NCBI GenBank assembly: GCA_026874595.1
Contig: CM049314.1
Location: forward strand, 31,385,729 to 31,449,728
DNA: 64,000 bases
Source of the DNA: Sipunculus nudus
Taxonomy: Eukaryota > Annelida > Sipuncula > Golfingiida > Sipunculidae
Direction: 5' to 3'
Position numbers and translations under genes: made by a program. Shown here piece by piece: positions 1-64,000 of this stretch; position 1 is the first letter of the stretch; every line of letters starts with the position of its first letter. The notes under the pieces were generated by a model, which saw nothing but the letters and a program-made list of their open reading frames with translations, did no database searches and was not told where the DNA came from.

Positions 1-1208
1 TTTAAGACCGCCTATCATTAAAACTGACCTTTTACTTTTTTTTCTGTTTTATTCCAAATATAGTTATAAATAACTTTGTTTATTCTTTTTTTTCGAATCT
101 GTCCGGAATTGGTAGTACCGAAGCTTGTAATGCTATTTTGGATAAAAGTATTGTCTTAACAATTAATATTTTTCCAATTAAACTTAGATTCCTTAACTTC
201 AAAATTTTTATGTTATTCTCTATTTTATCAAATCTATCTTCCAAGTTTATCTTTTCTATACATTTCTCATCATATCCAAACCAAATTCCTAAGCATTTCA
301 CTGGCTGTTTTGTCCATGTTACTCCTATTGGATCTTTATACATCTTATTATTTCCCAGATCTAGAGCGGTAGTTTTTTCCATATTTAGTTTTAAACCAGC
401 TAGGTTTCCAATTTCATAAATTTCCTTAGTATCATCTGCATATTGGCTAAGTTTCAAGTAAATGCTTTTCTTCTTTTAATCTTTCATATCCTTAGCTATT
501 GAATTTAAACAAATAAGCTGTGAAATTTGTTTAATCCTTTTTTCTATCATAGCTAATCTACTATTTTTTCTTTTCTTTTCGATTTAGAGTAGTTAATACT
601 TGCTTCTTTTATGTTAACTTTTATCATTTCCCAAGCTAGCCTCGCAAAATTGTGTTTATAACGGGTGCAAATACAGGCAATACAATCTTTAATCAGCCCA
701 ATATAAATTGGATCATTTAATAGGCTGACCTTTAGTTTCCAATATCCGGCCCTCTAATGCTTACTTTAAAATCCAGACATAACATTTTAGCTTTGTGATC
801 TGACAGCCGATGTTCTTTTTGCCCTGACAATACGTATTCACAGTCATAATTTAAGCAGTTCCAAATTTCAGATTAGATTTAGAGATAAAGAAATAGTCAA
901 GTCTACTGCTTACATTCCTTTATGACCATGTAAATCGGTTATTAAGCCTGTCATAACAACTCCATATATCAGTTAGTTTTAAAGTATTTAACATATTTCA
1001 ATTGTTTTCTACTTTGGTCTGCCATATGTGACATCCTATTATCATCTTGCAGACAACAATTAAAATTACCTCCCATAATGATACACCTTAAAGAATCACT
1101 TTTTTCCATTACCCATTTTTCTAGGTCCTCAAATAAAAGTTTCCGTTCCCCTTATTTATTCGGTGCATAAACACATAATAAGCATAATTTTTTACCTAGA
1201 TGTTTAAT
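1..1208 (-). mobile_element. Tx1/L1-like LINE remnant, left copy, cut by window edge
   Basis: Degenerate non-LTR retrotransposon on the minus strand. Going from 1208 down, it shows an apurinic-type endonuclease (VYAPNK, then IIMGGNFN where GDFN is expected, SRLDYFFIS, and catalytic SDHKA), a linker, and a reverse-transcriptase palm fragment with YADD (457-80, open for 125 codons). Motifs 1 to B, normally between linker and YADD, are missing, so the element is internally deleted. Stops interrupt the endonuclease. The same element, with the same deletion, recurs at 25,987-28,309. It starts directly beside an EGF exon splice donor, so it is 5'-truncated. Confidence 0.85.
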
Positions 1209-1210
1209 AC

Positions 1211-1345
1211 CCAATTCACATTTTTGTCCAATTCTGCCCACAACACACAACCTGTTTTACATTGGCCATTGGCATCACGATCGGATTTCCTGCAGTTTGT
1301 AGAGCACGATGAATTGCAAATGTGGCCATATGTACCGGTCGGGCA
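1211..1345 (-). pseudogene. G5: degraded EGF-like exon beside LINE
   Basis: Minus-strand reading gives an EGF-type cysteine run beginning CPTGTYGHIC and ending GRIGQKCE, with a frameshift between the two parts. The donor GTATTA follows at 1210. No convincing acceptor AG precedes the first cysteine. The LINE starts immediately after the donor. An identical copy lies at 28,312-28,446. Confidence 0.6.
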
Positions 1346-2390
1346 ACAAATTATTCATATATTTGTTAATTATGCAAGTCGTTTCATTGAATAAGAGGTT
1401 TTGTTCAGTATCCTTTTGGTAATCAAAATTAATGCAAGCGTGGAGTTTAAGTTGGTATCAGATGATGCCAGGTTACTTGCAAAGATTATTTCTCAAGGAC
1501 GACACTGTCGTTTGTTATTATATAATATACGTATAACTGCTCATTTGGTTTCACCTTAAGATTTACCAATTATTTTCTGTACAAGTGACTAAGCAATGAG
1601 AGATGAAGTGTTCTTTTCTATTGCCCTGGTTAATATAAGATTCTGTCCTATCCTATAACTACTTTCCCTCTTGAATTCTACAAAAAAACTCTCAATGAAT
1701 TTATGTCTTGACATGTCACCATAAAATCTGTTCAATCAGAAATAACAAGCTATGGACTTCCTGGCCATGTCTGACATTCTGTTTAATGGTAAATAAAAAA
1801 CAGTCTTGTGGTGAGTGTTTGTGATCAGAATAGCATTCCTGACATCATCTCCTGGTTTACAGATCACAATGCTGTTGGTATAACTTGGCTGTCGTTAAAG
1901 TTTTCTTGGTGTAGCAAGTGTTGTTTTTCCATTTATTTGCGTGTTACAGAGTTAACCTTTGCTGTAGAGCCAGATCGTAACACGTAATATAGGTAGGATA
2001 TTGTCAACTAATAGTGGCCCATGGCATGCGCCTGCTAGGTAATATTAAATGGATAATGAATTAGCCGCTACTGTGTCTGTTACATCCTAAGTGAACGCCA
2101 CGGTGTAGGGGAGAGGGAGGGAGACCTAGCTATACATCAGAATCCCCTCATAAAGACTATGCTCCAAAGAAAAGCATATGTTGACATAGTTATGAGGGCA
2201 TATTAAAATCATCTCGAATGCTGATACGTGTAACAATCTTACCTATATAATTAATATAAGATAAAAGGTCTAAACTTGCGATTTCTGCATGAAAGAATGT
2301 TAATATTTGCAAATCCCTGCTTTCTGATAAGTATAACCTGATTCATGGGGCTGCCATTTAAAAGCTATGTCGACATGGACATTGTATTAC

Positions 2391-2524
2391 CTTTATCACA
2401 TCGTCTTCCCGTCCTACCGGGAAGGCATCCATGTTGGCACAAACAATCCCTGTAACATTCCCTCCTAATACAGCCTTCTGAACATTGACGGTCACAATGA
2501 ATTCCAATTTTTCTACCGGACATT
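2391..2524 (-). pseudogene. G5: EGF-like exon with 1-nt deletion
   Basis: Flanked by an acceptor AAAG at 2525 and donor GTAATA at 2390. After one frameshift near the start (ECPV, then KIGIHCDRQC) the rest reads as one EGF-like repeat ending GRTGRRCDK. At 134 nt it is one base short of a multiple of three plus phase, matching the frameshift. The copy at 29,492-29,625 has the same lesion, so the damage predates that duplication. Confidence 0.65.
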
Positions 2525-2994
2525 CTTTCGTTTGAAAGAGATATTGGAATATAAATTATATCTCCACAATGTGGAAATTCAATCCATTTAACATAAATAC
2601 CAATCTGATATACTATCGTGTTAACCAGACTATATATTGATTATTGATACTCACTTTGTTGAAAAGGTATCACTTGACCTCTAAATAAAGTACTCCACAT
2701 CAGCAATACATTAAACATACCAAAGTGAAAATTTTGATCATAATGTCAGATTTTATAGCAGCAAACGAAGGGGCGTGTGACGGTCTGCTCAGTAAGAACC
2801 AACTTGTACGATAATGTAAATGCATCGAACTAATATATACGTATAATATATACGTGTTTTTAGTAGTATTCCTGTTGCAAAATATCACCCGGGAGAGTTT
2901 AATAAAAAATTACGCAGCTAGTCAAATATTTAATTCGATATTATAATAATGAGGTAATCACCAATAGTGTTATCAAAATCATCGTAAGGCTGGC

Positions 2995-3230
2995 CCTGGA
3001 TGTTTAATCATCCCCATTGCTGAGTCAAACCATCGAGGAACCCCCGAAAGGAGCACTGATTTATTAATGGAGCATGACCGTTATGCACGACCTTTCCATT
3101 AAGGCTGCAGAGCACTGACCCTGGGTGGGGGCTTACCGTGAAAAATCTCATCGCCTTGACTGAGATTCGAACTCACAAGCTCCACCCTTGGAGTCCTATC
3201 CTCTACCCTTGAGCCACAGAAGCCTGTCTG
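2995..3230 (-). mobile_element. tRNA-derived SINE, copy in G5
   Basis: Read on the minus strand, it begins with a tRNA-like head: an A-box-like TGGCTCAAGGGTAGAGG and a B-box-like GAGTTCGAATCTC. A conserved body follows (GGTAAGCCCCC, AGGGTCAGTGCTCTGCAG). It sits just 3' of exon e4. The same SINE occurs at the same intronic place in every other gene copy (15.2, 30.1, 41.9 and 57.4 kb), so it was inserted before the array expanded. The anticodon arm is not a clean tRNA fold, so this is a SINE rather than a tRNA gene. Confidence 0.75.
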
Positions 3231-3505
3231 TGTTTTGCACTTGATCATATATGGTACACATCTCAAATTGATCTACTTGTATGAATCCAAATGAATCTCG
3301 AATTTACAAGTTCCAATTGTTAGTTCTGCTGTGACATTTACAGGTCATAAAAGAATGTGTACCACCATTGTTTACTGAACTACCATATGGTATGTGAGTT
3401 TCAATTGCAAAGTATACCACATTAGGTCCAAATTCTAATAGAAATTTAATTCGATTTAACAACAGAGGAGTATTATCATGCAAAGCACACTTCATTTAGA
3501 CTTAC

Positions 3506-3727
3506 GAAAGGTGCAATTTAGAGGCCGGTAGCCATCATTACACGTACACCTGCCAAATGTGATACATGAACTTCTGTTCCGGCATGTGTCAGAACATTTA
3601 AATTAACATCATTTACCGAAGCAATCAGGCCTACAAGAACACGTCCTATTCTGAACGCTGCAGGTTCCTGTACATTCATCTGAACACTTTACGGTACAGT
3701 CAGGGCCCCATGATCCAGGGGTGCAAT
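3506..3727 (-). pseudogene. G5: EGF exon e4 with two in-frame stops
   Basis: Full-length 222-nt homologue of the intact e4 at 15,618-15,839, with acceptor CATAG and donor GTAAG in place. It opens DCTPGSWGPDCTVKC and keeps most cysteines. The middle reads FGK-stop-C-stop-FKC (TGA then TAA) where the intact copy has FGIRCKSKC. The copy at 30,607-30,828 has both stops. Confidence 0.85.
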
Positions 3728-3855
3728 CTATGAATAAAGAAGGCAAACATTCCATGAAATGCAAATAAGTATTGCTCAAATAACGTTTCGAGAAATTTAA
3801 CAGGAAGATTAAGTTCGGTTTGGTAATTCAGATTAAATTTATATTAATATATCGC

Positions 3856-3992
3856 CTTCTTCCCACCTAGAGCCCCGCTTACTTGGCAGGCATCCCTGCA
3901 GGCAGGCATCCATTCCTTGCATCACACATCTTCTTTTGATATTTACCGGTATGAATCTGTACATCCTCTACCGTATATTCCGGGTTTAAAAG
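3856..3992 (-). pseudogene. G5: EGF exon e3, disabled
   Basis: Homologue of the intact e3 (15,972-16,109) but 137 nt instead of 138. The first cysteine is Phe, a TAA follows SYR, a frameshift is present, and the donor GT has become GC. The acceptor TTTTTAG remains. The copy at 30,957-31,093 is the same. Confidence 0.8.
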
Positions 3993-4277
3993 CTAAAAAC
4001 ATGGTCGTATGACGGCAGGTACACTAATTATGATTATCCTAAACTAAACAAGTACGAAAGTTGCTGTGTCTTTCAGTTATAATACATAATGAGAGGAAAT
4101 ATATATAATACAGAGCCGTTTGCCATTTGCGTCTTTGATTTATGGAGATTTAATGTTATTATTGGATAAGAGATGGATATGCATGTATAAATTATTTAGA
4201 ATCTCGTTCATTTCCATTATTAAAACACAAAAAGTAAAACACAATAAATATTTTTCCTATTTAAGCATTTGACTCAC

Positions 4278-4385
4278 GTAGTTTGCAGTATGAATCTTTT
4301 TTTAGCCCGGACTACAATCACATCGTCCGTATTCAGATGTGCATTTTTCTATATTTCCACAATGTTTGAACACGGCATTCGACAT
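4278..4385 (-). pseudogene. G5: 3' half of EGF exon e2
   Basis: Only the 3' half of e2 survives. The donor GTGAGT at 4277 is intact and the exon end is recognisable by similarity to 16,409-16,633. The 5' half with the first EGF repeat is deleted, and the remainder has stops in the expected frame. Copy at 31,379-31,486. Confidence 0.7.
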
Positions 4386-4791
4386 CATCTTTGTAATTTA
4401 TATTGCATATTTAAGTTGTAAATACATGTGGTAAATACTCCGATAAAAATCTTGATACCTACATCTTAGTTTTGGACTACAGTACCGCTAAGCATCCCTT
4501 CAATTTCTAACATGAACTTCTGTGTGGCCTGTACATACTCTATGATATTCAAGAGATAGTTTTTTGTGTATATTTGTTCGTACATTAAAATGGCTTCGGT
4601 GTAATTTTACCTGGAGGCGTTGTACACACTCCATTATATTAACTATATCTTCCCGAGTTCATTCTCAAAAGTGACCTATATGTTGTCCTATTCCCGTAGT
4701 TCTTAAACTTTTGTAGGCCATACCGCACTAGAGTAACATGCCAACAGACCACCAGACTGGTTAACAATAAACAAAAAGAGAGGCATAATAC

Positions 4792-4922
4792 TTTTCTTAA
4801 ACCAGCGGCTATATTTGCCGGGAATGCATCCATGTTGGCATATTCCATTCTCTTTACACTGTTTCCTGTAACAGTTGCTGCAGATTGTCCGACATCCTGG
4901 TCCATATCTACAAACACTGCAC
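4792..4922 (-). pseudogene. G5: EGF exon e1, open frame but altered cysteines
   Basis: A 131-nt exon in phase 2-1, bounded by acceptor GACAAG and donor GTATTA. It stays open for 43 codons and reads as an EGF-like repeat (RYGPGCRTICSNCYRKQC, then HGCIPGKYSRWFKK). The second codon position of the family motif CPVGRYG has become CSVCRYG, and the last cysteine (WCK) is Phe. Downstream exons e2-e4 are dead, so I class it with the pseudogene. Copy at 31,893-32,023. Confidence 0.7.
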
Positions 4923-5717
4923 CTTGTCAGGTTGTAAAAATACGGTTTATTTTTGCAATATATATCCGTGTCGAGATGATTTGTATTCTAAAACTCTTGA
5001 TATACCACATTAGCTTTTTAACATCACGTTTGTATAATTTATACAATTATGGTCTTCCATTTCAATGAAACAGTTAATGAAACTCTTGATCATAGTGAAG
5101 AACGTTGGTGTAAAAGAAATATTTGATATGTCGTTAACAGAATATGGTTTAAAAAAATAAAGTTAAAACGAAATATAATTTTTATGTTAGCTTTGTTTCT
5201 GCTTACAAAACAAAATCATTACTTTTCCACATATTCGAATGATTATAGCATCTTTATATTTACTTCATTTTTATTTTACTCTCTTGTTCAGAAGCAGGTG
5301 GGAAAAAGATAGCCAAAACGAGGAAATATACTATAGACTTGGACATATTTTGTGGGTTGACGAGTTTATATCAGGTACAGTCTGATATCCTATATCCTAT
5401 TTATGTAATTGTCGCTGGATTAGATAAAGCGTCAGTCAAGTATATTAATTAACCAGTATAGAATAAGCAAGTATAGAATAAGCCATTTATTTTCATTAAT
5501 AGATGAGTGGTTATTACAACGTCGTATATGTTGTTATATGTATTTACTAAACAATATACTGACTGTTCTATATTCAGTAACCTGCAAACTTGGCCATTAA
5601 CAAACCCCACTTGATTGACGTGGTTGAGAGGAATTGTAATTATGGTACTAATTTCTTCTATAAACATTTATCATTTGTAAACTATCCTGGATGTGTATAC
5701 ATGCGATATAAGTGGGA

Positions 5718-5720
<3 letters not shown>

Positions 5721-5766
<46 letters not shown>

Positions 5767-5808
5767 TTATACATAAATATACAATTAGTATATATATAAA
5801 TATATATA

Positions 5809-5852
<44 letters not shown>
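5721..5852. repeat. Interrupted (AT)n microsatellite
   Basis: Two long pure AT runs separated by an AT-rich spacer. The equivalent array at 32,822-32,928 differs in length and interruptions. The homologous point in G2 (about 49.1 kb) has none. Confidence 0.95.
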
Positions 5853-5854
<2 letters not shown>

Positions 5855-5880
5855 TTGAACGAATTAAGGTGGAACAAGCT

Positions 5881-6415
5881 CAATGTATCACTGGATTTGT
5901 AGGAGCATTCTTATTTCAATGATAATGAAAATAATCATATACATTAGAATAAAAAGAAATAATGTGCATACCCGTAAACTATGAGGTAGTGTGAACCATG
6001 AACTTCCAAGACCATTTGTCGGAGTAGCCTCAAGCGCCCTGGGAATTTATATGACAGACTAGCTGGCCGTTTTAAGGTATACTTAACATGTTTCAAAGTG
6101 TTCCCAAACAAAAATATAGCAAACACCCTGTAAATCCCCTTTTTACAAAACAACTACTCAATTTTATAGCTTTATCTGGAGTGACTTTTTGCCATTATGC
6201 GGATAATAATACCATAAAAATATTATATCCACATTGCATAACTGTGACACAAAAGGTATTGGAAGAGCAGTAGCTATTTCATAACTACTGATTTGCTCAG
6301 AGGAAATGACATTTATTAATTCTGAGGCCATTTTGTATCCTCTTATCCTTTATGTATTTCAATATAAGTTAACACTTGCGAGTAAACTCTTTATAAAAAA
6401 GTCATGTTTGTAGGA
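5881..6415. repeat. Left arm of diverged inverted repeat (G5)
   Basis: The reverse complement of this segment resembles 8,360-8,830. Shared blocks include the ACTGGAT[CT]TGT block, ATGATAAT, GGCCAGCTAGT and the inner CTCTTTATA. It is also present in G3 and G2 but absent from G4, which has only the right arm. Confidence 0.65.
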
Positions 6416-7341
6416 TTCAGACTTTTTGTTGAATTTTAATAATTATCCTTCTACTTTTTTGCACACAGTGTATTTTGTTTCACACACGCATACCTCGTTA
6501 TAAGTGCAAGGTAGTGGTGTTACCGGATTTATAGGATCTTTTGTAATTTATTGTTACTTAATCACTTGAATGCAGAAGATAAATAAGAAATAAAGTGTAC
6601 AGGTGGTACTCTCTACCGATTCATTTTCAATAACATGCTTTGTACCCTGAACTTCATGGAACCTCACAACTTGGAAGAGTGATCTAAACTGTATTACTCC
6701 ATAAACAACAAATAAAATGAATTTAAGTAACTAAGGCTGTTGCCGACAAGCTTCTTCGTACACTTCTATGAATCACAAATGAGTATGAAGAGGCAACAAC
6801 ATTTATCAGGAAGAAACAGGCATTACCAACAGAATGGTTTAATTTGCTCTATTGGATTTAAACATTAAATATATGGTATTTTAATATGACGAATTAAAAG
6901 TTTCGTTAAGAAGGAAACCTTATATGACAGTCATTTGGTCGAGCCATGATGTTTCCTCATGGTTTAGTGACTTTAGAAATTATTACTAGGGATATCATGA
7001 TAAAACTGAATGATAATTCATATATTAATTATTGACTATTAGTTCACTAAGAACTAGATTAATAACACCACTTGATCGTGAAACACCTTTTGAGCATTAT
7101 TTCGCATTTGTCCACTTGAATCAGGTATTCAGTATGAGCTCTACTCCAGGGATAAATTCATAGACTCCGTTCTGCAAAGAAGTGGAGAAAGTCTGACTTA
7201 TATACACATTTGAGACATAATTACATCACTGATAAAAGATATGATTTAGATATTTGACAACAAATTATTTAGCCCTTTCGCCATGGTGATTTTGTAAGCA
7301 CGAGTTAAAAGTGTTGGGTGCAACAGGCTGGCAGTTGGCGA

Positions 7342-7358
7342 CCCCCCCCCCCCCCCCC
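7342..7358. repeat. Poly-C tract
   Basis: Run of 17 C. A homologous, slightly longer run lies near 34,414. Similar poly-C or poly-G runs occur near 9,998, 11,087, 19,662 and 19,785, and their lengths differ between copies. Confidence 0.9.
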
Positions 7359-7431
7359 GAACTTTTCTGAAAACTAATCCAGTGAGATTATACCGACAAT
7401 AGACTAAAATATGGTATAGTATATAGTTTAC

Positions 7432-7638
7432 ATGGTATTGTCTGATGAACATGAGAAATACGAGGGAAAACTCGAAACGCTCTTGAGTGACTGCACTGTG
7501 GTACTAGGCTGTAGATATGTATATCAGAGTGTTGGATATACCATGATTAGAATATCAAATGAAGATATGCCAGAATTTGGCGCTGATTCAATGGCATTAT
7601 TGGAGCATTTAATTTGCAAAACTGAAAATATTCAATAA
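7432..7638 (+). CDS. Small ORF of unknown nature in inserted segment
   Basis: Plus-strand ORF of 68 codons (starts MVLSDEHEKYEGK) lying between the inverted-repeat arms. A homologue at 34,504-34,728 has 74 codons, because the TAA after NIQ is TTA there. The G2 equivalent near 50,353 is broken by stops. Differences between the two open copies are mostly amino-acid changing (about five against one silent), so there is no sign of purifying selection. I recognise no family. It may be a transposon relic or chance. Confidence 0.2.
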   Translation: MVLSDEHEKYEGKLETLLSDCTVVLGCRYVYQSVGYTMIRISNEDMPEFGADSMALLEHLICKTENIQ

Positions 7639-8359
7639 AAACTTGATTATGTATAAATGTATAGAGGTAAGATAAAGGAAGTACAGGTGTTTTGTTTATT
7701 TTAAGGGTCAAGACTTAAAACAAAAATAACTATGTTGGGCAATGTCCTAAAAAATAGTGAACAGTGCTTAAAATTTAAAGCATTATAGCATATATGCGAA
7801 TAACTTTATCTTCACTTTAGGGATATTGATCATTAATGTGAACAAACCAAGACCACGTATGTTATTATTTTCTTGTGCCTGAAGTTATATAAACAGAATG
7901 CATCGTATACGTTGGTAAATCTGATTTTTATGATGAAGTATTGGTCACTTCAATCAATTATTTCAGATGATTTATAGGAACACATGAAGAAGCATGTGTA
8001 CTTGAACGTGCTATTTACAACCCAAGTTTTCAGTTAATTGAGTAGTACTGCATATAAATTACAGTTTTACATTGTTAAATTCAAGAAAGTTGGAGATAAG
8101 ACCAATCAGATGATACCTGAAGTTAGTGCATACAATACGATCATGTATTTTAACAATCACGCCCAAGTTCTTGCTCTCATAATGAGATTTGCAAGCGTAA
8201 CACAAAGAAACAGTGAAAACAACATGGTTGAAAATGTATTTATGTTTGTTATCATTGTGTTACAATGCATATTCTTTTATTCTTATCAAAATGCATTTGT
8301 GCTGTTTGTGCTAAAGAAGTAAGAAATCAATAATATATCTAAATATTATTGATATGCTT

Positions 8360-8830
8360 TTGATATAAAGAGTATATGCGCCGGTGTTATTTTTCGGGAA
8401 ATAAATTCATGATTATAGGGTATCAATTCCTCTGAGCAAAAGAGTAATTATAATAAAGTAATGTTCTTCCAATTTTAGTTGTGTCAAAATTCTGCAATGT
8501 TAATACATAATAATATTAATAAGCTATTATTATCCATATACTGGCGCAATCACTCCAGATAAAGTTTTAAAATTGAGGGTGTTTGCTTCATGTATATGCT
8601 TGGGAACACCTTGTAGTGGCTAAAGGACACATTAAAACTGCCAGCTAGTGTGATCGTAAAAATTCTATGTGCGCTATGGGCTTCTCCGGCCCAAACTATG
8701 TCATATTTTAGGGTTAGGGGTTAATATATATGCATGTAGCTTCTTGTTTATCTCATATATATGATCGTATCTATTATCATTAAAATAAAAATGTTCTGAC
8801 AGATCCAGTGTACCAAGATTTGGCAGATAT
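8360..8830. repeat. Right arm of diverged inverted repeat (G5)
   Basis: Inverted partner of 5,881-6,415. It has colinear, same-orientation homologues at 17.75-18.27 kb (G4), 35.0-35.5 kb (G3) and 51.3-51.8 kb (G2), so it is the ancestral arm. The left arm and spacer look like the added part. Confidence 0.65.
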
Positions 8831-9129
8831 GTTGAGATTTGCAAAAGCTATAAAGCAAAAGACACTGTGAAGATGATATTTCTGAAAAAAAATTGACTTG
8901 CTTCCCTATGATTGTTTATTGTGTCTTATTTTGCATAACGTGGGAAACTTATATGCCTATGCATTTATGCTGAAAGATGTATAAACATAGTCGATTCCAA
9001 TGAAGTCCCTACATCCTTCAACTTAGCCTTTAGTGCAATCATTTCGGACAAAATGTCATCTAAAAATAAGAGATAGGGGTAGGAATGCGGAACAAGAATT
9101 AACAAACGTTACTTCTTTAAGCCCAAATT

Positions 9130-10450
9130 ATAATTCATGCTATAGCTAATATTCTTCCAATTCCGTTGATGACAAATTTGTGCAATTATGGTGTATAATA
9201 AGAAAGTTTTAGTCCATAAACCAATTGAATGTCGCCCCCCAAAAAAAATTCGAACTGAGAATGCGGTTTGTAAAAAAGTTTACGTCACGATTACAACTGA
9301 CTGCAATAAACGAGCGCTTCCGAGTCACGACTGTGTTTCTTAATTTATATTTTTCTGATACTTAAAATTGCTACATATTGCCTATACCTTTTTCTTGAAA
9401 TTAGCATTTTTAGGGGCCAGTTTTTTTTTTTCCTCAGCTGACTATAATTATCAGTGGCACATCCATAGAGGGGTCGGGGTCATACTTCAGGTTAATGTAA
9501 AATATACTGTCTAAAATCTGATTTGTGATATGATATTGTAACCAATTCCTTCTAGAAACTTTCTTATAATATAATTACTGAAACAGTGCAAGTTCTTTAA
9601 CTCTGCTTGTTACAAATTCTTCTTCAAAACTGTCCCAAGCTTGTAAAGTTGTGAGTTGTGATGAAACTATCGAAACATGTTTCTCTTTAGTTTTGTGCAC
9701 TTTCACCTTATCATTTGGCTCCGATGTATATATAAAAACCATATTACAAAAAAAAAATCATTTACACTAATCAACACATATGGGTAATCGTCATCCGCAT
9801 GGTCATCTGCAGTGTAGTTATCATTCATGATGGGAAAAACATTATGGTTGTATTCTTGAGCTGCTAATTAATTATGAATTGCATTAATTCAAACAGTCAT
9901 AGACACTCTTATGCCTGACAGATCTGAGCTAAAGAGTGGCACAGAGTCGGTGCATAGTAAGGATTTTCCTGAATTGAGTTTATTTGTATGTGTTTCGGGG
10001 GTGGGGGGGGGGGGGTGGAGTCAGAAGGTCACAAACATGCATTGCTGTGCTAAGCAAGCAGCCAAGGCAGCCAGATCCCAAAGAAACGTGAAATCACAAC
10101 GGTCTCTTCATGCCTGGGAGTGCTGGGACTAGACTATGAGCTGTGAGTCAAACTATTTGGCTATCATTGTCTTACGAATGTATTAACTATGATACATATA
10201 GTGTAGAACAACCTACTCTAATTTTGTTTAAAGAATAATGATCATATCAATATCATTCTGGGCTGTATGATACAGTTCATAATTTAAAATTACGATACAA
10301 GTCATAAAAAATGAAAGCTAATTGTCACATATATGGCTCTTATATGTCGTTCACAGGATGAAAAAAAAAAATCATCAGATAACAGTTTACTGTCTATGCG
10401 TAATGTGTGAAATACTAGTATGAAGATAACATAAAATAAAACTTCGTTCT
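9130..10450. other. Segment present only in G5 and G3 introns
   Basis: About 1.3 kb present here and at about 35.8-37.1 kb, but missing from the colinear introns of G4 (18.55-18.77 kb) and G2 (52.1-52.3 kb), where unrelated sequence of about 200 bp stands instead. It holds the minus-strand ORF at 9,575-9,742 and a poly-G run. I cannot see terminal repeats or target duplications. Confidence 0.5.
9575..9742 (-). CDS. 55-codon ORF, unknown
   Basis: Minus-strand ORF starting MVFIYTSEPNDKVKVHKT and ending VKELALFQ, strongly charged, with a Trp-Asp-Ser-Phe-Glu-rich centre. Its homologue at 36,259-36,426 is open over the same length, with a His-to-Arg change as the main difference. An acidic stretch (NYTADDHADDDYPYV) is readable just upstream in another frame at about 9,780-9,830, which could be a neighbouring exon or a frame-shifted part of the same relic. 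No family recognised. Confidence 0.25.
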   Translation of the reverse strand: MVFIYTSEPNDKVKVHKTKEKHVSIVSSQLTTLQAWDSFEEEFVTSRVKELALFQ

Positions 10451-12333
10451 AAGTGTCATTTTTCCTGTGGTCACCTTTTTTATAATAAACATTTTCCATT
10501 TTCTCTTATATATAATTTATTACTTTCTACAAATATTAACAATACTAAAGAGGTTAATTTAGTTGACAAAAAAAAGACATGGGTATAATTTGTCAATAGT
10601 TAATTTAAGTCAATAATAATTCGATCTAGATCTAAACATTTATTATTTCTTTTATAAAAGTCAGTTTATTTACCAGCCCTGATATCTATCCATATGTTGA
10701 TTTTGATGATCACGCGGTTCACTGGAAAAATATAGCGTTTGAAATAATTATTTAAATTTGGCTTACATTTGCGTGTTTCATAACAACTAATAACTTTCAT
10801 TGTTGACAAAATGCTTACTTAATTTTAAGTGTGAACATAGCCCAAGAGCTATTATGTGTATACTGTGAATTAGAAATCTGTTGCTGGAAAATGCATACAT
10901 TAACTGTGTTTTTTTTCCCTACTGTTTTGCTTGGTCTGGTTCACTGTCAAACAATAAGTGTTATAAATTACACAATATTGTCATAATTACAAGCGTGGAC
11001 ATCGCATTTAATATTGAAACCCCTACTAGAAAACACTGAGGAAAAAAATGCCCACGGTCCATATGCGTCAGAGTTGCCCTGAAAGACCCCCCCCCCCCCC
11101 CCCCTCCGCCCATCCAGACCCCCACCTCATACGACTATGTATTAATTTAAATTTAATTTTACAATAGAAATAACATAACACAGTTCTGTAGGCTTACTTT
11201 TTATTATTATACATGCAGAACTTTATATTTTGTCAGTTCTCTTTCTCTATCTCTCCCTCTCCCCTCCCCCCTCCCCTAATGACCATGCAGTTGGAATGGC
11301 AGAATTACATGACTTTTTGCAGCCTATATCAAAGATATTGCCAAAATATTTACGGCTGTATACGAAGTGGGCATAAAAGTTATACGGTACTTTATAGTAT
11401 TACCACCAACATCTGAATATAAAAGAACGTGCATATTTACCTATATACTGCATGAGTAAAATCAAACTAAATGACAGTAAAACATTGCACTGTTTAAACA
11501 AAAAAAAATCGGAGAGTAGTAAGAACCAAATAATTTGGCTCGACGCCCATATTGACAGTTATTATGAATATATGCATAATTAGAAGCATTGTGTTTGAGG
11601 TAAAATTACATGATTCAGTATATCATAGCCGGGTACAGAACTGAAAGAGGGCTGGGGTGTATTCTTGAGTATGTCACTAATACCAGTGACGAAAACAACC
11701 CCTTTATTTATTCATAATTAGATATGTAATATGGAATACCTCTGAAACGTAGTTCTTATAAAATTCATTGAAAATTAGATTATTTGTTTTATGTTACTTG
11801 TATTATCCATCATCAAATCGACAGCACGTGCACTCACCAGACCAATAATCCAAGTCGTGTAATAGAATAAATAAATAACATAAATATAATATGAAAGTAA
11901 TATATCACAAAATGTATAACAAAATTGATTTGAATGAATAGCAAACTGACGAAGAAATAGTCGTTGAATCTATTCCTGTTTTTTGAAATTCCTACGTCAG
12001 AAGAATGAGTGATGAACAATGTAAGACCAAGTTATTTGATTAGTTACATTTGCATTGTTTTATTACTCAAATGAAAAGATTGCAGATGGCCACCCTTATT
12101 GATTCCCTTTGGTAGCGCCAGTTATATCGTGAGAAACTGACCGTACTCACAATGCCTGCTACTCAGAGGGCAAATAATTATTGCAAGTTTTCTGTTTTAC
12201 GTTCACCTTGTTTTTACTGTTGTTCACCTGCTCTTTTATCATGAAGAATTGCTAACATTATTTATTCGAACATCATTAGAAAGATGAATTTGGTTTAAAA
12301 CACTTCAAAATGGGGAAATGATTGTTAAAAAAC

Positions 12334-12408
12334 GGAGATATTAAGATGGATTGGCCAGTCGCATATGAGGGGTGTCATGAAGAACAAGACCGTGATTTTG
12401 AGTGACAT
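12334..12408 (-). CDS. G5: signal-peptide first exon
   Basis: The ATG at 12,406-12,408 opens MSLKITVLFFMTPLIC, a short basic start followed by a hydrophobic core typical of a secretion signal. The start and upstream sequence resemble the G1 first exon (62,011-62,113: MSLKIILIFPLTPLVL), including a shared CCTTTGG block upstream of the ATG. The 3' splice boundary is uncertain: the homologous positions show only a weak GTTTTT or GTATTT donor. Without splicing the frame stops at 12,325. G3 has the same open exon; G2 and G4 have stops at codons 4-5. Confidence 0.55.
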
Positions 12409-12631
12409 CACTCTGAGACACAATCATACACGGCAATTTTACCAAAGGTAATTATTCAGAATATACACAGGCTATTATCATTGTTTTATCAACTTTTACT
12501 TTATAACCTTTTATTGATAATTAAATCATTCGCAAGTATACGAAGGAGAACAGTAAATATCCCCTATACTCTCTCACAACAAAACATGTGTCGTATCTGG
12601 GATTAGGAAATTTAAGTGATAATACATTTAA

Positions 12632-12639
12632 TTTATATA
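12632..12639 (-). promoter_or_regulatory. Putative TATA box of G5
   Basis: TATATAAA on the minus strand, about 225 bp upstream of the G5 start codon. The surrounding block (AAGCATCCTTATATATAAAT) is kept in all four array copies at a similar distance (12.63, 20.82, 39.10 and 54.51 kb). It is a candidate core promoter, not demonstrated. Confidence 0.35.
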
Positions 12640-13297
12640 TAAGGATGCTTTAATGTATCTTTATTTGTCTCCCAATGGTTACAAGAATATAAATAATTGT
12701 TAACCATATTTAATAAGCACTTCATCTTGTTTTATCCCGAGCTTACTTGAAAAAAAGGTGATTGGGTAAACTGAGTCTTTTACCAGCGTGGTTTTATAAC
12801 CACTGTCATATGACATTGGTGCTGCATATTGTCATTGGCTCATATGATAATACTGTAGGATGAAAAAATATGCATGTCACGAGTCCGATTGCAATTCATA
12901 ATATTACTGAGCTCTTTGTATAGTGATAAGAACAGATAATATCGAACAGTGAATTGTTTGATAACTGGATTAGTAATCAAAATGTATGCAATCGCCAGGC
13001 AATCACTGGAAGCATCCTCCCATGCCCGGAATGTAACGTTAATGGGCCAACAGCTGTTGATTGTAAGACCCTGGCTATAAGGTCAAGGTAAATAATAAAC
13101 AAATAAAGGTACAAATCTGCAAAATAGAATAACATTGTGCCAAAATTATTATGATACACACAGCCTAATCATTTCATTGTCATTCCGTGCACCTTATGCA
13201 GAAGGTCCTTTTTTTCTATTGAATCACACTTGTTTTTTAGTCTGTAGAGTTGAAGGTGAAAGATACCGATTTTTTGTAGGAGACATTGGGTGTTTCC

Positions 13298-13380
13298 TTA
13301 TTTAGGAAAGGTAAGAGTAAACAGCACACTTTTCTCTTGATAACAATCTCTGTCCAATGATAGGTTGGATTCTAGGTAAC
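13298..13380 (-). CDS. G4: last coding exon, cytoplasmic tail
   Basis: Acceptor TTTTTACTTGTAG leads into phase-1 coding that completes the codon begun by the 44-nt exon. It reads RYLESNLSLDRDCYQEK, then SVLFTLTFPK, then TAA at 13,298-13,300. G2 has the same exon with conservative changes (39,765-39,847). In G1 a roughly 80-bp insertion truncates it (55,258-55,289). There is no recognisable signalling motif; two tyrosines (RYLES, CYQE) could be phospho-sites. No clear AATAAA was found close by. Confidence 0.6.
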
Positions 13381-13663
13381 CTACAAGTAAAAATTTACAA
13401 ATTCAACAGTATAAATCTCTCATTGATGGCTTGCTTATTGTTGATTCATATCTTGTACATTCTGCAGTATTTCTATGCAATTATAAGTTTGTCACGCAAT
13501 TGAGTTTAAATTTTTTCTTTATATTATATTTAACAAAGATATCTTGAGAAAAAATAAAATGAAAAAATATAAGAAAATGTTGTAATTAAAGCTTTGTATG
13601 TTCAACAAACATATATTTATAAAACACGATAAATCTGTGTAAACAATATCGCAAAATACATAC

Positions 13664-13707
13664 GATGAGCCGCTTTAACTGCTAAATGTTCACGAACTCT
13701 CCATGCT
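13664..13707 (-). CDS. G4: 44-nt cytoplasmic microexon
   Basis: Acceptor CAACAG and donor GTATGT bound 44 nt. Together with the 2-nt overhang of the transmembrane exon it reads RAWRVREHLAVKAAH, a basic juxtamembrane segment. Phase in and out fits both neighbours. It is present in all three tail copies with at most two or three base changes. The 46 bp of intron on its 3' side (13,617-13,663) is identical in G4, G2 and G1. Confidence 0.7.
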
Positions 13708-13925
13708 CTGTTGATTAAAGATATATATTTGTTATTTGATATATATTTATCCCAATTATTGCTTTAAAAACTGGACATGTCTTTAAACGTCTAGGTATAC
13801 TGATTTTATTATATATAATGTGTTACTTTTTCATTATTTAAAATTATCGCACTTAAACTTTCATGGATTTTATCGTTATTGCGCTGATTTCAGTTGTGCA
13901 CATTGTAATATGGGTGTTGAATTAC

Positions 13926-14055
13926 CTGATCCATATCCAATACAAAATAATCAGAAGGAGACCGAATCCAAACATAGCGGCATGTAGAGGCACAACTACT
14001 TTTAAATATGTGGAATATCCGTTAGTTTCCCAGTAAGTTTCATTGGTGGTAAACT
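13926..14055 (-). CDS. G4: transmembrane exon
   Basis: A 130-nt exon with acceptor GTTTATTTAAG and donor GTAAT, open for 42 codons. A Thr/Tyr-rich extracellular stretch (TNETYWETNGYSTY) is followed by a hydrophobic run (VVVPLHAAMFGFGLLLIILY, then WIWIR) that makes one membrane span ending in a basic stop-transfer residue. It joins in frame to the microexon at 13,664. The G2 copy has a nonsense change in WIWIR, and the G1 copy is frameshifted. Confidence 0.75.
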
Positions 14056-14400
14056 CTTAAATAAACAGTACGATGTGTGTGTATGCATTAGCGCTGGCTC
14101 ATTCTGCACATTTTGGCAATAAATCACAAATAATTTGGAATAGGAATAATCTTTTCTCAGCGATCGTGTTTTTTTACATGAAGCCTGTGTTGACCAACAC
14201 TTGTACTGAATTTAATCTAAGGAACTATCATTCCATCTTCGGTTTTATGCAAAAGTAATACTGATAAATGAAAGTGAATTGCGTTATTTAATAATTTTTA
14301 GTGAAAATAATAATCATCACGTACTCACACATAAAACGATAATGTTAATATTTATCACATAAAGAATTAAACATCGGCATTTATAAAGTGAACATCATAC

Positions 14401-14529
14401 CATGCGCCCGTGAATTCGCTGCCACATGGGTGGTTTCAACACTGCTGATGCTCCCTGTGGAAGTTGTGTTGTAGTATCTACTAGGATTGTTGAAACTCTC
14501 TTTCTCCATGGTCACATGCTGATCGGTAT
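14401..14529 (-). CDS. G4: Ser/Thr-rich stalk exon
   Basis: A 129-nt exon (acceptor CACCTAG, donor GTATGA) with 42 full codons. It reads TDQHVTMEKESFNNPSRYY, then NTTSTGSISSVETTHVAANS. N-x-S/T sequons (NTT and others) and Ser/Thr richness fit an extracellular linker between the EGF block and the membrane exon, which follows on the minus strand. The same exon is open in G2. In G1 it runs into a stop because the donor is lost. Confidence 0.7.
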
Positions 14530-15175
14530 CTAGGTGAGCAATGAAACAAGCATAGTCTTCCCTATTTGGCCTTAGCTCAAGCTTCCATATTAAAAAAATT
14601 ATTTCTGGAATAAAATGCTCCTGTGTAAAAGCACTCTAAAATTGACCCTTTCCCTATTATAAATGTCACAGTGGAGATTATATAATCCTGTGAGACTAGA
14701 AATCCTACACATATGCAGTTAGAGATCAAAATTGTGAACACATGTTTGTCTGAGTCTTGTACAAATCGCGGTCGTAATCTCAGCTTTGGAACTGATTCTA
14801 CACTAAAATAAAATTTCAATATTCGGTGCATTTGAAATGTTACTGTAAACAGTTAAGTGTTCTTTTGAAGCACAGCAGGATCTTCAAATGAAGATCATAA
14901 CACGGTTAACATAGTCATTTGCTTCAACATAATTAACCAAATATTCATCGCCTTCTCATAAAATACATCCTAAGTAAAATTAATATTATAAAGGCAGATG
15001 TAATCATAATAGTTGATTTTCATAATATACAATTTCATTTAAAACTACTGGTAGAATACCATATTTGAATCAGGATGGGGGCACAAGGTTTCAAGTTTTA
15101 CAAGGTTATTCATTAGTTTACTTATACATATGCATCAGAAAATAATAGTTTGGTCAATTTTGACTCAATTTTTTT

Positions 15176-15328
15176 GGGGCACGACCTTCCCGTTAAGCCT
15201 GCAGAGCGCCAACAGTGGATAGGGACCGCCCGTGAAAAATCCCACTGCTCTGGCTGAGATTCGACCTCACAAATTACTACCTTTGAGTCCTGTGCTCTAC
15301 AACTGTGCCACGGAAACCGGTCTATGAT
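15176..15328 (-). mobile_element. tRNA-derived SINE, truncated copy in G4
   Basis: Same family and same intronic place as the copy at 2,995-3,230. B-box-like sequence is visible at about 15,255-15,270. Its 3' end and the preceding intron, about 0.75 kb relative to G2 at 41.6-41.9 kb, are missing, so a deletion joined intron sequence directly to the SINE body. Confidence 0.7.
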
Positions 15329-15617
15329 CTGAATTTGATTACGTATGGTACACATCTCAATTTGATCTACTTGTAGAGATTCAAATGAATCTCGAACAAT
15401 ACAAGTTCAAATCCTACTGGAATGTAATGTCTACTCTGACATTGACAGGTGATAAAAGAAAGTAAACCACCATTGTTTATTGAACTACCATTAGATATGC
15501 AAGTTTTTGTGCATCGCATTAGGTTACAGCATAATAGGTCCAAATTTGAATATATATTTGATTCATTTTAACAGCAGGGGATTACTATCATGCAAAAAAC
15601 ATTTAATTTAAACTTAC

Positions 15618-15839
15618 ATATGATGCAGTTTGGAGGCTGGTAACCATCTTTACATGTACATCGGCCAAGGGTGTTACATGAACTTCTGTTCCGGCAGTTG
15701 TCAGAACATTTAGATTTACATCGGATACCAAACCAACCAGGTTTGCAAGAACACGCCCCATTCTGAACTTTGCAGGCTCCAGCACATCCATCTGAACACT
15801 TTACGGTACAGCCAGGGCCCCATGATCCAGGGGTGCAAT
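15618..15839 (-). CDS. G4: EGF exon e4, intact
   Basis: A 222-nt phase 1-1 exon (acceptor TTCAAAG, donor GTAAGT) with no stop. It encodes EGF-like repeats of the MEGF/CED-1 type: DCTPGSWGPGCTVKC, GACSCKPGWFGIRC, KSKCSDNCRNRSSC and RCTCKDGYQPPNC. It is the only fully open e4 of the five in the window: the G5 and G3 copies carry two stops, G2 a frameshift and G1 a stop. Its phase joins e3 upstream (GAA GAA G + AT TGC) and the stalk exon downstream (T + AT ACC). Confidence 0.85.
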
Positions 15840-15971
15840 CTTTGAATAAGGCAGGCAGGAAAACATTCCATGAAATACAAATAAGTGTTGTTCAAATAAC
15901 CTTTCGAGACATTTAACAGGAAGATTAAGTTCGGTTTGGTTATTCAGATAAAATTTATATTAATATATCAC

Positions 15972-16109
15972 CTTCTTCGCACCTAGAACCCCGCTTTCCT
16001 GGCAGGCATCCCTGCAAACATTCTCCATTCCTTGCATCACACATTTTGCTTCGACATTTACCAGTGCATGAATATGTACAACCTCTACCATACGTTCCGG
16101 GTCTACAAG
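15972..16109 (-). CDS. G4: EGF exon e3, intact
   Basis: A 138-nt phase 1-1 exon, acceptor TTTATAG and donor GTGATA. It reads CRPGTYGRGCTYSCTGKC, then RSKMCDARNGEC and LQGCLPGKRGSRCEE: one full EGF-like repeat. The G2 copy (47,206-47,343) has Cys-to-stop near the end and Cys-to-Tyr at the start. G1 lacks the exon. Confidence 0.8.
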
Positions 16110-16408
16110 CTATAAACATAGTCGTATGACGTCATGTGCACTCATTTTGATAATCCTTAACTAAACAAGTAAATTACGAAAGTCAATTATTCTTTAAGTT
16201 ATTATGCATAATGAGAGAAGTATTATTTTGTAAACAGAACAATGTAATACAGAGCCATTTGGCATTTGCACACCTGGCTTCTTTGATTCCTGGAGATTTA
16301 ATCATATTATAGAATAAGAGAAGGATATGAATACATGAATAATTTAGAATATCTTTTTTTCATTATTAAATTGCGAAAAAGTAAATCACATTGAAGCATT
16401 TGACTCAC

Positions 16409-16633
16409 ATTCTTTGCAGAATGGACCCTTGTAGCCAGGTTTACAATGACATCGTCCATTATCAGATGAGCATTTTTCTATATTTTCACAATGTTGTGAA
16501 CACGGCAGTTTACATCTCTGTCCGTACCAACCAGTTCTGCACTTGCATGTGCCACTCACTGCATCACAGTTGTCCTTGCAATGAACTGAACATTCATGTT
16601 TACAGTCGTGGCCCCATTGGCCTGACATACAGT
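16409..16633 (-). CDS. G4: EGF exon e2, intact
   Basis: A 225-nt phase 1-1 exon, acceptor ATTACAG and donor GTGAGT, open throughout. It encodes two EGF-like repeats: DCMSGQWGHDCKHEC, SGTCKCRTGWYGQRC, then KLPCSQHCENIEKC and GRCHCKPGYKGPFC. The cysteine spacing is typical of MEGF10/CED-1/SCARF-type laminin-EGF-like repeats. The other four copies are truncated or carry stops. Confidence 0.85.
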
Positions 16634-17062
16634 CTGTAATGGTCAAGATTTAAAGATGAATAAAGGCATCTTATATAGTGTAAAGATATTCTGATAAAAA
16701 TATTGATACCTAAATCTTAATTTTGGACTACAGTACCGCTAAGCATCCCTTCAATTTCTAACATGAATTTCTGTGTGGCCTGTACATACTGAATGATTTT
16801 CAAGAAATCGTCCTTGTGTATATTTGTTCGTGCATTAAAATGGCCTCGGTGTAATTTTATCTGGAGGCGTTGTACATACTCCTTTTATATTAACTAATAT
16901 TAACTATATCTGCACGAGTTCATTCTCTAGGGTGACCTATTTCATATTATTGTCCATATCCTATTCCCGTAGTTCTAAAGCCTTTTAAGGCCATAGCGCA
17001 CAAGGGTAGCTTACCCACAGAGCATCAAACTGGTTAAGATTAAACAAAAAGAGAGATAATAC

Positions 17063-17154
17063 CTGTCTTACACCAGCGGCCAAATTTGCCGGGAATGCAT
17101 CCTTTTTTGCATATTCCATTCTCGTTACACTGCTTCCTGTAACAGTTGCTGCAA
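17063..17154 (-). CDS. G4: EGF exon e1, 5'-truncated
   Basis: Compared with the full 131-nt e1 at 48,328-48,458, the first 39 nt and the old acceptor are deleted. Intron sequence now abuts the exon, and the junction offers TTTCATTAG as a new acceptor. Starting there gives 92 nt in phase 2-1, the same phases as the full exon, reading CSNCYRKQCNENGIC, then KKGCIPGKFGRWCKT. The shortened repeat lacks its first two or three cysteines. Use of this acceptor is inferred. Confidence 0.5.
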
Positions 17155-20100
17155 CTAATGAAACAGTTATTGGAAATGTAGATCATTTGTGGTAAAGAAC
17201 GTTGGTGTGAAAAAATTATATGAAATATCGTAAATATTGCTTTGCTTCCAACACAAAATTATTACTACTCCACCTATTAAAATTATTTATTTCGTAATTA
17301 TATTTGCTTCATTATCACGGAGAAAAAAAGTATTTTACTCACTTGTTCAAAAGCAGGAGGCAAACATCCAAAAATGAAGCCAAAACGAGGAAATATGCTA
17401 TACACCTGGACATATTTTGTAGTTTGACGAGTTTGGATCATGTATAGTCTGATATCCTTTATCTGGGTTATGTAAGTGTTGCGTGGTTGGATTCAGCGCC
17501 AGTCAAGTATATTAATTAACCAGTACAGAACAAGCAAGTAGAGATTAAGCCATTTATCTTTACTCTAAGGCAAGTGGTTATTACAACGGTATATATATGG
17601 TGTTATATGCATTAACTGGACAATATACTGATCATCCGGGTAAGATAATAATAAAATTAAACACTTTTGCGCCACAATATCTAGGGTAATTTTAGTCCTG
17701 GGCTAAAGAAGTAGCAAGATAAATGTTAAAATTCATTCAAAATATGATTTTTTTATGAAGAGTAAATGCGCAAGTCAAGTTTTATTGAAATAAATTCAGG
17801 ATAAGAGGTCTCAAAATGGCCTCAAAATTAATATATATTATTTCCTCTGATCAAACAGTTATTAAAATAAAGCTTATGTTGTGACAATACTCATCTTTAT
17901 CAAAATTATGCAATGTTGATACATTATCATAGTTACAAAGTATTATTGTCCATGTACTGGCACAAAGTCCCTCTCGATAAAGCCATAAAATTGAGAATTT
18001 GGTTTGTAAAAAGGGGAATTACAGGGTAATTACTCTATTTTTATGTTTGAAACATCTTGAAAGGACACCTTAAAAGGCCAAGGTTTTTGGTATTTGACAT
18101 TTCCTGAGCGCTATAGGCTTCCCCGACTCATGGTCTTGGAAGTTCATTGTTCAAAATACCTCAAGGTGTAGGTGCATGCCCATAATTTCTTGTCGTTTTC
18201 ATGTATATGATCACATTTATCATCATTAAAATAGGAATGCTCATAAAAATCCAATGATACCAAGATCTTGGACCTATGTTTAGATTTGCAAAAGTAATGA
18301 CGTGAAAGACACTGTAAAGACGATTTTTCTGAAAATATTTCACTTGCAACTCAATGATTGTTTATTGTGCCTTATTTTGCATAATTGGAAAGTTATGTAA
18401 AATATGCCTATGCATTTGTGCTGGAAGATGTTTTAAACATACTCAAACAGGATTGATTTGCCTTAATCCTTCAAATAAGCCTTTCATACAATGATATCTG
18501 GCAAAATGTAACGTTTCAGAAAGAAATTAGGGGTAAGGGATACTAAAGTGGTCTAAAATGTTACACACGTTACATTTTTAAATCCACATTATATCATAAA
18601 CATTTACAAAACATTGATCCAAAGTAACTAAGCAATAGAAACGACAATATTCAATAGGAATTTGGTTTATTTCAAGTAATGTTGTTTGGTAATGGGCCTT
18701 AAAAGAAAGGTTAACCGGCATATTATAACCCTGTAGCATCTGAATAATCTGTCAACAATTAAACTTGCAAGTGGTCACATTTTAATAAAAGAAAATTTGT
18801 CATTTCTATTTATATATTTATTATGTATTACTTTCTTCTGATAATTATATTACCAAAGAGTTTAATTTAGTTGGAAGAAAATAAAAGACATGTGTAAAAT
18901 TTATCAATAGTTGATTTAAATCAATATAAAAGTCGATTTAAATAAAACAAAATATAAAAAGTCATGTTTTTAAAGTCAATTTATCAACTAGATATCTATC
19001 CATATCTATCCATAATTACAAGCGTGGACATTTTTTTTATCGAAACCCCTACTAGCCCTGTTGTCCAGCCACATGCTGAATTTGATGATCACGCGATTCA
19101 TTAGAAAAATACACAGTTAAAAAATGTGTTAATTTTGCAGACATTTGCGTTGTTGTCATTACATAACAACTAATATCTTTAATTGATTTTCATAAATTCC
19201 ATGCAATCAATGTCATAAAATACACAATATTCACCTGATTAAAACGTGGACATGGCATTTTAATCAAATCCTTGTAGCACTGAGATTTCTCCATATGCTA
19301 AATTTGATGATCAGAGTTTAAAAAAAATAAAGTTTGGCTGACATTTGCGTTGTTGTTATTACATGAAAACTAATAACTTTCATTGTTGATATATGCTGAC
19401 ATATGTGTATACTGTGAATAAGAAATCTGTAGCTATGAAAATGCATAAGTAACTGTGTAAATTTCTTTCCTACTTGTTTGCTAGGTCTGGTTCATTGTAA
19501 AACAATAAATGTCATAAATTTCACAATATTGACCTAATTACAAGCGTTGACATCGCAATTTTATTGGAACCCCTACTTGAAAACTATGAGCGAAAAGGTC
19601 CAACGGTTCATAAGCGTCAGGGCTTGCCCTGAAAGATATGATTGTTCAGGTCTGCCCCCCCCCCCGATCCCCCGCCTCGTACGCCTATGTAATAATTTAT
19701 ATTTATATCTACAACAGCAATGACATAGTTCTGTAAGCCTACCATTATATTATACATGCAGATTTTATATTAAGTCACTTCTCCCCCCCCCCCCTCTTCT
19801 TCTCTCCTAATCACCATGGAGTTGGAATGGCAGATTTACATAACTTTTTCAGCCTATATATTGCAAAAATATTTACGGCTGTATACGAAGTGGGCATGAA
19901 AGTTTTAAGGTACTTTTAAGTACTACCAACAATCTCTGAATAAAAAGGAACGTGCATATCTATCTATATACTGCATGAACAAAATAATTCGGCTCTACGC
20001 CCATATTGACACTAATTTTGAAAATATACAATAATCCTAGTCGTGAAAAAATAGATAAATTATATAAATATCATGCAAACTTAATATATAAAAAAATATA

Positions 20101-20519
20101 TAAAACAAAATTAATTTGAATGAACGGCAAACTTACGAAGAAATAATCGTTGAATCCTCTCCTTGATTTTGAATTCCCATGTCGGAAGAATGAACGATAA
20201 ATAATTAAATGACCAAGTTTTTTTATTAGATACACTTGCACTATTTTTGTTCCCAAATGATAAGACTGCATATGACGGCCCTCATTGGTTCCCTTTAATT
20301 TCATCACGTAGCGCCATTAATACCGTGACAAATTGACCGTACTCACAATGTCTTCTGCCGAGAGGCCAAAATAATTACTGCGAGATTTCTGTTTCACGTT
20401 CACATTGTTTTTACTCTTATTAGCTTGCACTTTTATTATAAAGAATTGCTAACATTATTTTTTCGAACATCTTTGAAATATAAATTTGGTTTTGAAACCA
20501 CTTCAAAATGATTGGTAAA
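17155..20519. other. Intron of G4
   Basis: Colinear with 5.3-12.3 kb but half as long. It lacks the left inverted-repeat arm with its spacer and the 1.3-kb segment. It contains poly-C runs and no readable EGF exon. It carries the right-arm homologue at about 17.75-18.27 kb. Confidence 0.6.
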
Positions 20520-20596
20520 AACTTAGCTATTGAGATGGATGGGGCAGTTCCATGTGAAGGGGTCATCAAGAACAAGACCGTGGTTTACATTGTCAT
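20520..20596 (-). pseudogene. G4: signal-peptide exon with early stop
   Basis: Homologous to 12,334-12,408, including the TCTTGTTCTTGATGACCCC stretch. The ATG at 20,594-20,596 is followed by ACA ATG TAA, a stop at codon 4, where open copies read TCA CTC AAA. A later ATG in the same exon does not restore the family reading. The otherwise open G4 chain therefore has no usable start here. Confidence 0.6.
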
Positions 20597-20820
20597 CATT
20601 CTGAGACACTGACCTACACCGCAACTTAACCAAAGGAAATGATACAGAATATACGCACAGAGGCTATCATAAATGCATTATCAACTTTTAATTCATTACA
20701 ATAATAGGCAATTAAATTATTCGCAAATATACGAAAGGGAACAGTAAATATTCCCTATATTCTGACACACCAAAACGTGTCGGACCAGGGACCAGGAAAT
20801 TTAAGTGATAATACATGTAA

Positions 20821-20828
20821 TTTATATA
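20821..20828 (-). promoter_or_regulatory. Putative TATA box of G4
   Basis: Same TATATAAA block as at 12,632, about 230 bp upstream of the G4 start position. Confidence 0.3.
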
Positions 20829-21284
20829 TAAGGATGCTTTATTGTATAACTATCCTAATCTATCCCTACAAGAACACAAAATAATTGTTAACCATATTTA
20901 ACAAGCGCTTCCCTTATTTTATCCTGGGCTAACGTGAAAAAAACTACGTGATTTGGTTAACCCAGTCTTTTACCAATGTGGTTTTATCACCACTGTGGGA
21001 AGAACTGGTGCTGCTTATTGTCATTACCTCAAATGATAATACTGTAGGATGGAAAACAATGTGCATGTCACGAGTCCTGTTATAATTTATAACATAACTG
21101 AGCTCTTTGTGATATTTTTAAGCAGGATCAGTTATTAAGATGTATGCAGACAATCACTGGAAACATCCCCCCCCATGCCGGCAACGGAACGACAATGGGT
21201 CAACGGCTGTTGATTGTAAGACCCTGGACATAAGGGCAAGGTAAAAATCTGCAAAATAGAATAATATCTTGCCAAAATAAAGGT

Positions 21285-21380
21285 TTCACAGGAACTTCTG
21301 TTCCGGCAGTTGACAGAACATTCGAATTTATTTCGGTTACTGAATCATCCAGTCGGGACCACAAGATCCAGCAGTGCAAT
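21285..21380 (-). pseudogene. Truncated e4-like EGF exon
   Basis: Starts like e4 (acceptor CATAG; DCTAGSCGPDW), then jumps by deletion to the later part (TGTTCTGTCAACTGCCGG). It contains stops and the 3' end is lost. Sequence to its left resumes homology with the region 3' of the last exon. Confidence 0.7.
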
Positions 21381-21734
21381 CTATGATTAACAAGTGTAAA
21401 ATAATCCATGAAATACAGGTGTGTGAGCAAATTGTTAATGAAGATTTCGTTGGTTGTGTAAATACGATAATATGTGAATTAAAAAACATTGCCACGTTTT
21501 TCGCATTTAAATCCTCTTTTCCCTGGCAGAAATCATTTAAATTTGGTGAAATGTTTACAATTAATAGCACCAACCGCATCTCTTGGGGACTGCTTGCTGT
21601 TTATCCGGTTACTTACCCTGGACAATAACTTATTAATATCAACTCGATCAGTCGGTTATCAATATTTCCCCGAAGCTTTCCTCGATAAAAATGAACTCAC
21701 GGTCCTCATTAACTGATCCTCACAACAACCCGCT

Positions 21735-21830
21735 GTTGCTGCCACAAAGATCACCAAACCAGCCAGGTCGGCAGGTACATCCGCCATGTACGTGGTCGCA
21801 TGGTTAGAGGCATTAAACGGAACAATGGTG
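21735..21830 (-). pseudogene. EGF-like exon remnant
   Basis: Reads CDHVHGGCTCRPGWFGDLC with stops upstream and downstream. Homologous to 59,570-59,700 and 25,545-25,652. Confidence 0.65.
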
Positions 21831-22342
21831 ATGATAGTGCTGAACAAATGTTGAATTGACACCTTCCGTAAGCGAATATATGGCGAACTATCGACCAACC
21901 ACCGATGTTGTTTTACAATACAGAGTGCTCTATGGTTGGTTATTGATTGGAAAATATGCTGGACCATTTAATATAGTGTGGAAAGTAATAAGAAAACATT
22001 TTTACTCCCAGAAAGAAAGAGAAGTTATCCATAAAAGTGACATGCACATCTGAATATGCAACGGTTTCTAACTCATTAATATTTATAAGTATATATAATA
22101 AGCTGAAATATTCTGCGACCTGTCATGTGGAAACATAAAAAATGAAGCAATATTTTCGTTCATAAGGGAAAGGGAGAGAGATAATGACGTCGCGAGGCCT
22201 GACGGAGAAAGTTGTCACGGGCTTTTCCGATAAATGCACACTTTGAGGATTTGGTACTATTCATATCCAGTTTACTCGGATGTCATTTACCGGCCTCTGT
22301 TAATGGTAAACTTATTCTTTTTTTATGCGAGTAAGTAGTCGG

Positions 22343-22346
<4 letters not shown>

Positions 22347-22407
<61 letters not shown>
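22347..22407. repeat. (GA)n microsatellite
   Basis: About 60 bp of uninterrupted GA. Confidence 0.98.
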
Positions 22408-22413
<6 letters not shown>

Positions 22414-22494
22414 CTACTGATGACACAGTCGGCCAGTTTATAACCACAAGCATTTTCCGGTGATATCACCCTTCCGGTGACGCTTTAGGTTGAC

Positions 22495-22612
22495 CTTCCT
22501 CATAACCACCCTTCTCTGCAGTTGCACTTTCCGTTACCGTTGTTACTGGCGCTCACACAACCAGATAAGTAGTTTGCTTGACAGTTTCGACCAAAATTGC
22601 CATCATGACAGT
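22495..22612 (-). pseudogene. EGF-like exon remnant
   Basis: Acceptor AAACTCAG, then DCHDGNFGRNC and later GKCNCREGWL followed by TGA. Homologous to 60,318-60,519 but shorter at its 3' end. Confidence 0.65.
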
Positions 22613-22794
22613 CTGAGTTTATAAAAAAAAATTAATTTAAAATCATAATGATTTCTTTTCTTAGAAATAAAAAAAGTTCATATTGATAAAATTGGAATTG
22701 AATACTTGACCTCAAAGTCCGACACTGTTTTTTCACTTATCACTTATCTTTATAGATTACGTATTTAATAAGAAATTATGATTGTGATTAGACG

Positions 22795-23014
22795 CAGGAG
22801 ATGCAGGCTGACACTTGCATGTGAAATATCCAGAGGGTTGGTTTCCAGGTTTATATCGACATACCCAGTCCTTGGTGCACATTTGTTGTCGTCTGTTTTC
22901 AAATTTCGACCCGTCCATCCAAGCATACAGCTGCACTCTCCGTAAACCACACCAAAAGCACTTGCACCTCCTGTTGAACACCGCCAACGACAACCCTGTA
23001 CCTAACGACCAAGG
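22795..23014 (-). pseudogene. EGF-like exon remnant with frameshifts
   Basis: Acceptor GTTTGCAG. Readable pieces are GCRWRCSTGGASAFG, YGECSCMLGWTGRN and, in another frame, CRYKPGNQPSGYFTCKCQP. An early TAG and at least one frameshift break it. Homologous to 60,780-60,977. Confidence 0.65.
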
Positions 23015-23454
23015 CTGCAAACTTTACGATTTAAAAAAAAAAATTTCCTTCAAAACATATTGTTTACCTTAAACATCATTTGAGTAGTTAAAATACATTG
23101 ATAATAAAAAAGTAAATAAAACATAAACAAATAACCGCCATATTAACCTGCTGAGGAAAGTAAGTTTTACATTTCTGAACTGCTCTATGAGTGTTGCTCT
23201 GTGTGTACTGAAATGACCATGGACAGTTCATATTACAACATACTGGTATTTGCATTTTTACCTAAACAGAACAAACAAGGATGTCGACCGTTTATAAAAA
23301 TATACTGTTTTCTACATATAACTTATGCACCATTACTTATACAATTTAATGGGTTTCACATTCGAATGGTAATAGGAAATCAAAATACAGAATATTTAGT
23401 ATAATCCTACAGCATAAAACCAATATATTTCGACCTACGTGACGTGCATTTGGA

Positions 23455-23570
23455 CGTGCATTTGGCCTGTTCGGCCAAACTTTCACAGACCATCCCTAGT
23501 ACAGACACCCTCCTATTCTTCTATACTGACAGTAGTCTCCGTGCCGAGAAATATCTGAGAACTATCTGAG
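23455..23570 (-). pseudogene. Degraded copy of G1 EGF exon 2
   Basis: Weakly matches the intact exon at 61,420-61,561 (shared ACTGTCAGTA and GGTGTCTGTAC blocks) but has deletions and no open frame. Confidence 0.5.
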
Positions 23571-23689
23571 AAATATTCTTATTTATTCAGGATTAAAATG
23601 ATTACCCCTCTTTTTTATGTGAAGAGGAAAGACGCAAGTCATCGTCTTTTAAAGGTTATTTTACATTAACCTGCAGACTTTTTGCCCCG

Positions 23690-23725
23690 TATCTCCCAGC
23701 AGGGCACCTTATATTCAATGTTGCA
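23690..23725 (-). pseudogene. Start fragment of an e1-like exon
   Basis: Shares TCTCCCAGCAGGGCACCTTA with the 5' end of G1 e1 (58,752-58,775), then homology stops. The intron behind it (23.73-25.5 kb) follows G1 at 58.8-59.5 kb. Confidence 0.5.
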
Positions 23726-25544
23726 ATGTCCTCTCAAGTTTATATTATATATTTAGAAATGTTGTGCTTTGCTTCCATTAAAATGCTACTGTTGATCATT
23801 AGTGTTGAAGAAGTTTTGTGTAAAAATATATTACATAAAATATTATATTTTTATAAAATGAATTAAAGGTTAAAACTATGAATAGCTGGCCTTGTCTTTG
23901 TGTGCAACTCAAGATTTTTACGACTCGATATATTCAAATAATTTTCAGCTTTAACCTAATCTCCGTGGAGAATATCATTATTTATTCATGAACTATATAT
24001 ACATGCATACTTTGTAGTTAGACACGTTTGCATCATACACACTGATACCCGTTTTTATCTGAGCTCTCTGGTTGTCGCTTGGTTGGATTCAGTGTCAATC
24101 AAAGAAAATAGTAGCCCATTTAACATATGACCGAATTTACGACTTGCTATGTATGAGTAATGAATCACAATAAAAAATAAACCAGTTATTTACAAATCGC
24201 TGTAACAATGGTGCATATGCAGGATATGCATCCAACAAACAATATACTGTCATATATGTTGTGTAAACATGCAAATATGGTCATGAAGGAAACGAGTTAA
24301 ACTGACGTAGTTGAAGGAAATTGTTATAATGGTACTAGTTCTTCTTGGTTATGTTGAGAGATATGTTGATTCACTGGTTATTGTAAAGCTAAGCGTCCCG
24401 TCGCTGACTTGATAATATTGTATAAAAAATTAACAAATCCGATCAGGCAGTGCACATGTTTGTTTGTACAACTTAACTTTTCTTGTTAACTCAATTTACA
24501 CCATGCATACAACCAAAACGCATATGGAATAACTTTCCTATATATTTGTATTTTGTGAAGTAAATTCTTCTGATTTCATTTTCCCTCAGCAACGGGGCTC
24601 AACATTATGTTGCAATCCAAAGAGTGCGCTTCGACTGACAATACCTGTTGCAAGTAAACATCCGCATTTGTAATAATTAAGGTTGACGTCACCGCTTAAC
24701 GCAAATATAAAGTGACATAGATACAGTCATTTCGTAAACATAAACATACACCAGATATGATATTGATGTGATTCATTATTTTATTTTATTTCTTTGATAT
24801 ATTTACGTAGGTGTATGCTTTGCATTTGGAAACAACGGTTCATAATTGAGACAATATCTTCATTAACATAATATTAGTGCATATCAATTGTATTCCCTTT
24901 TTCGGATTTGCTTTGAATTTCTTGATAATTTGAAAAGCATGCAATGCATATGCAAAGAGACGCTTGCGTAGTTTGACACCAAGCTGAACGTGCAAATGAT
25001 TAAGAACTGAGAGAGCTTAATCTCTGAAAGAGACTTATTGTATAGTCACCAAATTTAAAAATGTATTCAATAAAAGAAATAAAAAAATAACAACCATATG
25101 TTTTAAATCATACATATGCGATTAGGTAAACAATAGATAAATAATTTAACAGACTTGTAATATCAGAAAATAATGTAATTAACATTTATCGAGAGGCCTT
25201 AAAAAATAATTTGTATTCGAACATCGGTAACAATAACTTCCATTTTCATTGTAACATCCTGGGCAGTTTGCTAAAATGGAGTATATTTATTTTTATCTGT
25301 TCGACTCTGTATTAATTATATTAATGCAATTAAGATCAATATTTTGTGTTATATCTCCATTGAAGAATATTTTGAACATTCGTCGTTAAATTTATATTTA
25401 TAAAATAATTAACAGAATATAAATTTTATATAATTATACTCGATTTATTCAAATAACTATGTACATTTGGGTGTTTCGTCCCATCCCTGGCTGACGTTCC
25501 ACTCCTCACAACAACTCGCTGTGCAGTTGATATTGCAGTGGTCA
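23726..25544. other. Intronic region, partly duplicated from G1-like copy
   Basis: AT-rich. It resembles 58.8-59.55 kb in patches (for example the AGAGACTTATTG and ATTTATCGAGAGGCC blocks). No coding signal seen. Confidence 0.5.
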
Positions 25545-25652
25545 TCAAACAGCCGGGTCGGCAGGTGTGTCCACTATGTACGTGGTCACATGGACCGAGA
25601 CAATCGACGGAACAATGGTTGCGACAGGGCTGACCAGTGAGGTTTATTGCAG
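25545..25652 (-). pseudogene. EGF-like exon remnant
   Basis: Reads CRNHCSVDCLGPCDHVHSGH, then TCRPGCLM, homologous to 59,570-59,700. The final part of the repeat is lost (Trp and Cys replaced). Confidence 0.6.
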
Positions 25653-25986
25653 ACTATGACACCAGATGCCATTACTACAGATACAATTTCTCAACGCAGA
25701 CCACTCAGTTGCTTTGTTATTAAAATATGATGAACACATGCTTCACACATTTATTTCTAAAAGAAAGAGAGAAGAACATTTTTTTAAATGACCTTTATTG
25801 CAATATACTCTGCCTTTGACAAAGCCATATCAACTCCGACAGATAGAGGGGATGGAATGAATACATTCAAAATACTTAATACCTTTTATCTGTCAGCAAA
25901 ATAACATTTAAGAATATAATGAAAAATAAATAAACATACAGTATTAACATACAGATAAATTACTATCTTTAATTTTTATAAATCTA

Positions 25987-28309
25987 TCAATGAAAACTAG
26001 ATTTAAGTAAGTATATTTTAAATATTTCTGCATATATACGTTTCATAATATCTTGCGATACATATTGTCGTATTTTACTCTCTAATAGGCTAATTTCATT
26101 ATATTTACAATGTATATTGTACTTAAAAATGGCATACGTAGTTACTGATATTATGAAATTGTTCATTTTTACAAAATAACCATCCATTGCATATTTATGA
26201 CCAATTACGAGCGATTCCCAGTTTATCTGGATATAACGTATTTTCATAATATTTTCCCAAATTCCCCAGAATAATTTACATTCATACAGCAAATATTCTG
26301 CATTCAATTACAAAATTTCCAATATGGGAAATATTTGAGTTCCATTTGGACACTTTGATACCTGTTGGAATAATGCCATGTAATAACTTGAAATTAAATT
26401 CTGATAGTTGTTTCGTTGGCATGTTTTTAATTTTACACTGATAGACTTTTGTCCAACTTATTAATTCTTTTTCTAAATTTTTCCTGCAAAATAATTTGAT
26501 GTTTTGGAGAAGACATATTTCTTCTTACTAAATCATTGTAAAGAAATTTTGATTTTTCTTATATATATTAATATTATGTTTACCAAACATGTATGGGTGT
26601 TCTAGATAAGCCGATTTCTTTACAAATTGTTCTTTTGGAAATAGAGAAAGAGTCTTTTTAACGGAATTTTAACCTGTATATATCCCGATATGCGTATATA
26701 TACCGATTGTGTTTTATTTTTAATTTCTTTAAAAAGTTGCGGACTGATATCAAAGTGCCATCATTGTTCAGAACATCTCGAATATAAATTATTATTTATT
26801 ATTGATCATAACTTCAGTGTTATCCCATAATGGTTGTTTTAAAATATCTTCTGGTGAAGTAATCTCTCTTTAAACTTACATTTATTAAAAGCTAATATGA
26901 CTTCTCTATAAAATTGGGGTATATGCTTCAATATGCAAAACTGCTTTATTGGTGCACAGTTTGTGTTAAATACCCAGTCTGTATGGAGCCCACAGTTGTG
27001 TAAATAATATTTAAAGATACGTTTCCATTTATTTCCTTCATAAAGTATTCTTGGTACCCATGCAGATTTAAATGCAAGCAACCAACTATTGATATCGATC
27101 ATTTTAAGACCGCCTATCATTAAAACTGACCTTTTACTTTTTTTCTGTTTTATTCCAAATATAGTTATAAATAACTTTGTTTATTCTTTTTTTTCGAATC
27201 TGTCCGGAATTGGTAGTACCGAAGCTTGTAATGCTATTTTGGATAAAAGTATTGTCTTATCAATTAATATTTTTCCAATTAAACTTAGATTCCTTAACTT
27301 CAAAATTTTTATGTTATTCTCTATTTTATCAAATCTATCTTCCAAGTTTATCTTTTCTATACATTTCTCATCATATCCAAACCAAATTCCTAAGCATTTC
27401 ACTGGCTGTTTTGTCCATGTTACTCCTATTGGATCTTTATACATCTTATTATTTCCCAGATCTAGAGCGGTAGTTTTTTCCATATTTAGTTTTAAACCAG
27501 CTAGGTTTCCAATTTCATAAATTTCCTTAGTATCATCTGCATATTGGCTAAGTTTCAAGTAAATGCTTTTCTTCTTTTAATCTTTCATATCCTTAGCTAT
27601 TGAATTTAAACAAATAAGCTGTGAAATTTGTTTAATCCTTTTTTCTATCATAGCTAATCTACTATTTTTTCTTTTCTTTTCGATTTAGAGTAGTTAATAC
27701 TTGCTTCTTTTATGTTAACTTTTATCATTTCCCAAGCTAGCCTCGCAAAATTGTGTTTATAACGGGTGCAAATACAGGCAATACAGTCTTTAATCAGCCC
27801 AATATAAATTGGATCATTTAATAGGCTGACCTTTAGTTTCCAATATCCGGCCCTCTAATGCTTACTTTAAAATCCAGACATAACATTTTAGCTTTGTGAT
27901 CTGACAGCCGATGTTCTTTTTGCCCTGACAATACGTATTCACAGTCATAATTTAAGCAGTTCCAAATTTCAGATTAGATTTAGAGATAAAGAAATAGTCA
28001 AGTCTACTGCTTACATTCCTTTATGACCATGTAAATCGGTTATTAAGCCTGTCATAACAACTCCATATATCAGTTAGTTTTAAAGTATTTAACATATTTC
28101 AATTGTTTTCTACTTTGGTCTGCCATATGTGACATCCTATTATCATCTTGCAGACAACAATTAAAATTACCTCCCATAATGATACACCTTAAAGAATCAC
28201 TTTTTTCCATTACCCATTTTTCTAGGTCCTCAAATAAAAGTTTCCGTTCCCCTTATTTATTCGGTGCATAAACACATAATAAGCATAATTTTTTACCTAG
28301 ATGTTTAAT
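25987..28309 (-). mobile_element. Tx1/L1-like LINE, right copy, internally deleted
   Basis: Minus-strand order from 28,309 down: endonuclease with VYAPNK, GGNFN, SRLDYFFIS and SDHKA; a linker (GFWKLN-type, then KSKRKEK); palm YADDTK with GLKLNMEKT and VKCLGIWFG (27,558-27,181); GGLKMIDINSW (27,120-26,839); and a C-terminal zinc-knuckle-like region YLLYECKLFWGIW (26,307-25,987). The RT part before YADD is deleted, and frameshifts separate the remaining pieces, so it is inactive. No clear poly-A tail or target duplication was found. The left copy at 1-1,208 shares all visible lesions. Confidence 0.85.
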
Positions 28310-28311
28310 AC

Positions 28312-28446
28312 CCAATTCACATTTTTGTCCAATTCTGCCCACAACACACAACCTGTTTTACATTGGCCATTGGCATCACGATCGGATTTCCTGCAGTTTG
28401 TAGAGCACGATGAATTGCAAATGTGGCCATATGTACCGGTCGGGCA
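28312..28446 (-). pseudogene. G3: degraded EGF-like exon beside LINE
   Basis: Same as 1,211-1,345: CPTGTYGHIC, a frameshift, then GRIGQKCE and donor GTATTA, with the LINE abutting. Confidence 0.6.
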
Positions 28447-29491
28447 ACAAATTATTCATATATTTGTTAATTATGCAAGTCGTTTCATTGAATAAGAGGT
28501 TTTGTTCAGTATCCTTTTGGTAATCAAAATTAATGCAAGCGTGGAGTTTAAGTTGGTATCAGATGATGCCAGGTTACTTGCAAAGATTATTTCTCAAGGA
28601 CGACACTGTCGTTTGTTATTATATAATATACGTATAACTGCTCATTTGGTTTCACCTTAAGATTTACCAATTATTTTCTGTACAAGTGACTAAGCAATGA
28701 GAGATGAAGTGTTCTTTTCTATTGCCCTGGTTAATATAAGATTCTGTCCTATCCTATAACTACTTTCCCTCTTGAATTCTACAAAAAAACTCTCAATGAA
28801 TTTATGTCTTGACATGTCACCATAAAATCTGTTCAATCAGAAATAACAAGCTATGGACTTCCTGGCCATGTCTGACATTCTGTTTAATGGTAAATAAAAA
28901 ACAGTCTTGTGGTGAGTGTTTGTGATCAGAATAGCATTCCTGACATCATCTCCTGGTTTACAGATCACAATGCTGTTGGTATAACTTGGCTGTCGTTAAA
29001 GTTTTCTTGGTGTAGCAAGTGTTGTTTTTCCATTTATTTGCGTGTTACAGAGTTAACCTTTGCTGTAGAGCCAGATCGTAACACGTAATATAGGTAGGAT
29101 ATTGTCAACTAATAGTGGCCCATGGCATGCGCCTGCTAGGTAATATTAAATGGATAATGAATTAGCCGCTACTGTGTCTGTTACATCCTAAGTGAACGCC
29201 ACGGTGTAGGGGAGAGGGAGGGAGACCTAGCTATACATCAGAATCCCCTCATAAAGACTATGCTCCAAAGAAAAGCATATGTTGACATAGTTATGAGGGC
29301 ATATTAAAATCATCTCGAATGCTGATACGTGTAACAATCTTACCTATATAATTAATATAAGATAAAAGGTCTAAACTTGCGATTTCTGCATGAAAGAATG
29401 TTAATATTTGCAAATCCCTGCTTTCTGATAAGTATAACCTGATTCATGGGGCTGCCATTTAAAAGCTATGTCGACATGGACATTGTATTAC

Positions 29492-29625
29492 CTTTATCAC
29501 ATCGTCTTCCCGTCCTACCGGGAAGGCATCCATGTTGGCACAAACAATCCCTGTAACATTCCCTCCTAATACAGCCTTCTGAACATTGACGGTCACAATG
29601 AATTCCAATTTTTCTACCGGACATT
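29492..29625 (-). pseudogene. G3: EGF-like exon with 1-nt deletion
   Basis: Copy of 2,391-2,524 with the identical frameshift. Confidence 0.65.
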
Positions 29626-30095
29626 CTTTCGTTTGAAAGAGATATTGGAATATAAATTATATCTCCACAATGTGGAAATTCAATCCATTTAACATAAATA
29701 CCAATCTGATATACTATCGTGTTAACCAGACTATATATTGATTATTGATACTCACTTTGTTGAAAAGGTATCACTTGACCTCTAAATAAAGTACTCCACA
29801 TCAGCAATACATTAAACATACCAAAGTGAAAATTTTGATCATAATGTCAGATTTTATAGCAGCAAACGAAGGGGCGTGTGACGGTCTGCTCAGTAAGAAC
29901 CAACTTGTACGATAATGTAAATGCATCGAACTAATATATACGTATAATATATACGTGTTTTTAGTAGTATTCCTGTTGCAAAATATCACCCGGGAGAGTT
30001 TAATAAAAAATTACGCAGCTAGTCAAATATTTAATTCGATATTATAATAATGAGGTAATCACCAATAGTGTTATCAAAATCATCGTAAGGCTGGC

Positions 30096-30331
30096 CCTGG
30101 ATGTTTAATCATCCCCATTGCTGAGTCAAACCATCGAGGAACCCCCGAAAGGAGCACTGATTTATTAATGGAGCATGACCGTTATGCACGACCTTTCCAT
30201 TAAGGCTGCAGAGCACTGACCCTGGGTGGGGGCTTACCGTGAAAAATCTCATCGCCTTGACTGAGATTCGAACTCACAAGCTCCACCCTTGGAGTCCTAT
30301 CCTCTACCCTTGAGCCACAGAAGCCTGTCTG
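30096..30331 (-). mobile_element. tRNA-derived SINE, copy in G3
   Basis: Copy of 2,995-3,230 at the same intronic position. Confidence 0.75.
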
Positions 30332-30606
30332 TGTTTTGCACTTGATCATATATGGTACACATCTCAAATTGATCTACTTGTATGAATCCAAATGAATCTC
30401 GAATTTACAAGTTCCAATTGTTAGTTCTGCTGTGACATTTACAGGTCATAAAAGAATGTGTACCACCATTGTTTACTGAACTACCATATGGTATGTGAGT
30501 TTCAATTGCAAAGTATACCACATTAGGTCCAAATTCTAATAGAAATTTAATTCGATTTAACAACAGAGGAGTATTATCATGCAAAGCACACTTCATTTAG
30601 ACTTAC

Positions 30607-30828
30607 GAAAGGTGCAATTTAGAGGCCGGTAGCCATCATTACACGTACACCTGCCAAATGTGATACATGAACTTCTGTTCCGGCATGTGTCAGAACATTT
30701 AAATTAACATCATTTACCGAAGCAATCAGGCCTACAAGAACACGTCCTATTCTGAACGCTGCAGGTTCCTGTACATTCATCTGAACACTTTACGGTACAG
30801 TCAGGGCCCCATGATCCAGGGGTGCAAT
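30607..30828 (-). pseudogene. G3: EGF exon e4 with two stops
   Basis: Carries the same TGA and TAA as 3,506-3,727. Confidence 0.85.
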
Positions 30829-30956
30829 CTATGAATAAAGAAGGCAAACATTCCATGAAATGCAAATAAGTATTGCTCAAATAACGTTTCGAGAAATTTA
30901 ACAGGAAGATTAAGTTCGGTTTGGTAATTCAGATTAAATTTATATTAATATATCGC

Positions 30957-31093
30957 CTTCTTCCCACCTAGAGCCCCGCTTACTTGGCAGGCATCCCTGC
31001 AGGCAGGCATCCATTCCTTGCATCACACATCTTCTTTTGATATTTACCGGTATGAATCTGTACATCCTCTACCGTATATTCCGGGTTTAAAAG
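30957..31093 (-). pseudogene. G3: EGF exon e3, disabled
   Basis: Same stop, frameshift and GC donor as 3,856-3,992. Confidence 0.8.
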
Positions 31094-31378
31094 CTAAAAA
31101 CATGGTCGTATGACGGCAGGTACACTAATTATGATTATCCTAAACTAAACAAGTACGAAAGTTGCTGTGTCTTTCAGTTATAATACATAATGAGAGGAAA
31201 TATATATAATACAGAGCCGTTTGCCATTTGCGTCTTTGATTTATGGAGATTTAATGTTATTATTGGATAAGAGATGGATATGCATGTATAAATTATTTAG
31301 AATCTCGTTCATTTCCATTATTAAAACACAAAAAGTAAAACACAATAAATATTTTTCCTATTTAAGCATTTGACTCAC

Positions 31379-31486
31379 GTAGTTTGCAGTATGAATCTTT
31401 TTTTAGCCCGGACTACAATCACATCGTCCGTTTTCAGATGTGCATTTTTCTATATTTCCACAATGTTTGAACACGGCATTCGACAT
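31379..31486 (-). pseudogene. G3: 3' half of EGF exon e2
   Basis: Same truncation as 4,278-4,385. One base differs (GTATTC versus GTTTTC on the plus strand). Confidence 0.7.
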
Positions 31487-31892
31487 CATCTTTGTAATTT
31501 ATATTGCATATTTAAGTTGTAAATACATGTGGTAAATACTCCGATAAAAATCTTGATACCTACATCTTAGTTTTGGACTACAGTACCGCTAAGCATCCCT
31601 TCAATTTCTAACATGAACTTCTGTGTGGCCTGTACATACTCTATGATATTCAAGAGATAGTTTTTTGTGTATATTTGTTCGTACATTAAAATGGCTTCGG
31701 TGTAATTTTACCTGGAGGCGTTGTACACACTCCATTATATTAACTATATCTTCCCGAGTTCATTCTCAAAAGTGACCTATATGTTGTCCTATTCCCGTAG
31801 TTCTTAAACTTTTGTAGGCCATACCGCACTAGAGTAACATGCCAACAGACCATCAGACTGGTTAACAATAAACAAAAAGAGAGGCATAATAC

Positions 31893-32023
31893 TTTTCTTA
31901 AACCAGCGGCTATATTTGCCGGGAATGCATCCATGTTGGCATATTCCATTCTCTTTACACTGTTTCCTGTAACAGTTGCTGCAGATTGTCCGACATCCTG
32001 GTCCATATCTACAAACACTGCAC
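31893..32023 (-). pseudogene. G3: EGF exon e1, open but altered
   Basis: Copy of 4,792-4,922, open for 43 codons. The last cysteine is replaced by Phe. Confidence 0.7.
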
Positions 32024-32821
32024 CTTGTCAGGTTGTAAAAATACGGTTTATTTTTGCAATATATATCCGTGTCGAGATGATTTGTATTCTAAAACTCTTG
32101 ATATACCACATTAGCTTTTTAACATCACGTTTGTATAATTTATACAATTATGGTCTTCCATTTCAATGAAACAGTTAATGAAACTCTTGATCATAGTGAA
32201 GAACGTTGGTGTAAAAGAAATATTTGATATGTCGTTAACAGAATATGGTTTAAAAAAATAAAGTTAAAACGAAATATAATTTTTATGTTAGCTTTGTTTC
32301 TGCTTACAAAACAAAATCATTACTTTTCCACATATTCGAATGATTATAGCATCTTTATATTTACTTCATTTTTATTTTACTCTCTTGTTCAGAAGCAGGT
32401 GGGAAAAAGATAGCCAAAACGAGGAAATATACTATAGACTTGGACATATTTTGTGGTTTGACGAGTTTATATCAGGTACAGTCTGATATCCTATATCCAA
32501 TTTATGTAATTGTCGCTGGATTAGATAAAGCGTCAGTCAAGTATATTAATTAACCAGTATAGAATAAGCAAGTATAGAATAAGCCATTTATTTTCATTAA
32601 TAGATAAGTGGTTATTACAACGTCGTATATGTTGTTATATGTATTTACTAAACAATATACTGACTGTTCTATATTCAGTAACCTGCAAACTTGGCTATAA
32701 ACAGAACCCACTTGATTGACGTGGTTGAGAGGAATTGTAATTATGGTACTCATTTCTTCTATAAACATTTATCATTTGTAAACTATCCTGGATGTATATA
32801 CATGCGATATAAGTGGGATTC

Positions 32822-32869
32822 ATATATATATATATATATTTATATATTTGTATATAAATATAAAGTTAG

Positions 32870-32928
<59 letters not shown>
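32822..32928. repeat. Interrupted (AT)n microsatellite
   Basis: Counterpart of 5,721-5,852, with different run lengths. Confidence 0.95.
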
Positions 32929-32935
32929 TTGGTGG

Positions 32936-33445
32936 AACAAGCTCAATGTATCACTGGATTTGTAGGAGCATTCTTATTTCAATGATAATGAAAATAATCA
33001 TATACATTTGAATAAAAAGAAATTATGTGCATACCCGTAAACTATGAGGTAGTGTGAACCATGAACTTCCAAGACCATTTGTCGGAGTAGCCTAAAGCGC
33101 CCTGGGAATTTATATGACAGACTAGCTGGCCGTTTTAAGGTATACTTAACATGTTTCAAAGTGTTCCCAAACAAAAATATAGCAAACACCCTGTAAATCC
33201 CCTTTTTACAAAACAAATACTCAATTTTATAGCTTTATCTGGAGTGACTTTTTGCCATTATGCGGATAATAATACCATAAAATATTATATCTACATTGCA
33301 TTACTGTGACACAAAAAGTATTGGAAGAGCAGTAGCTATTTCATAACTACTGATTTGCTCAGAGGAAATGACATTTATTCATTCTGAGGCCATTTTGTAT
33401 CCTCTTATCCTTTATGTATTTCAATAAAAATTAACACTTGCGCGT
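32936..33445. repeat. Left arm of diverged inverted repeat (G3)
   Basis: Counterpart of 5,881-6,415; inverted relative to 35,010-35,510. Confidence 0.6.
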
Positions 33446-34503
33446 ATACTCTTTATAAAAAAAGTCATGTTTGTAGGATTCAGACTTTTTGTGGAATTTT
33501 AATAATTATCCTTTTACTTTTTTAGCACACAGTGTATTTTGTTTCACACACGCATACCTCGTTATAAGTGCAAGGTAGTGGTGTTACCGGATTTATAGGA
33601 TCTTTTGTAATTTATTGCTTCTTAATCACTTGAATGCAGAAGATAAATAAGAAATAAAGTGTACAGGTGGTACTCTCTACCGATTCATTTTCAATAACAT
33701 GCTTTGAATCCTGAACTTCATGGAACCTCACAATTTGGAAGAGTGATCTAAACTGTATTACTCCATAAACAACACATAAAATGAATTTAAGTAACTAAGG
33801 CTGTTGCCGACAAGCTTCTTCGTACACTTCCATGAATCACGTGAAGCAAATGAGTATGAAGAAGCAACAACATTTATCAGGAAGAAACCGGCATTACCAA
33901 CAGAATGGTTTACTTTGCTCTATTGGATTTAAACATTTAAATATATGGTATTTTAATATGACGAATTAAAAGTTTCGTTAAGAAGGAAACCTTATATGAC
34001 AGTCATTTGGTCGAGCCATGATGTTTCCTCATGGTTTAGTGACTTGAGAAATTATTACTAGGGATATCATGATAAAAATGAATGATAATTCATATATTAA
34101 TTATTATCTATTAGTTCACTAAGAACTAGATTAATAACACCACTTGATCGTGAAACACCTTTTGAGCATTATTGCGCATTTGTCCACTTGAATCAGGTAT
34201 TCAGTATGAGCTCTACTCCAGGGATAAATTCATAGACTCCGTTCTGCAAAGAAGTGGAGAAAGTCTGACTTATATACACATTTGAGACATAATTAATTCA
34301 CTGATAAAGGATATGATTTAGATATTTGACAACAAATTGTTTAGCCTTTCGCCATGGTGATTTTGTCAGCACGAGTTAAAAGTGTTGGGTGCAACAGGCT
34401 GGCAGTTGGCGACCCCCCCCCCCCCCCCCCGAACTTTTCTGAAAACTAATCCAGTGAGATTATACCGACAATAGACTAAAATATGGTATAGTATATAGTT
34501 TAC

Positions 34504-34728
34504 ATGGTATTGTCTGATGATCATGAGAAATACGAGGGAAAACTCGAAACGCTCTTGAGTGACTGCACTGATGTACTAAGCTGTAGATATGTAAATCAGA
34601 GTCTTGGATATACCATGATTAGAATATCAAATGAAGATATGCCAGAATTTGGCGCCGATTCAATGGCATTATTGGAGCATTTAATTTGCAAAACTGAAAA
34701 TATTCAATTAAAACTTGATTATGTATAA
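34504..34728 (+). CDS. Small ORF of unknown nature, G3 copy
   Basis: 74-codon homologue of 7,432-7,638 (starts MVLSDDHEKYEGK). The substitutions look unconstrained. Confidence 0.2.
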   Translation: MVLSDDHEKYEGKLETLLSDCTDVLSCRYVNQSLGYTMIRISNEDMPEFGADSMALLEHLICKTENIQLKLDYV

Positions 34729-35009
34729 ATGTATAGAGGTAAAATAAAGGAGGTACAGGTGTTTTGTTTATTTTAAGGTTCAAGACATAAAACAAAAATA
34801 ACTATGCTGGGCATATTTTAACAATCATGCCGAGTTCTTGCTCTCATAATGAGATTTGCAAGCGTAACACAAAAGAAACAGTGAAAACAACATGGTTGTA
34901 AATGTATTTATGTTTGTTATCATTGTGTTACAATGCATATTTTTTTCTTCTTATCAAAATGCATTTGTGCTGTTTGTGCTAAAGAAGTAAGAAATCAGTA
35001 ATATATCTA

Positions 35010-35510
35010 AGTATTATTGATATGCTTTTGATATAAAGAGTATATGCGCCGGTGTTATTTTTCGGGAAATAAATTCATGATTTTAGGGTATCAATTCCTC
35101 TGAGCAAAAGAGTAATTATAATAAAGTAATGTTCTTCTAATTTTAGTTGTGTCAAAATTCTGCAATGTTAATACATAATAATATTAATAAGCTATTATTA
35201 TCCATATCCTGGCGCAATCACTCCAGATAAAGTTTTAAAATTGAGTAATAAGATTGCAAAAAGGGAATTGAGAGGGTGTTTGCTTCATGTATATGTTTGG
35301 GAACACCTTGTAGTGGCTAAAGGACACATTAAAACTGCCAGCTAGTGGGATCGTAAAAATTCTATGTGCGCTATGGGCTTCTCCGGCCCAAACTATGTCA
35401 TATTTTAGGGTTAGGGGTTAATATATATGCATGTAGCTTTTTGTTTATCTCATATATATGATCGTATCTATAATCATTGAAATGAAAATGTTCCGACAGA
35501 TCCAGTGTAC
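35010..35510. repeat. Right arm of diverged inverted repeat (G3)
   Basis: Counterpart of 8,360-8,830, with about 30 bp extra near 35,245-35,275. Confidence 0.6.
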
Positions 35511-36258
35511 CAAGATTTGGCAGATATTTTGAGATTTGCAAAAGCTATAAAGCAAAAGACACTGTGAAGATGATATTTCTGAAAAAAAAATGACTTGCTT
35601 CCCTATGATTGTTATTGTGTCTTATTTTGCATAACGTGGGAAACTTATATGCATATGCATTTATGCTGAAAGATGTATAAACATAGTCGAACCCAATGAT
35701 GTCCCTACATCCTTCAACTAAGCCTTTAGTGCAATCATTTCGGACAAAATGTCATCTAAAAATAAGAGATAAGGGTAGGAAAGCGGCACAAGAATTTACA
35801 AACGTTACTTCTTTAAGCCCAAATTATAATTCATGCTATAGCTTATATTCTTCCAATTCAATTGATGACAAATTTGTGCAATTATGGTGTATAATAAACC
35901 AATTGAATGTCGCCCCAGAAAAAGAAATTTCAAACTGAGTATGCGGTTTGTAAAAAAGTTGATTTTACGTCACGATTACAACTGACTGCAATAAACGAGC
36001 GCTTTCCAGTCACGACTGTGTTTCTTAATTTATATTTTTCTGATACTTAAAATTGCTACATATTGCCTATACCTTTTTCTTGAAATTTTTTTTGGGGCCA
36101 GTTTTTTTTTTTTTGCCTCAGCTGACTATAATTATCAGTGGCACATCCATAGAGGGGTCGGGGTCATACTTCAGGTTAATGTAAAATATACTGTCTAAAA
36201 TCTGATTTGTGATATGATATTGTAACCAATTCCTTCTAGAAACTTTCTTATAATATAA

Positions 36259-36426
36259 TTACTGAAACAGTGCAAGTTCTTTAACTCTGCTTGTTACAAA
36301 TTCTTCTTCAAAACTGTCCCAAGCTTGTAAAGTTGTGAGTTGTGATGAAACTATCGAAACACGTTTCTCTTTAGTTTTGTGCACTTTCACCTTATCATTT
36401 GGCTCTGATGTATATATAAAAACCAT
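36259..36426 (-). CDS. 55-codon ORF, unknown, G3 copy
   Basis: Homologue of 9,575-9,742; same start, same stop, open throughout. Confidence 0.25.
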   Translation of the reverse strand: MVFIYTSEPNDKVKVHKTKEKRVSIVSSQLTTLQAWDSFEEEFVTSRVKELALFQ

Positions 36427-38801
36427 ATTACAAAAAAAAACTCATTTACACTAATCAACACATATGGGTAATCGTCATCCGCATGGTCATCTGCAGTGTA
36501 GTTAACATTCATGATGGGAAAAACATTATGGTTGTATTCTTGAGCTGCTAATTAATTATGAATTGCATTAATTCAAACAGTCATAGACACACTTATGCCT
36601 GACAGATCTGAGCTAAAGAGTTTAAGTGTAGCACAGAGTCGGTGAATAGTAAGGATTTTCCTGAATTGAGTTTATTTGTATGTGTTTCGGGGGTGGGGGG
36701 TGGAGTCAGAAGGTCACAAACATGCAGCCAAGGCAGCCAGATCCCAAAGAAACGTGAAATCACAACGGTCTCTTCATGCTTGGGAGTGCTGGGACTAGGC
36801 TATGAGCTGTGAGTCAAACTTTTTGGCGATCATTGTCTTACGAATGTATTAACTATGATACATATAGTGTAGAACAACCTACTCTAATTTTGTTTAAAGA
36901 ATAATGATCATATCAATATAATTCTGAGCTGGTATGATACAGTTCATTATTTAAAATTACGATACAAGTCATAACAAAATGAAAGCTAATTGTCACATAT
37001 ATGGCTCTGATATGTCGTTCATAGGATTTAAAAAAAATCATCAGATAACAGTTTGCTGTGTATGCGTAATGTGTAAAATACTAGTATGAAGAAAACATAA
37101 AATAAAACTTTGTTCTAAGTGTCATTTTTCCAGTGGTCACATTTTAATAATAAACATTTTCCATTTTCTCTTATATATAATTTATTACTTTCTACAAATA
37201 TTAAAATACAAAGAGGTTAATTTAGTTGACAAAAATAAAAGACATGGGTAAAATTTGTCAATAGTTAATTTAAGTCAATAATAATTCGATCTAGATCTAA
37301 ACATTTATTATTTTTTTTATAAAAGTCAGTTTATTTACCAGCCCTGATATCTATCCATATGTTGATTTTGATGATCACGCGGTTCACTGGAAAAATATAG
37401 CGTTTGAAATAATTACTTAAATTTGGCTTACATTTGCGTATTTCATAACAACTAATAACTTTTATTGTTGACAAAAAGCTGACTTAATTTTAAGTGTGAA
37501 CATAGCCTGAGAGCCATCATGCGTATACTGTGAATAAGAAATCTGTTGCTGGAAAAATGCATACATTAACTGTGTATTTTTTCCCTACTGGTTTGCTTGG
37601 TCTGGTTCACTGTCAAACAATAAGTGTTATAAATTACACAATATTGTCATAATTACAAGCGTGGACATCGCATTTAATATTAAAACCCCTACTAAAAAAC
37701 ACTGAGGAAAAAAATGCCAACGGTCCATATGCGTCAGAGTTGCCCTGAAGACCATGCAGTTGGAACGGCAGAATTACATGACTTTTTGCAGCCTATATCA
37801 GAGATATTGCCAAAATATTTACGGCTGTATACGAAGTGGGCATAAAAGTTATACGGTACTTTATAGTATTACCACCAACCTCTGAATATAAAGGAACGTG
37901 CATATTTACCTATATATTGCATGAGTAAAATCAAACTAAATGACAGTAAAACATTGCACTGTTTAAACAAAAAATCGGAGAGTAGTAAGAACCAAATAAT
38001 TTGGCTCGACGCTCATATTGACAGTAATTATGAAAATATGCATAATTAGAAGCATTGTGTTTGAGGTAAAATTACATGATTCAGTATGTCATAGCCGGGT
38101 ACAGAACTGAAAGAGGGCTGGGGTGTATTCTTGAGTATGTCACTAATACCAGTGACGAAAACAACCCCTTTATTTATTCATAATTAGATATGTAATATGG
38201 AATACCTTTGAAACGTAGTTCTTATAAAATCCATGGAAAATTAGATTAAATGTTTTATGATACTTGTATTATCCATCATCAAATCGACAGCACGTGCACT
38301 CACCAGACCAATAATCCCAGTCGTGAAATAAAATAGATAAATAACATAAATATAATATGAACGTAATATATAACAAAATATATAACAAAATTGATTTGAA
38401 TGAATAGCAAACTGACGAAGAAATAATCGTTGAATCTATTCCTGTATTTTAAAATTCCTACGTCAGAAGAATGAGTGATGAACAATGTAAGACAAAGTTA
38501 TTTGATTAGTTACATTTGCATTGTTTTTAGTACTCAAATGATAAGATTGCAGATGGCCACCCTTATTGATTCCCTTTGGTAGCGCCAGTTATATCGTGAG
38601 AAACTGACCGTACTCACAATGCCTGCTACTCAGAGGACAAATAATTATTGCAAGTTTTCTGTTTTACGTTCACCTTGTTTTTACTGTTGTTCACCTGCTC
38701 TTTTATCATGAAGAATTGCTAACATTATTTATTCGAACATCATTAGAAAGATGAATTTGGTTTTAAACACTTCAAAATGGGGAAATGATTGTTAAAAAAA
38801 C

Positions 38802-38876
38802 TGAGCTATTAAGATGGATTGGGCAGTCGCATATGAGGGGTGTCATGAAGAACAAGACCGTGATTTTGAGTGACAT
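38802..38876 (-). CDS. G3: signal-peptide first exon
   Basis: ATG at 38,874-38,876; reads MSLKITVLFFMTPLIC, then DCPIHLNSS. It is open and nearly the same as 12,334-12,408. The donor is weak (GTTTTT after TCA), so the boundary is uncertain. Confidence 0.55.
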
Positions 38877-39099
38877 CACTCTGAGACACAGTCATACACG
38901 GCAATTTTACCAAAGGTAATGATTCAGAATATACACAGGCTATTATCATTGTTTTATCAACTTTTACTTTATAACTTTTTATTGATAATTAAATCATTCG
39001 CAAGTATACGAGGGAGAACAGTAAAAATCCCCTATACTCTCTCACAACAAAACATGTGTCGTATCTGGGATCAGGAAATTTAAGTGATAATACATTTAA

Positions 39100-39107
39100 T
39101 TTATATA
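39100..39107 (-). promoter_or_regulatory. Putative TATA box of G3
   Basis: Conserved TATATAAA block about 225 bp upstream of the G3 start codon. Confidence 0.35.
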
Positions 39108-39764
39108 TAAGGATGCTTTAATGTATCTTTATCTGTCTCCCAATGGTTACAAGAATATAAATAATTGTTAACCATATTAAATAAGCACTTCATCTTATTT
39201 TATCCCGAGCTTACTTGAAAAAAAGGTGATTGGGTAAACTGAGTCTTTTACCAGCGTGGTTTTATAACCACTGTCATATGACATTGGTGCTGCATATTGT
39301 CATTGGCTCATATGATAATACTGTAGGATGAAAAAATATGCATGTCACGAGTCCGATTGCAATTCATAATATTACTGAGCTCTTTGTATAGTGATAAGAA
39401 CAGAAAATACCGAACAGTGAATTGTTTGATAACTGGATTAGTTATCAAAATGTATGCAATCGCCAGGCAATCACTGGAAGCATCCTCCCATGCCCGCAAT
39501 GTAACGTTAATGGGCCAACAGCTGTTGATTGTAAGACCCTGGCTATAAGGTCAAGGTAAACAATGAACAAATAAAGTTACACATCTGCAAAATAGAAAAA
39601 CATTGTGCCAAAATTATTATGATACACACAGTCTAATCATTTCATTGTCATTCCGTGCACCTCATGCAGAAGGTCCTTTTTTTCTATTGAATCACACTAG
39701 TTTTTAGTCTGTAGAGTTGAAGGTGAAAGATACCGATTTTTTGTAGGAGACATTGGGTGTTTCC

Positions 39765-39847
39765 TTATTTAGGAAAGGTAAGAGTAAACAGCACACTTTT
39801 CTCTTGGTAACAATCTCTGTCCAATGATATGTTGGATTCTAAGTAAC
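39765..39847 (-). pseudogene. G2: last exon, open
   Basis: Counterpart of 13,298-13,380 with a Leu-to-Ile change and silent changes, stop TAA at 39,765-39,767. The exon itself is fine; it is listed with the pseudogene because upstream exons are broken. Confidence 0.6.
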
Positions 39848-40131
39848 CTACAAGTAAAAATTTACAAATTCAACAGTATAAATCTCTCTTTGATGGTTGC
39901 GTATTGTTGATTCATATCTTGTACATTCTGCAATATTTCTATGCAATTATAAGTTTGTCACGCAACTGAGTTTAAATTGTTTCTTTATATTATATTTAAC
40001 AAAGATATCTTGAGAAAAAAATAAAATGAAAAAAATATAAGAAAATGTTGTAATTAAAGCTTTGTATGTTCAACAAACATATATTTATAAAACACGATAA
40101 ATCTGTGTAAACAATATCGCAAAATACATAC

Positions 40132-40175
40132 GATGAGCCGATTTAACTGCTATATGTTCACGAACTCTCCATGCT
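40132..40175 (-). pseudogene. G2: 44-nt cytoplasmic microexon, open
   Basis: Reads RAWRVREHIAVKSAH, with acceptor and donor intact. Confidence 0.65.
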
Positions 40176-40389
40176 CTGTTGATTAAAGATATATATTTGT
40201 ACTGTATTTTTATCCCAATTATTGCTTAAAAAACGGGACATGTCTTTTAAACGTCTAAGTATACTGATATTATTATATATAAAGTGTTACTTTTTCATTA
40301 TTCAAAATTATCGCACTTAAACTTTCATGGATTTTATCGTTATTGAGCTCATTTCAGTTGTGCACATTGTAATATGGGTGTTGAATTAC

Positions 40390-40519
40390 CTGATTCATAT
40401 CCAATACAAAATAATCAGAAGGAGACCGAATCCAAACATAGCGGCATGTAGAGGCACAACTACTTTTAAATATGTGGAATATCCGTTAGTTTCCCAGTAA
40501 GTTTCATTGGTGGTAAACT
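40390..40519 (-). pseudogene. G2: transmembrane exon with nonsense change
   Basis: Same as 13,926-14,055, except that the codon for the last Trp of WIWIR is TGA (40,395-40,397). The predicted product would keep the membrane span but lose the whole cytoplasmic tail. It could be a tailless receptor rather than a null, but e2, e3 and e4 of G2 are also broken. Confidence 0.75.
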
Positions 40520-40865
40520 CTTAAATAAACAGTACGATGTATGTGTATGCATTAGCGCTGGCTCATTCTGCACATTTTGGCAATAAATCTCAAATAATTT
40601 GGAATAGGAAAAATCTTTCCTCAGCCATCGTGTTTTTTTTACATGAAGCCTGTGTTGGCCAACACTTGTACTGAATTTAATCCAAGGAACTATCGTTCCA
40701 GCTTCGGTTTTATGCAAAAGTAATACTGATAAATGAAAGTGAATTGTGTTATTTAATAATTTTTAGTGAAAATAATAATCATCAAGTACTCACACATAAA
40801 ACGATAATGTTAATATTTATCACATAAAGAATTAAACATCGGCATTTATAAGGTGAACATTATAC

Positions 40866-40994
40866 CATGCGCCCGTGAATTCGCTGCCACATGGGTGTTT
40901 TCAACACTGCTGATGCTCCCTGTGGAAGTTGTGTTGTAATATCTACTAGGATTGTTGAAACTCTCTTTCTCCATGGTCACATTCTGATCGGTAT
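40866..40994 (-). pseudogene. G2: stalk exon, open
   Basis: 129 nt, reads TDQNVTMEKESFNNPSRYY. Two amino-acid changes from the G4 copy. Donor GTATAA. Confidence 0.65.
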
Positions 40995-41878
40995 CTAGGT
41001 GAGCAATGAAACAAGCATAGTGTTCCCTATTTGGCCTTAGCTCAAGCTTCCATATTAAAAAATTATTTATGGAATAAAATAATCCCTATTATAAATTACA
41101 CAGTGGAGATTATATAATCCTGTGAGACTAGAAATCCTACACATATGCAGTTAGAGATCAAAATTGTGAACACATGTTTGTCTGAGTCTTGTACAAATCG
41201 CGGTCGTAATCTCAGCTTTGGAACTGATTCTACACTAAGATAAAATTTCAATACTCGGTGCATTTGAAATGTTACTGTAAACAGTTAAGTATTCTTTTGT
41301 AGCACAGCAGGATCTTCAAATGAAGATCATAACACGGTTAACATAGTCATTTGCTTCAACATAATTAACAAAATATTCATCGCCTTCTCATAAAATACAT
41401 CCTAAGTAAAATTAATATTATAAAGGCAGATGTAATCATAATAGTTGATGTTCATAATATACAATTACATTTAAAACTACTGGTAGAATATCATATTTGA
41501 ATCAGGATGGGGGCACAAGGTTTCAAGTTTTTCAAGGTTATTCATTGGTTTATCTATCCTTTGCATCAGAAAATAATAGTTTGTTCAATTTTTACTCATT
41601 TGTTTTTTGTGGATAAGATTTTTTTTTGTATCAGTCCAAGTCGAGTATAAAGGCAGGATGTACGTTTATCTTTTAAAAGATTATGATTATGATTTGCACT
41701 ATTTTAAAATAATTCTTGTTCATGAAAGGGGCTCCATTTTTTTAAGCTAGCCTATCTTAGTATATGTCCATTTGAAAAAAATCCATTCCGGTATCGTGGA
41801 AAGTGACAGCTCAGTTTCACACGCTTTCCCCCTCATTTTATATCATTGTGTACCCTGGTGACTACTGCATTTGCAGGC

Positions 41879-42063
41879 CTTAGGTGTTTAATCGTTCCCA
41901 TTGCTGGACCATACCATGACCCTCGGGCACAACTTTCCCGTTAAGCCTGCAGTGCGCTGACCATGGATGGGGACCGACTGTGAAAAATCTGACCGCTTTG
42001 GCTGAGATTTGACCTCACTATGAGTCCTGTGCTCTACAACTGAGCCACGGAAGCCGGTCTATG
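41879..42063 (-). mobile_element. tRNA-derived SINE, copy in G2
   Basis: Same family and position as the other four, with a tRNA-like head at the high-coordinate end (GGCTCAGTTGTAGAGC on the minus strand). Confidence 0.7.
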
Positions 42064-42227
42064 ATTTGATTTTGTTTTCGTATGGTACACATCTCAATTT
42101 GATCTACTTGTAGAGATTCAAATGAATCTCGAACAATACAAGTTCCAATCCTACTGGAATGTAATATCTACTCTGACAGGGGATAAAAGAATGTAAACCA
42201 CCATTGTTGATTGAACTGCCATTAGAT

Positions 42228-42924
42228 TAGCCATGACAACATGACACTCAGGCCTTCGGAAAAAAACTGATAGGGCCTGGAGTCATGATGGCAGTCACAA
42301 CAGAACGCCCATTCTAAGGGTCGGATCAAAATATTTGCTGTCTGGTATTATTTGGCATCACAGGCTTATATAGTCGTATTATATGTGCTAAATATCGAAG
42401 AAAAAATGTTGTGATACAAAAATAATTACAATAATTACCTCCTTTCATCACTGTGGCACCGATTCACGTGAAGCGGTACTTCTCATTCAAAACTAAATGT
42501 GTCATGGCGAGGTCGTGTATGTAAACTTGGAAGTCGGAAGCCGGAAGCCGGAAACCAACGAAAGCAGTTTAAAGCATATACAAAATGCTAACGCTTCAAT
42601 ACCGTTTTTTTTTTCCGATAGAATAAGATCTTTTTTATCATTCTGTGAAGAATAATAGTTATCCATTGTTTAATCTGTACGTTATGGAAGATTTTGTGCT
42701 CGGAAGCCATCTCGGAAGTCAGTCAGAATTGCTTGGATGTTATCCAATGTGTATGACTCGGAAGTCACAGAGACGCACGGTGCCCAAAATGCAGTTTCAT
42801 TATAATTATAGTTGCATGCATATATTAAAATTGCTTATGCATGATTCTGCTTTTAATGAGTGTATAATGCAATACATGATACATAATCGGAAAACTATAA
42901 GTTCTTATTTTTTTTATTTGTAAA

Positions 42925-42972
<48 letters not shown>

Positions 42973-44895
42973 TCGGTGTTATTATCGAGTAAAGTGTGAT
43001 AACGGAAATTCTTCTTATACTAGTATATATTTGGATGCTCTCTCAGTGGAGTAAATCACCAATTAATGAATTGGAAAGTAATAAATATAATAATGAAATT
43101 GCTGGGGAATAAAAAATGTAATCTGGAAAAGAAATGAAAATTAAGAGATATTACGTCTGAACGGGCTTGCTCCCTCTGTGGATGCACCACTGAATAATAA
43201 ATATGGTATACTTAACCCATGTTCGGCATTAAAAATACAGTTATAAATTACGATGTCATTCAAAATAAAATATAGTAATATATTTTCCATACGTTGAACA
43301 AATATGAAAATTCAATATATCCCAGAAGGTCATCGCTGGAACAAACATACATGTATCATATGCAAAACGAAATGTCTTTCAATATGTTAGAGTTCAACGA
43401 TATTTTTATAAAATGTTACATTTATATCTTAGAAAAGGGATACAACAGTCCAGATAATATATAACATAATAATACATGTATTATTATAAAATCTGATCGA
43501 TTTACGAATTTAAGCAAAAATTTTTTAAAACTAAAATTAATTCTTTTTCAAGTTTTTGACTCTTTCTTTCAAACTTTATCAATCTCGATATTTATATTAT
43601 ATTAATTTCAATCCTGATGTTTCAACATCACATTTCAACTTCAAATATATCGATATTTATTAATATATTAAAGTATGTTTGCAACTGATTGCATGATAAG
43701 GGCATATAACCAGAATCTGCACCCTTCAACTTCATATTACTGTACGATTACAAGGATCTCGATAAGAAATTACAATTTTGTTTATATAATATATATATAT
43801 ATATAAATGCAACCGGACCATGAAATATAAAATATAATTTGGCATAAAAAGTATTACATAATAAATAAGAGTCTAAGAGATTCATAATACTGATGAATTT
43901 TTTTTTTTGTTCAATGGAAGAGGAAAATGTTTTCAATTTATACATTAAAAATAAAATATTTTGTTCGAAACAACAATCTTTCACTGGACGGTTTTTTGGT
44001 TCTGTCAAATTTTCTGTTTAAGTCTCTATGATATTATCAGGGTGATTTTTATAGGGGCACATGTATAAAATATTATCAAAACCTTTATTGTTTTCATGTT
44101 TCCATCAACATAAAATGCGGTAACAGCGTCAAATATTGATGTGTTAAAATAATCTTGTTTTACAAAATTAAATAAAATATCAATATAATATAATATTAAA
44201 AAACAGCATCATGAATGTTACAAAACAGATTGAATTTATGAAAAATACATGATACTGAAGAAACTGAAAATGCTTGACACGTTTGCTGACGATATGATGA
44301 CCAGTGCATTTGCCATTACTGGCTTCCAAGTTTTACACATTTGGACCATAACCGGGCATTTCCGAGCAAAAAATAGTCATTAACTTCGGATGGATAACTT
44401 TGATTATTTTACATGATGATAGAAAAGACCTTATTCTATCAATAAAAATAAAAAGGTACTTTCCATTGATGTAGTAGTATTTTAATAATGCTTCGATCAT
44501 TGCATTAAAAAAGTCCTTGCTTCCGACTTCCGACTTCAGAGTTTTACATATAGCCGTTTGGAAATCCCCCACCGGAAGTTATGATTCTCCCGCTGACAGA
44601 CGTGGAGACGAGTTTTTCGAGTAAAACCAGCCTCGGAATTAATAACTGCCGCACGTTTACACGTAAGTCAACCGTGGATGTAAGAATTATTATTTTCCCC
44701 AACAGAATAACGTCACTTTTTGTCTTAACTCAGGAAAATGACAGTTCGAGAAATAGATGAAAATGAAAAAGTAGTGTCAGAAATGGCGTGCACATCTGCA
44801 CATACTAGAATTGATGCGAACCCAATAGCTTGTACTGTCACCCCATCGTCTTCAGTTCATCTAAAATCGACGTTTGGGGTGACAAGCTGTCGCTA
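42228..44895. mobile_element. Non-autonomous element with 9-bp target duplication and hairpin ends
   Basis: Interrupts the intron between G2 e4 and the stalk exon. The uninterrupted G4 site reads ACCATTAGATATGC at about 15,489. Here CCATTAGAT stands on both sides (42,219-42,227 and 44,896-44,904), a 9-bp target duplication. Both ends read TAGC inward but lack long terminal inverted repeats. Each end can fold: 42,241-42,287 (CACTCAGGCC with GGCCTGGAGTC) and 44,826-44,895 (GTCACCCC with GGGGTGAC). Internally, GGAAGTCGGAAG motifs are inverted at 42,514-42,552 and 44,516-44,554. No transposase ORF. Superfamily unknown; 9-bp duplications suit Mutator-like elements. Confidence 0.7.
42928..42970. 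repeat. (AT)n microsatellite
   Basis: Pure AT run inside the 42,228-44,895 element. Confidence 0.95.
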
Positions 44896-45282
44896 CCATT
44901 AGATATGCAAGTTTTTGTGCATCGCATTAGGTTACAGCATATTAGTTCCAAATTTGAATAGATATTTGATTCATTTAAACAGCAGGGGTTTACTTTCATG
45001 CAAAAAACATTTAACACATTCGCTGCCTAGCCAAATATTCACCCAGTGCCAGGGCCTGCAACAGTCTTGGGGAGGTCCGGGTGAGTAAGTTCTAGGTGTG
45101 AAAAGCTGATAACGAGGGTGTGAAGTCCACCTGGTCGAAGGACCATAAAACTTGAATGAGGTGTTATGCACAGAAGGATGTCATAACCCTTTTCGGCCTA
45201 ATTAGCTAATTAGGCCTACAGCCAGAAAGGACTTCAAAGGAAACAAGCGCACACAGACACAGATGCGCCCTCACATGCACAA

Positions 45283-45320
45283 ATATATATATAATATATG
45301 TATAATTTATATATATATTT

Positions 45321-45414
<94 letters not shown>
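45283..45414. repeat. (AT)n followed by (AG)n microsatellite
   Basis: Compound array: AT-rich run to about 45,370, then pure AG to about 45,414. Confidence 0.97.
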
Positions 45415-45419
<5 letters not shown>

Positions 45420-45666
45420 ATTCATATGTTTACACCAGAACAGGGAAAGTCCAGAGGTTCACGCAATAGCGGCTCCTGTGCACACTCGGATCGACCTTCG
45501 ATATATTAGTTGAAATAATAGATTAAGATTTATAAAACGTCACAGTTATTATCATGTATGATCATCAAAGTTCGATCGTCACTTCATCGATCTGGTAGAA
45601 CTCGCGAGGGTTTGTGTCTTATTCTGGTTTATGATTGCTATAAACTTTCAATGACACGTGTGGAAA

Positions 45667-45740
45667 GATGGCTCAGGGGTTATGTAGTAGGTCAAGTAAC
45701 GCGCGACGGAAAACCGCGCTAGTTCGATTACCCTGTTTGC
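45667..45740 (+). repeat. tRNA-like sequence or SINE head inside piggyBac-like element
   Basis: Contains an A-box-like TGGCTCAGGGGTTATG and a B-box-like TAGTTCGATTACC about 40 bp later. A GC-rich hairpin (GCGCG/CGCGC) lies between and a T-run follows. The spacing suits a tRNA-derived pol III unit, but the cloverleaf is imperfect, so I do not call a tRNA gene. Confidence 0.45.
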
Positions 45741-46854
45741 TTTTTTTTCTTTTTCTTTCATTTTACAAACTTGTATTTTTACTGAAAAAAATTACTATTT
45801 TGCTTTTCATTACGAACAAACTGATTCTACCATTCATTATAATTCTAAAAATTGTATTATCTTTAATTACACACAGTCATAGAGTTATTTACATACCGAG
45901 GCGTTAGCATGATACAGTGGACCTCGTCATTGTCACCGTCAAACGAAGCCGGGAATTTACGAAAATTGCGTGTGATCAAAGAGTAACCTAATATGATCAA
46001 CTCTATGGCTTATGATATAATACTTTATTATGAATTGTCTGAAAGTCATACGTCGGGGTGCATATGGTGAATTCCAAAGTGCGGTTTGGATTATCGGTAT
46101 ACTAAAGGGCCAACATGTTCCGCAAGTGATAGTCCGAGTTTGCTTTCAGAATTTTACAATTTACATGCACTTGTTCGCGAAGGTACTTACACAAGCATAT
46201 TGCTATCTCTAAATGTATAGGATACGTGAGATAGCTCCAAATATGTCAAACCAATAATATGCAGCCGCGTTCTGATTACCCTGCCGATCTGTGTGTCAGG
46301 CAAGTGGCAAGCGCCTTGTTGTTGTTGATTGCACAATAGGCGGTCCTCGCGGGGCAATAAACCTGAACGACTTCACGCCTCACTATCTCGAGTTCACACC
46401 TAAAGTGCGATCTGTCACAGCTCCGTCTCACCAGCGGGTTTGCCAAAAGTAAGTGGCCAAAATACGCCCAAATATAAAACTAGACAGATTTTTATGCGGT
46501 CCTCGATTTCGTTTGATTCTAAGGAAAACTCCTACATGGTATCAATTTTACACTACAGCGGGTCATGAACTTATTCACGAGGGCCGTGAATAATTTCACG
46601 CTCCCTAAACCTTTCTTGCTTTCGAGTTATCAAGCGCACTGATGAATTACAAGTTTTACTATTTCACGACAAGAAACCAATTTATAAATGAACTACTATT
46701 CACCTGCGCAAAGTGTATTGATAAATTTAAGAGATTTCTTGCTGAAAATTGCTGATAAATTCATGACGTTTATACCCGTCATAGGCACTGGGGGAATCAG
46801 AAAATATGACGAGTATACTCGTCATAGGCAGCGAGAGTGTTAATTTAAACTTAC

Positions 46855-47077
46855 ATATTGTGCAAATTGGAGGCCGGTAGCCATCCTTACACGTACATTG
46901 GCCAAGGGTGTCACATGAACTTCTGTACCGGCAGTTGTCAGAACATTTAGATTTTCATCGGATACCAAACCAACCAGGTCTGCAAGAACACGCCCCATTC
47001 TGAACTTTTGCAGGCTCCAGTACACCCATCTGAACACTTCACGGTACAGCCAGGGCCCCATGGTCCAGGGGTGCAAT
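46855..47077 (-). pseudogene. G2: EGF exon e4 with 1-nt insertion
   Basis: 223 nt instead of 222. An extra base in the run around GCAAAAGTT shifts the frame after GCTGACK. Splice sites are intact and the rest is close to the G4 copy. A single-base indel in a homopolymer could also be an assembly error. Confidence 0.75.
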
Positions 47078-47205
47078 CTATGAATAAAGGAGGAAAACAT
47101 TCCATGAAATACAAATAAGTGTTGTTCAAATTACCTTTCGAGAAATTTAACAGGAAGATTATGTACGGTTTGGTAATACAGATAAAATTTATATTAATAC
47201 ATCAC

Positions 47206-47343
47206 CTTCTTCTCACCTGGAGCCCCGCTTCCCTGGCAGACATCCCTGCAAACATTCTCCATTCCTTGCATCACATATTTTGCCTCGACATTTACCAATG
47301 CACGAATTTGTGCAACCTCTGCCGTACGTTCCGGGTTTATAAG
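47206..47343 (-). pseudogene. G2: EGF exon e3 with nonsense change
   Basis: 138 nt, splice sites intact. The first cysteine is Tyr and the last cysteine codon is TGA (GSR-stop-EE). Confidence 0.8.
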
Positions 47344-47629
47344 CTATAAACATAGTCGTATGACGGCATGTGGACTCATTTTGATAATCCTAAACTAATA
47401 AAAAAGTAAATTTCGAAACTCAATGATTCTTTAGGATATTATGCATAATGAGAATAGGATGATTTATTTTGTCAACAGAACAGGATTTAATACAGAACCA
47501 TTTGGCATTTGCAGACCTGGCTTCTTTGGATAAGAGATGTATATACATACATGACAAATTTAGAATATCGTTTGTTCCATAGCAAAAAAAAAAAAAGGAA
47601 ATTACATTGAATGTATTTTCTATTTAAAC

Positions 47630-47854
47630 ATTCTTGGCAGTATGGACCTCTGTAGCCTGGTTTACGAAAACATCGTCAATTTTCAGATGAGCATTTTTCT
47701 GTATTTTCACAATGGAGCGAACACGACGGTTTACATCGCTGTCCGTACCAGCCAGCTTTACACTTACATGTGCCACTTGCTGCATCACAAATGTCCATGC
47801 AATGATTTGAACATTGATGTTTACAGTCGTGCCCCCAGTGGCCTTACATACAGT
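47630..47854 (-). pseudogene. G2: EGF exon e2 with two stops
   Basis: 225 nt. TAA follows DCM, and TGA stands where the intact copy has Gly in NGRC. The donor is weakened to GTTTAA. Confidence 0.8.
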
Positions 47855-48327
47855 CTGTTACGGTAAATATTTTAAGATGAGCAAATGCATCCCATTAGAA
47901 TAGTCATCTTTGTAATTTATATTGCACATTTAAGTTGTATAAATGTGAAAAATACCTTGATAAAAATCCTGATACCTAAATCTTACTTTTGGCCTAGAGT
48001 ACCGCTTAGCATGCCTTCAATTTCTAACATGAACTTCTGTGTGGCCTGTACATATTGTATGATTTTCAAGAAATAGTTCGTGTCTATATTTGTCCGTACA
48101 TTAAAATGGCCTCGGTGTAACTTTATCTGGAGGCGTTATACATTATCCATTTATATTAACTAATATCAACTATATCTTCAAAGAGTCATTCTCTAGGGTT
48201 ACCCATTTTATATTGTTGTCTATATCCTAGTCTCCTAGTTCTAAAGCCTTTTAAGCCATACCGCACAGGAGTAGCATACCAACAGAGCATCAAACAGGTT
48301 AATATTAAACAAAATGAGAGATAATAC

Positions 48328-48458
48328 CTTTCTTACACCAGCGGCCATATTTGCCGGGAGTGCATCCATTTTGGCATATTCCATTCGCGTTACACTGCTT
48401 ACTGTAACAGTTGCTGCAGATTGTCCGACATTCTGGGCCATATCTTCCAACAGGACAC
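48328..48458 (-). pseudogene. G2: EGF exon e1, intact reading
   Basis: The best-preserved e1: 131 nt, acceptor TTATAAG, donor GTATTA, 43 codons reading CPVGRYGPECRTICSNCYSK, then QCNANGICQNGC and TPGKYGRWCKK. The exon is open; the gene around it is broken. Confidence 0.7.
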
Positions 48459-49109
48459 CTTATAAATAAATATTTAAAAAATATGGCATATTTTTGCACT
48501 ATGTGTCCGTGTCGAGATGATTTGCCTTCTGAAAATACTTAATATATCACATTAGGTTTTTTAAACATAAAGTTTGTATAGTTTTTATAATGTTTGTCTT
48601 CCATATCAATGAAACAGTTATTGAAAATGTGGATCACTACTGGTGAAGAACGTTGACCAGTCGTAAATATTGCTTTGCTTCCAATACAAAATTATTACTA
48701 CTCCACCTATTCGAATGATTTTCAACATTTTCTTCATATTCATATTTACTTTTTTTCATGGAGAAAAAAGTATTTACTCACCTTTTCAGAAGTAGGAGGC
48801 AAACTTCCGAAAAAGAAGCCAAAACGAGGAAATGAACTATACACCTGGACATATTTTGTTATTCGAGTTATTTAATTGTCATTTGGTTGGATAAAGCGCC
48901 AGTCAAGTATATTAATTCACCAGTATAGAACAAGCATGTAGGGAATAAGCCATCTATCTTAACTATAAGGCAAGTGGTTATTTCAGCGGCATATATGTTG
49001 TTACTAAACAATGTATTGACTATCTTCCGGGTTATTAAATAATCAAATTAAACACTATTGCGCTACACTACTTGGGGCAATTATGGAGCAGTTAGAAGAT
49101 ATCCGCAAG

Positions 49110-49560
49110 ATCTGTGTATCACTGGATTTGTATGAGCATTCCTTTTTTAATGATGATAAATATGATCATATACACGGGAACAAGAAGAAATTATGTGCAT
49201 ATATGTTACCCCTACCCCTAAACTAAGAGATAGCTTGAACAATGAATTTCCAAGCCGATTGGGTCAGAGAAGCCTATAGCGCTCAGGAAATTTTCATTAC
49301 CCAATAGCTGGCCGTTCTAAGGTGTCCTTTACGCATAACAAGGTGTTACCTACAAATAAATGGAGCAAACGCCCTGTTAATCTCCTTGTTACAAACCAAA
49401 TACTCAATTTTATAGCTATATCTGGAATGACTTTGTGCCAGTGTATGGGCAGTATTACCTTGTAAATCTTATAATATATAAACATTGCATAATTTGGACC
49501 CCATTAAATTGTAACAAAATTAGCTATATTATAATTACTGTTTGAACAGAGGAAATGAAA
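49110..49560. repeat. Left arm of diverged inverted repeat (G2)
   Basis: Inverted relative to about 51,300-51,815. No AT microsatellite at its edge, unlike G3 and G5. Confidence 0.55.
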
Positions 49561-51299
49561 TATTTAAATTCTGATATTGAGTAGGTAGAGAGTTACACCC
49601 AAACACTTTATTTCTTTATTATCTTCTGCATTTAAGTTACCACACATGGTAGCAATAACATGGTTTGAACCCTGAACTTCCTGGAACCTCAGAAGTAGGA
49701 ATAGGGATCTAAACTCCACAGTATTACTCCACAAACAAAACAGTACCTGTATTGTAAATAACTGAGACGTTTCTCCACAAGCTCCTTCAAATACTTCTAT
49801 AAATCAAGTGAAACAAGAGAGTGTGAAGTCAACAACATTTTATCAGGAAGAAATCGGAATTACCAACATATTGGTGTATTTTGCTTCCTTTTGATTAAAA
49901 TATTAAAATATATAGTCTTTTGATATGACGAATTAAAATGTCTTTTTAGAACCAACTTTAAAAAGACAATCCTTTGGTAGAGCCATTGTGTTCCCTTATG
50001 GTTAATTGAATTTAGAATCTATTACTAGGGATATCAATATATAACTGGATGATTATTCATATATTGATTATTGTTCATTAGTTCACTAAGAGCTAACTTA
50101 ATAAGATTTTGAGTATTACTGCGCTTTTGTCCACTTGAATCAGGTTTCTGTATGAGCTCTACCCCAATGATAAATTTATAGACTCCGTTCTGCAAAGAGC
50201 TGGAGAAAGTCTGACTTGGTGAAATAAATATATTCATATTTGAGACATAATAATTACATCATATATTATAAAGTTATGATTTAGATATATGACAGCAAAT
50301 CAATCCAGTGAGATTAAACCGACAATAAAATCAGATATGGTATAGTATATGGTATTATCTGATGAACATAAGAAATAAGAGGCAAAGTCCAAAACGTTCT
50401 TGATTGAACGCACTGATGGCTCTGTTCTAGACTGTGGATATGTGTATCAGAGTGTTGGATATACCATGTTTAGAATGTCAAATGAAGATATGCAAGGATT
50501 TGTTGCTGATTCAATGGCATTGTTGAGGCTTTTAATTTGGAAATAATCAAATAAAGCATGATTATGTATAAATATATAAAAGTAAAAAATAAAGTAAGTA
50601 CAGGTGTTTTGTTGATTTTAAGGGTCGAGACTTAAAACAGATAACTATTTAGGGAAATACACTGAGGAACAATGAGCAGTGCTTAAAATTTTAAAATTTT
50701 TTAAAGCATTATAATAGCATATATGTGAAAAACGTCATGTTATTTTCATTCTGGGGATTTTGATCATTACCATGAACAAACCAGCACCATGTATGATATT
50801 ATTTTCTTGTACCTTAAGTTATGAAACAAAATGCACTTTGTACGTTGGTAAAGCTGATTTTTCTGATGTAAATTTGTCACTTCATTCAGTTATTTCAGAT
50901 GATTTGCAGAAACACTTGAAGAAGCAAATGTGCTACTTACAACACAGTAGAGCTAAATGAGACGTATTAAATATAAATTACACTTTCAAATTGTGAAGTT
51001 CAAGGAAATGAGAGATAAGACGCCTTAATTGATACTTGAGGGTAGTGAGAGCCATCTAAGCACTTTTGATCTTCTTGCAGTTTAGGATCATATATTTTAT
51101 TAATAAATTATATCAATAGATAGTTCCTGCAAATTCAATCACTCCAAGATCTTATTCTTATAATGAGATTTTCAGGGTTTACGCAAAAAACACGGTTAAA
51201 ATGCATTTGAGTTTTAATATCGTGTTGATAATGCATATTTTGGGATTCTTATCAAAATGCATTTATGCTGTTGGTGCTAAAGAAGTCAAAAATCAATAA

Positions 51300-51722
51300 T
51301 ATATCTGAATATTGCAAATATGACTTTGGTATATTGAGTAATATTTTTTTTAAAAGAGAGTTTATTTTCCTGGAAATAAATTCAGGATTTTAGGGTATCG
51401 ATTCCCCTGAGCAAAACAGTAATTGTAAAAAAGTAATGTTCTTCCAATTATATTTGTATCAAAATTATGCAATGATAATACATAATAGTTTAGTTTTAAT
51501 ATGGTACTATTGTCCATATACTGGCGCAAAGTTAGAACATGTTTATTTGGTTTGGAAAAAGGGAATTCACTGGGTGGTTGCTCCATTGAAACACGTTGTG
51601 ATGGGTAAAGGACACCTTAAAACCACCAGCTAGTGAGATCATGAAACTTCCATGAGCACCATAGGCTTCCCTGGCCCATGGCCTTGGCAGTTAATGCTTC
51701 AAACTATCTAGTATCTTGTTTT

Positions 51723-51763
<41 letters not shown>

Positions 51764-51815
51764 CATATCTATTATCATTGGATTAGGAATGCCAATACAA
51801 ATCCGATGATACTAA
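51300..51815. repeat. Right arm of diverged inverted repeat (G2)
   Basis: Same orientation as the right arms of G3, G4 and G5, with an AT microsatellite (51,727-51,761) inserted. Confidence 0.55.
51727..51761. repeat. (AT)n microsatellite
   Basis: Pure AT run within the right arm. Confidence 0.95.
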
Positions 51816-54234
51816 GATCTTGGAGATATGTGAGATTTGCAAAAGCTATGGCGTAAAAGACAAAGTGAGGACGATTTTTCTTAACATATATTTCACTTGC
51901 AACTCCATGATTGTTTATTATGCCTTATTTTTCATAATTTGGAAATCCAATGTTAAACGAGCATATGCATTTGTGCTGAAAGATGTTTTAAAAATACTCA
52001 AACAGGTTTTACCTAAATCCTTAAAATAATCCTTTCATAGAATGCTATCTGGCAAAATGTAAATATTTCAGAAATATTAAGGGGTTAGGGGTACGTATGT
52101 GGCCAAAATAAATTACACACGTTATTTCTTTTAGTCTATATTATAAAATAAACATTTACAAAACATTGATGCAAAGTAACTAAACAATAGAAAAAAAAAT
52201 ATTTTTAACAGGAATTTGTTTTGTTTCAATTAATCATGTTTGGTATTGGGATTTAAAAGAAAGGTTAGCCGGCATATTTTGACATTGCAGCATATAAATA
52301 ATCTGTCAACAATTAAATTTGCCAGGGGTCACATTTTAATAACAAACAAATTTAAATTTTCCACTTATATATTATTTATTACTTTCTACTAATATTACAT
52401 TACCAAAGAGGTTTATTTAGTTGAAAATAAAAGACTTGATATATATGACTATATTGAATCAATATAAAAGTCAATTTCAAGAAAACAAAATCTGAATTTT
52501 TTTTTATAAAAGTCAAATTATTTACCTGATATCTATTCATATATATCAATATTTACAAGTGTGGACATCCCATTTTTATTGAAACCCCTACTAGCCCAGA
52601 TATCCATAGGCTGAATTTGATGATCATGCGGTTCACTAGAAAAAAATATAGAGTTAAAAAAAGTTTAACTTTGGCTAAGATTTGCGTTATTGTTATAACA
52701 TACATAACAACTAATAACTTTCAGTGTTGACAAAATGCTGACTGTATTTTAAGTATGAAGATAGCCCGGGAGACATCGTGTGTATACAGTGAATTAGAAA
52801 TGTGTAGCTCTTAAAATGCATAATTAAATGTGTAAATTTCTTTTCAACTGGTTTGCATGGTCTGGTTCACTGTCAAATATAAATGTAATAAATTATACAA
52901 TATTGCCCTTATTGCAAGCGTGAACATCGCATTTTTATTGAACCCTTGCTAGAAAACCTTGAGGAAAAATGCCAATGGTTCATAGGCGTCACAGTCTGAA
53001 AAATATTAGATATTTCAGTTCTAGGGGGCTCCCGCACACCCAGACCCCTTCCTCCTATGCCTATGTATTAATTTATGTTTAATTGTACAACAGAAATGAC
53101 ACAGTTCTGTAGACTTACTTTAATATATTATACATGCAAAACTTTATATTTTGTCACTTTTTCTTTCTCTCTGCCCCTCTTTCCTAATGACCATGCAGTT
53201 GGAGTGGCAGAATTACATGACTTTTCTTAGCCTATATTTAAGATATTGTCAAAATAATTACGGCTGTATACGAAGCGGGCATAAAAGTTATACGGTACTT
53301 TTAAGTACTACCACCAAGCGTTGAATGTAAAGGAACGTGCATATTTATCTATATGCTGCAGGGGTAAAAATCAAACTAAATGACAGTAAAGCATTGCACA
53401 GTTTGAATAAAAGAAACCCACATATTTAGTATAATCCCCTAGTCAGCTACAGTATATATGCACGTGAATCGAAGAATAACAAAAACAAAAATTGACAGTA
53501 ATTATGAAAGGTGAGGGGGATGGGGTGTATTCTTGAATATGCCACTGATACCAGTAACCTAAACGACACGTTTATTAATTCATAATCAGATACGTTATAT
53601 GGAATACCAACAGTTTGTATGAAACGTAGTTCTTAGAAAAATCATGGAAAATTAGATTTACTGTTTTATGATACTTGTATGCATCATGAAATCGACAGCA
53701 CGTGCACTCACCAGACTTATTATCCAAGTCGTGAAAAAAAAATAGATAAATAACATAAATATAATACGAAGTTAATATATCACTAAATATACAACAAAAT
53801 TGATTTGAATGAATTGTAAACTGACGACGAAATAATGGCTAATTCCTCTCCTGTATTCTGAAAATCCTATCTCAGAATAAGTGATTAACATTTAAATGAT
53901 CAAGTTATTTGATAAGTTACATTTTCATTGTTTTTGGTTGCCAAATGATAAGATTACAGATGACGGCCCTCATTGTTTCCCTTTAATTTCAACAGGTAGC
54001 GCTGGCCAGTAATATTGTGACAAATTGACCGTACTAACAATGCAGAGGGCTGCTCAGAGGGCAAAATAAATATTGCAAGATTTCTGTTTCACGTTCACCT
54101 TGTTTTTACTGTTGTTCACTTGCTCTTTTATCGTAAAGAATTGCTAACATTTTTTAATCGAACATCCTTAGAAATATAAATTTGTTTGTGAAACAACTTC
54201 TAAATTGGGAAATGATTATTAAAATACTGAGTTA

Positions 54235-54303
54235 TTGACATGGATGGGAGAGTCCAATGTGAAGGGTTTCATCAAGAACAAGACCGTGATATTATAGTGT
54301 CAT
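54235..54303 (-). pseudogene. G2: signal-peptide exon with early stop
   Basis: ATG at 54,301-54,303 followed by ACA CTA TAA. The rest is alignable with the open signal exons. Confidence 0.55.
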
Positions 54304-54512
54304 CATTCTCATTCTTTACCAAAGGAAATGATTCAGAATATAAGTGCACAGGCTATTAGCAATGCTTTATCAACTTTTACTTTACTACAATTAATTGGTT
54401 ATAGAATCATTTGCAAATATACGAGAGAGAACAGTAAATATCCCCTATATTCTGACACACCAAAACATGTGTCGGACCAGGGACCAGGAAATTTAAGTGA
54501 GAGAACATATAA

Positions 54513-54520
54513 TTTATATA
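54513..54520 (-). promoter_or_regulatory. Putative TATA box of G2
   Basis: Conserved TATATAAA block about 210 bp upstream of the G2 start position. Confidence 0.3.
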
Positions 54521-55257
54521 TAAGGATGCTTTAATGTATAACTATCTTTATCTATTTCCCTATGGTTAAAAGAATATAAATAATTGTTAACCATTTTAAA
54601 TAAGCGCTTTCTCTTTTTTTATCCTACCAATGTGGTTTTACAACCCCTTTAGTATGATCTGGTTGCTGTATATTGTCATTGCCTCACATAATAATACTGT
54701 AGGATAAATAAATTTGCATTTCACGAGTCCGGTTGCAATTTATCACATACCTTAGCTCTTTGTATAGTGATAAGAACAGAAAATGTCGAACAGTAATTTT
54801 CTTAAACTGGATCAGTTATCAAGATGCATGCAATCGCCAGGAAATCAATGGAAGAATCGTCCTCCCATCCCTGCAAAGGAACGATAATGGGCCAGCGTCT
54901 GACGTTGTAAGACCCTGGAAATAAGGTCAAGGATAAAAATGAAAAAATAAAGATGCAAATCTGCAAAATAGAATAATATTTGCCAAACGTATTAATGATA
55001 CAAACAGCCGAATCATTTCAATGTCATTTCGTGCACTTAATCAGAAGGGCCCCTTTTTCTATTCAATTACTCTAGTTTTTATTCTGCAGAGTAGAAGGTG
55101 AAAGACATTTTATTTTGTAGCAGATATAGTGTATTTCTTTATGAAAAATAAGAGTTATCAACAAACGTTTCTTGGTAACATTCTCTGTCCACAATTTTCC
55201 CATAAAAAGTAAGTTGCAGCTGAAATTTCCGATTCTCCGGTATTTCGAGCCTCTTGA

Positions 55258-55289
55258 TCAATCCAATGATAGGCTGGATTCTAGGTAAC
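55258..55289 (-). pseudogene. G1: last exon, truncated by insertion
   Basis: Starts as in G4 (RYLESSLSLD), then TGA. About 80 bp absent from G2 and G4 is inserted at this point, and homology resumes near 55,190. Confidence 0.6.
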
Positions 55290-55577
55290 CTACAAGTAAA
55301 AATTTACAAATTCAAAATTATTAACGTATTTTGATGGCTCGGTTGCTGATGATTTTTATCTCGTTCATTCTGCTAAATTTCTATGTATTTATAAGATTGT
55401 CACGCAGCTGAGTCTAAACGGCATTTATATATTATAATTTACAAAGATCTCTTGAGAAAATAAAAGGATAACATATAAGCAAAATGTTGTTATTAAAATT
55501 TTTGTATGTTCAACAGACATTTGCATTTATTTATAAAACACGATAAATCTGTGTAAACAATATCGCAAAATACATAC

Positions 55578-55621
55578 GATGAGCCGCTTTAACTGCAATA
55601 TGTTCACGAACTCTCCATGCT
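55578..55621 (-). pseudogene. G1: 44-nt cytoplasmic microexon, open
   Basis: Reads RAWRVREHIAVKAAH. Both splice sites are intact although the gene is dead. Confidence 0.65.
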
Positions 55622-55826
55622 CTGCTGATTTAAGATAATTTTTATCTCGATTATAGCTTTATGAAAGAGGATATAACTTTAAAAGGTCGGAGTATTCTGA
55701 TAATATTATGTCTTTAATTATATTACTTTTTCATCATTCCAAAAATATCGCACTTATACTTTCATGGTTTGTATCGTTATTGCGCCAATTTCAGTTGTGC
55801 ATATTGTAACGTGAGTGTTATATTAC

Positions 55827-55959
55827 CTGATCATATCCAATACAACACAATCAGAAGGAGACAAACATAATCAAAACATAGCGTCATGTAGAGACACAGC
55901 TGCTTTTACATATGTGGAATATCCGTTAGTTTCCAAGTCAGTTTCATTGGTGATAAACT
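55827..55959 (-). pseudogene. G1: transmembrane exon, frameshifted
   Basis: Begins FITNETDLETNGYSTY, but TGA follows HDAMF and indels destroy the membrane span. 133 nt instead of 130. Confidence 0.75.
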
Positions 55960-56296
55960 CTAAAATAAATAATACTAAACTATACTAATACGCACTATGC
56001 ATTTGTGCTGTATCATCCTGGACATTATGACAAAAAAAATTCTATATTGAATACAAAGAATCTTTCCTGAACCATCGTGTTTTATTACATGAAGCCTAAG
56101 TGACTAGCACTTGAATTTAATCCAAGAACTGGTATTCAAGACTCAGTTTATGCATACAATACAGGTAAATGAAAGTGAATTGTGCTATTTATTAATTTTC
56201 ATTAAAAAATAATATCCATCCCGTACTCACACATAAAGGGATAATGTTAATAAATATCACATAAAGAATTAAACATTGGCATGAACCATCAAGATT

Positions 56297-56427
56297 TTAA
56301 TCCGTCCTTGAATTCTTCGCCTCATTGGTGTTTCCAAAACTACTGATGCTCCCTGAGGAAGTTGTATTGCAGTATCTACGAGAACTATTGACAACCCTAT
56401 TCTCCAAGGTCACATGCCGATCGGTAT
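56297..56427 (-). pseudogene. G1: stalk exon without donor
   Basis: Reads TDRHVTLENRVVNSSRRYC, then runs to TAA because the GTATGA donor has become GATTAA. Confidence 0.65.
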
Positions 56428-57345
56428 CTAGGTAAGCACTGAAACATGCATTGTCTTCCGTATTTTTTCCTTAGCTTAAGTTTCAATATTTAAATCTTTT
56501 GTTTATGGAATAATTTGCTTCTATGAAAAAAATATAAAACTGACAATTCCGTATAATAAATGTCACAGTGGAGTTTATATACTCCCGGAAGACTAGAAAC
56601 CCTACATATCTGCAGAAAGAGATCACGGTTGGCAACACGTATTTGTCAGAATCTAGTAGAAGTCGCGGTGGTATTCGCAGCTGGAGGAACTGATTCTATA
56701 TTCAGACAAATTCCAATTGCTTTTGAAATGTTACTGTAAACAGTTTACTGCATATCTGTAGCACAACATGATCTTCAAATAATGATCATATCACAGTTAA
56801 CACAGCCATTTGCATCAAGAAAATTAATCAAATATTCATCGCCTTTTCATACAATATATTCTATGTAAAATGAATATTATTTAAGCAGAAATAATCATTC
56901 GTGTTCATAATATTAAACTTTAAAACATTTTAAACATTTAAACTATATTGGCCTAAAACTATATTTGAAACAGGTTGGGAGCACAAGGTTTCTTTTTTTT
57001 CAAGTTTATTTTATTAGTTTATTTTTTTTCATTTGAGTCAGGAAATTTGTTTAATGACTACTCAATTGTTTTTTTTGTGGATAACATTTTTTTTGTATCA
57101 GCCCCAATCGTGTATAAAAGCAGGATGTAAGTTTATCTTTGAAAAGATAATGATTATGATTTCAACTATTTTAAAATATTTTCTTGTTACAGGAAACGCC
57201 CTCCATTTTTTTATGCCGGCTAATCTAAGTATATGTACATTTGATGAAATCGGTTCCGGTTTCGTGCAATTTGACAAGGCAGGATCACACCGTTCTCTTC
57301 AGTTAATATTATTTTTTGTACCCTGGTGACTACTGCACTTGCAAG

Positions 57346-57540
57346 ACCTGGGTGTTTAATCGTATCCATTGCTGGTACAAACTATGACCGTTGGACACGA
57401 TCTTCCCTTTAACCCTGCAAAGTGCTGACCCTGGATGGGGACCGACCGTACAAAATCTCATCGCCTTGACTTAGATTCGAACTCGAAATCCACTAAATTT
57501 GAGTCCCGAGCTCTATCCCTGAGCCATAGAAGCTTGTCTA
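57346..57540 (-). mobile_element. tRNA-derived SINE, copy in G1
   Basis: The cleanest head of the five: TGGCTCAGGGATAGAGC as A-box region with a matched D-stem, and GAGTTCGAATCTA as B box. Confidence 0.75.
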
Positions 57541-57793
57541 CAATATGCATTTGGTCTTCTTGTGGAGATCCAAATGAATCTCGAACTGTACAATTTCCAA
57601 TCCTACTGGCATCTCTACTGTGACATTTACATGTAATAAAATAATGTGAACCACCATTGTTAATTAAACTGGCATTAGATACGCAAGTTTCTGTTGCATC
57701 GTACGGCACATTAGGTCCAAATGTGAATATATATTCAGTTTATTTTTACCACATAGATTACTATCATGCAAAACACATTAAATTTAAACGTAC

Positions 57794-58015
57794 GTATGCT
57801 GCAATCTGGAGGTTAGTAGCCATCCTTACACGTACACCTGCCAAGTGTGTCACATGAACTTCTGTTCCGGCAGTTGTCAGAACATTTAGATTTACATTTG
57901 ATACCAAACCAACCAGGTCTGCAAGAACAAGCCCCATTCTTAACTTTGCAGGCTCCGGCACATTCATCTGAACACTTTACGGTACAAACAGGGCCCCATG
58001 ATCCAGGGAGGCAAT
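57794..58015 (-). pseudogene. G1: EGF exon e4 with nonsense change
   Basis: 222 nt. Opens DCLPGSWGPVCTVKC and reads well to TCKDGY, then TAA where G4 has Gln. Splice sites present (donor GTACGT). Confidence 0.8.
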
Positions 58016-58032
58016 CTATGAAGAAGGGAGGC

Positions 58033-58217
58033 AAATCGTCCGGTTTCAGATGTGCATGATTCTATCTTTTTACAATATTGTGAACACGGCAGTTGACATC
58101 TCTTTCCGTACTAACCAGTTTTGCATTTACATGTTTCACTCGCGGAGTCACAGTTGTCCTTGCAGTGTTTTGAGCATTCATGTTTACAGTCGTGTCCCCA
58201 GTGACCTGGCTTACTGT
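58033..58217 (-). pseudogene. G1: EGF exon e2, truncated and fused to e4 intron
   Basis: Starts DSKPGHWGHDCKHEC after an ACAG acceptor. TAG replaces Trp in TGWYG. Its 3' end runs, after ETGR, straight into the intron just before e4, so the end of e2, all of e3 and two introns are deleted. Confidence 0.75.
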
Positions 58218-58641
58218 CTGTAACAGTCAAGACTTAAAGATGAGTAAATTCTTCCTACCATAATAGCCCTCTTTGTAATATGGCACTCATACTTGAGTTG
58301 TCAATACATGTGGTAAACACCATGATACAATTCTTAACACTTAACTGTTAGTTGTGAACTATTGTACCGCATATCATTCCCTCAATGTCTAACATGAACT
58401 TATGTCTGTAGCTTTGTTTGTGTTTTTGTTTGTACATTAAAAAGGGCTTGGTTTACTAATATCTGGAGGCATTGAACAAACTGTTTTTATATTAACTTTT
58501 GTCTTTTTGATTTCTTTCACCAGAGTGAACCATATATTCTTTTTTTCCGTTATTATATATCTTTGTTAAACCGCGTTACAGTAGCAGTCCCATAGAGAAT
58601 GAGACTGGTTCTCATTATACAAAAAAATAATATCATAATAC

Positions 58642-58771
58642 CTTTCTACACAAGTAGGCATACTTGCAGGGAATGCAACCAAGTTGACATATTCCACTCT
58701 GATTACACTGCTTTCTATAACACTAACTGCAGACTGCCCGACATCCTGCTCTGTATCTCCCAGCAGGGCAC
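58642..58771 (-). pseudogene. G1: EGF exon e1 with nonsense change
   Basis: CPAGRYRAGCRAVCS, then TAG where other copies have Asn, then CYRKQCNQSGIC. 130 nt rather than 131. Confidence 0.75.
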
Positions 58772-59569
58772 CTTATAAGTAATGTTGCAAAAGTACGGTG
58801 TATATGTTACCAAATTTGATTGATATGGAATTTAAGTATATATGTTCTATGCTTTGTTTCCATTTCAATGTAACAGTTGATGAAACTGATTTAAAGGTTT
58901 GAAGAAGTTTGACATTAAGAAATCTATTACATTTATTAAATATTATATGTTTATAAAATTGAATAAAACTTATTAATATAAAAGTATGTGAATAGTTGTT
59001 TTTTGTCTTTATGTGCTATTCAAATTAATTGCTACTCGATACATTCAGATGATTTTCAGCATTTACCTAATCTTTAGGCATAATTTCTGAGAGACTCATT
59101 GTAAGTCACCAACGTTAAAATATATTCAATGAAACGAAAGAAAAAAAAACAAAAACAAATATGTTTTACATTATATATGCCATAAGGTAAACAATAGGTA
59201 AATACTTAAACACAATCTTATCCGAAAGAAATGTAATTAACATTTATAGAGAGGCCTTCGATATTTTTTTTTGGGAAAACATTGGTAATAATAACCACCA
59301 TGTTTATCTTTACATCATACACGATTGCTTAAATGGAGCAAACGTATTTTTGTCTGTTCTACTCTGCATTAAATATATGTCCCATTATGATTGATTTTCT
59401 GTGTGTTATCTCCATTTTTTTATGAGAAATATTTCAAACAATTTATGTTAAATCTATAAAACCATTAATATAATATAAAAAAATATATAATTATACTCGA
59501 TTTAATTATGTAGATATGTACATTTTTATGGTCTTTCGTCTCATCCCTCGCTGACGTCTAATTCTTCTC

Positions 59570-59700
59570 AACAACCCGCTGTGCAGTTGATGTCAGAAAG
59601 GTCACAAAACCAGCCGGGTCGGCAGGTACATCTTCCATGTACGTGGTCACATGGTGAGAGACAACCGCAGAAACAACGGTTGCGACAGTGCTGACTAAAG
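59570..59700 (-). pseudogene. G1: EGF-like exon ending in stop
   Basis: Acceptor CCAATTTCAG. Reads FSQHCRNRCFCGCLSPCDHV, then HGRCTCRPGWFCDL, and reaches TGA at its end with no clear donor. Related remnants lie at 21,735 and 25,545. Confidence 0.6.
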
Positions 59701-60317
59701 CTGAAATTGGAACATCATGAAAGAAAATAATAAACAAGCCAATGAGGTTTATTGCAGACTTTGACAAAAGATACACTAATACCGATACATTTCCCCAATA
59801 CAGACCATTCAATTACTTTGTTATTGAAAATATGATGAACACATGCAACATTAATTTATTTCTAAAAGAAAGAAAGAACGAACATACCTTCTAAAAAAAG
59901 CAACGCTTTTTAATGCAGTTTCGATGGCATGAGCATTTCCAAACACTCGTGCATATCAATTTTATTCACCATTTTGTGAATTTAGAAACAACTGTTTATT
60001 TAAAGACAAACTCTTCAGCTTTTGTCATAGTATTTGTGCATACCAATTTAATTCACCATTATTTTTATCTTATATCCTATCAATATCATATTGATATGAA
60101 AAAGATGCAATGATAAAGCAAAAAGACGTTTGCGTACTTTGACATCATGCTAACATGCAAATGATTAAGAACAGATAAAGCATAATATCTGAAAGGGACT
60201 CATTGTAAAGTCACAAACGTTAAAAATATATGCAATAAAACGAAAAAAATACCCAAGTTCTTTTTGTGTGTATGTATGTTTATGACAGAAAGAGAGAAAG
60301 GTAGGTTAACTTCCTAC

Positions 60318-60519
60318 TTTTGACGCAGTTGGTGGGTGCGTAACCAGGGGCACATGTGCAATTCCCAGTGACGTCACACTTCCGATGGCGCTTTAGTTGG
60401 CAGCGTCGTCCGAGCCATCCTTCTTCACATATGGACTCTCCATTTTTCTTTGTTACAGGTACTTACACATCTAGAGGAACAGTTTTGCTTGTCTCGACCC
60501 CAATTTCCATCACGACAGT
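60318..60519 (-). pseudogene. G1: EGF-like exon with 1-nt insertion
   Basis: Acceptor CCCAG and donor GTAGGA. Reads DCRDGNWGRDKQNC and CVSTCNKE. One extra A then shifts the frame, which resumes as GESICEEGWLGRRC and ends TCAPGYAPTNC. At 202 nt it is one base over the phase-1 length. Confidence 0.7.
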
Positions 60520-60779
60520 CTGGGTGTATGAATATAAACATTTCAAATTATTAATCTTTTCTTTAAACAAACAAAAAAGTTTCTTATAGAAAAAAAATGG
60601 AATGGAATACTTAACCCCAAAGTCCGACAATGCTTTATGTTCTGGTGTTTTATGTATAACATATTCGTAACACAAGCGCAACTTCATATATAATTTACAC
60701 ATGCTAACACAATAAATCACTTATCATTTATTTGGTAGGGAATTATTATTATGATTCGATGCAATAGATGCAGGCTGAC

Positions 60780-60977
60780 ACTTGCTTGTGACACATTCAG
60801 GGGTTGGCTATCCAGGTTTACATCGACATGCTCCGTTCTTGGTACACGTTTGTTGTCTTCTGTTTTTACACCTCTACACCGTCCACCACAGACCTGCACT
60901 CTCCGTATACCGCACCACAAGCACCTGCACAGCCCGCTGAACACCGCTAACTACCACCCTGTTCCCAACGACTGCGG
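60780..60977 (-). pseudogene. G1: EGF-like exon with stop and frameshifts
   Basis: Acceptor GCTTGCAG, an early TAG, then RCSAGCAGACGAVYGEC and a later frameshift. Homologue of 22,795-23,014. Confidence 0.65.
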
Positions 60978-61419
60978 CTGCAAGCTTTACCTTTTTTTTA
61001 TTTTCTCTTTCAGAATATTTCCTTTATCATACACACCATTCGTGATGTGCCATGGCTGGTATGATAAAATAATATATTCATAAATTATAACTCATTCATC
61101 TAGGTTTAAGGTTGACCTTAGAATCTAAATAAATATAGGTAATGTTTTGGCATATCATACAGATAAGTTTTATCTTTTTGGACTACTAAATAAATATTGC
61201 TCTGTGTACACTGAAGTAAGCATTGAAAGTTCTTATTATAATATGCTGGTATCTTCATTGTCACGGCAACTTTACAAACAGGAACATCGATCCTTTATTA
61301 AAATATCGTATGAACAATTACTTATACCCTTTGAATGGTTTCGCATTTGCATGGTTATATAAAATTAAACGATAGGAAATTCAATTTAAGCATGGGGCAT
61401 GAGCTCAGTTAGATCTCAC

Positions 61420-61561
61420 CTACGTGAATTACATTTGGAGCCTTGTTTTCCAGCTGTGCAACTGAATTTACACAAACCATCCCTGTTACATCCGTTGTAC
61501 AGACACCGTCCTACACAGGAATACTGACAGCTATCACCGTACCGTCCAGTCTGACAGACAA
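61420..61561 (-). CDS. G1: EGF exon 2, intact
   Basis: 142 nt, acceptor GCTGTTTCAG, strong donor GTGAGA, open throughout. Reads VCQTGRYGDSCQYSCVGRC, then NRDGLCKFSCTAGKQGSKC: one EGF-like repeat. Phase 1 at its start matches the signal exon at 62,011, and phase 2 at its end matches e1-type exons (G + TGC). The degraded homologue at 23,455-23,570 shows it once existed elsewhere in the array. Confidence 0.75.
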
Positions 61562-62010
61562 CTGAAACAGCAAGGGCTATTTGAGAAATATGTTTATATT
61601 CAGAATTAACGTCAGTACCAATAAGTTAATATGTAAAGGGGAAAGAGGCAAAGTGATCCTACAGGTTTATTTAACGTTATGACTGGCAAATGTTGCACAA
61701 TCTTCAGTGAAAATATGAATACTTTTTTGTATAAGTGCCAGTTTATACTTCATGAACTGCTCTGTCAATTTATATTTACTGGCCAATCTTCCCCTTTAGC
61801 TAATTCCTGAGAGATCAGTGAAACATACCACATATTATTTGGATGCGGGTTCTGAATAGCAAATGTTTATGACAGGTTGGTTCACTTGTCATTAAGGATA
61901 TGACTGTACAAGAAAGCCACTGTTCATATGTTGGCGGAGCAACTAAAGTTCATCTCTCAAAATGTCTGAATCAGAACAGAAGACCTCAGTTTCTCCCAAA
62001 ACGTACTCAC

Positions 62011-62113
62011 TGATGTGTATGTTTCTTAATCCATGACCAATAACATGGCTTCTGCACTCTTGTTCTAAGACAAGTGGCGTCAACGGAAAAATTAATATGA
62101 TTTTAAGTGACAT
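62011..62113 (-). CDS. G1: first exon with signal peptide
   Basis: The ATG at 62,111-62,113 opens MSLKIILIFPLTPLVL, a likely secretion signal, followed by EQECRSHVIGHGLRNIHI and a consensus donor GTGAGT. The 103 coding nt end in phase 1, which joins exon 61,420-61,561 in frame (A + TT = Ile). The start was chosen because the MSLKI opening and about 60 bp of upstream sequence are shared with the first exons at 12.4 and 38.9 kb. Later exons of G1 are broken, so only a short secreted fragment could be made. Confidence 0.65.
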
Positions 62114-62189
62114 CTTTCTGAGATGTTTACCAACACGGAACCTTAACCAAAGGTGATGGTGCCAAATATAAGAACAGCGGTTATCAAGG

Positions 62190-63439
62190 TTTAGCCCATA
62201 TGCAGTATAGCCTATGCTTTGTGACTTATACTTTACTAGGAAATCAGGAGCTGATAAATAAAATTGAACAGGATTCGTGTACACATACACACCTTTTCAA
62301 GGTTTGTTAATTTGAGTATAATTTATTTTACCTGATGGTGTTATATGTGACGATCCCAGCATACATAATAAAACCGCTAAGCATAAACCTTTGTTATCTT
62401 TAATTTATCAGCAATGTCTGATTTCACTTTTAATAATCAAGCAAGTGGCTTGCATGCGTTTATAACAATTGAATAGTGTGGTTTTATTAATATTAGTATG
62501 AACGGATAATGTTGACTTGTCCGCATCTGATATCATAATACGGGCGGGTAGACAGATACGTCTGTGATAGGAAACATGACGCTGCAGTCAGATAATGCAT
62601 ACCAGTTAGAATAACACAGAAGAGCCCCCATATTTTCATGTGGAAATAATATTACCAACTACCGGCGTTTCACAGCAACGGAACATCCGAATGAAACACC
62701 GCGGTACCTGGTTTTGAGAGCCGGCGAAACATTCTTGTGGACAAATACAAAGTACCTACTTTTGATTCCTCATAAATTCGTGTTATGTTTCGCGAATGCG
62801 GAGTTTGAACGTGTCACATATTCCTATGACATCTTAGGGTATTTTGTAAGCAATCCATTTACCGGGGATGTTTCCCATCACGTCCCCTAATAGTGGGTTT
62901 ATATTTTCGTGTTGTTTTTTCCCATTTGTCTGCCGAAACTGATATAGTACATGCAGATAAACGCAGAACTAAAAATAAAGCCGGTTATGTCTTGGACGCC
63001 TAAAAAAAACGGTATTACTAAGAGGTAAAATCCATGTCTGAATCGCACTATCCTTTAAATGAAACCCAAAAGAATTGAACATTAAAAATTGGTGACAAAC
63101 GTATTTAAAAATGATCAGACGATAACCACACGATAGCTATTCTTTGTATTAATAAATAATGATCAAGGTTTAGAATTGGCAACCATTTCAAACTCGATGA
63201 CCATTTAAATAAATATTGTATCTCTTTGCTCAGAATATAATATAAAAGTAATTAAATTATCGGGTCATAAAAAAATTAACTATTCACACACTTTAGGAGA
63301 AACAAGCATTGGTCTTCGGTAACATATTCTTGTCCTCAATTGTGAGAATATTCCTTATTAAAAACCAATGTGACTGAGTTGTATTCTATTGCATATGTTC
63401 AGCGTCCCATATTGACCATATAATAATAATTTACCAATA
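62190..63439. other. Upstream of G1; no gene seen
   Basis: Homology with the other gene starts ends near 62,190. The rest is low-GC unique sequence without EGF exons, repeats or splice-bounded frames that I can support. Confidence 0.5.
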
Positions 63440-63673
63440 ATGTTGAGTGCTCATTACAAGTGTGAGTCACAGATCCCATCTGAATTAGATAAACCGATCG
63501 TCAGATTGCATGATGGTAAATTAATCCTCACCAACTTTGACATTCCGGATAAAGCAATTTTTGCAAAACCTCAAATGATAACAAAAGATCTGGATAAAGA
63601 AATATGCAAATGTTTACAGTTTTGTTCAGTAAAACTACAATTAAATAGTAACAGATATAATTATTTAAATTAA
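63440..63673 (+). CDS. 77-codon ORF, unknown
   Basis: Plus-strand ORF beginning MLSAHYKCESQIPSELDK with a soluble, mixed composition (IVRLHDGKLILTNFDIPDK in the middle). It could be a chance ORF, a single exon or a relic. There is no homologous copy in the window to judge conservation and no family is recognised. Confidence 0.15.
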   Translation: MLSAHYKCESQIPSELDKPIVRLHDGKLILTNFDIPDKAIFAKPQMITKDLDKEICKCLQFCSVKLQLNSNRYNYLN

Positions 63674-64000
63674 TGAACAACCCTACCTGCCGAATTAAAA
63701 AGAAACTCAGGTGATCCTGTGCTTCGGTGTTTACGCCATTTAAATTTTCTGTGATACCCCACATATGGGCGCATTTCATTCTTGGCTTTAGCCCTTTTAA
63801 TAATCTGTTTCAAAACATGGCCGTGTCATCAGCTGATTATTTGACATGGGATATTAAAACATATTTAAATATGAATTGATCTCTTCTGAATATTTTCTTG
63901 ATCCATATAGAAACTACACGTGTTAAAAAATCAGACCAATTGCAAGACTTCAAAAGCACTCCTTCTTAAAGCAAAGGTTAAAACACCTATTTTCCTATAT

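What the first reader, a model, noticed from the sequence alone, without database searches (positions are those of the whole stretch)
12325..62113. Head-to-tail array of MEGF-like receptor genes in birth-and-death decay
At least four signal-exon-to-next-tail boundaries repeat with about 0.9 kb between a last exon and the next first exon. Exon phases match across signal, EGF, stalk, membrane and tail exons. Each copy carries a different set of lesions, and only G4 keeps an open chain from e1 to stop. This fits an expanding immune-type or clearance-receptor family, but the role is inferred from EGF architecture only.
Basis: partly seen in the sequence, partly recalled or inferred. Interest (0 to 1): 0.7.

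Follow-up and report, generated by a model that had tools for sequence, protein, structure and literature searches.

The report
Decaying cluster of short EGF receptors
This stretch of an animal genome holds part of a cluster of repeated genes for small cell-surface receptors built from EGF modules; many copies are broken, one complete reading chain survives and was recently duplicated with its surroundings, much like receptor clusters already known from snails.

Summary
The observation largely holds. The window is part of a cluster of EGF-receptor genes on a 79.8-Mb contig. EGF-type matches run from 23.6 kb left of the window to 160 kb on its scale, near the end of what I fetched. Exon phases fit and copies carry lesions. 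One copy, "B" (window 17413-13298, minus), keeps a nine-exon, 377-residue chain open from start to stop.

Corrections. A second open chain, H1, may end inside the window.

MEGF10/CED-1 membership is not met: tail of about 44 residues, no NPxY. The best solved relative is SCARF1. The closest known kind is the Biomphalaria SudRes1 cluster (PMC12297450, passages). New member of a known kind; function inferred. Side finding: dispersed herpesvirus-like elements carrying an EGF-rich frame.

The parts
17343..17413 (-). Copy B exon 1, signal-type peptide MSRCIAYFLVLASFLDVCLLLLN, ends in phase 2 at a GT donor
17063..17154 (-). Copy B exon 2, shortened EGF exon, still in frame
16409..16633 (-). Copy B exon 3, two EGF modules
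15972..16109 (-). Copy B exon 4, atypical 8-Cys EGF module (below Pfam cut-off)
15618..15839 (-). Copy B exon 5, two EGF modules
14401..14529 (-). Copy B stalk exon, Ser/Thr/Asn-rich
13926..14055 (-). Copy B membrane exon
13664..13707 (-). Copy B first tail exon, RAWRVREHLAVKAAH; a relative, RAWIVREKIALETAQR, lies at 79.7 kb on the window scale
13298..13380 (-). Copy B last exon with stop
46855..48852 (-). Copy D head: exons 1 and 2 open; exon 3 with two stops, exon 4 with one, exon 5 with a one-base insertion and stops
39765..40994 (-). Copy D tail (assigned to the head by order): stalk and tail exons open, membrane exon with one stop
55129..58782 (-). Copy E: exons 1 and 4 not found, stops in exons 2, 3 and 5, stalk donor altered, membrane exon frame broken
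30595..32459 (-). Copy C head: exon 1 deletion and lost donor, first half of exon 3 missing, exons 4 and 5 broken
3494..5358 (-). Copy A head, recent duplicate of copy C with the same lesions
21723..25647 (-). Relics of the second gene type: four EGF matches, three with stops
59514..61556 (-). Relic F of the second gene type: four EGF matches, three with stops
62899..62999 (-). Candidate last exon (membrane segment and stop) of gene H1, whose first exon is at 68098 on the window scale, outside the window
   Evidence: no homology support for this one exon
1..7741 (.). Part of the 27.1-kb tandem duplication, matches 27103-34813 at 98.5%
27103..34813 (.). Second copy of that stretch

Best explanation
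The window is part of a cluster of small single-pass EGF receptor genes, in tandem units that turn over by unequal crossing-over. Shown: repeated units with the same exon order and phases; lesions in five of the seven B-type copies, the other two being B and its twin; one complete chain (B, 377 residues: signal-type peptide, five EGF modules and part of a sixth, Asn/Ser/Thr-rich stalk, membrane segment, tail of about 44 residues); and a recent 27-kb tandem duplication that copied B unchanged. Inferred: B and its twin make a surface receptor that binds ligand or neighbouring cells through its EGF modules. Because the tail shows no NPxY or YxxL-type motif, it most likely works as an adhesion, scavenging or decoy receptor, or through a partner, rather than as a self-signalling engulfment receptor. 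Likely gains from copy turnover are dosage and new binding variants, as proposed for snail resistance clusters.
For: Nine-exon chain open, all 8 introns AG/GT, phases fit. Five other B-type copies modelled, all broken (heads only for A, A2, C). Neutral simulation of 4000 runs each: intact chain in 3.2% at 2% divergence, 0.2% at 4%, none at 8% (indel rate and transition bias set by hand); B and D differ by dS 0.157 over 362 codons. Tandem duplication: 30 mismatches and 16 gap openings in the 26 kb from -21117 to 4924, divergence rising at both ends. Solved relatives: SCARF1 E 8.9e-16, Tie2 E 1.2e-11. A membrane/tail query gave 9 matches at E up to 1, all in this cluster. Precedent: SudRes1.
Against: No transcript or protein evidence. 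Exon 2 of B is shortened relative to other copies, which could mean early decay. B and its twin are identical because the duplication is recent, so their identity says nothing about selection. B-E dN/dS is about 0.6 (0.143/0.242): expected when one partner is a pseudogene, but weak as proof of constraint. A codon-position scan of the tails gave no useful coding signal. No signal-peptide or membrane predictor was run, only hydropathy.
Confidence: 0.72

Rival explanations
1. All B-type copies, B included, are dead relics; B is open only because it died recently.
For: The five other B-type copies modelled are broken, exon 2 of B is shortened, and its twin's identity is explained by recency.
Against: An unconstrained nine-exon chain would rarely stay intact even at 2% divergence: 3.2% of runs.
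Confidence: 0.13
2. True engulfment receptors of the MEGF10/CED-1 family that lost their long tail or whose tail exons I missed.
For: EGF repeats of the SCARF/PEAR/MEGF type.
Against: Tail about 44 residues, no NPxY or YxxL-type motif; no EMI domain reported; the right-flank relative H2 has a similar membrane exon and first tail exon.
Confidence: 0.08
3. Ectodomain-type paralogues of EGF receptor tyrosine phosphatases that act as decoys or co-receptors.
For: Among the rows listed, the best match outside the cluster is an intronless 1154-residue frame on C9:10.2 Mb with EGF modules and two phosphatase stretches. Against seven hand-picked own-genome pieces and H1 it ranks first for B by blastp E-value (8.9e-37) and by best single phmmer domain. 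SudRes1 mixes both kinds.
Against: By whole-sequence phmmer score the MEGF-like L035 fragments and the two virus-like frames rank above it, so ancestry is unresolved. No phosphatase motif within 100 kb of the window (regular expressions only).
Confidence: 0.2
4. The recent 27-kb duplication is an assembly artefact (a stretch or both haplotypes laid in tandem).
For: Divergence of about 0.1% could fit a falsely repeated stretch.
Against: Divergence rises to 100 mismatches in the first kb and 23 in the last 0.8 kb, as when crossing-over occurs between older repeats; a third partial unit is 93.6-97.7% alike.
Confidence: 0.15

Closest known systems
SudRes1 cluster of Biomphalaria sudanica (PMC12297450, passages seen)
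   Different: Three SudRes1 genes carry a galactose-binding domain and intracellular phosphatase domains; Pfam reported neither for copy B. Association with parasite resistance was measured there; nothing of the kind was measured here.
SCARF1 / SR-F1 (solved entries 8hna, 8hn0)
   Same: Best solved sequence match, over EGF modules; type I membrane receptor
   Different: SR-F1 is described with 10 EGF-like repeats and a 385-residue tail (PMC7137648, passages); B has five modules and part of a sixth, and a tail of about 44.
MEGF10 / CED-1 / Draper
   Same: Multiple EGF-like modules and one membrane segment
   Different: CED-1 binds its adaptor through an NPXY motif in the tail (PMC6242819, passages) and has 16 EGF-like repeats (PMC7137648, passages); B has no NPxY.

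Membership tests
MEGF10/CED-1 engulfment receptors | NPxY motif in the cytoplasmic tail | tested here: not met
   the motif's role is from PMC6242819 passages
MEGF10/CED-1 engulfment receptors | N-terminal EMI domain (recalled, not seen in a paper here) | tested here: not met
   Pfam reported none for the 377-residue chain at E up to 0.01
MEGF10/CED-1 engulfment receptors | Multiple EGF-like repeats and one membrane segment | tested here: met
   (membrane segment by hydropathy)
Class F scavenger receptors (SCARF1/2) | EGF-repeat ectodomain similar to SCARF1 | tested here: met
   phmmer E 8.9e-16 to 8hna_B
Class F scavenger receptors (SCARF1/2) | Long Ser/Pro-rich tail | tested here: not met
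   tail about 44 residues; definition from PMC7137648 passages
Class F scavenger receptors (SCARF1/2) | Uptake of modified lipoprotein or other scavenger ligands | not testable with these tools
   needs a binding assay
Mollusc MEGF-receptor clusters (SudRes1 type) | Linked paralogous MEGF-domain membrane-receptor genes with structural turnover | tested here: met
Mollusc MEGF-receptor clusters (SudRes1 type) | Galactose-binding and phosphatase domains in some members | tested here: inconclusive
   no PTP motif by regular expression in 264 kb; one EGF-phosphatase frame lies elsewhere on the same contig
Mollusc MEGF-receptor clusters (SudRes1 type) | Gene presence/absence between individuals | not testable with these tools
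   one assembly only
Mollusc MEGF-receptor clusters (SudRes1 type) | Host is a mollusc | not tested

The most novel reading that the evidence does not exclude
The cluster is a fast-changing host recognition or decoy family in conflict with the herpesvirus-like elements of the same genome, which carry their own EGF-rich surface-type frame, similar in style to the cluster's EGF modules.
Probability: 0.05. Interest if true: 0.75.

Novelty: new member of a known kind. Interest (0 to 1): 0.35.

Why it matters
It gives a clear picture of a receptor cluster in turnover: a fresh gene pair with identical coding sequence beside five broken copies of the same type and relics of a second gene type. If the short-tailed receptor is expressed in immune cells, it would be a natural case for asking how clusters like SudRes1 gain and lose members. 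On present evidence it is an instructive but ordinary example.

Tried and rejected
NPxY-pattern matches occur near the tails of B, D and E, but the one in the last exon follows a stop in its own frame and is not in the spliced frame of B. Codon-position scanning between B and E tails gave no coding signal worth using. A phosphatase or kinase near the cluster was sought by regular expressions only; none found. Eight loci from the laminin-EGF family search held no match at 25 bits or more to my two EGF-exon profiles, so I did not count those places as relatives. Rfam gave nothing in the window. PF00716 gave no match in the genome, nor in the controls, which does not show absence. No structure prediction was run.

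Paper searches: MEGF10 with tandem, bivalve and expansion, 0 papers; oyster MEGF gene family expansion, 1 paper, a sea anemone transcriptome; MEGF10/mollusc/class F, 32 papers of which 15 listed; EGF and bivalve tandem duplication, 38 of which 15 listed; SREC/CED-1 and expansion, 16 of which 12 listed; phosphatase/MEGF/mollusc, 10 of which 9 listed, including the SudRes1 paper. For most listed papers I saw the listing and abstract start only.

That it is a mollusc is my inference and was not tested.
Full report
Place and setting. The window is G000:C9:31385729-31449728 of a 1.43-Gb genome in 153 contigs, 28-39% GC in 2-kb steps. I fetched 100 kb on each side and give positions on the window scale: negative numbers lie to its left, numbers above 64000 to its right.

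Observation. A six-frame profile search of the 264 kb found 87 EGF-type matches, 79 on the minus and 8 on the plus strand (score 14 or more, so the weakest may be chance). Twenty-seven lie in the window, all minus, 14 of 27 with an in-frame stop; 11 lie to the left (4 with a stop) and 49 to the right (13 with a stop). The leftmost is at -23.6 kb and none lies from there to -100 kb; on the right they reach 160 kb, near the end of what I fetched. Noncoding sequence shared with the window starts at about -26.9 kb. Of 10 exon pieces tested with Pfam, the two-module exons 3 and 5 of copy B pass a curated cut-off and the other 8 do not.

Gene model. Copy B (17413-13298, minus) has nine exons: signal-type peptide, a shortened EGF exon, a double-EGF exon, a single-EGF exon, a double-EGF exon, stalk, membrane, and two tail exons. 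All 8 introns are AG/GT and the chain of 1134 bases is open from ATG to stop, giving 377 residues. The membrane segment is clear by hydropathy (2.43 over 19 residues) and the start is hydrophobic like a signal peptide; the tail has no NPxY and no YxxL-type motif. The five other B-type copies modelled are broken in several ways each (only exons 1-5 were tested for A, A2 and C, and the D and E tails were assigned by order). A second gene type (exons X1 to X5) lies to the right. Gene H1 of that type has an open seven-exon, 328-residue chain with AG/GT introns whose candidate last exon is in the window at 62999-62899; that last exon has no homology support. H2 at 85-79 kb has a similar membrane exon and first tail exon but a frame break in one EGF exon. 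The remaining right-flank genes were not modelled, so I cannot say what share of the whole cluster is intact.

The MSLKI-like stretch lies about 0.9 kb beyond the stops of B and D. In six aligned copies, C and E hit a stop after three codons and A2 lacks the ATG; B, D and F keep a frame. I read it as non-coding, though a transcribed leader in some copies is not excluded. The exon that fits by phase is MSRC..., open in B and D.

Duplication history. Self-alignment shows -24134 to 7741 matching 2989 to 34813 at 98.8%. In 1-kb steps the 26 kb from -21117 to 4924 hold 30 mismatches and 16 gap openings, while the first kb holds 100 mismatches and the last 0.8 kb 23. This fits a recent unequal crossing-over between older repeats; an assembly artefact is not excluded. 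The twin of B at -9690 to -13834 has an identical coding sequence, as expected from that recency. Older copies are 70-83% alike in alignments of 1 kb or more.

Is B alive? If unconstrained, a chain like this stays fully intact in 3.2% of 4000 runs at 2% divergence, 0.2% at 4% and none at 8% (indel rate set by hand from the gap counts, transition bias guessed). B and D differ by dS 0.157 and dN 0.063 over 362 codons, B and E by 0.242 and 0.143 over 255 codons. B has therefore probably been under constraint until recently. Expression was not testable.

Relatives. Against solved structures B matches SCARF1 (8.9e-16) and Tie2 (1.2e-11) best. In its own genome the search scored 109 of 1475 candidates and reported 244 matches, not all listed; in the rows listed, matches of 59% identity or more lie only in this cluster. 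A 68-residue membrane/tail query gave 9 matches at E up to 1, all in the cluster. Outside it, the best listed match is an intronless 1154-residue frame with EGF modules, F5/8-like similarity below cut-off and two phosphatase stretches. The order of EGF relatives depends on the measure: that frame leads by blastp E-value and best single domain, while MEGF-like fragments and the virus-like frames lead by whole-sequence score. Ancestry stays open.

Known kinds. SudRes1 of Biomphalaria sudanica is the nearest precedent I found (PMC12297450, passages): 10 of 23 genes encode MEGF domains, three of them with phosphatase and galactose-binding domains, with structural differences between haplotypes and loss of EGF domains in one copy. 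The present cluster looks like the same kind of thing with a shorter receptor type. Hence: new member of a known kind, modest interest.

Side finding. The search with B also hit intronless open frames, many of 1077-1182 residues, with listed rows on all of contigs C1-C17. The three pieces fetched are 50-52% GC and carry this EGF-rich frame; one piece also shows ankyrin repeats, and a long frame in another has a weak herpesvirus UL6 match, E 0.003, below cut-off. The herpes terminase family PF02499 gave 60 matches on C1-C17, some of them pieces of one copy, 13.6-14.3 kb from the EGF match in the three places compared. The herpes protease family PF00716 was not found, and the long frame had no match in solved structures or in the phage collection. 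I describe this only. Integration of a malacoherpesvirus in a lancelet is in print (PMC12373286, passages), as is Teratorn, a herpesvirus-transposon fusion of fish (PMC5601938, listing and abstract start). Two library searches (8 of 8 and 10 of 52 papers listed) showed no title that names such an element with many copies in a mollusc; I saw listings only for most, so I make no claim that it is unreported.

Noticed in passing
G000, dispersed: e.g. L029, L030, L031 (C7, C5, C12): Herpesvirus-like elements: 60 matches to the herpes terminase family on contigs C1-C17 (some pieces of one copy), an intronless EGF-rich frame of about 1090 residues 13.6-14.3 kb away in the three places compared; ankyrin repeats in one piece and a weak UL6 match in another; GC 50-52%. 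PF00716 not found.
   Followed up: partly
L032:769-4230 (C9:10.2 Mb): Intronless 1154-residue frame with EGF modules, a membrane-like segment and two tyrosine phosphatase stretches; F5/8-like similarity below cut-off.
   Followed up: partly
L035 (C9:3.3 Mb): Eleven Cys-rich open fragments, most looking like EGF modules, in 6 kb; the genome search also hit places at 3.26 and 3.30 Mb, so probably another small EGF-gene cluster.
   Followed up: no
window 80-475 and 27181-27576: Reverse-transcriptase-like fragment with YADD (LINE type by my reading, not searched), present in both units of the duplication.
   Followed up: no
window 45011-46840; 125629-136831 on the window scale: Stretches of window 45.0-46.8 kb recur near 125.7 and 135.6-136.8 kb, and 125.6-129.8 kb is repeated inverted at 132.1-136.0 kb, which holds 6 of the 8 plus-strand EGF matches.
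   Followed up: no
window 5885-6409, 17740-18260, 32948-33472: A repeat of about 0.5 kb in opposite orientation in neighbouring units, perhaps a mobile element.
   Followed up: no
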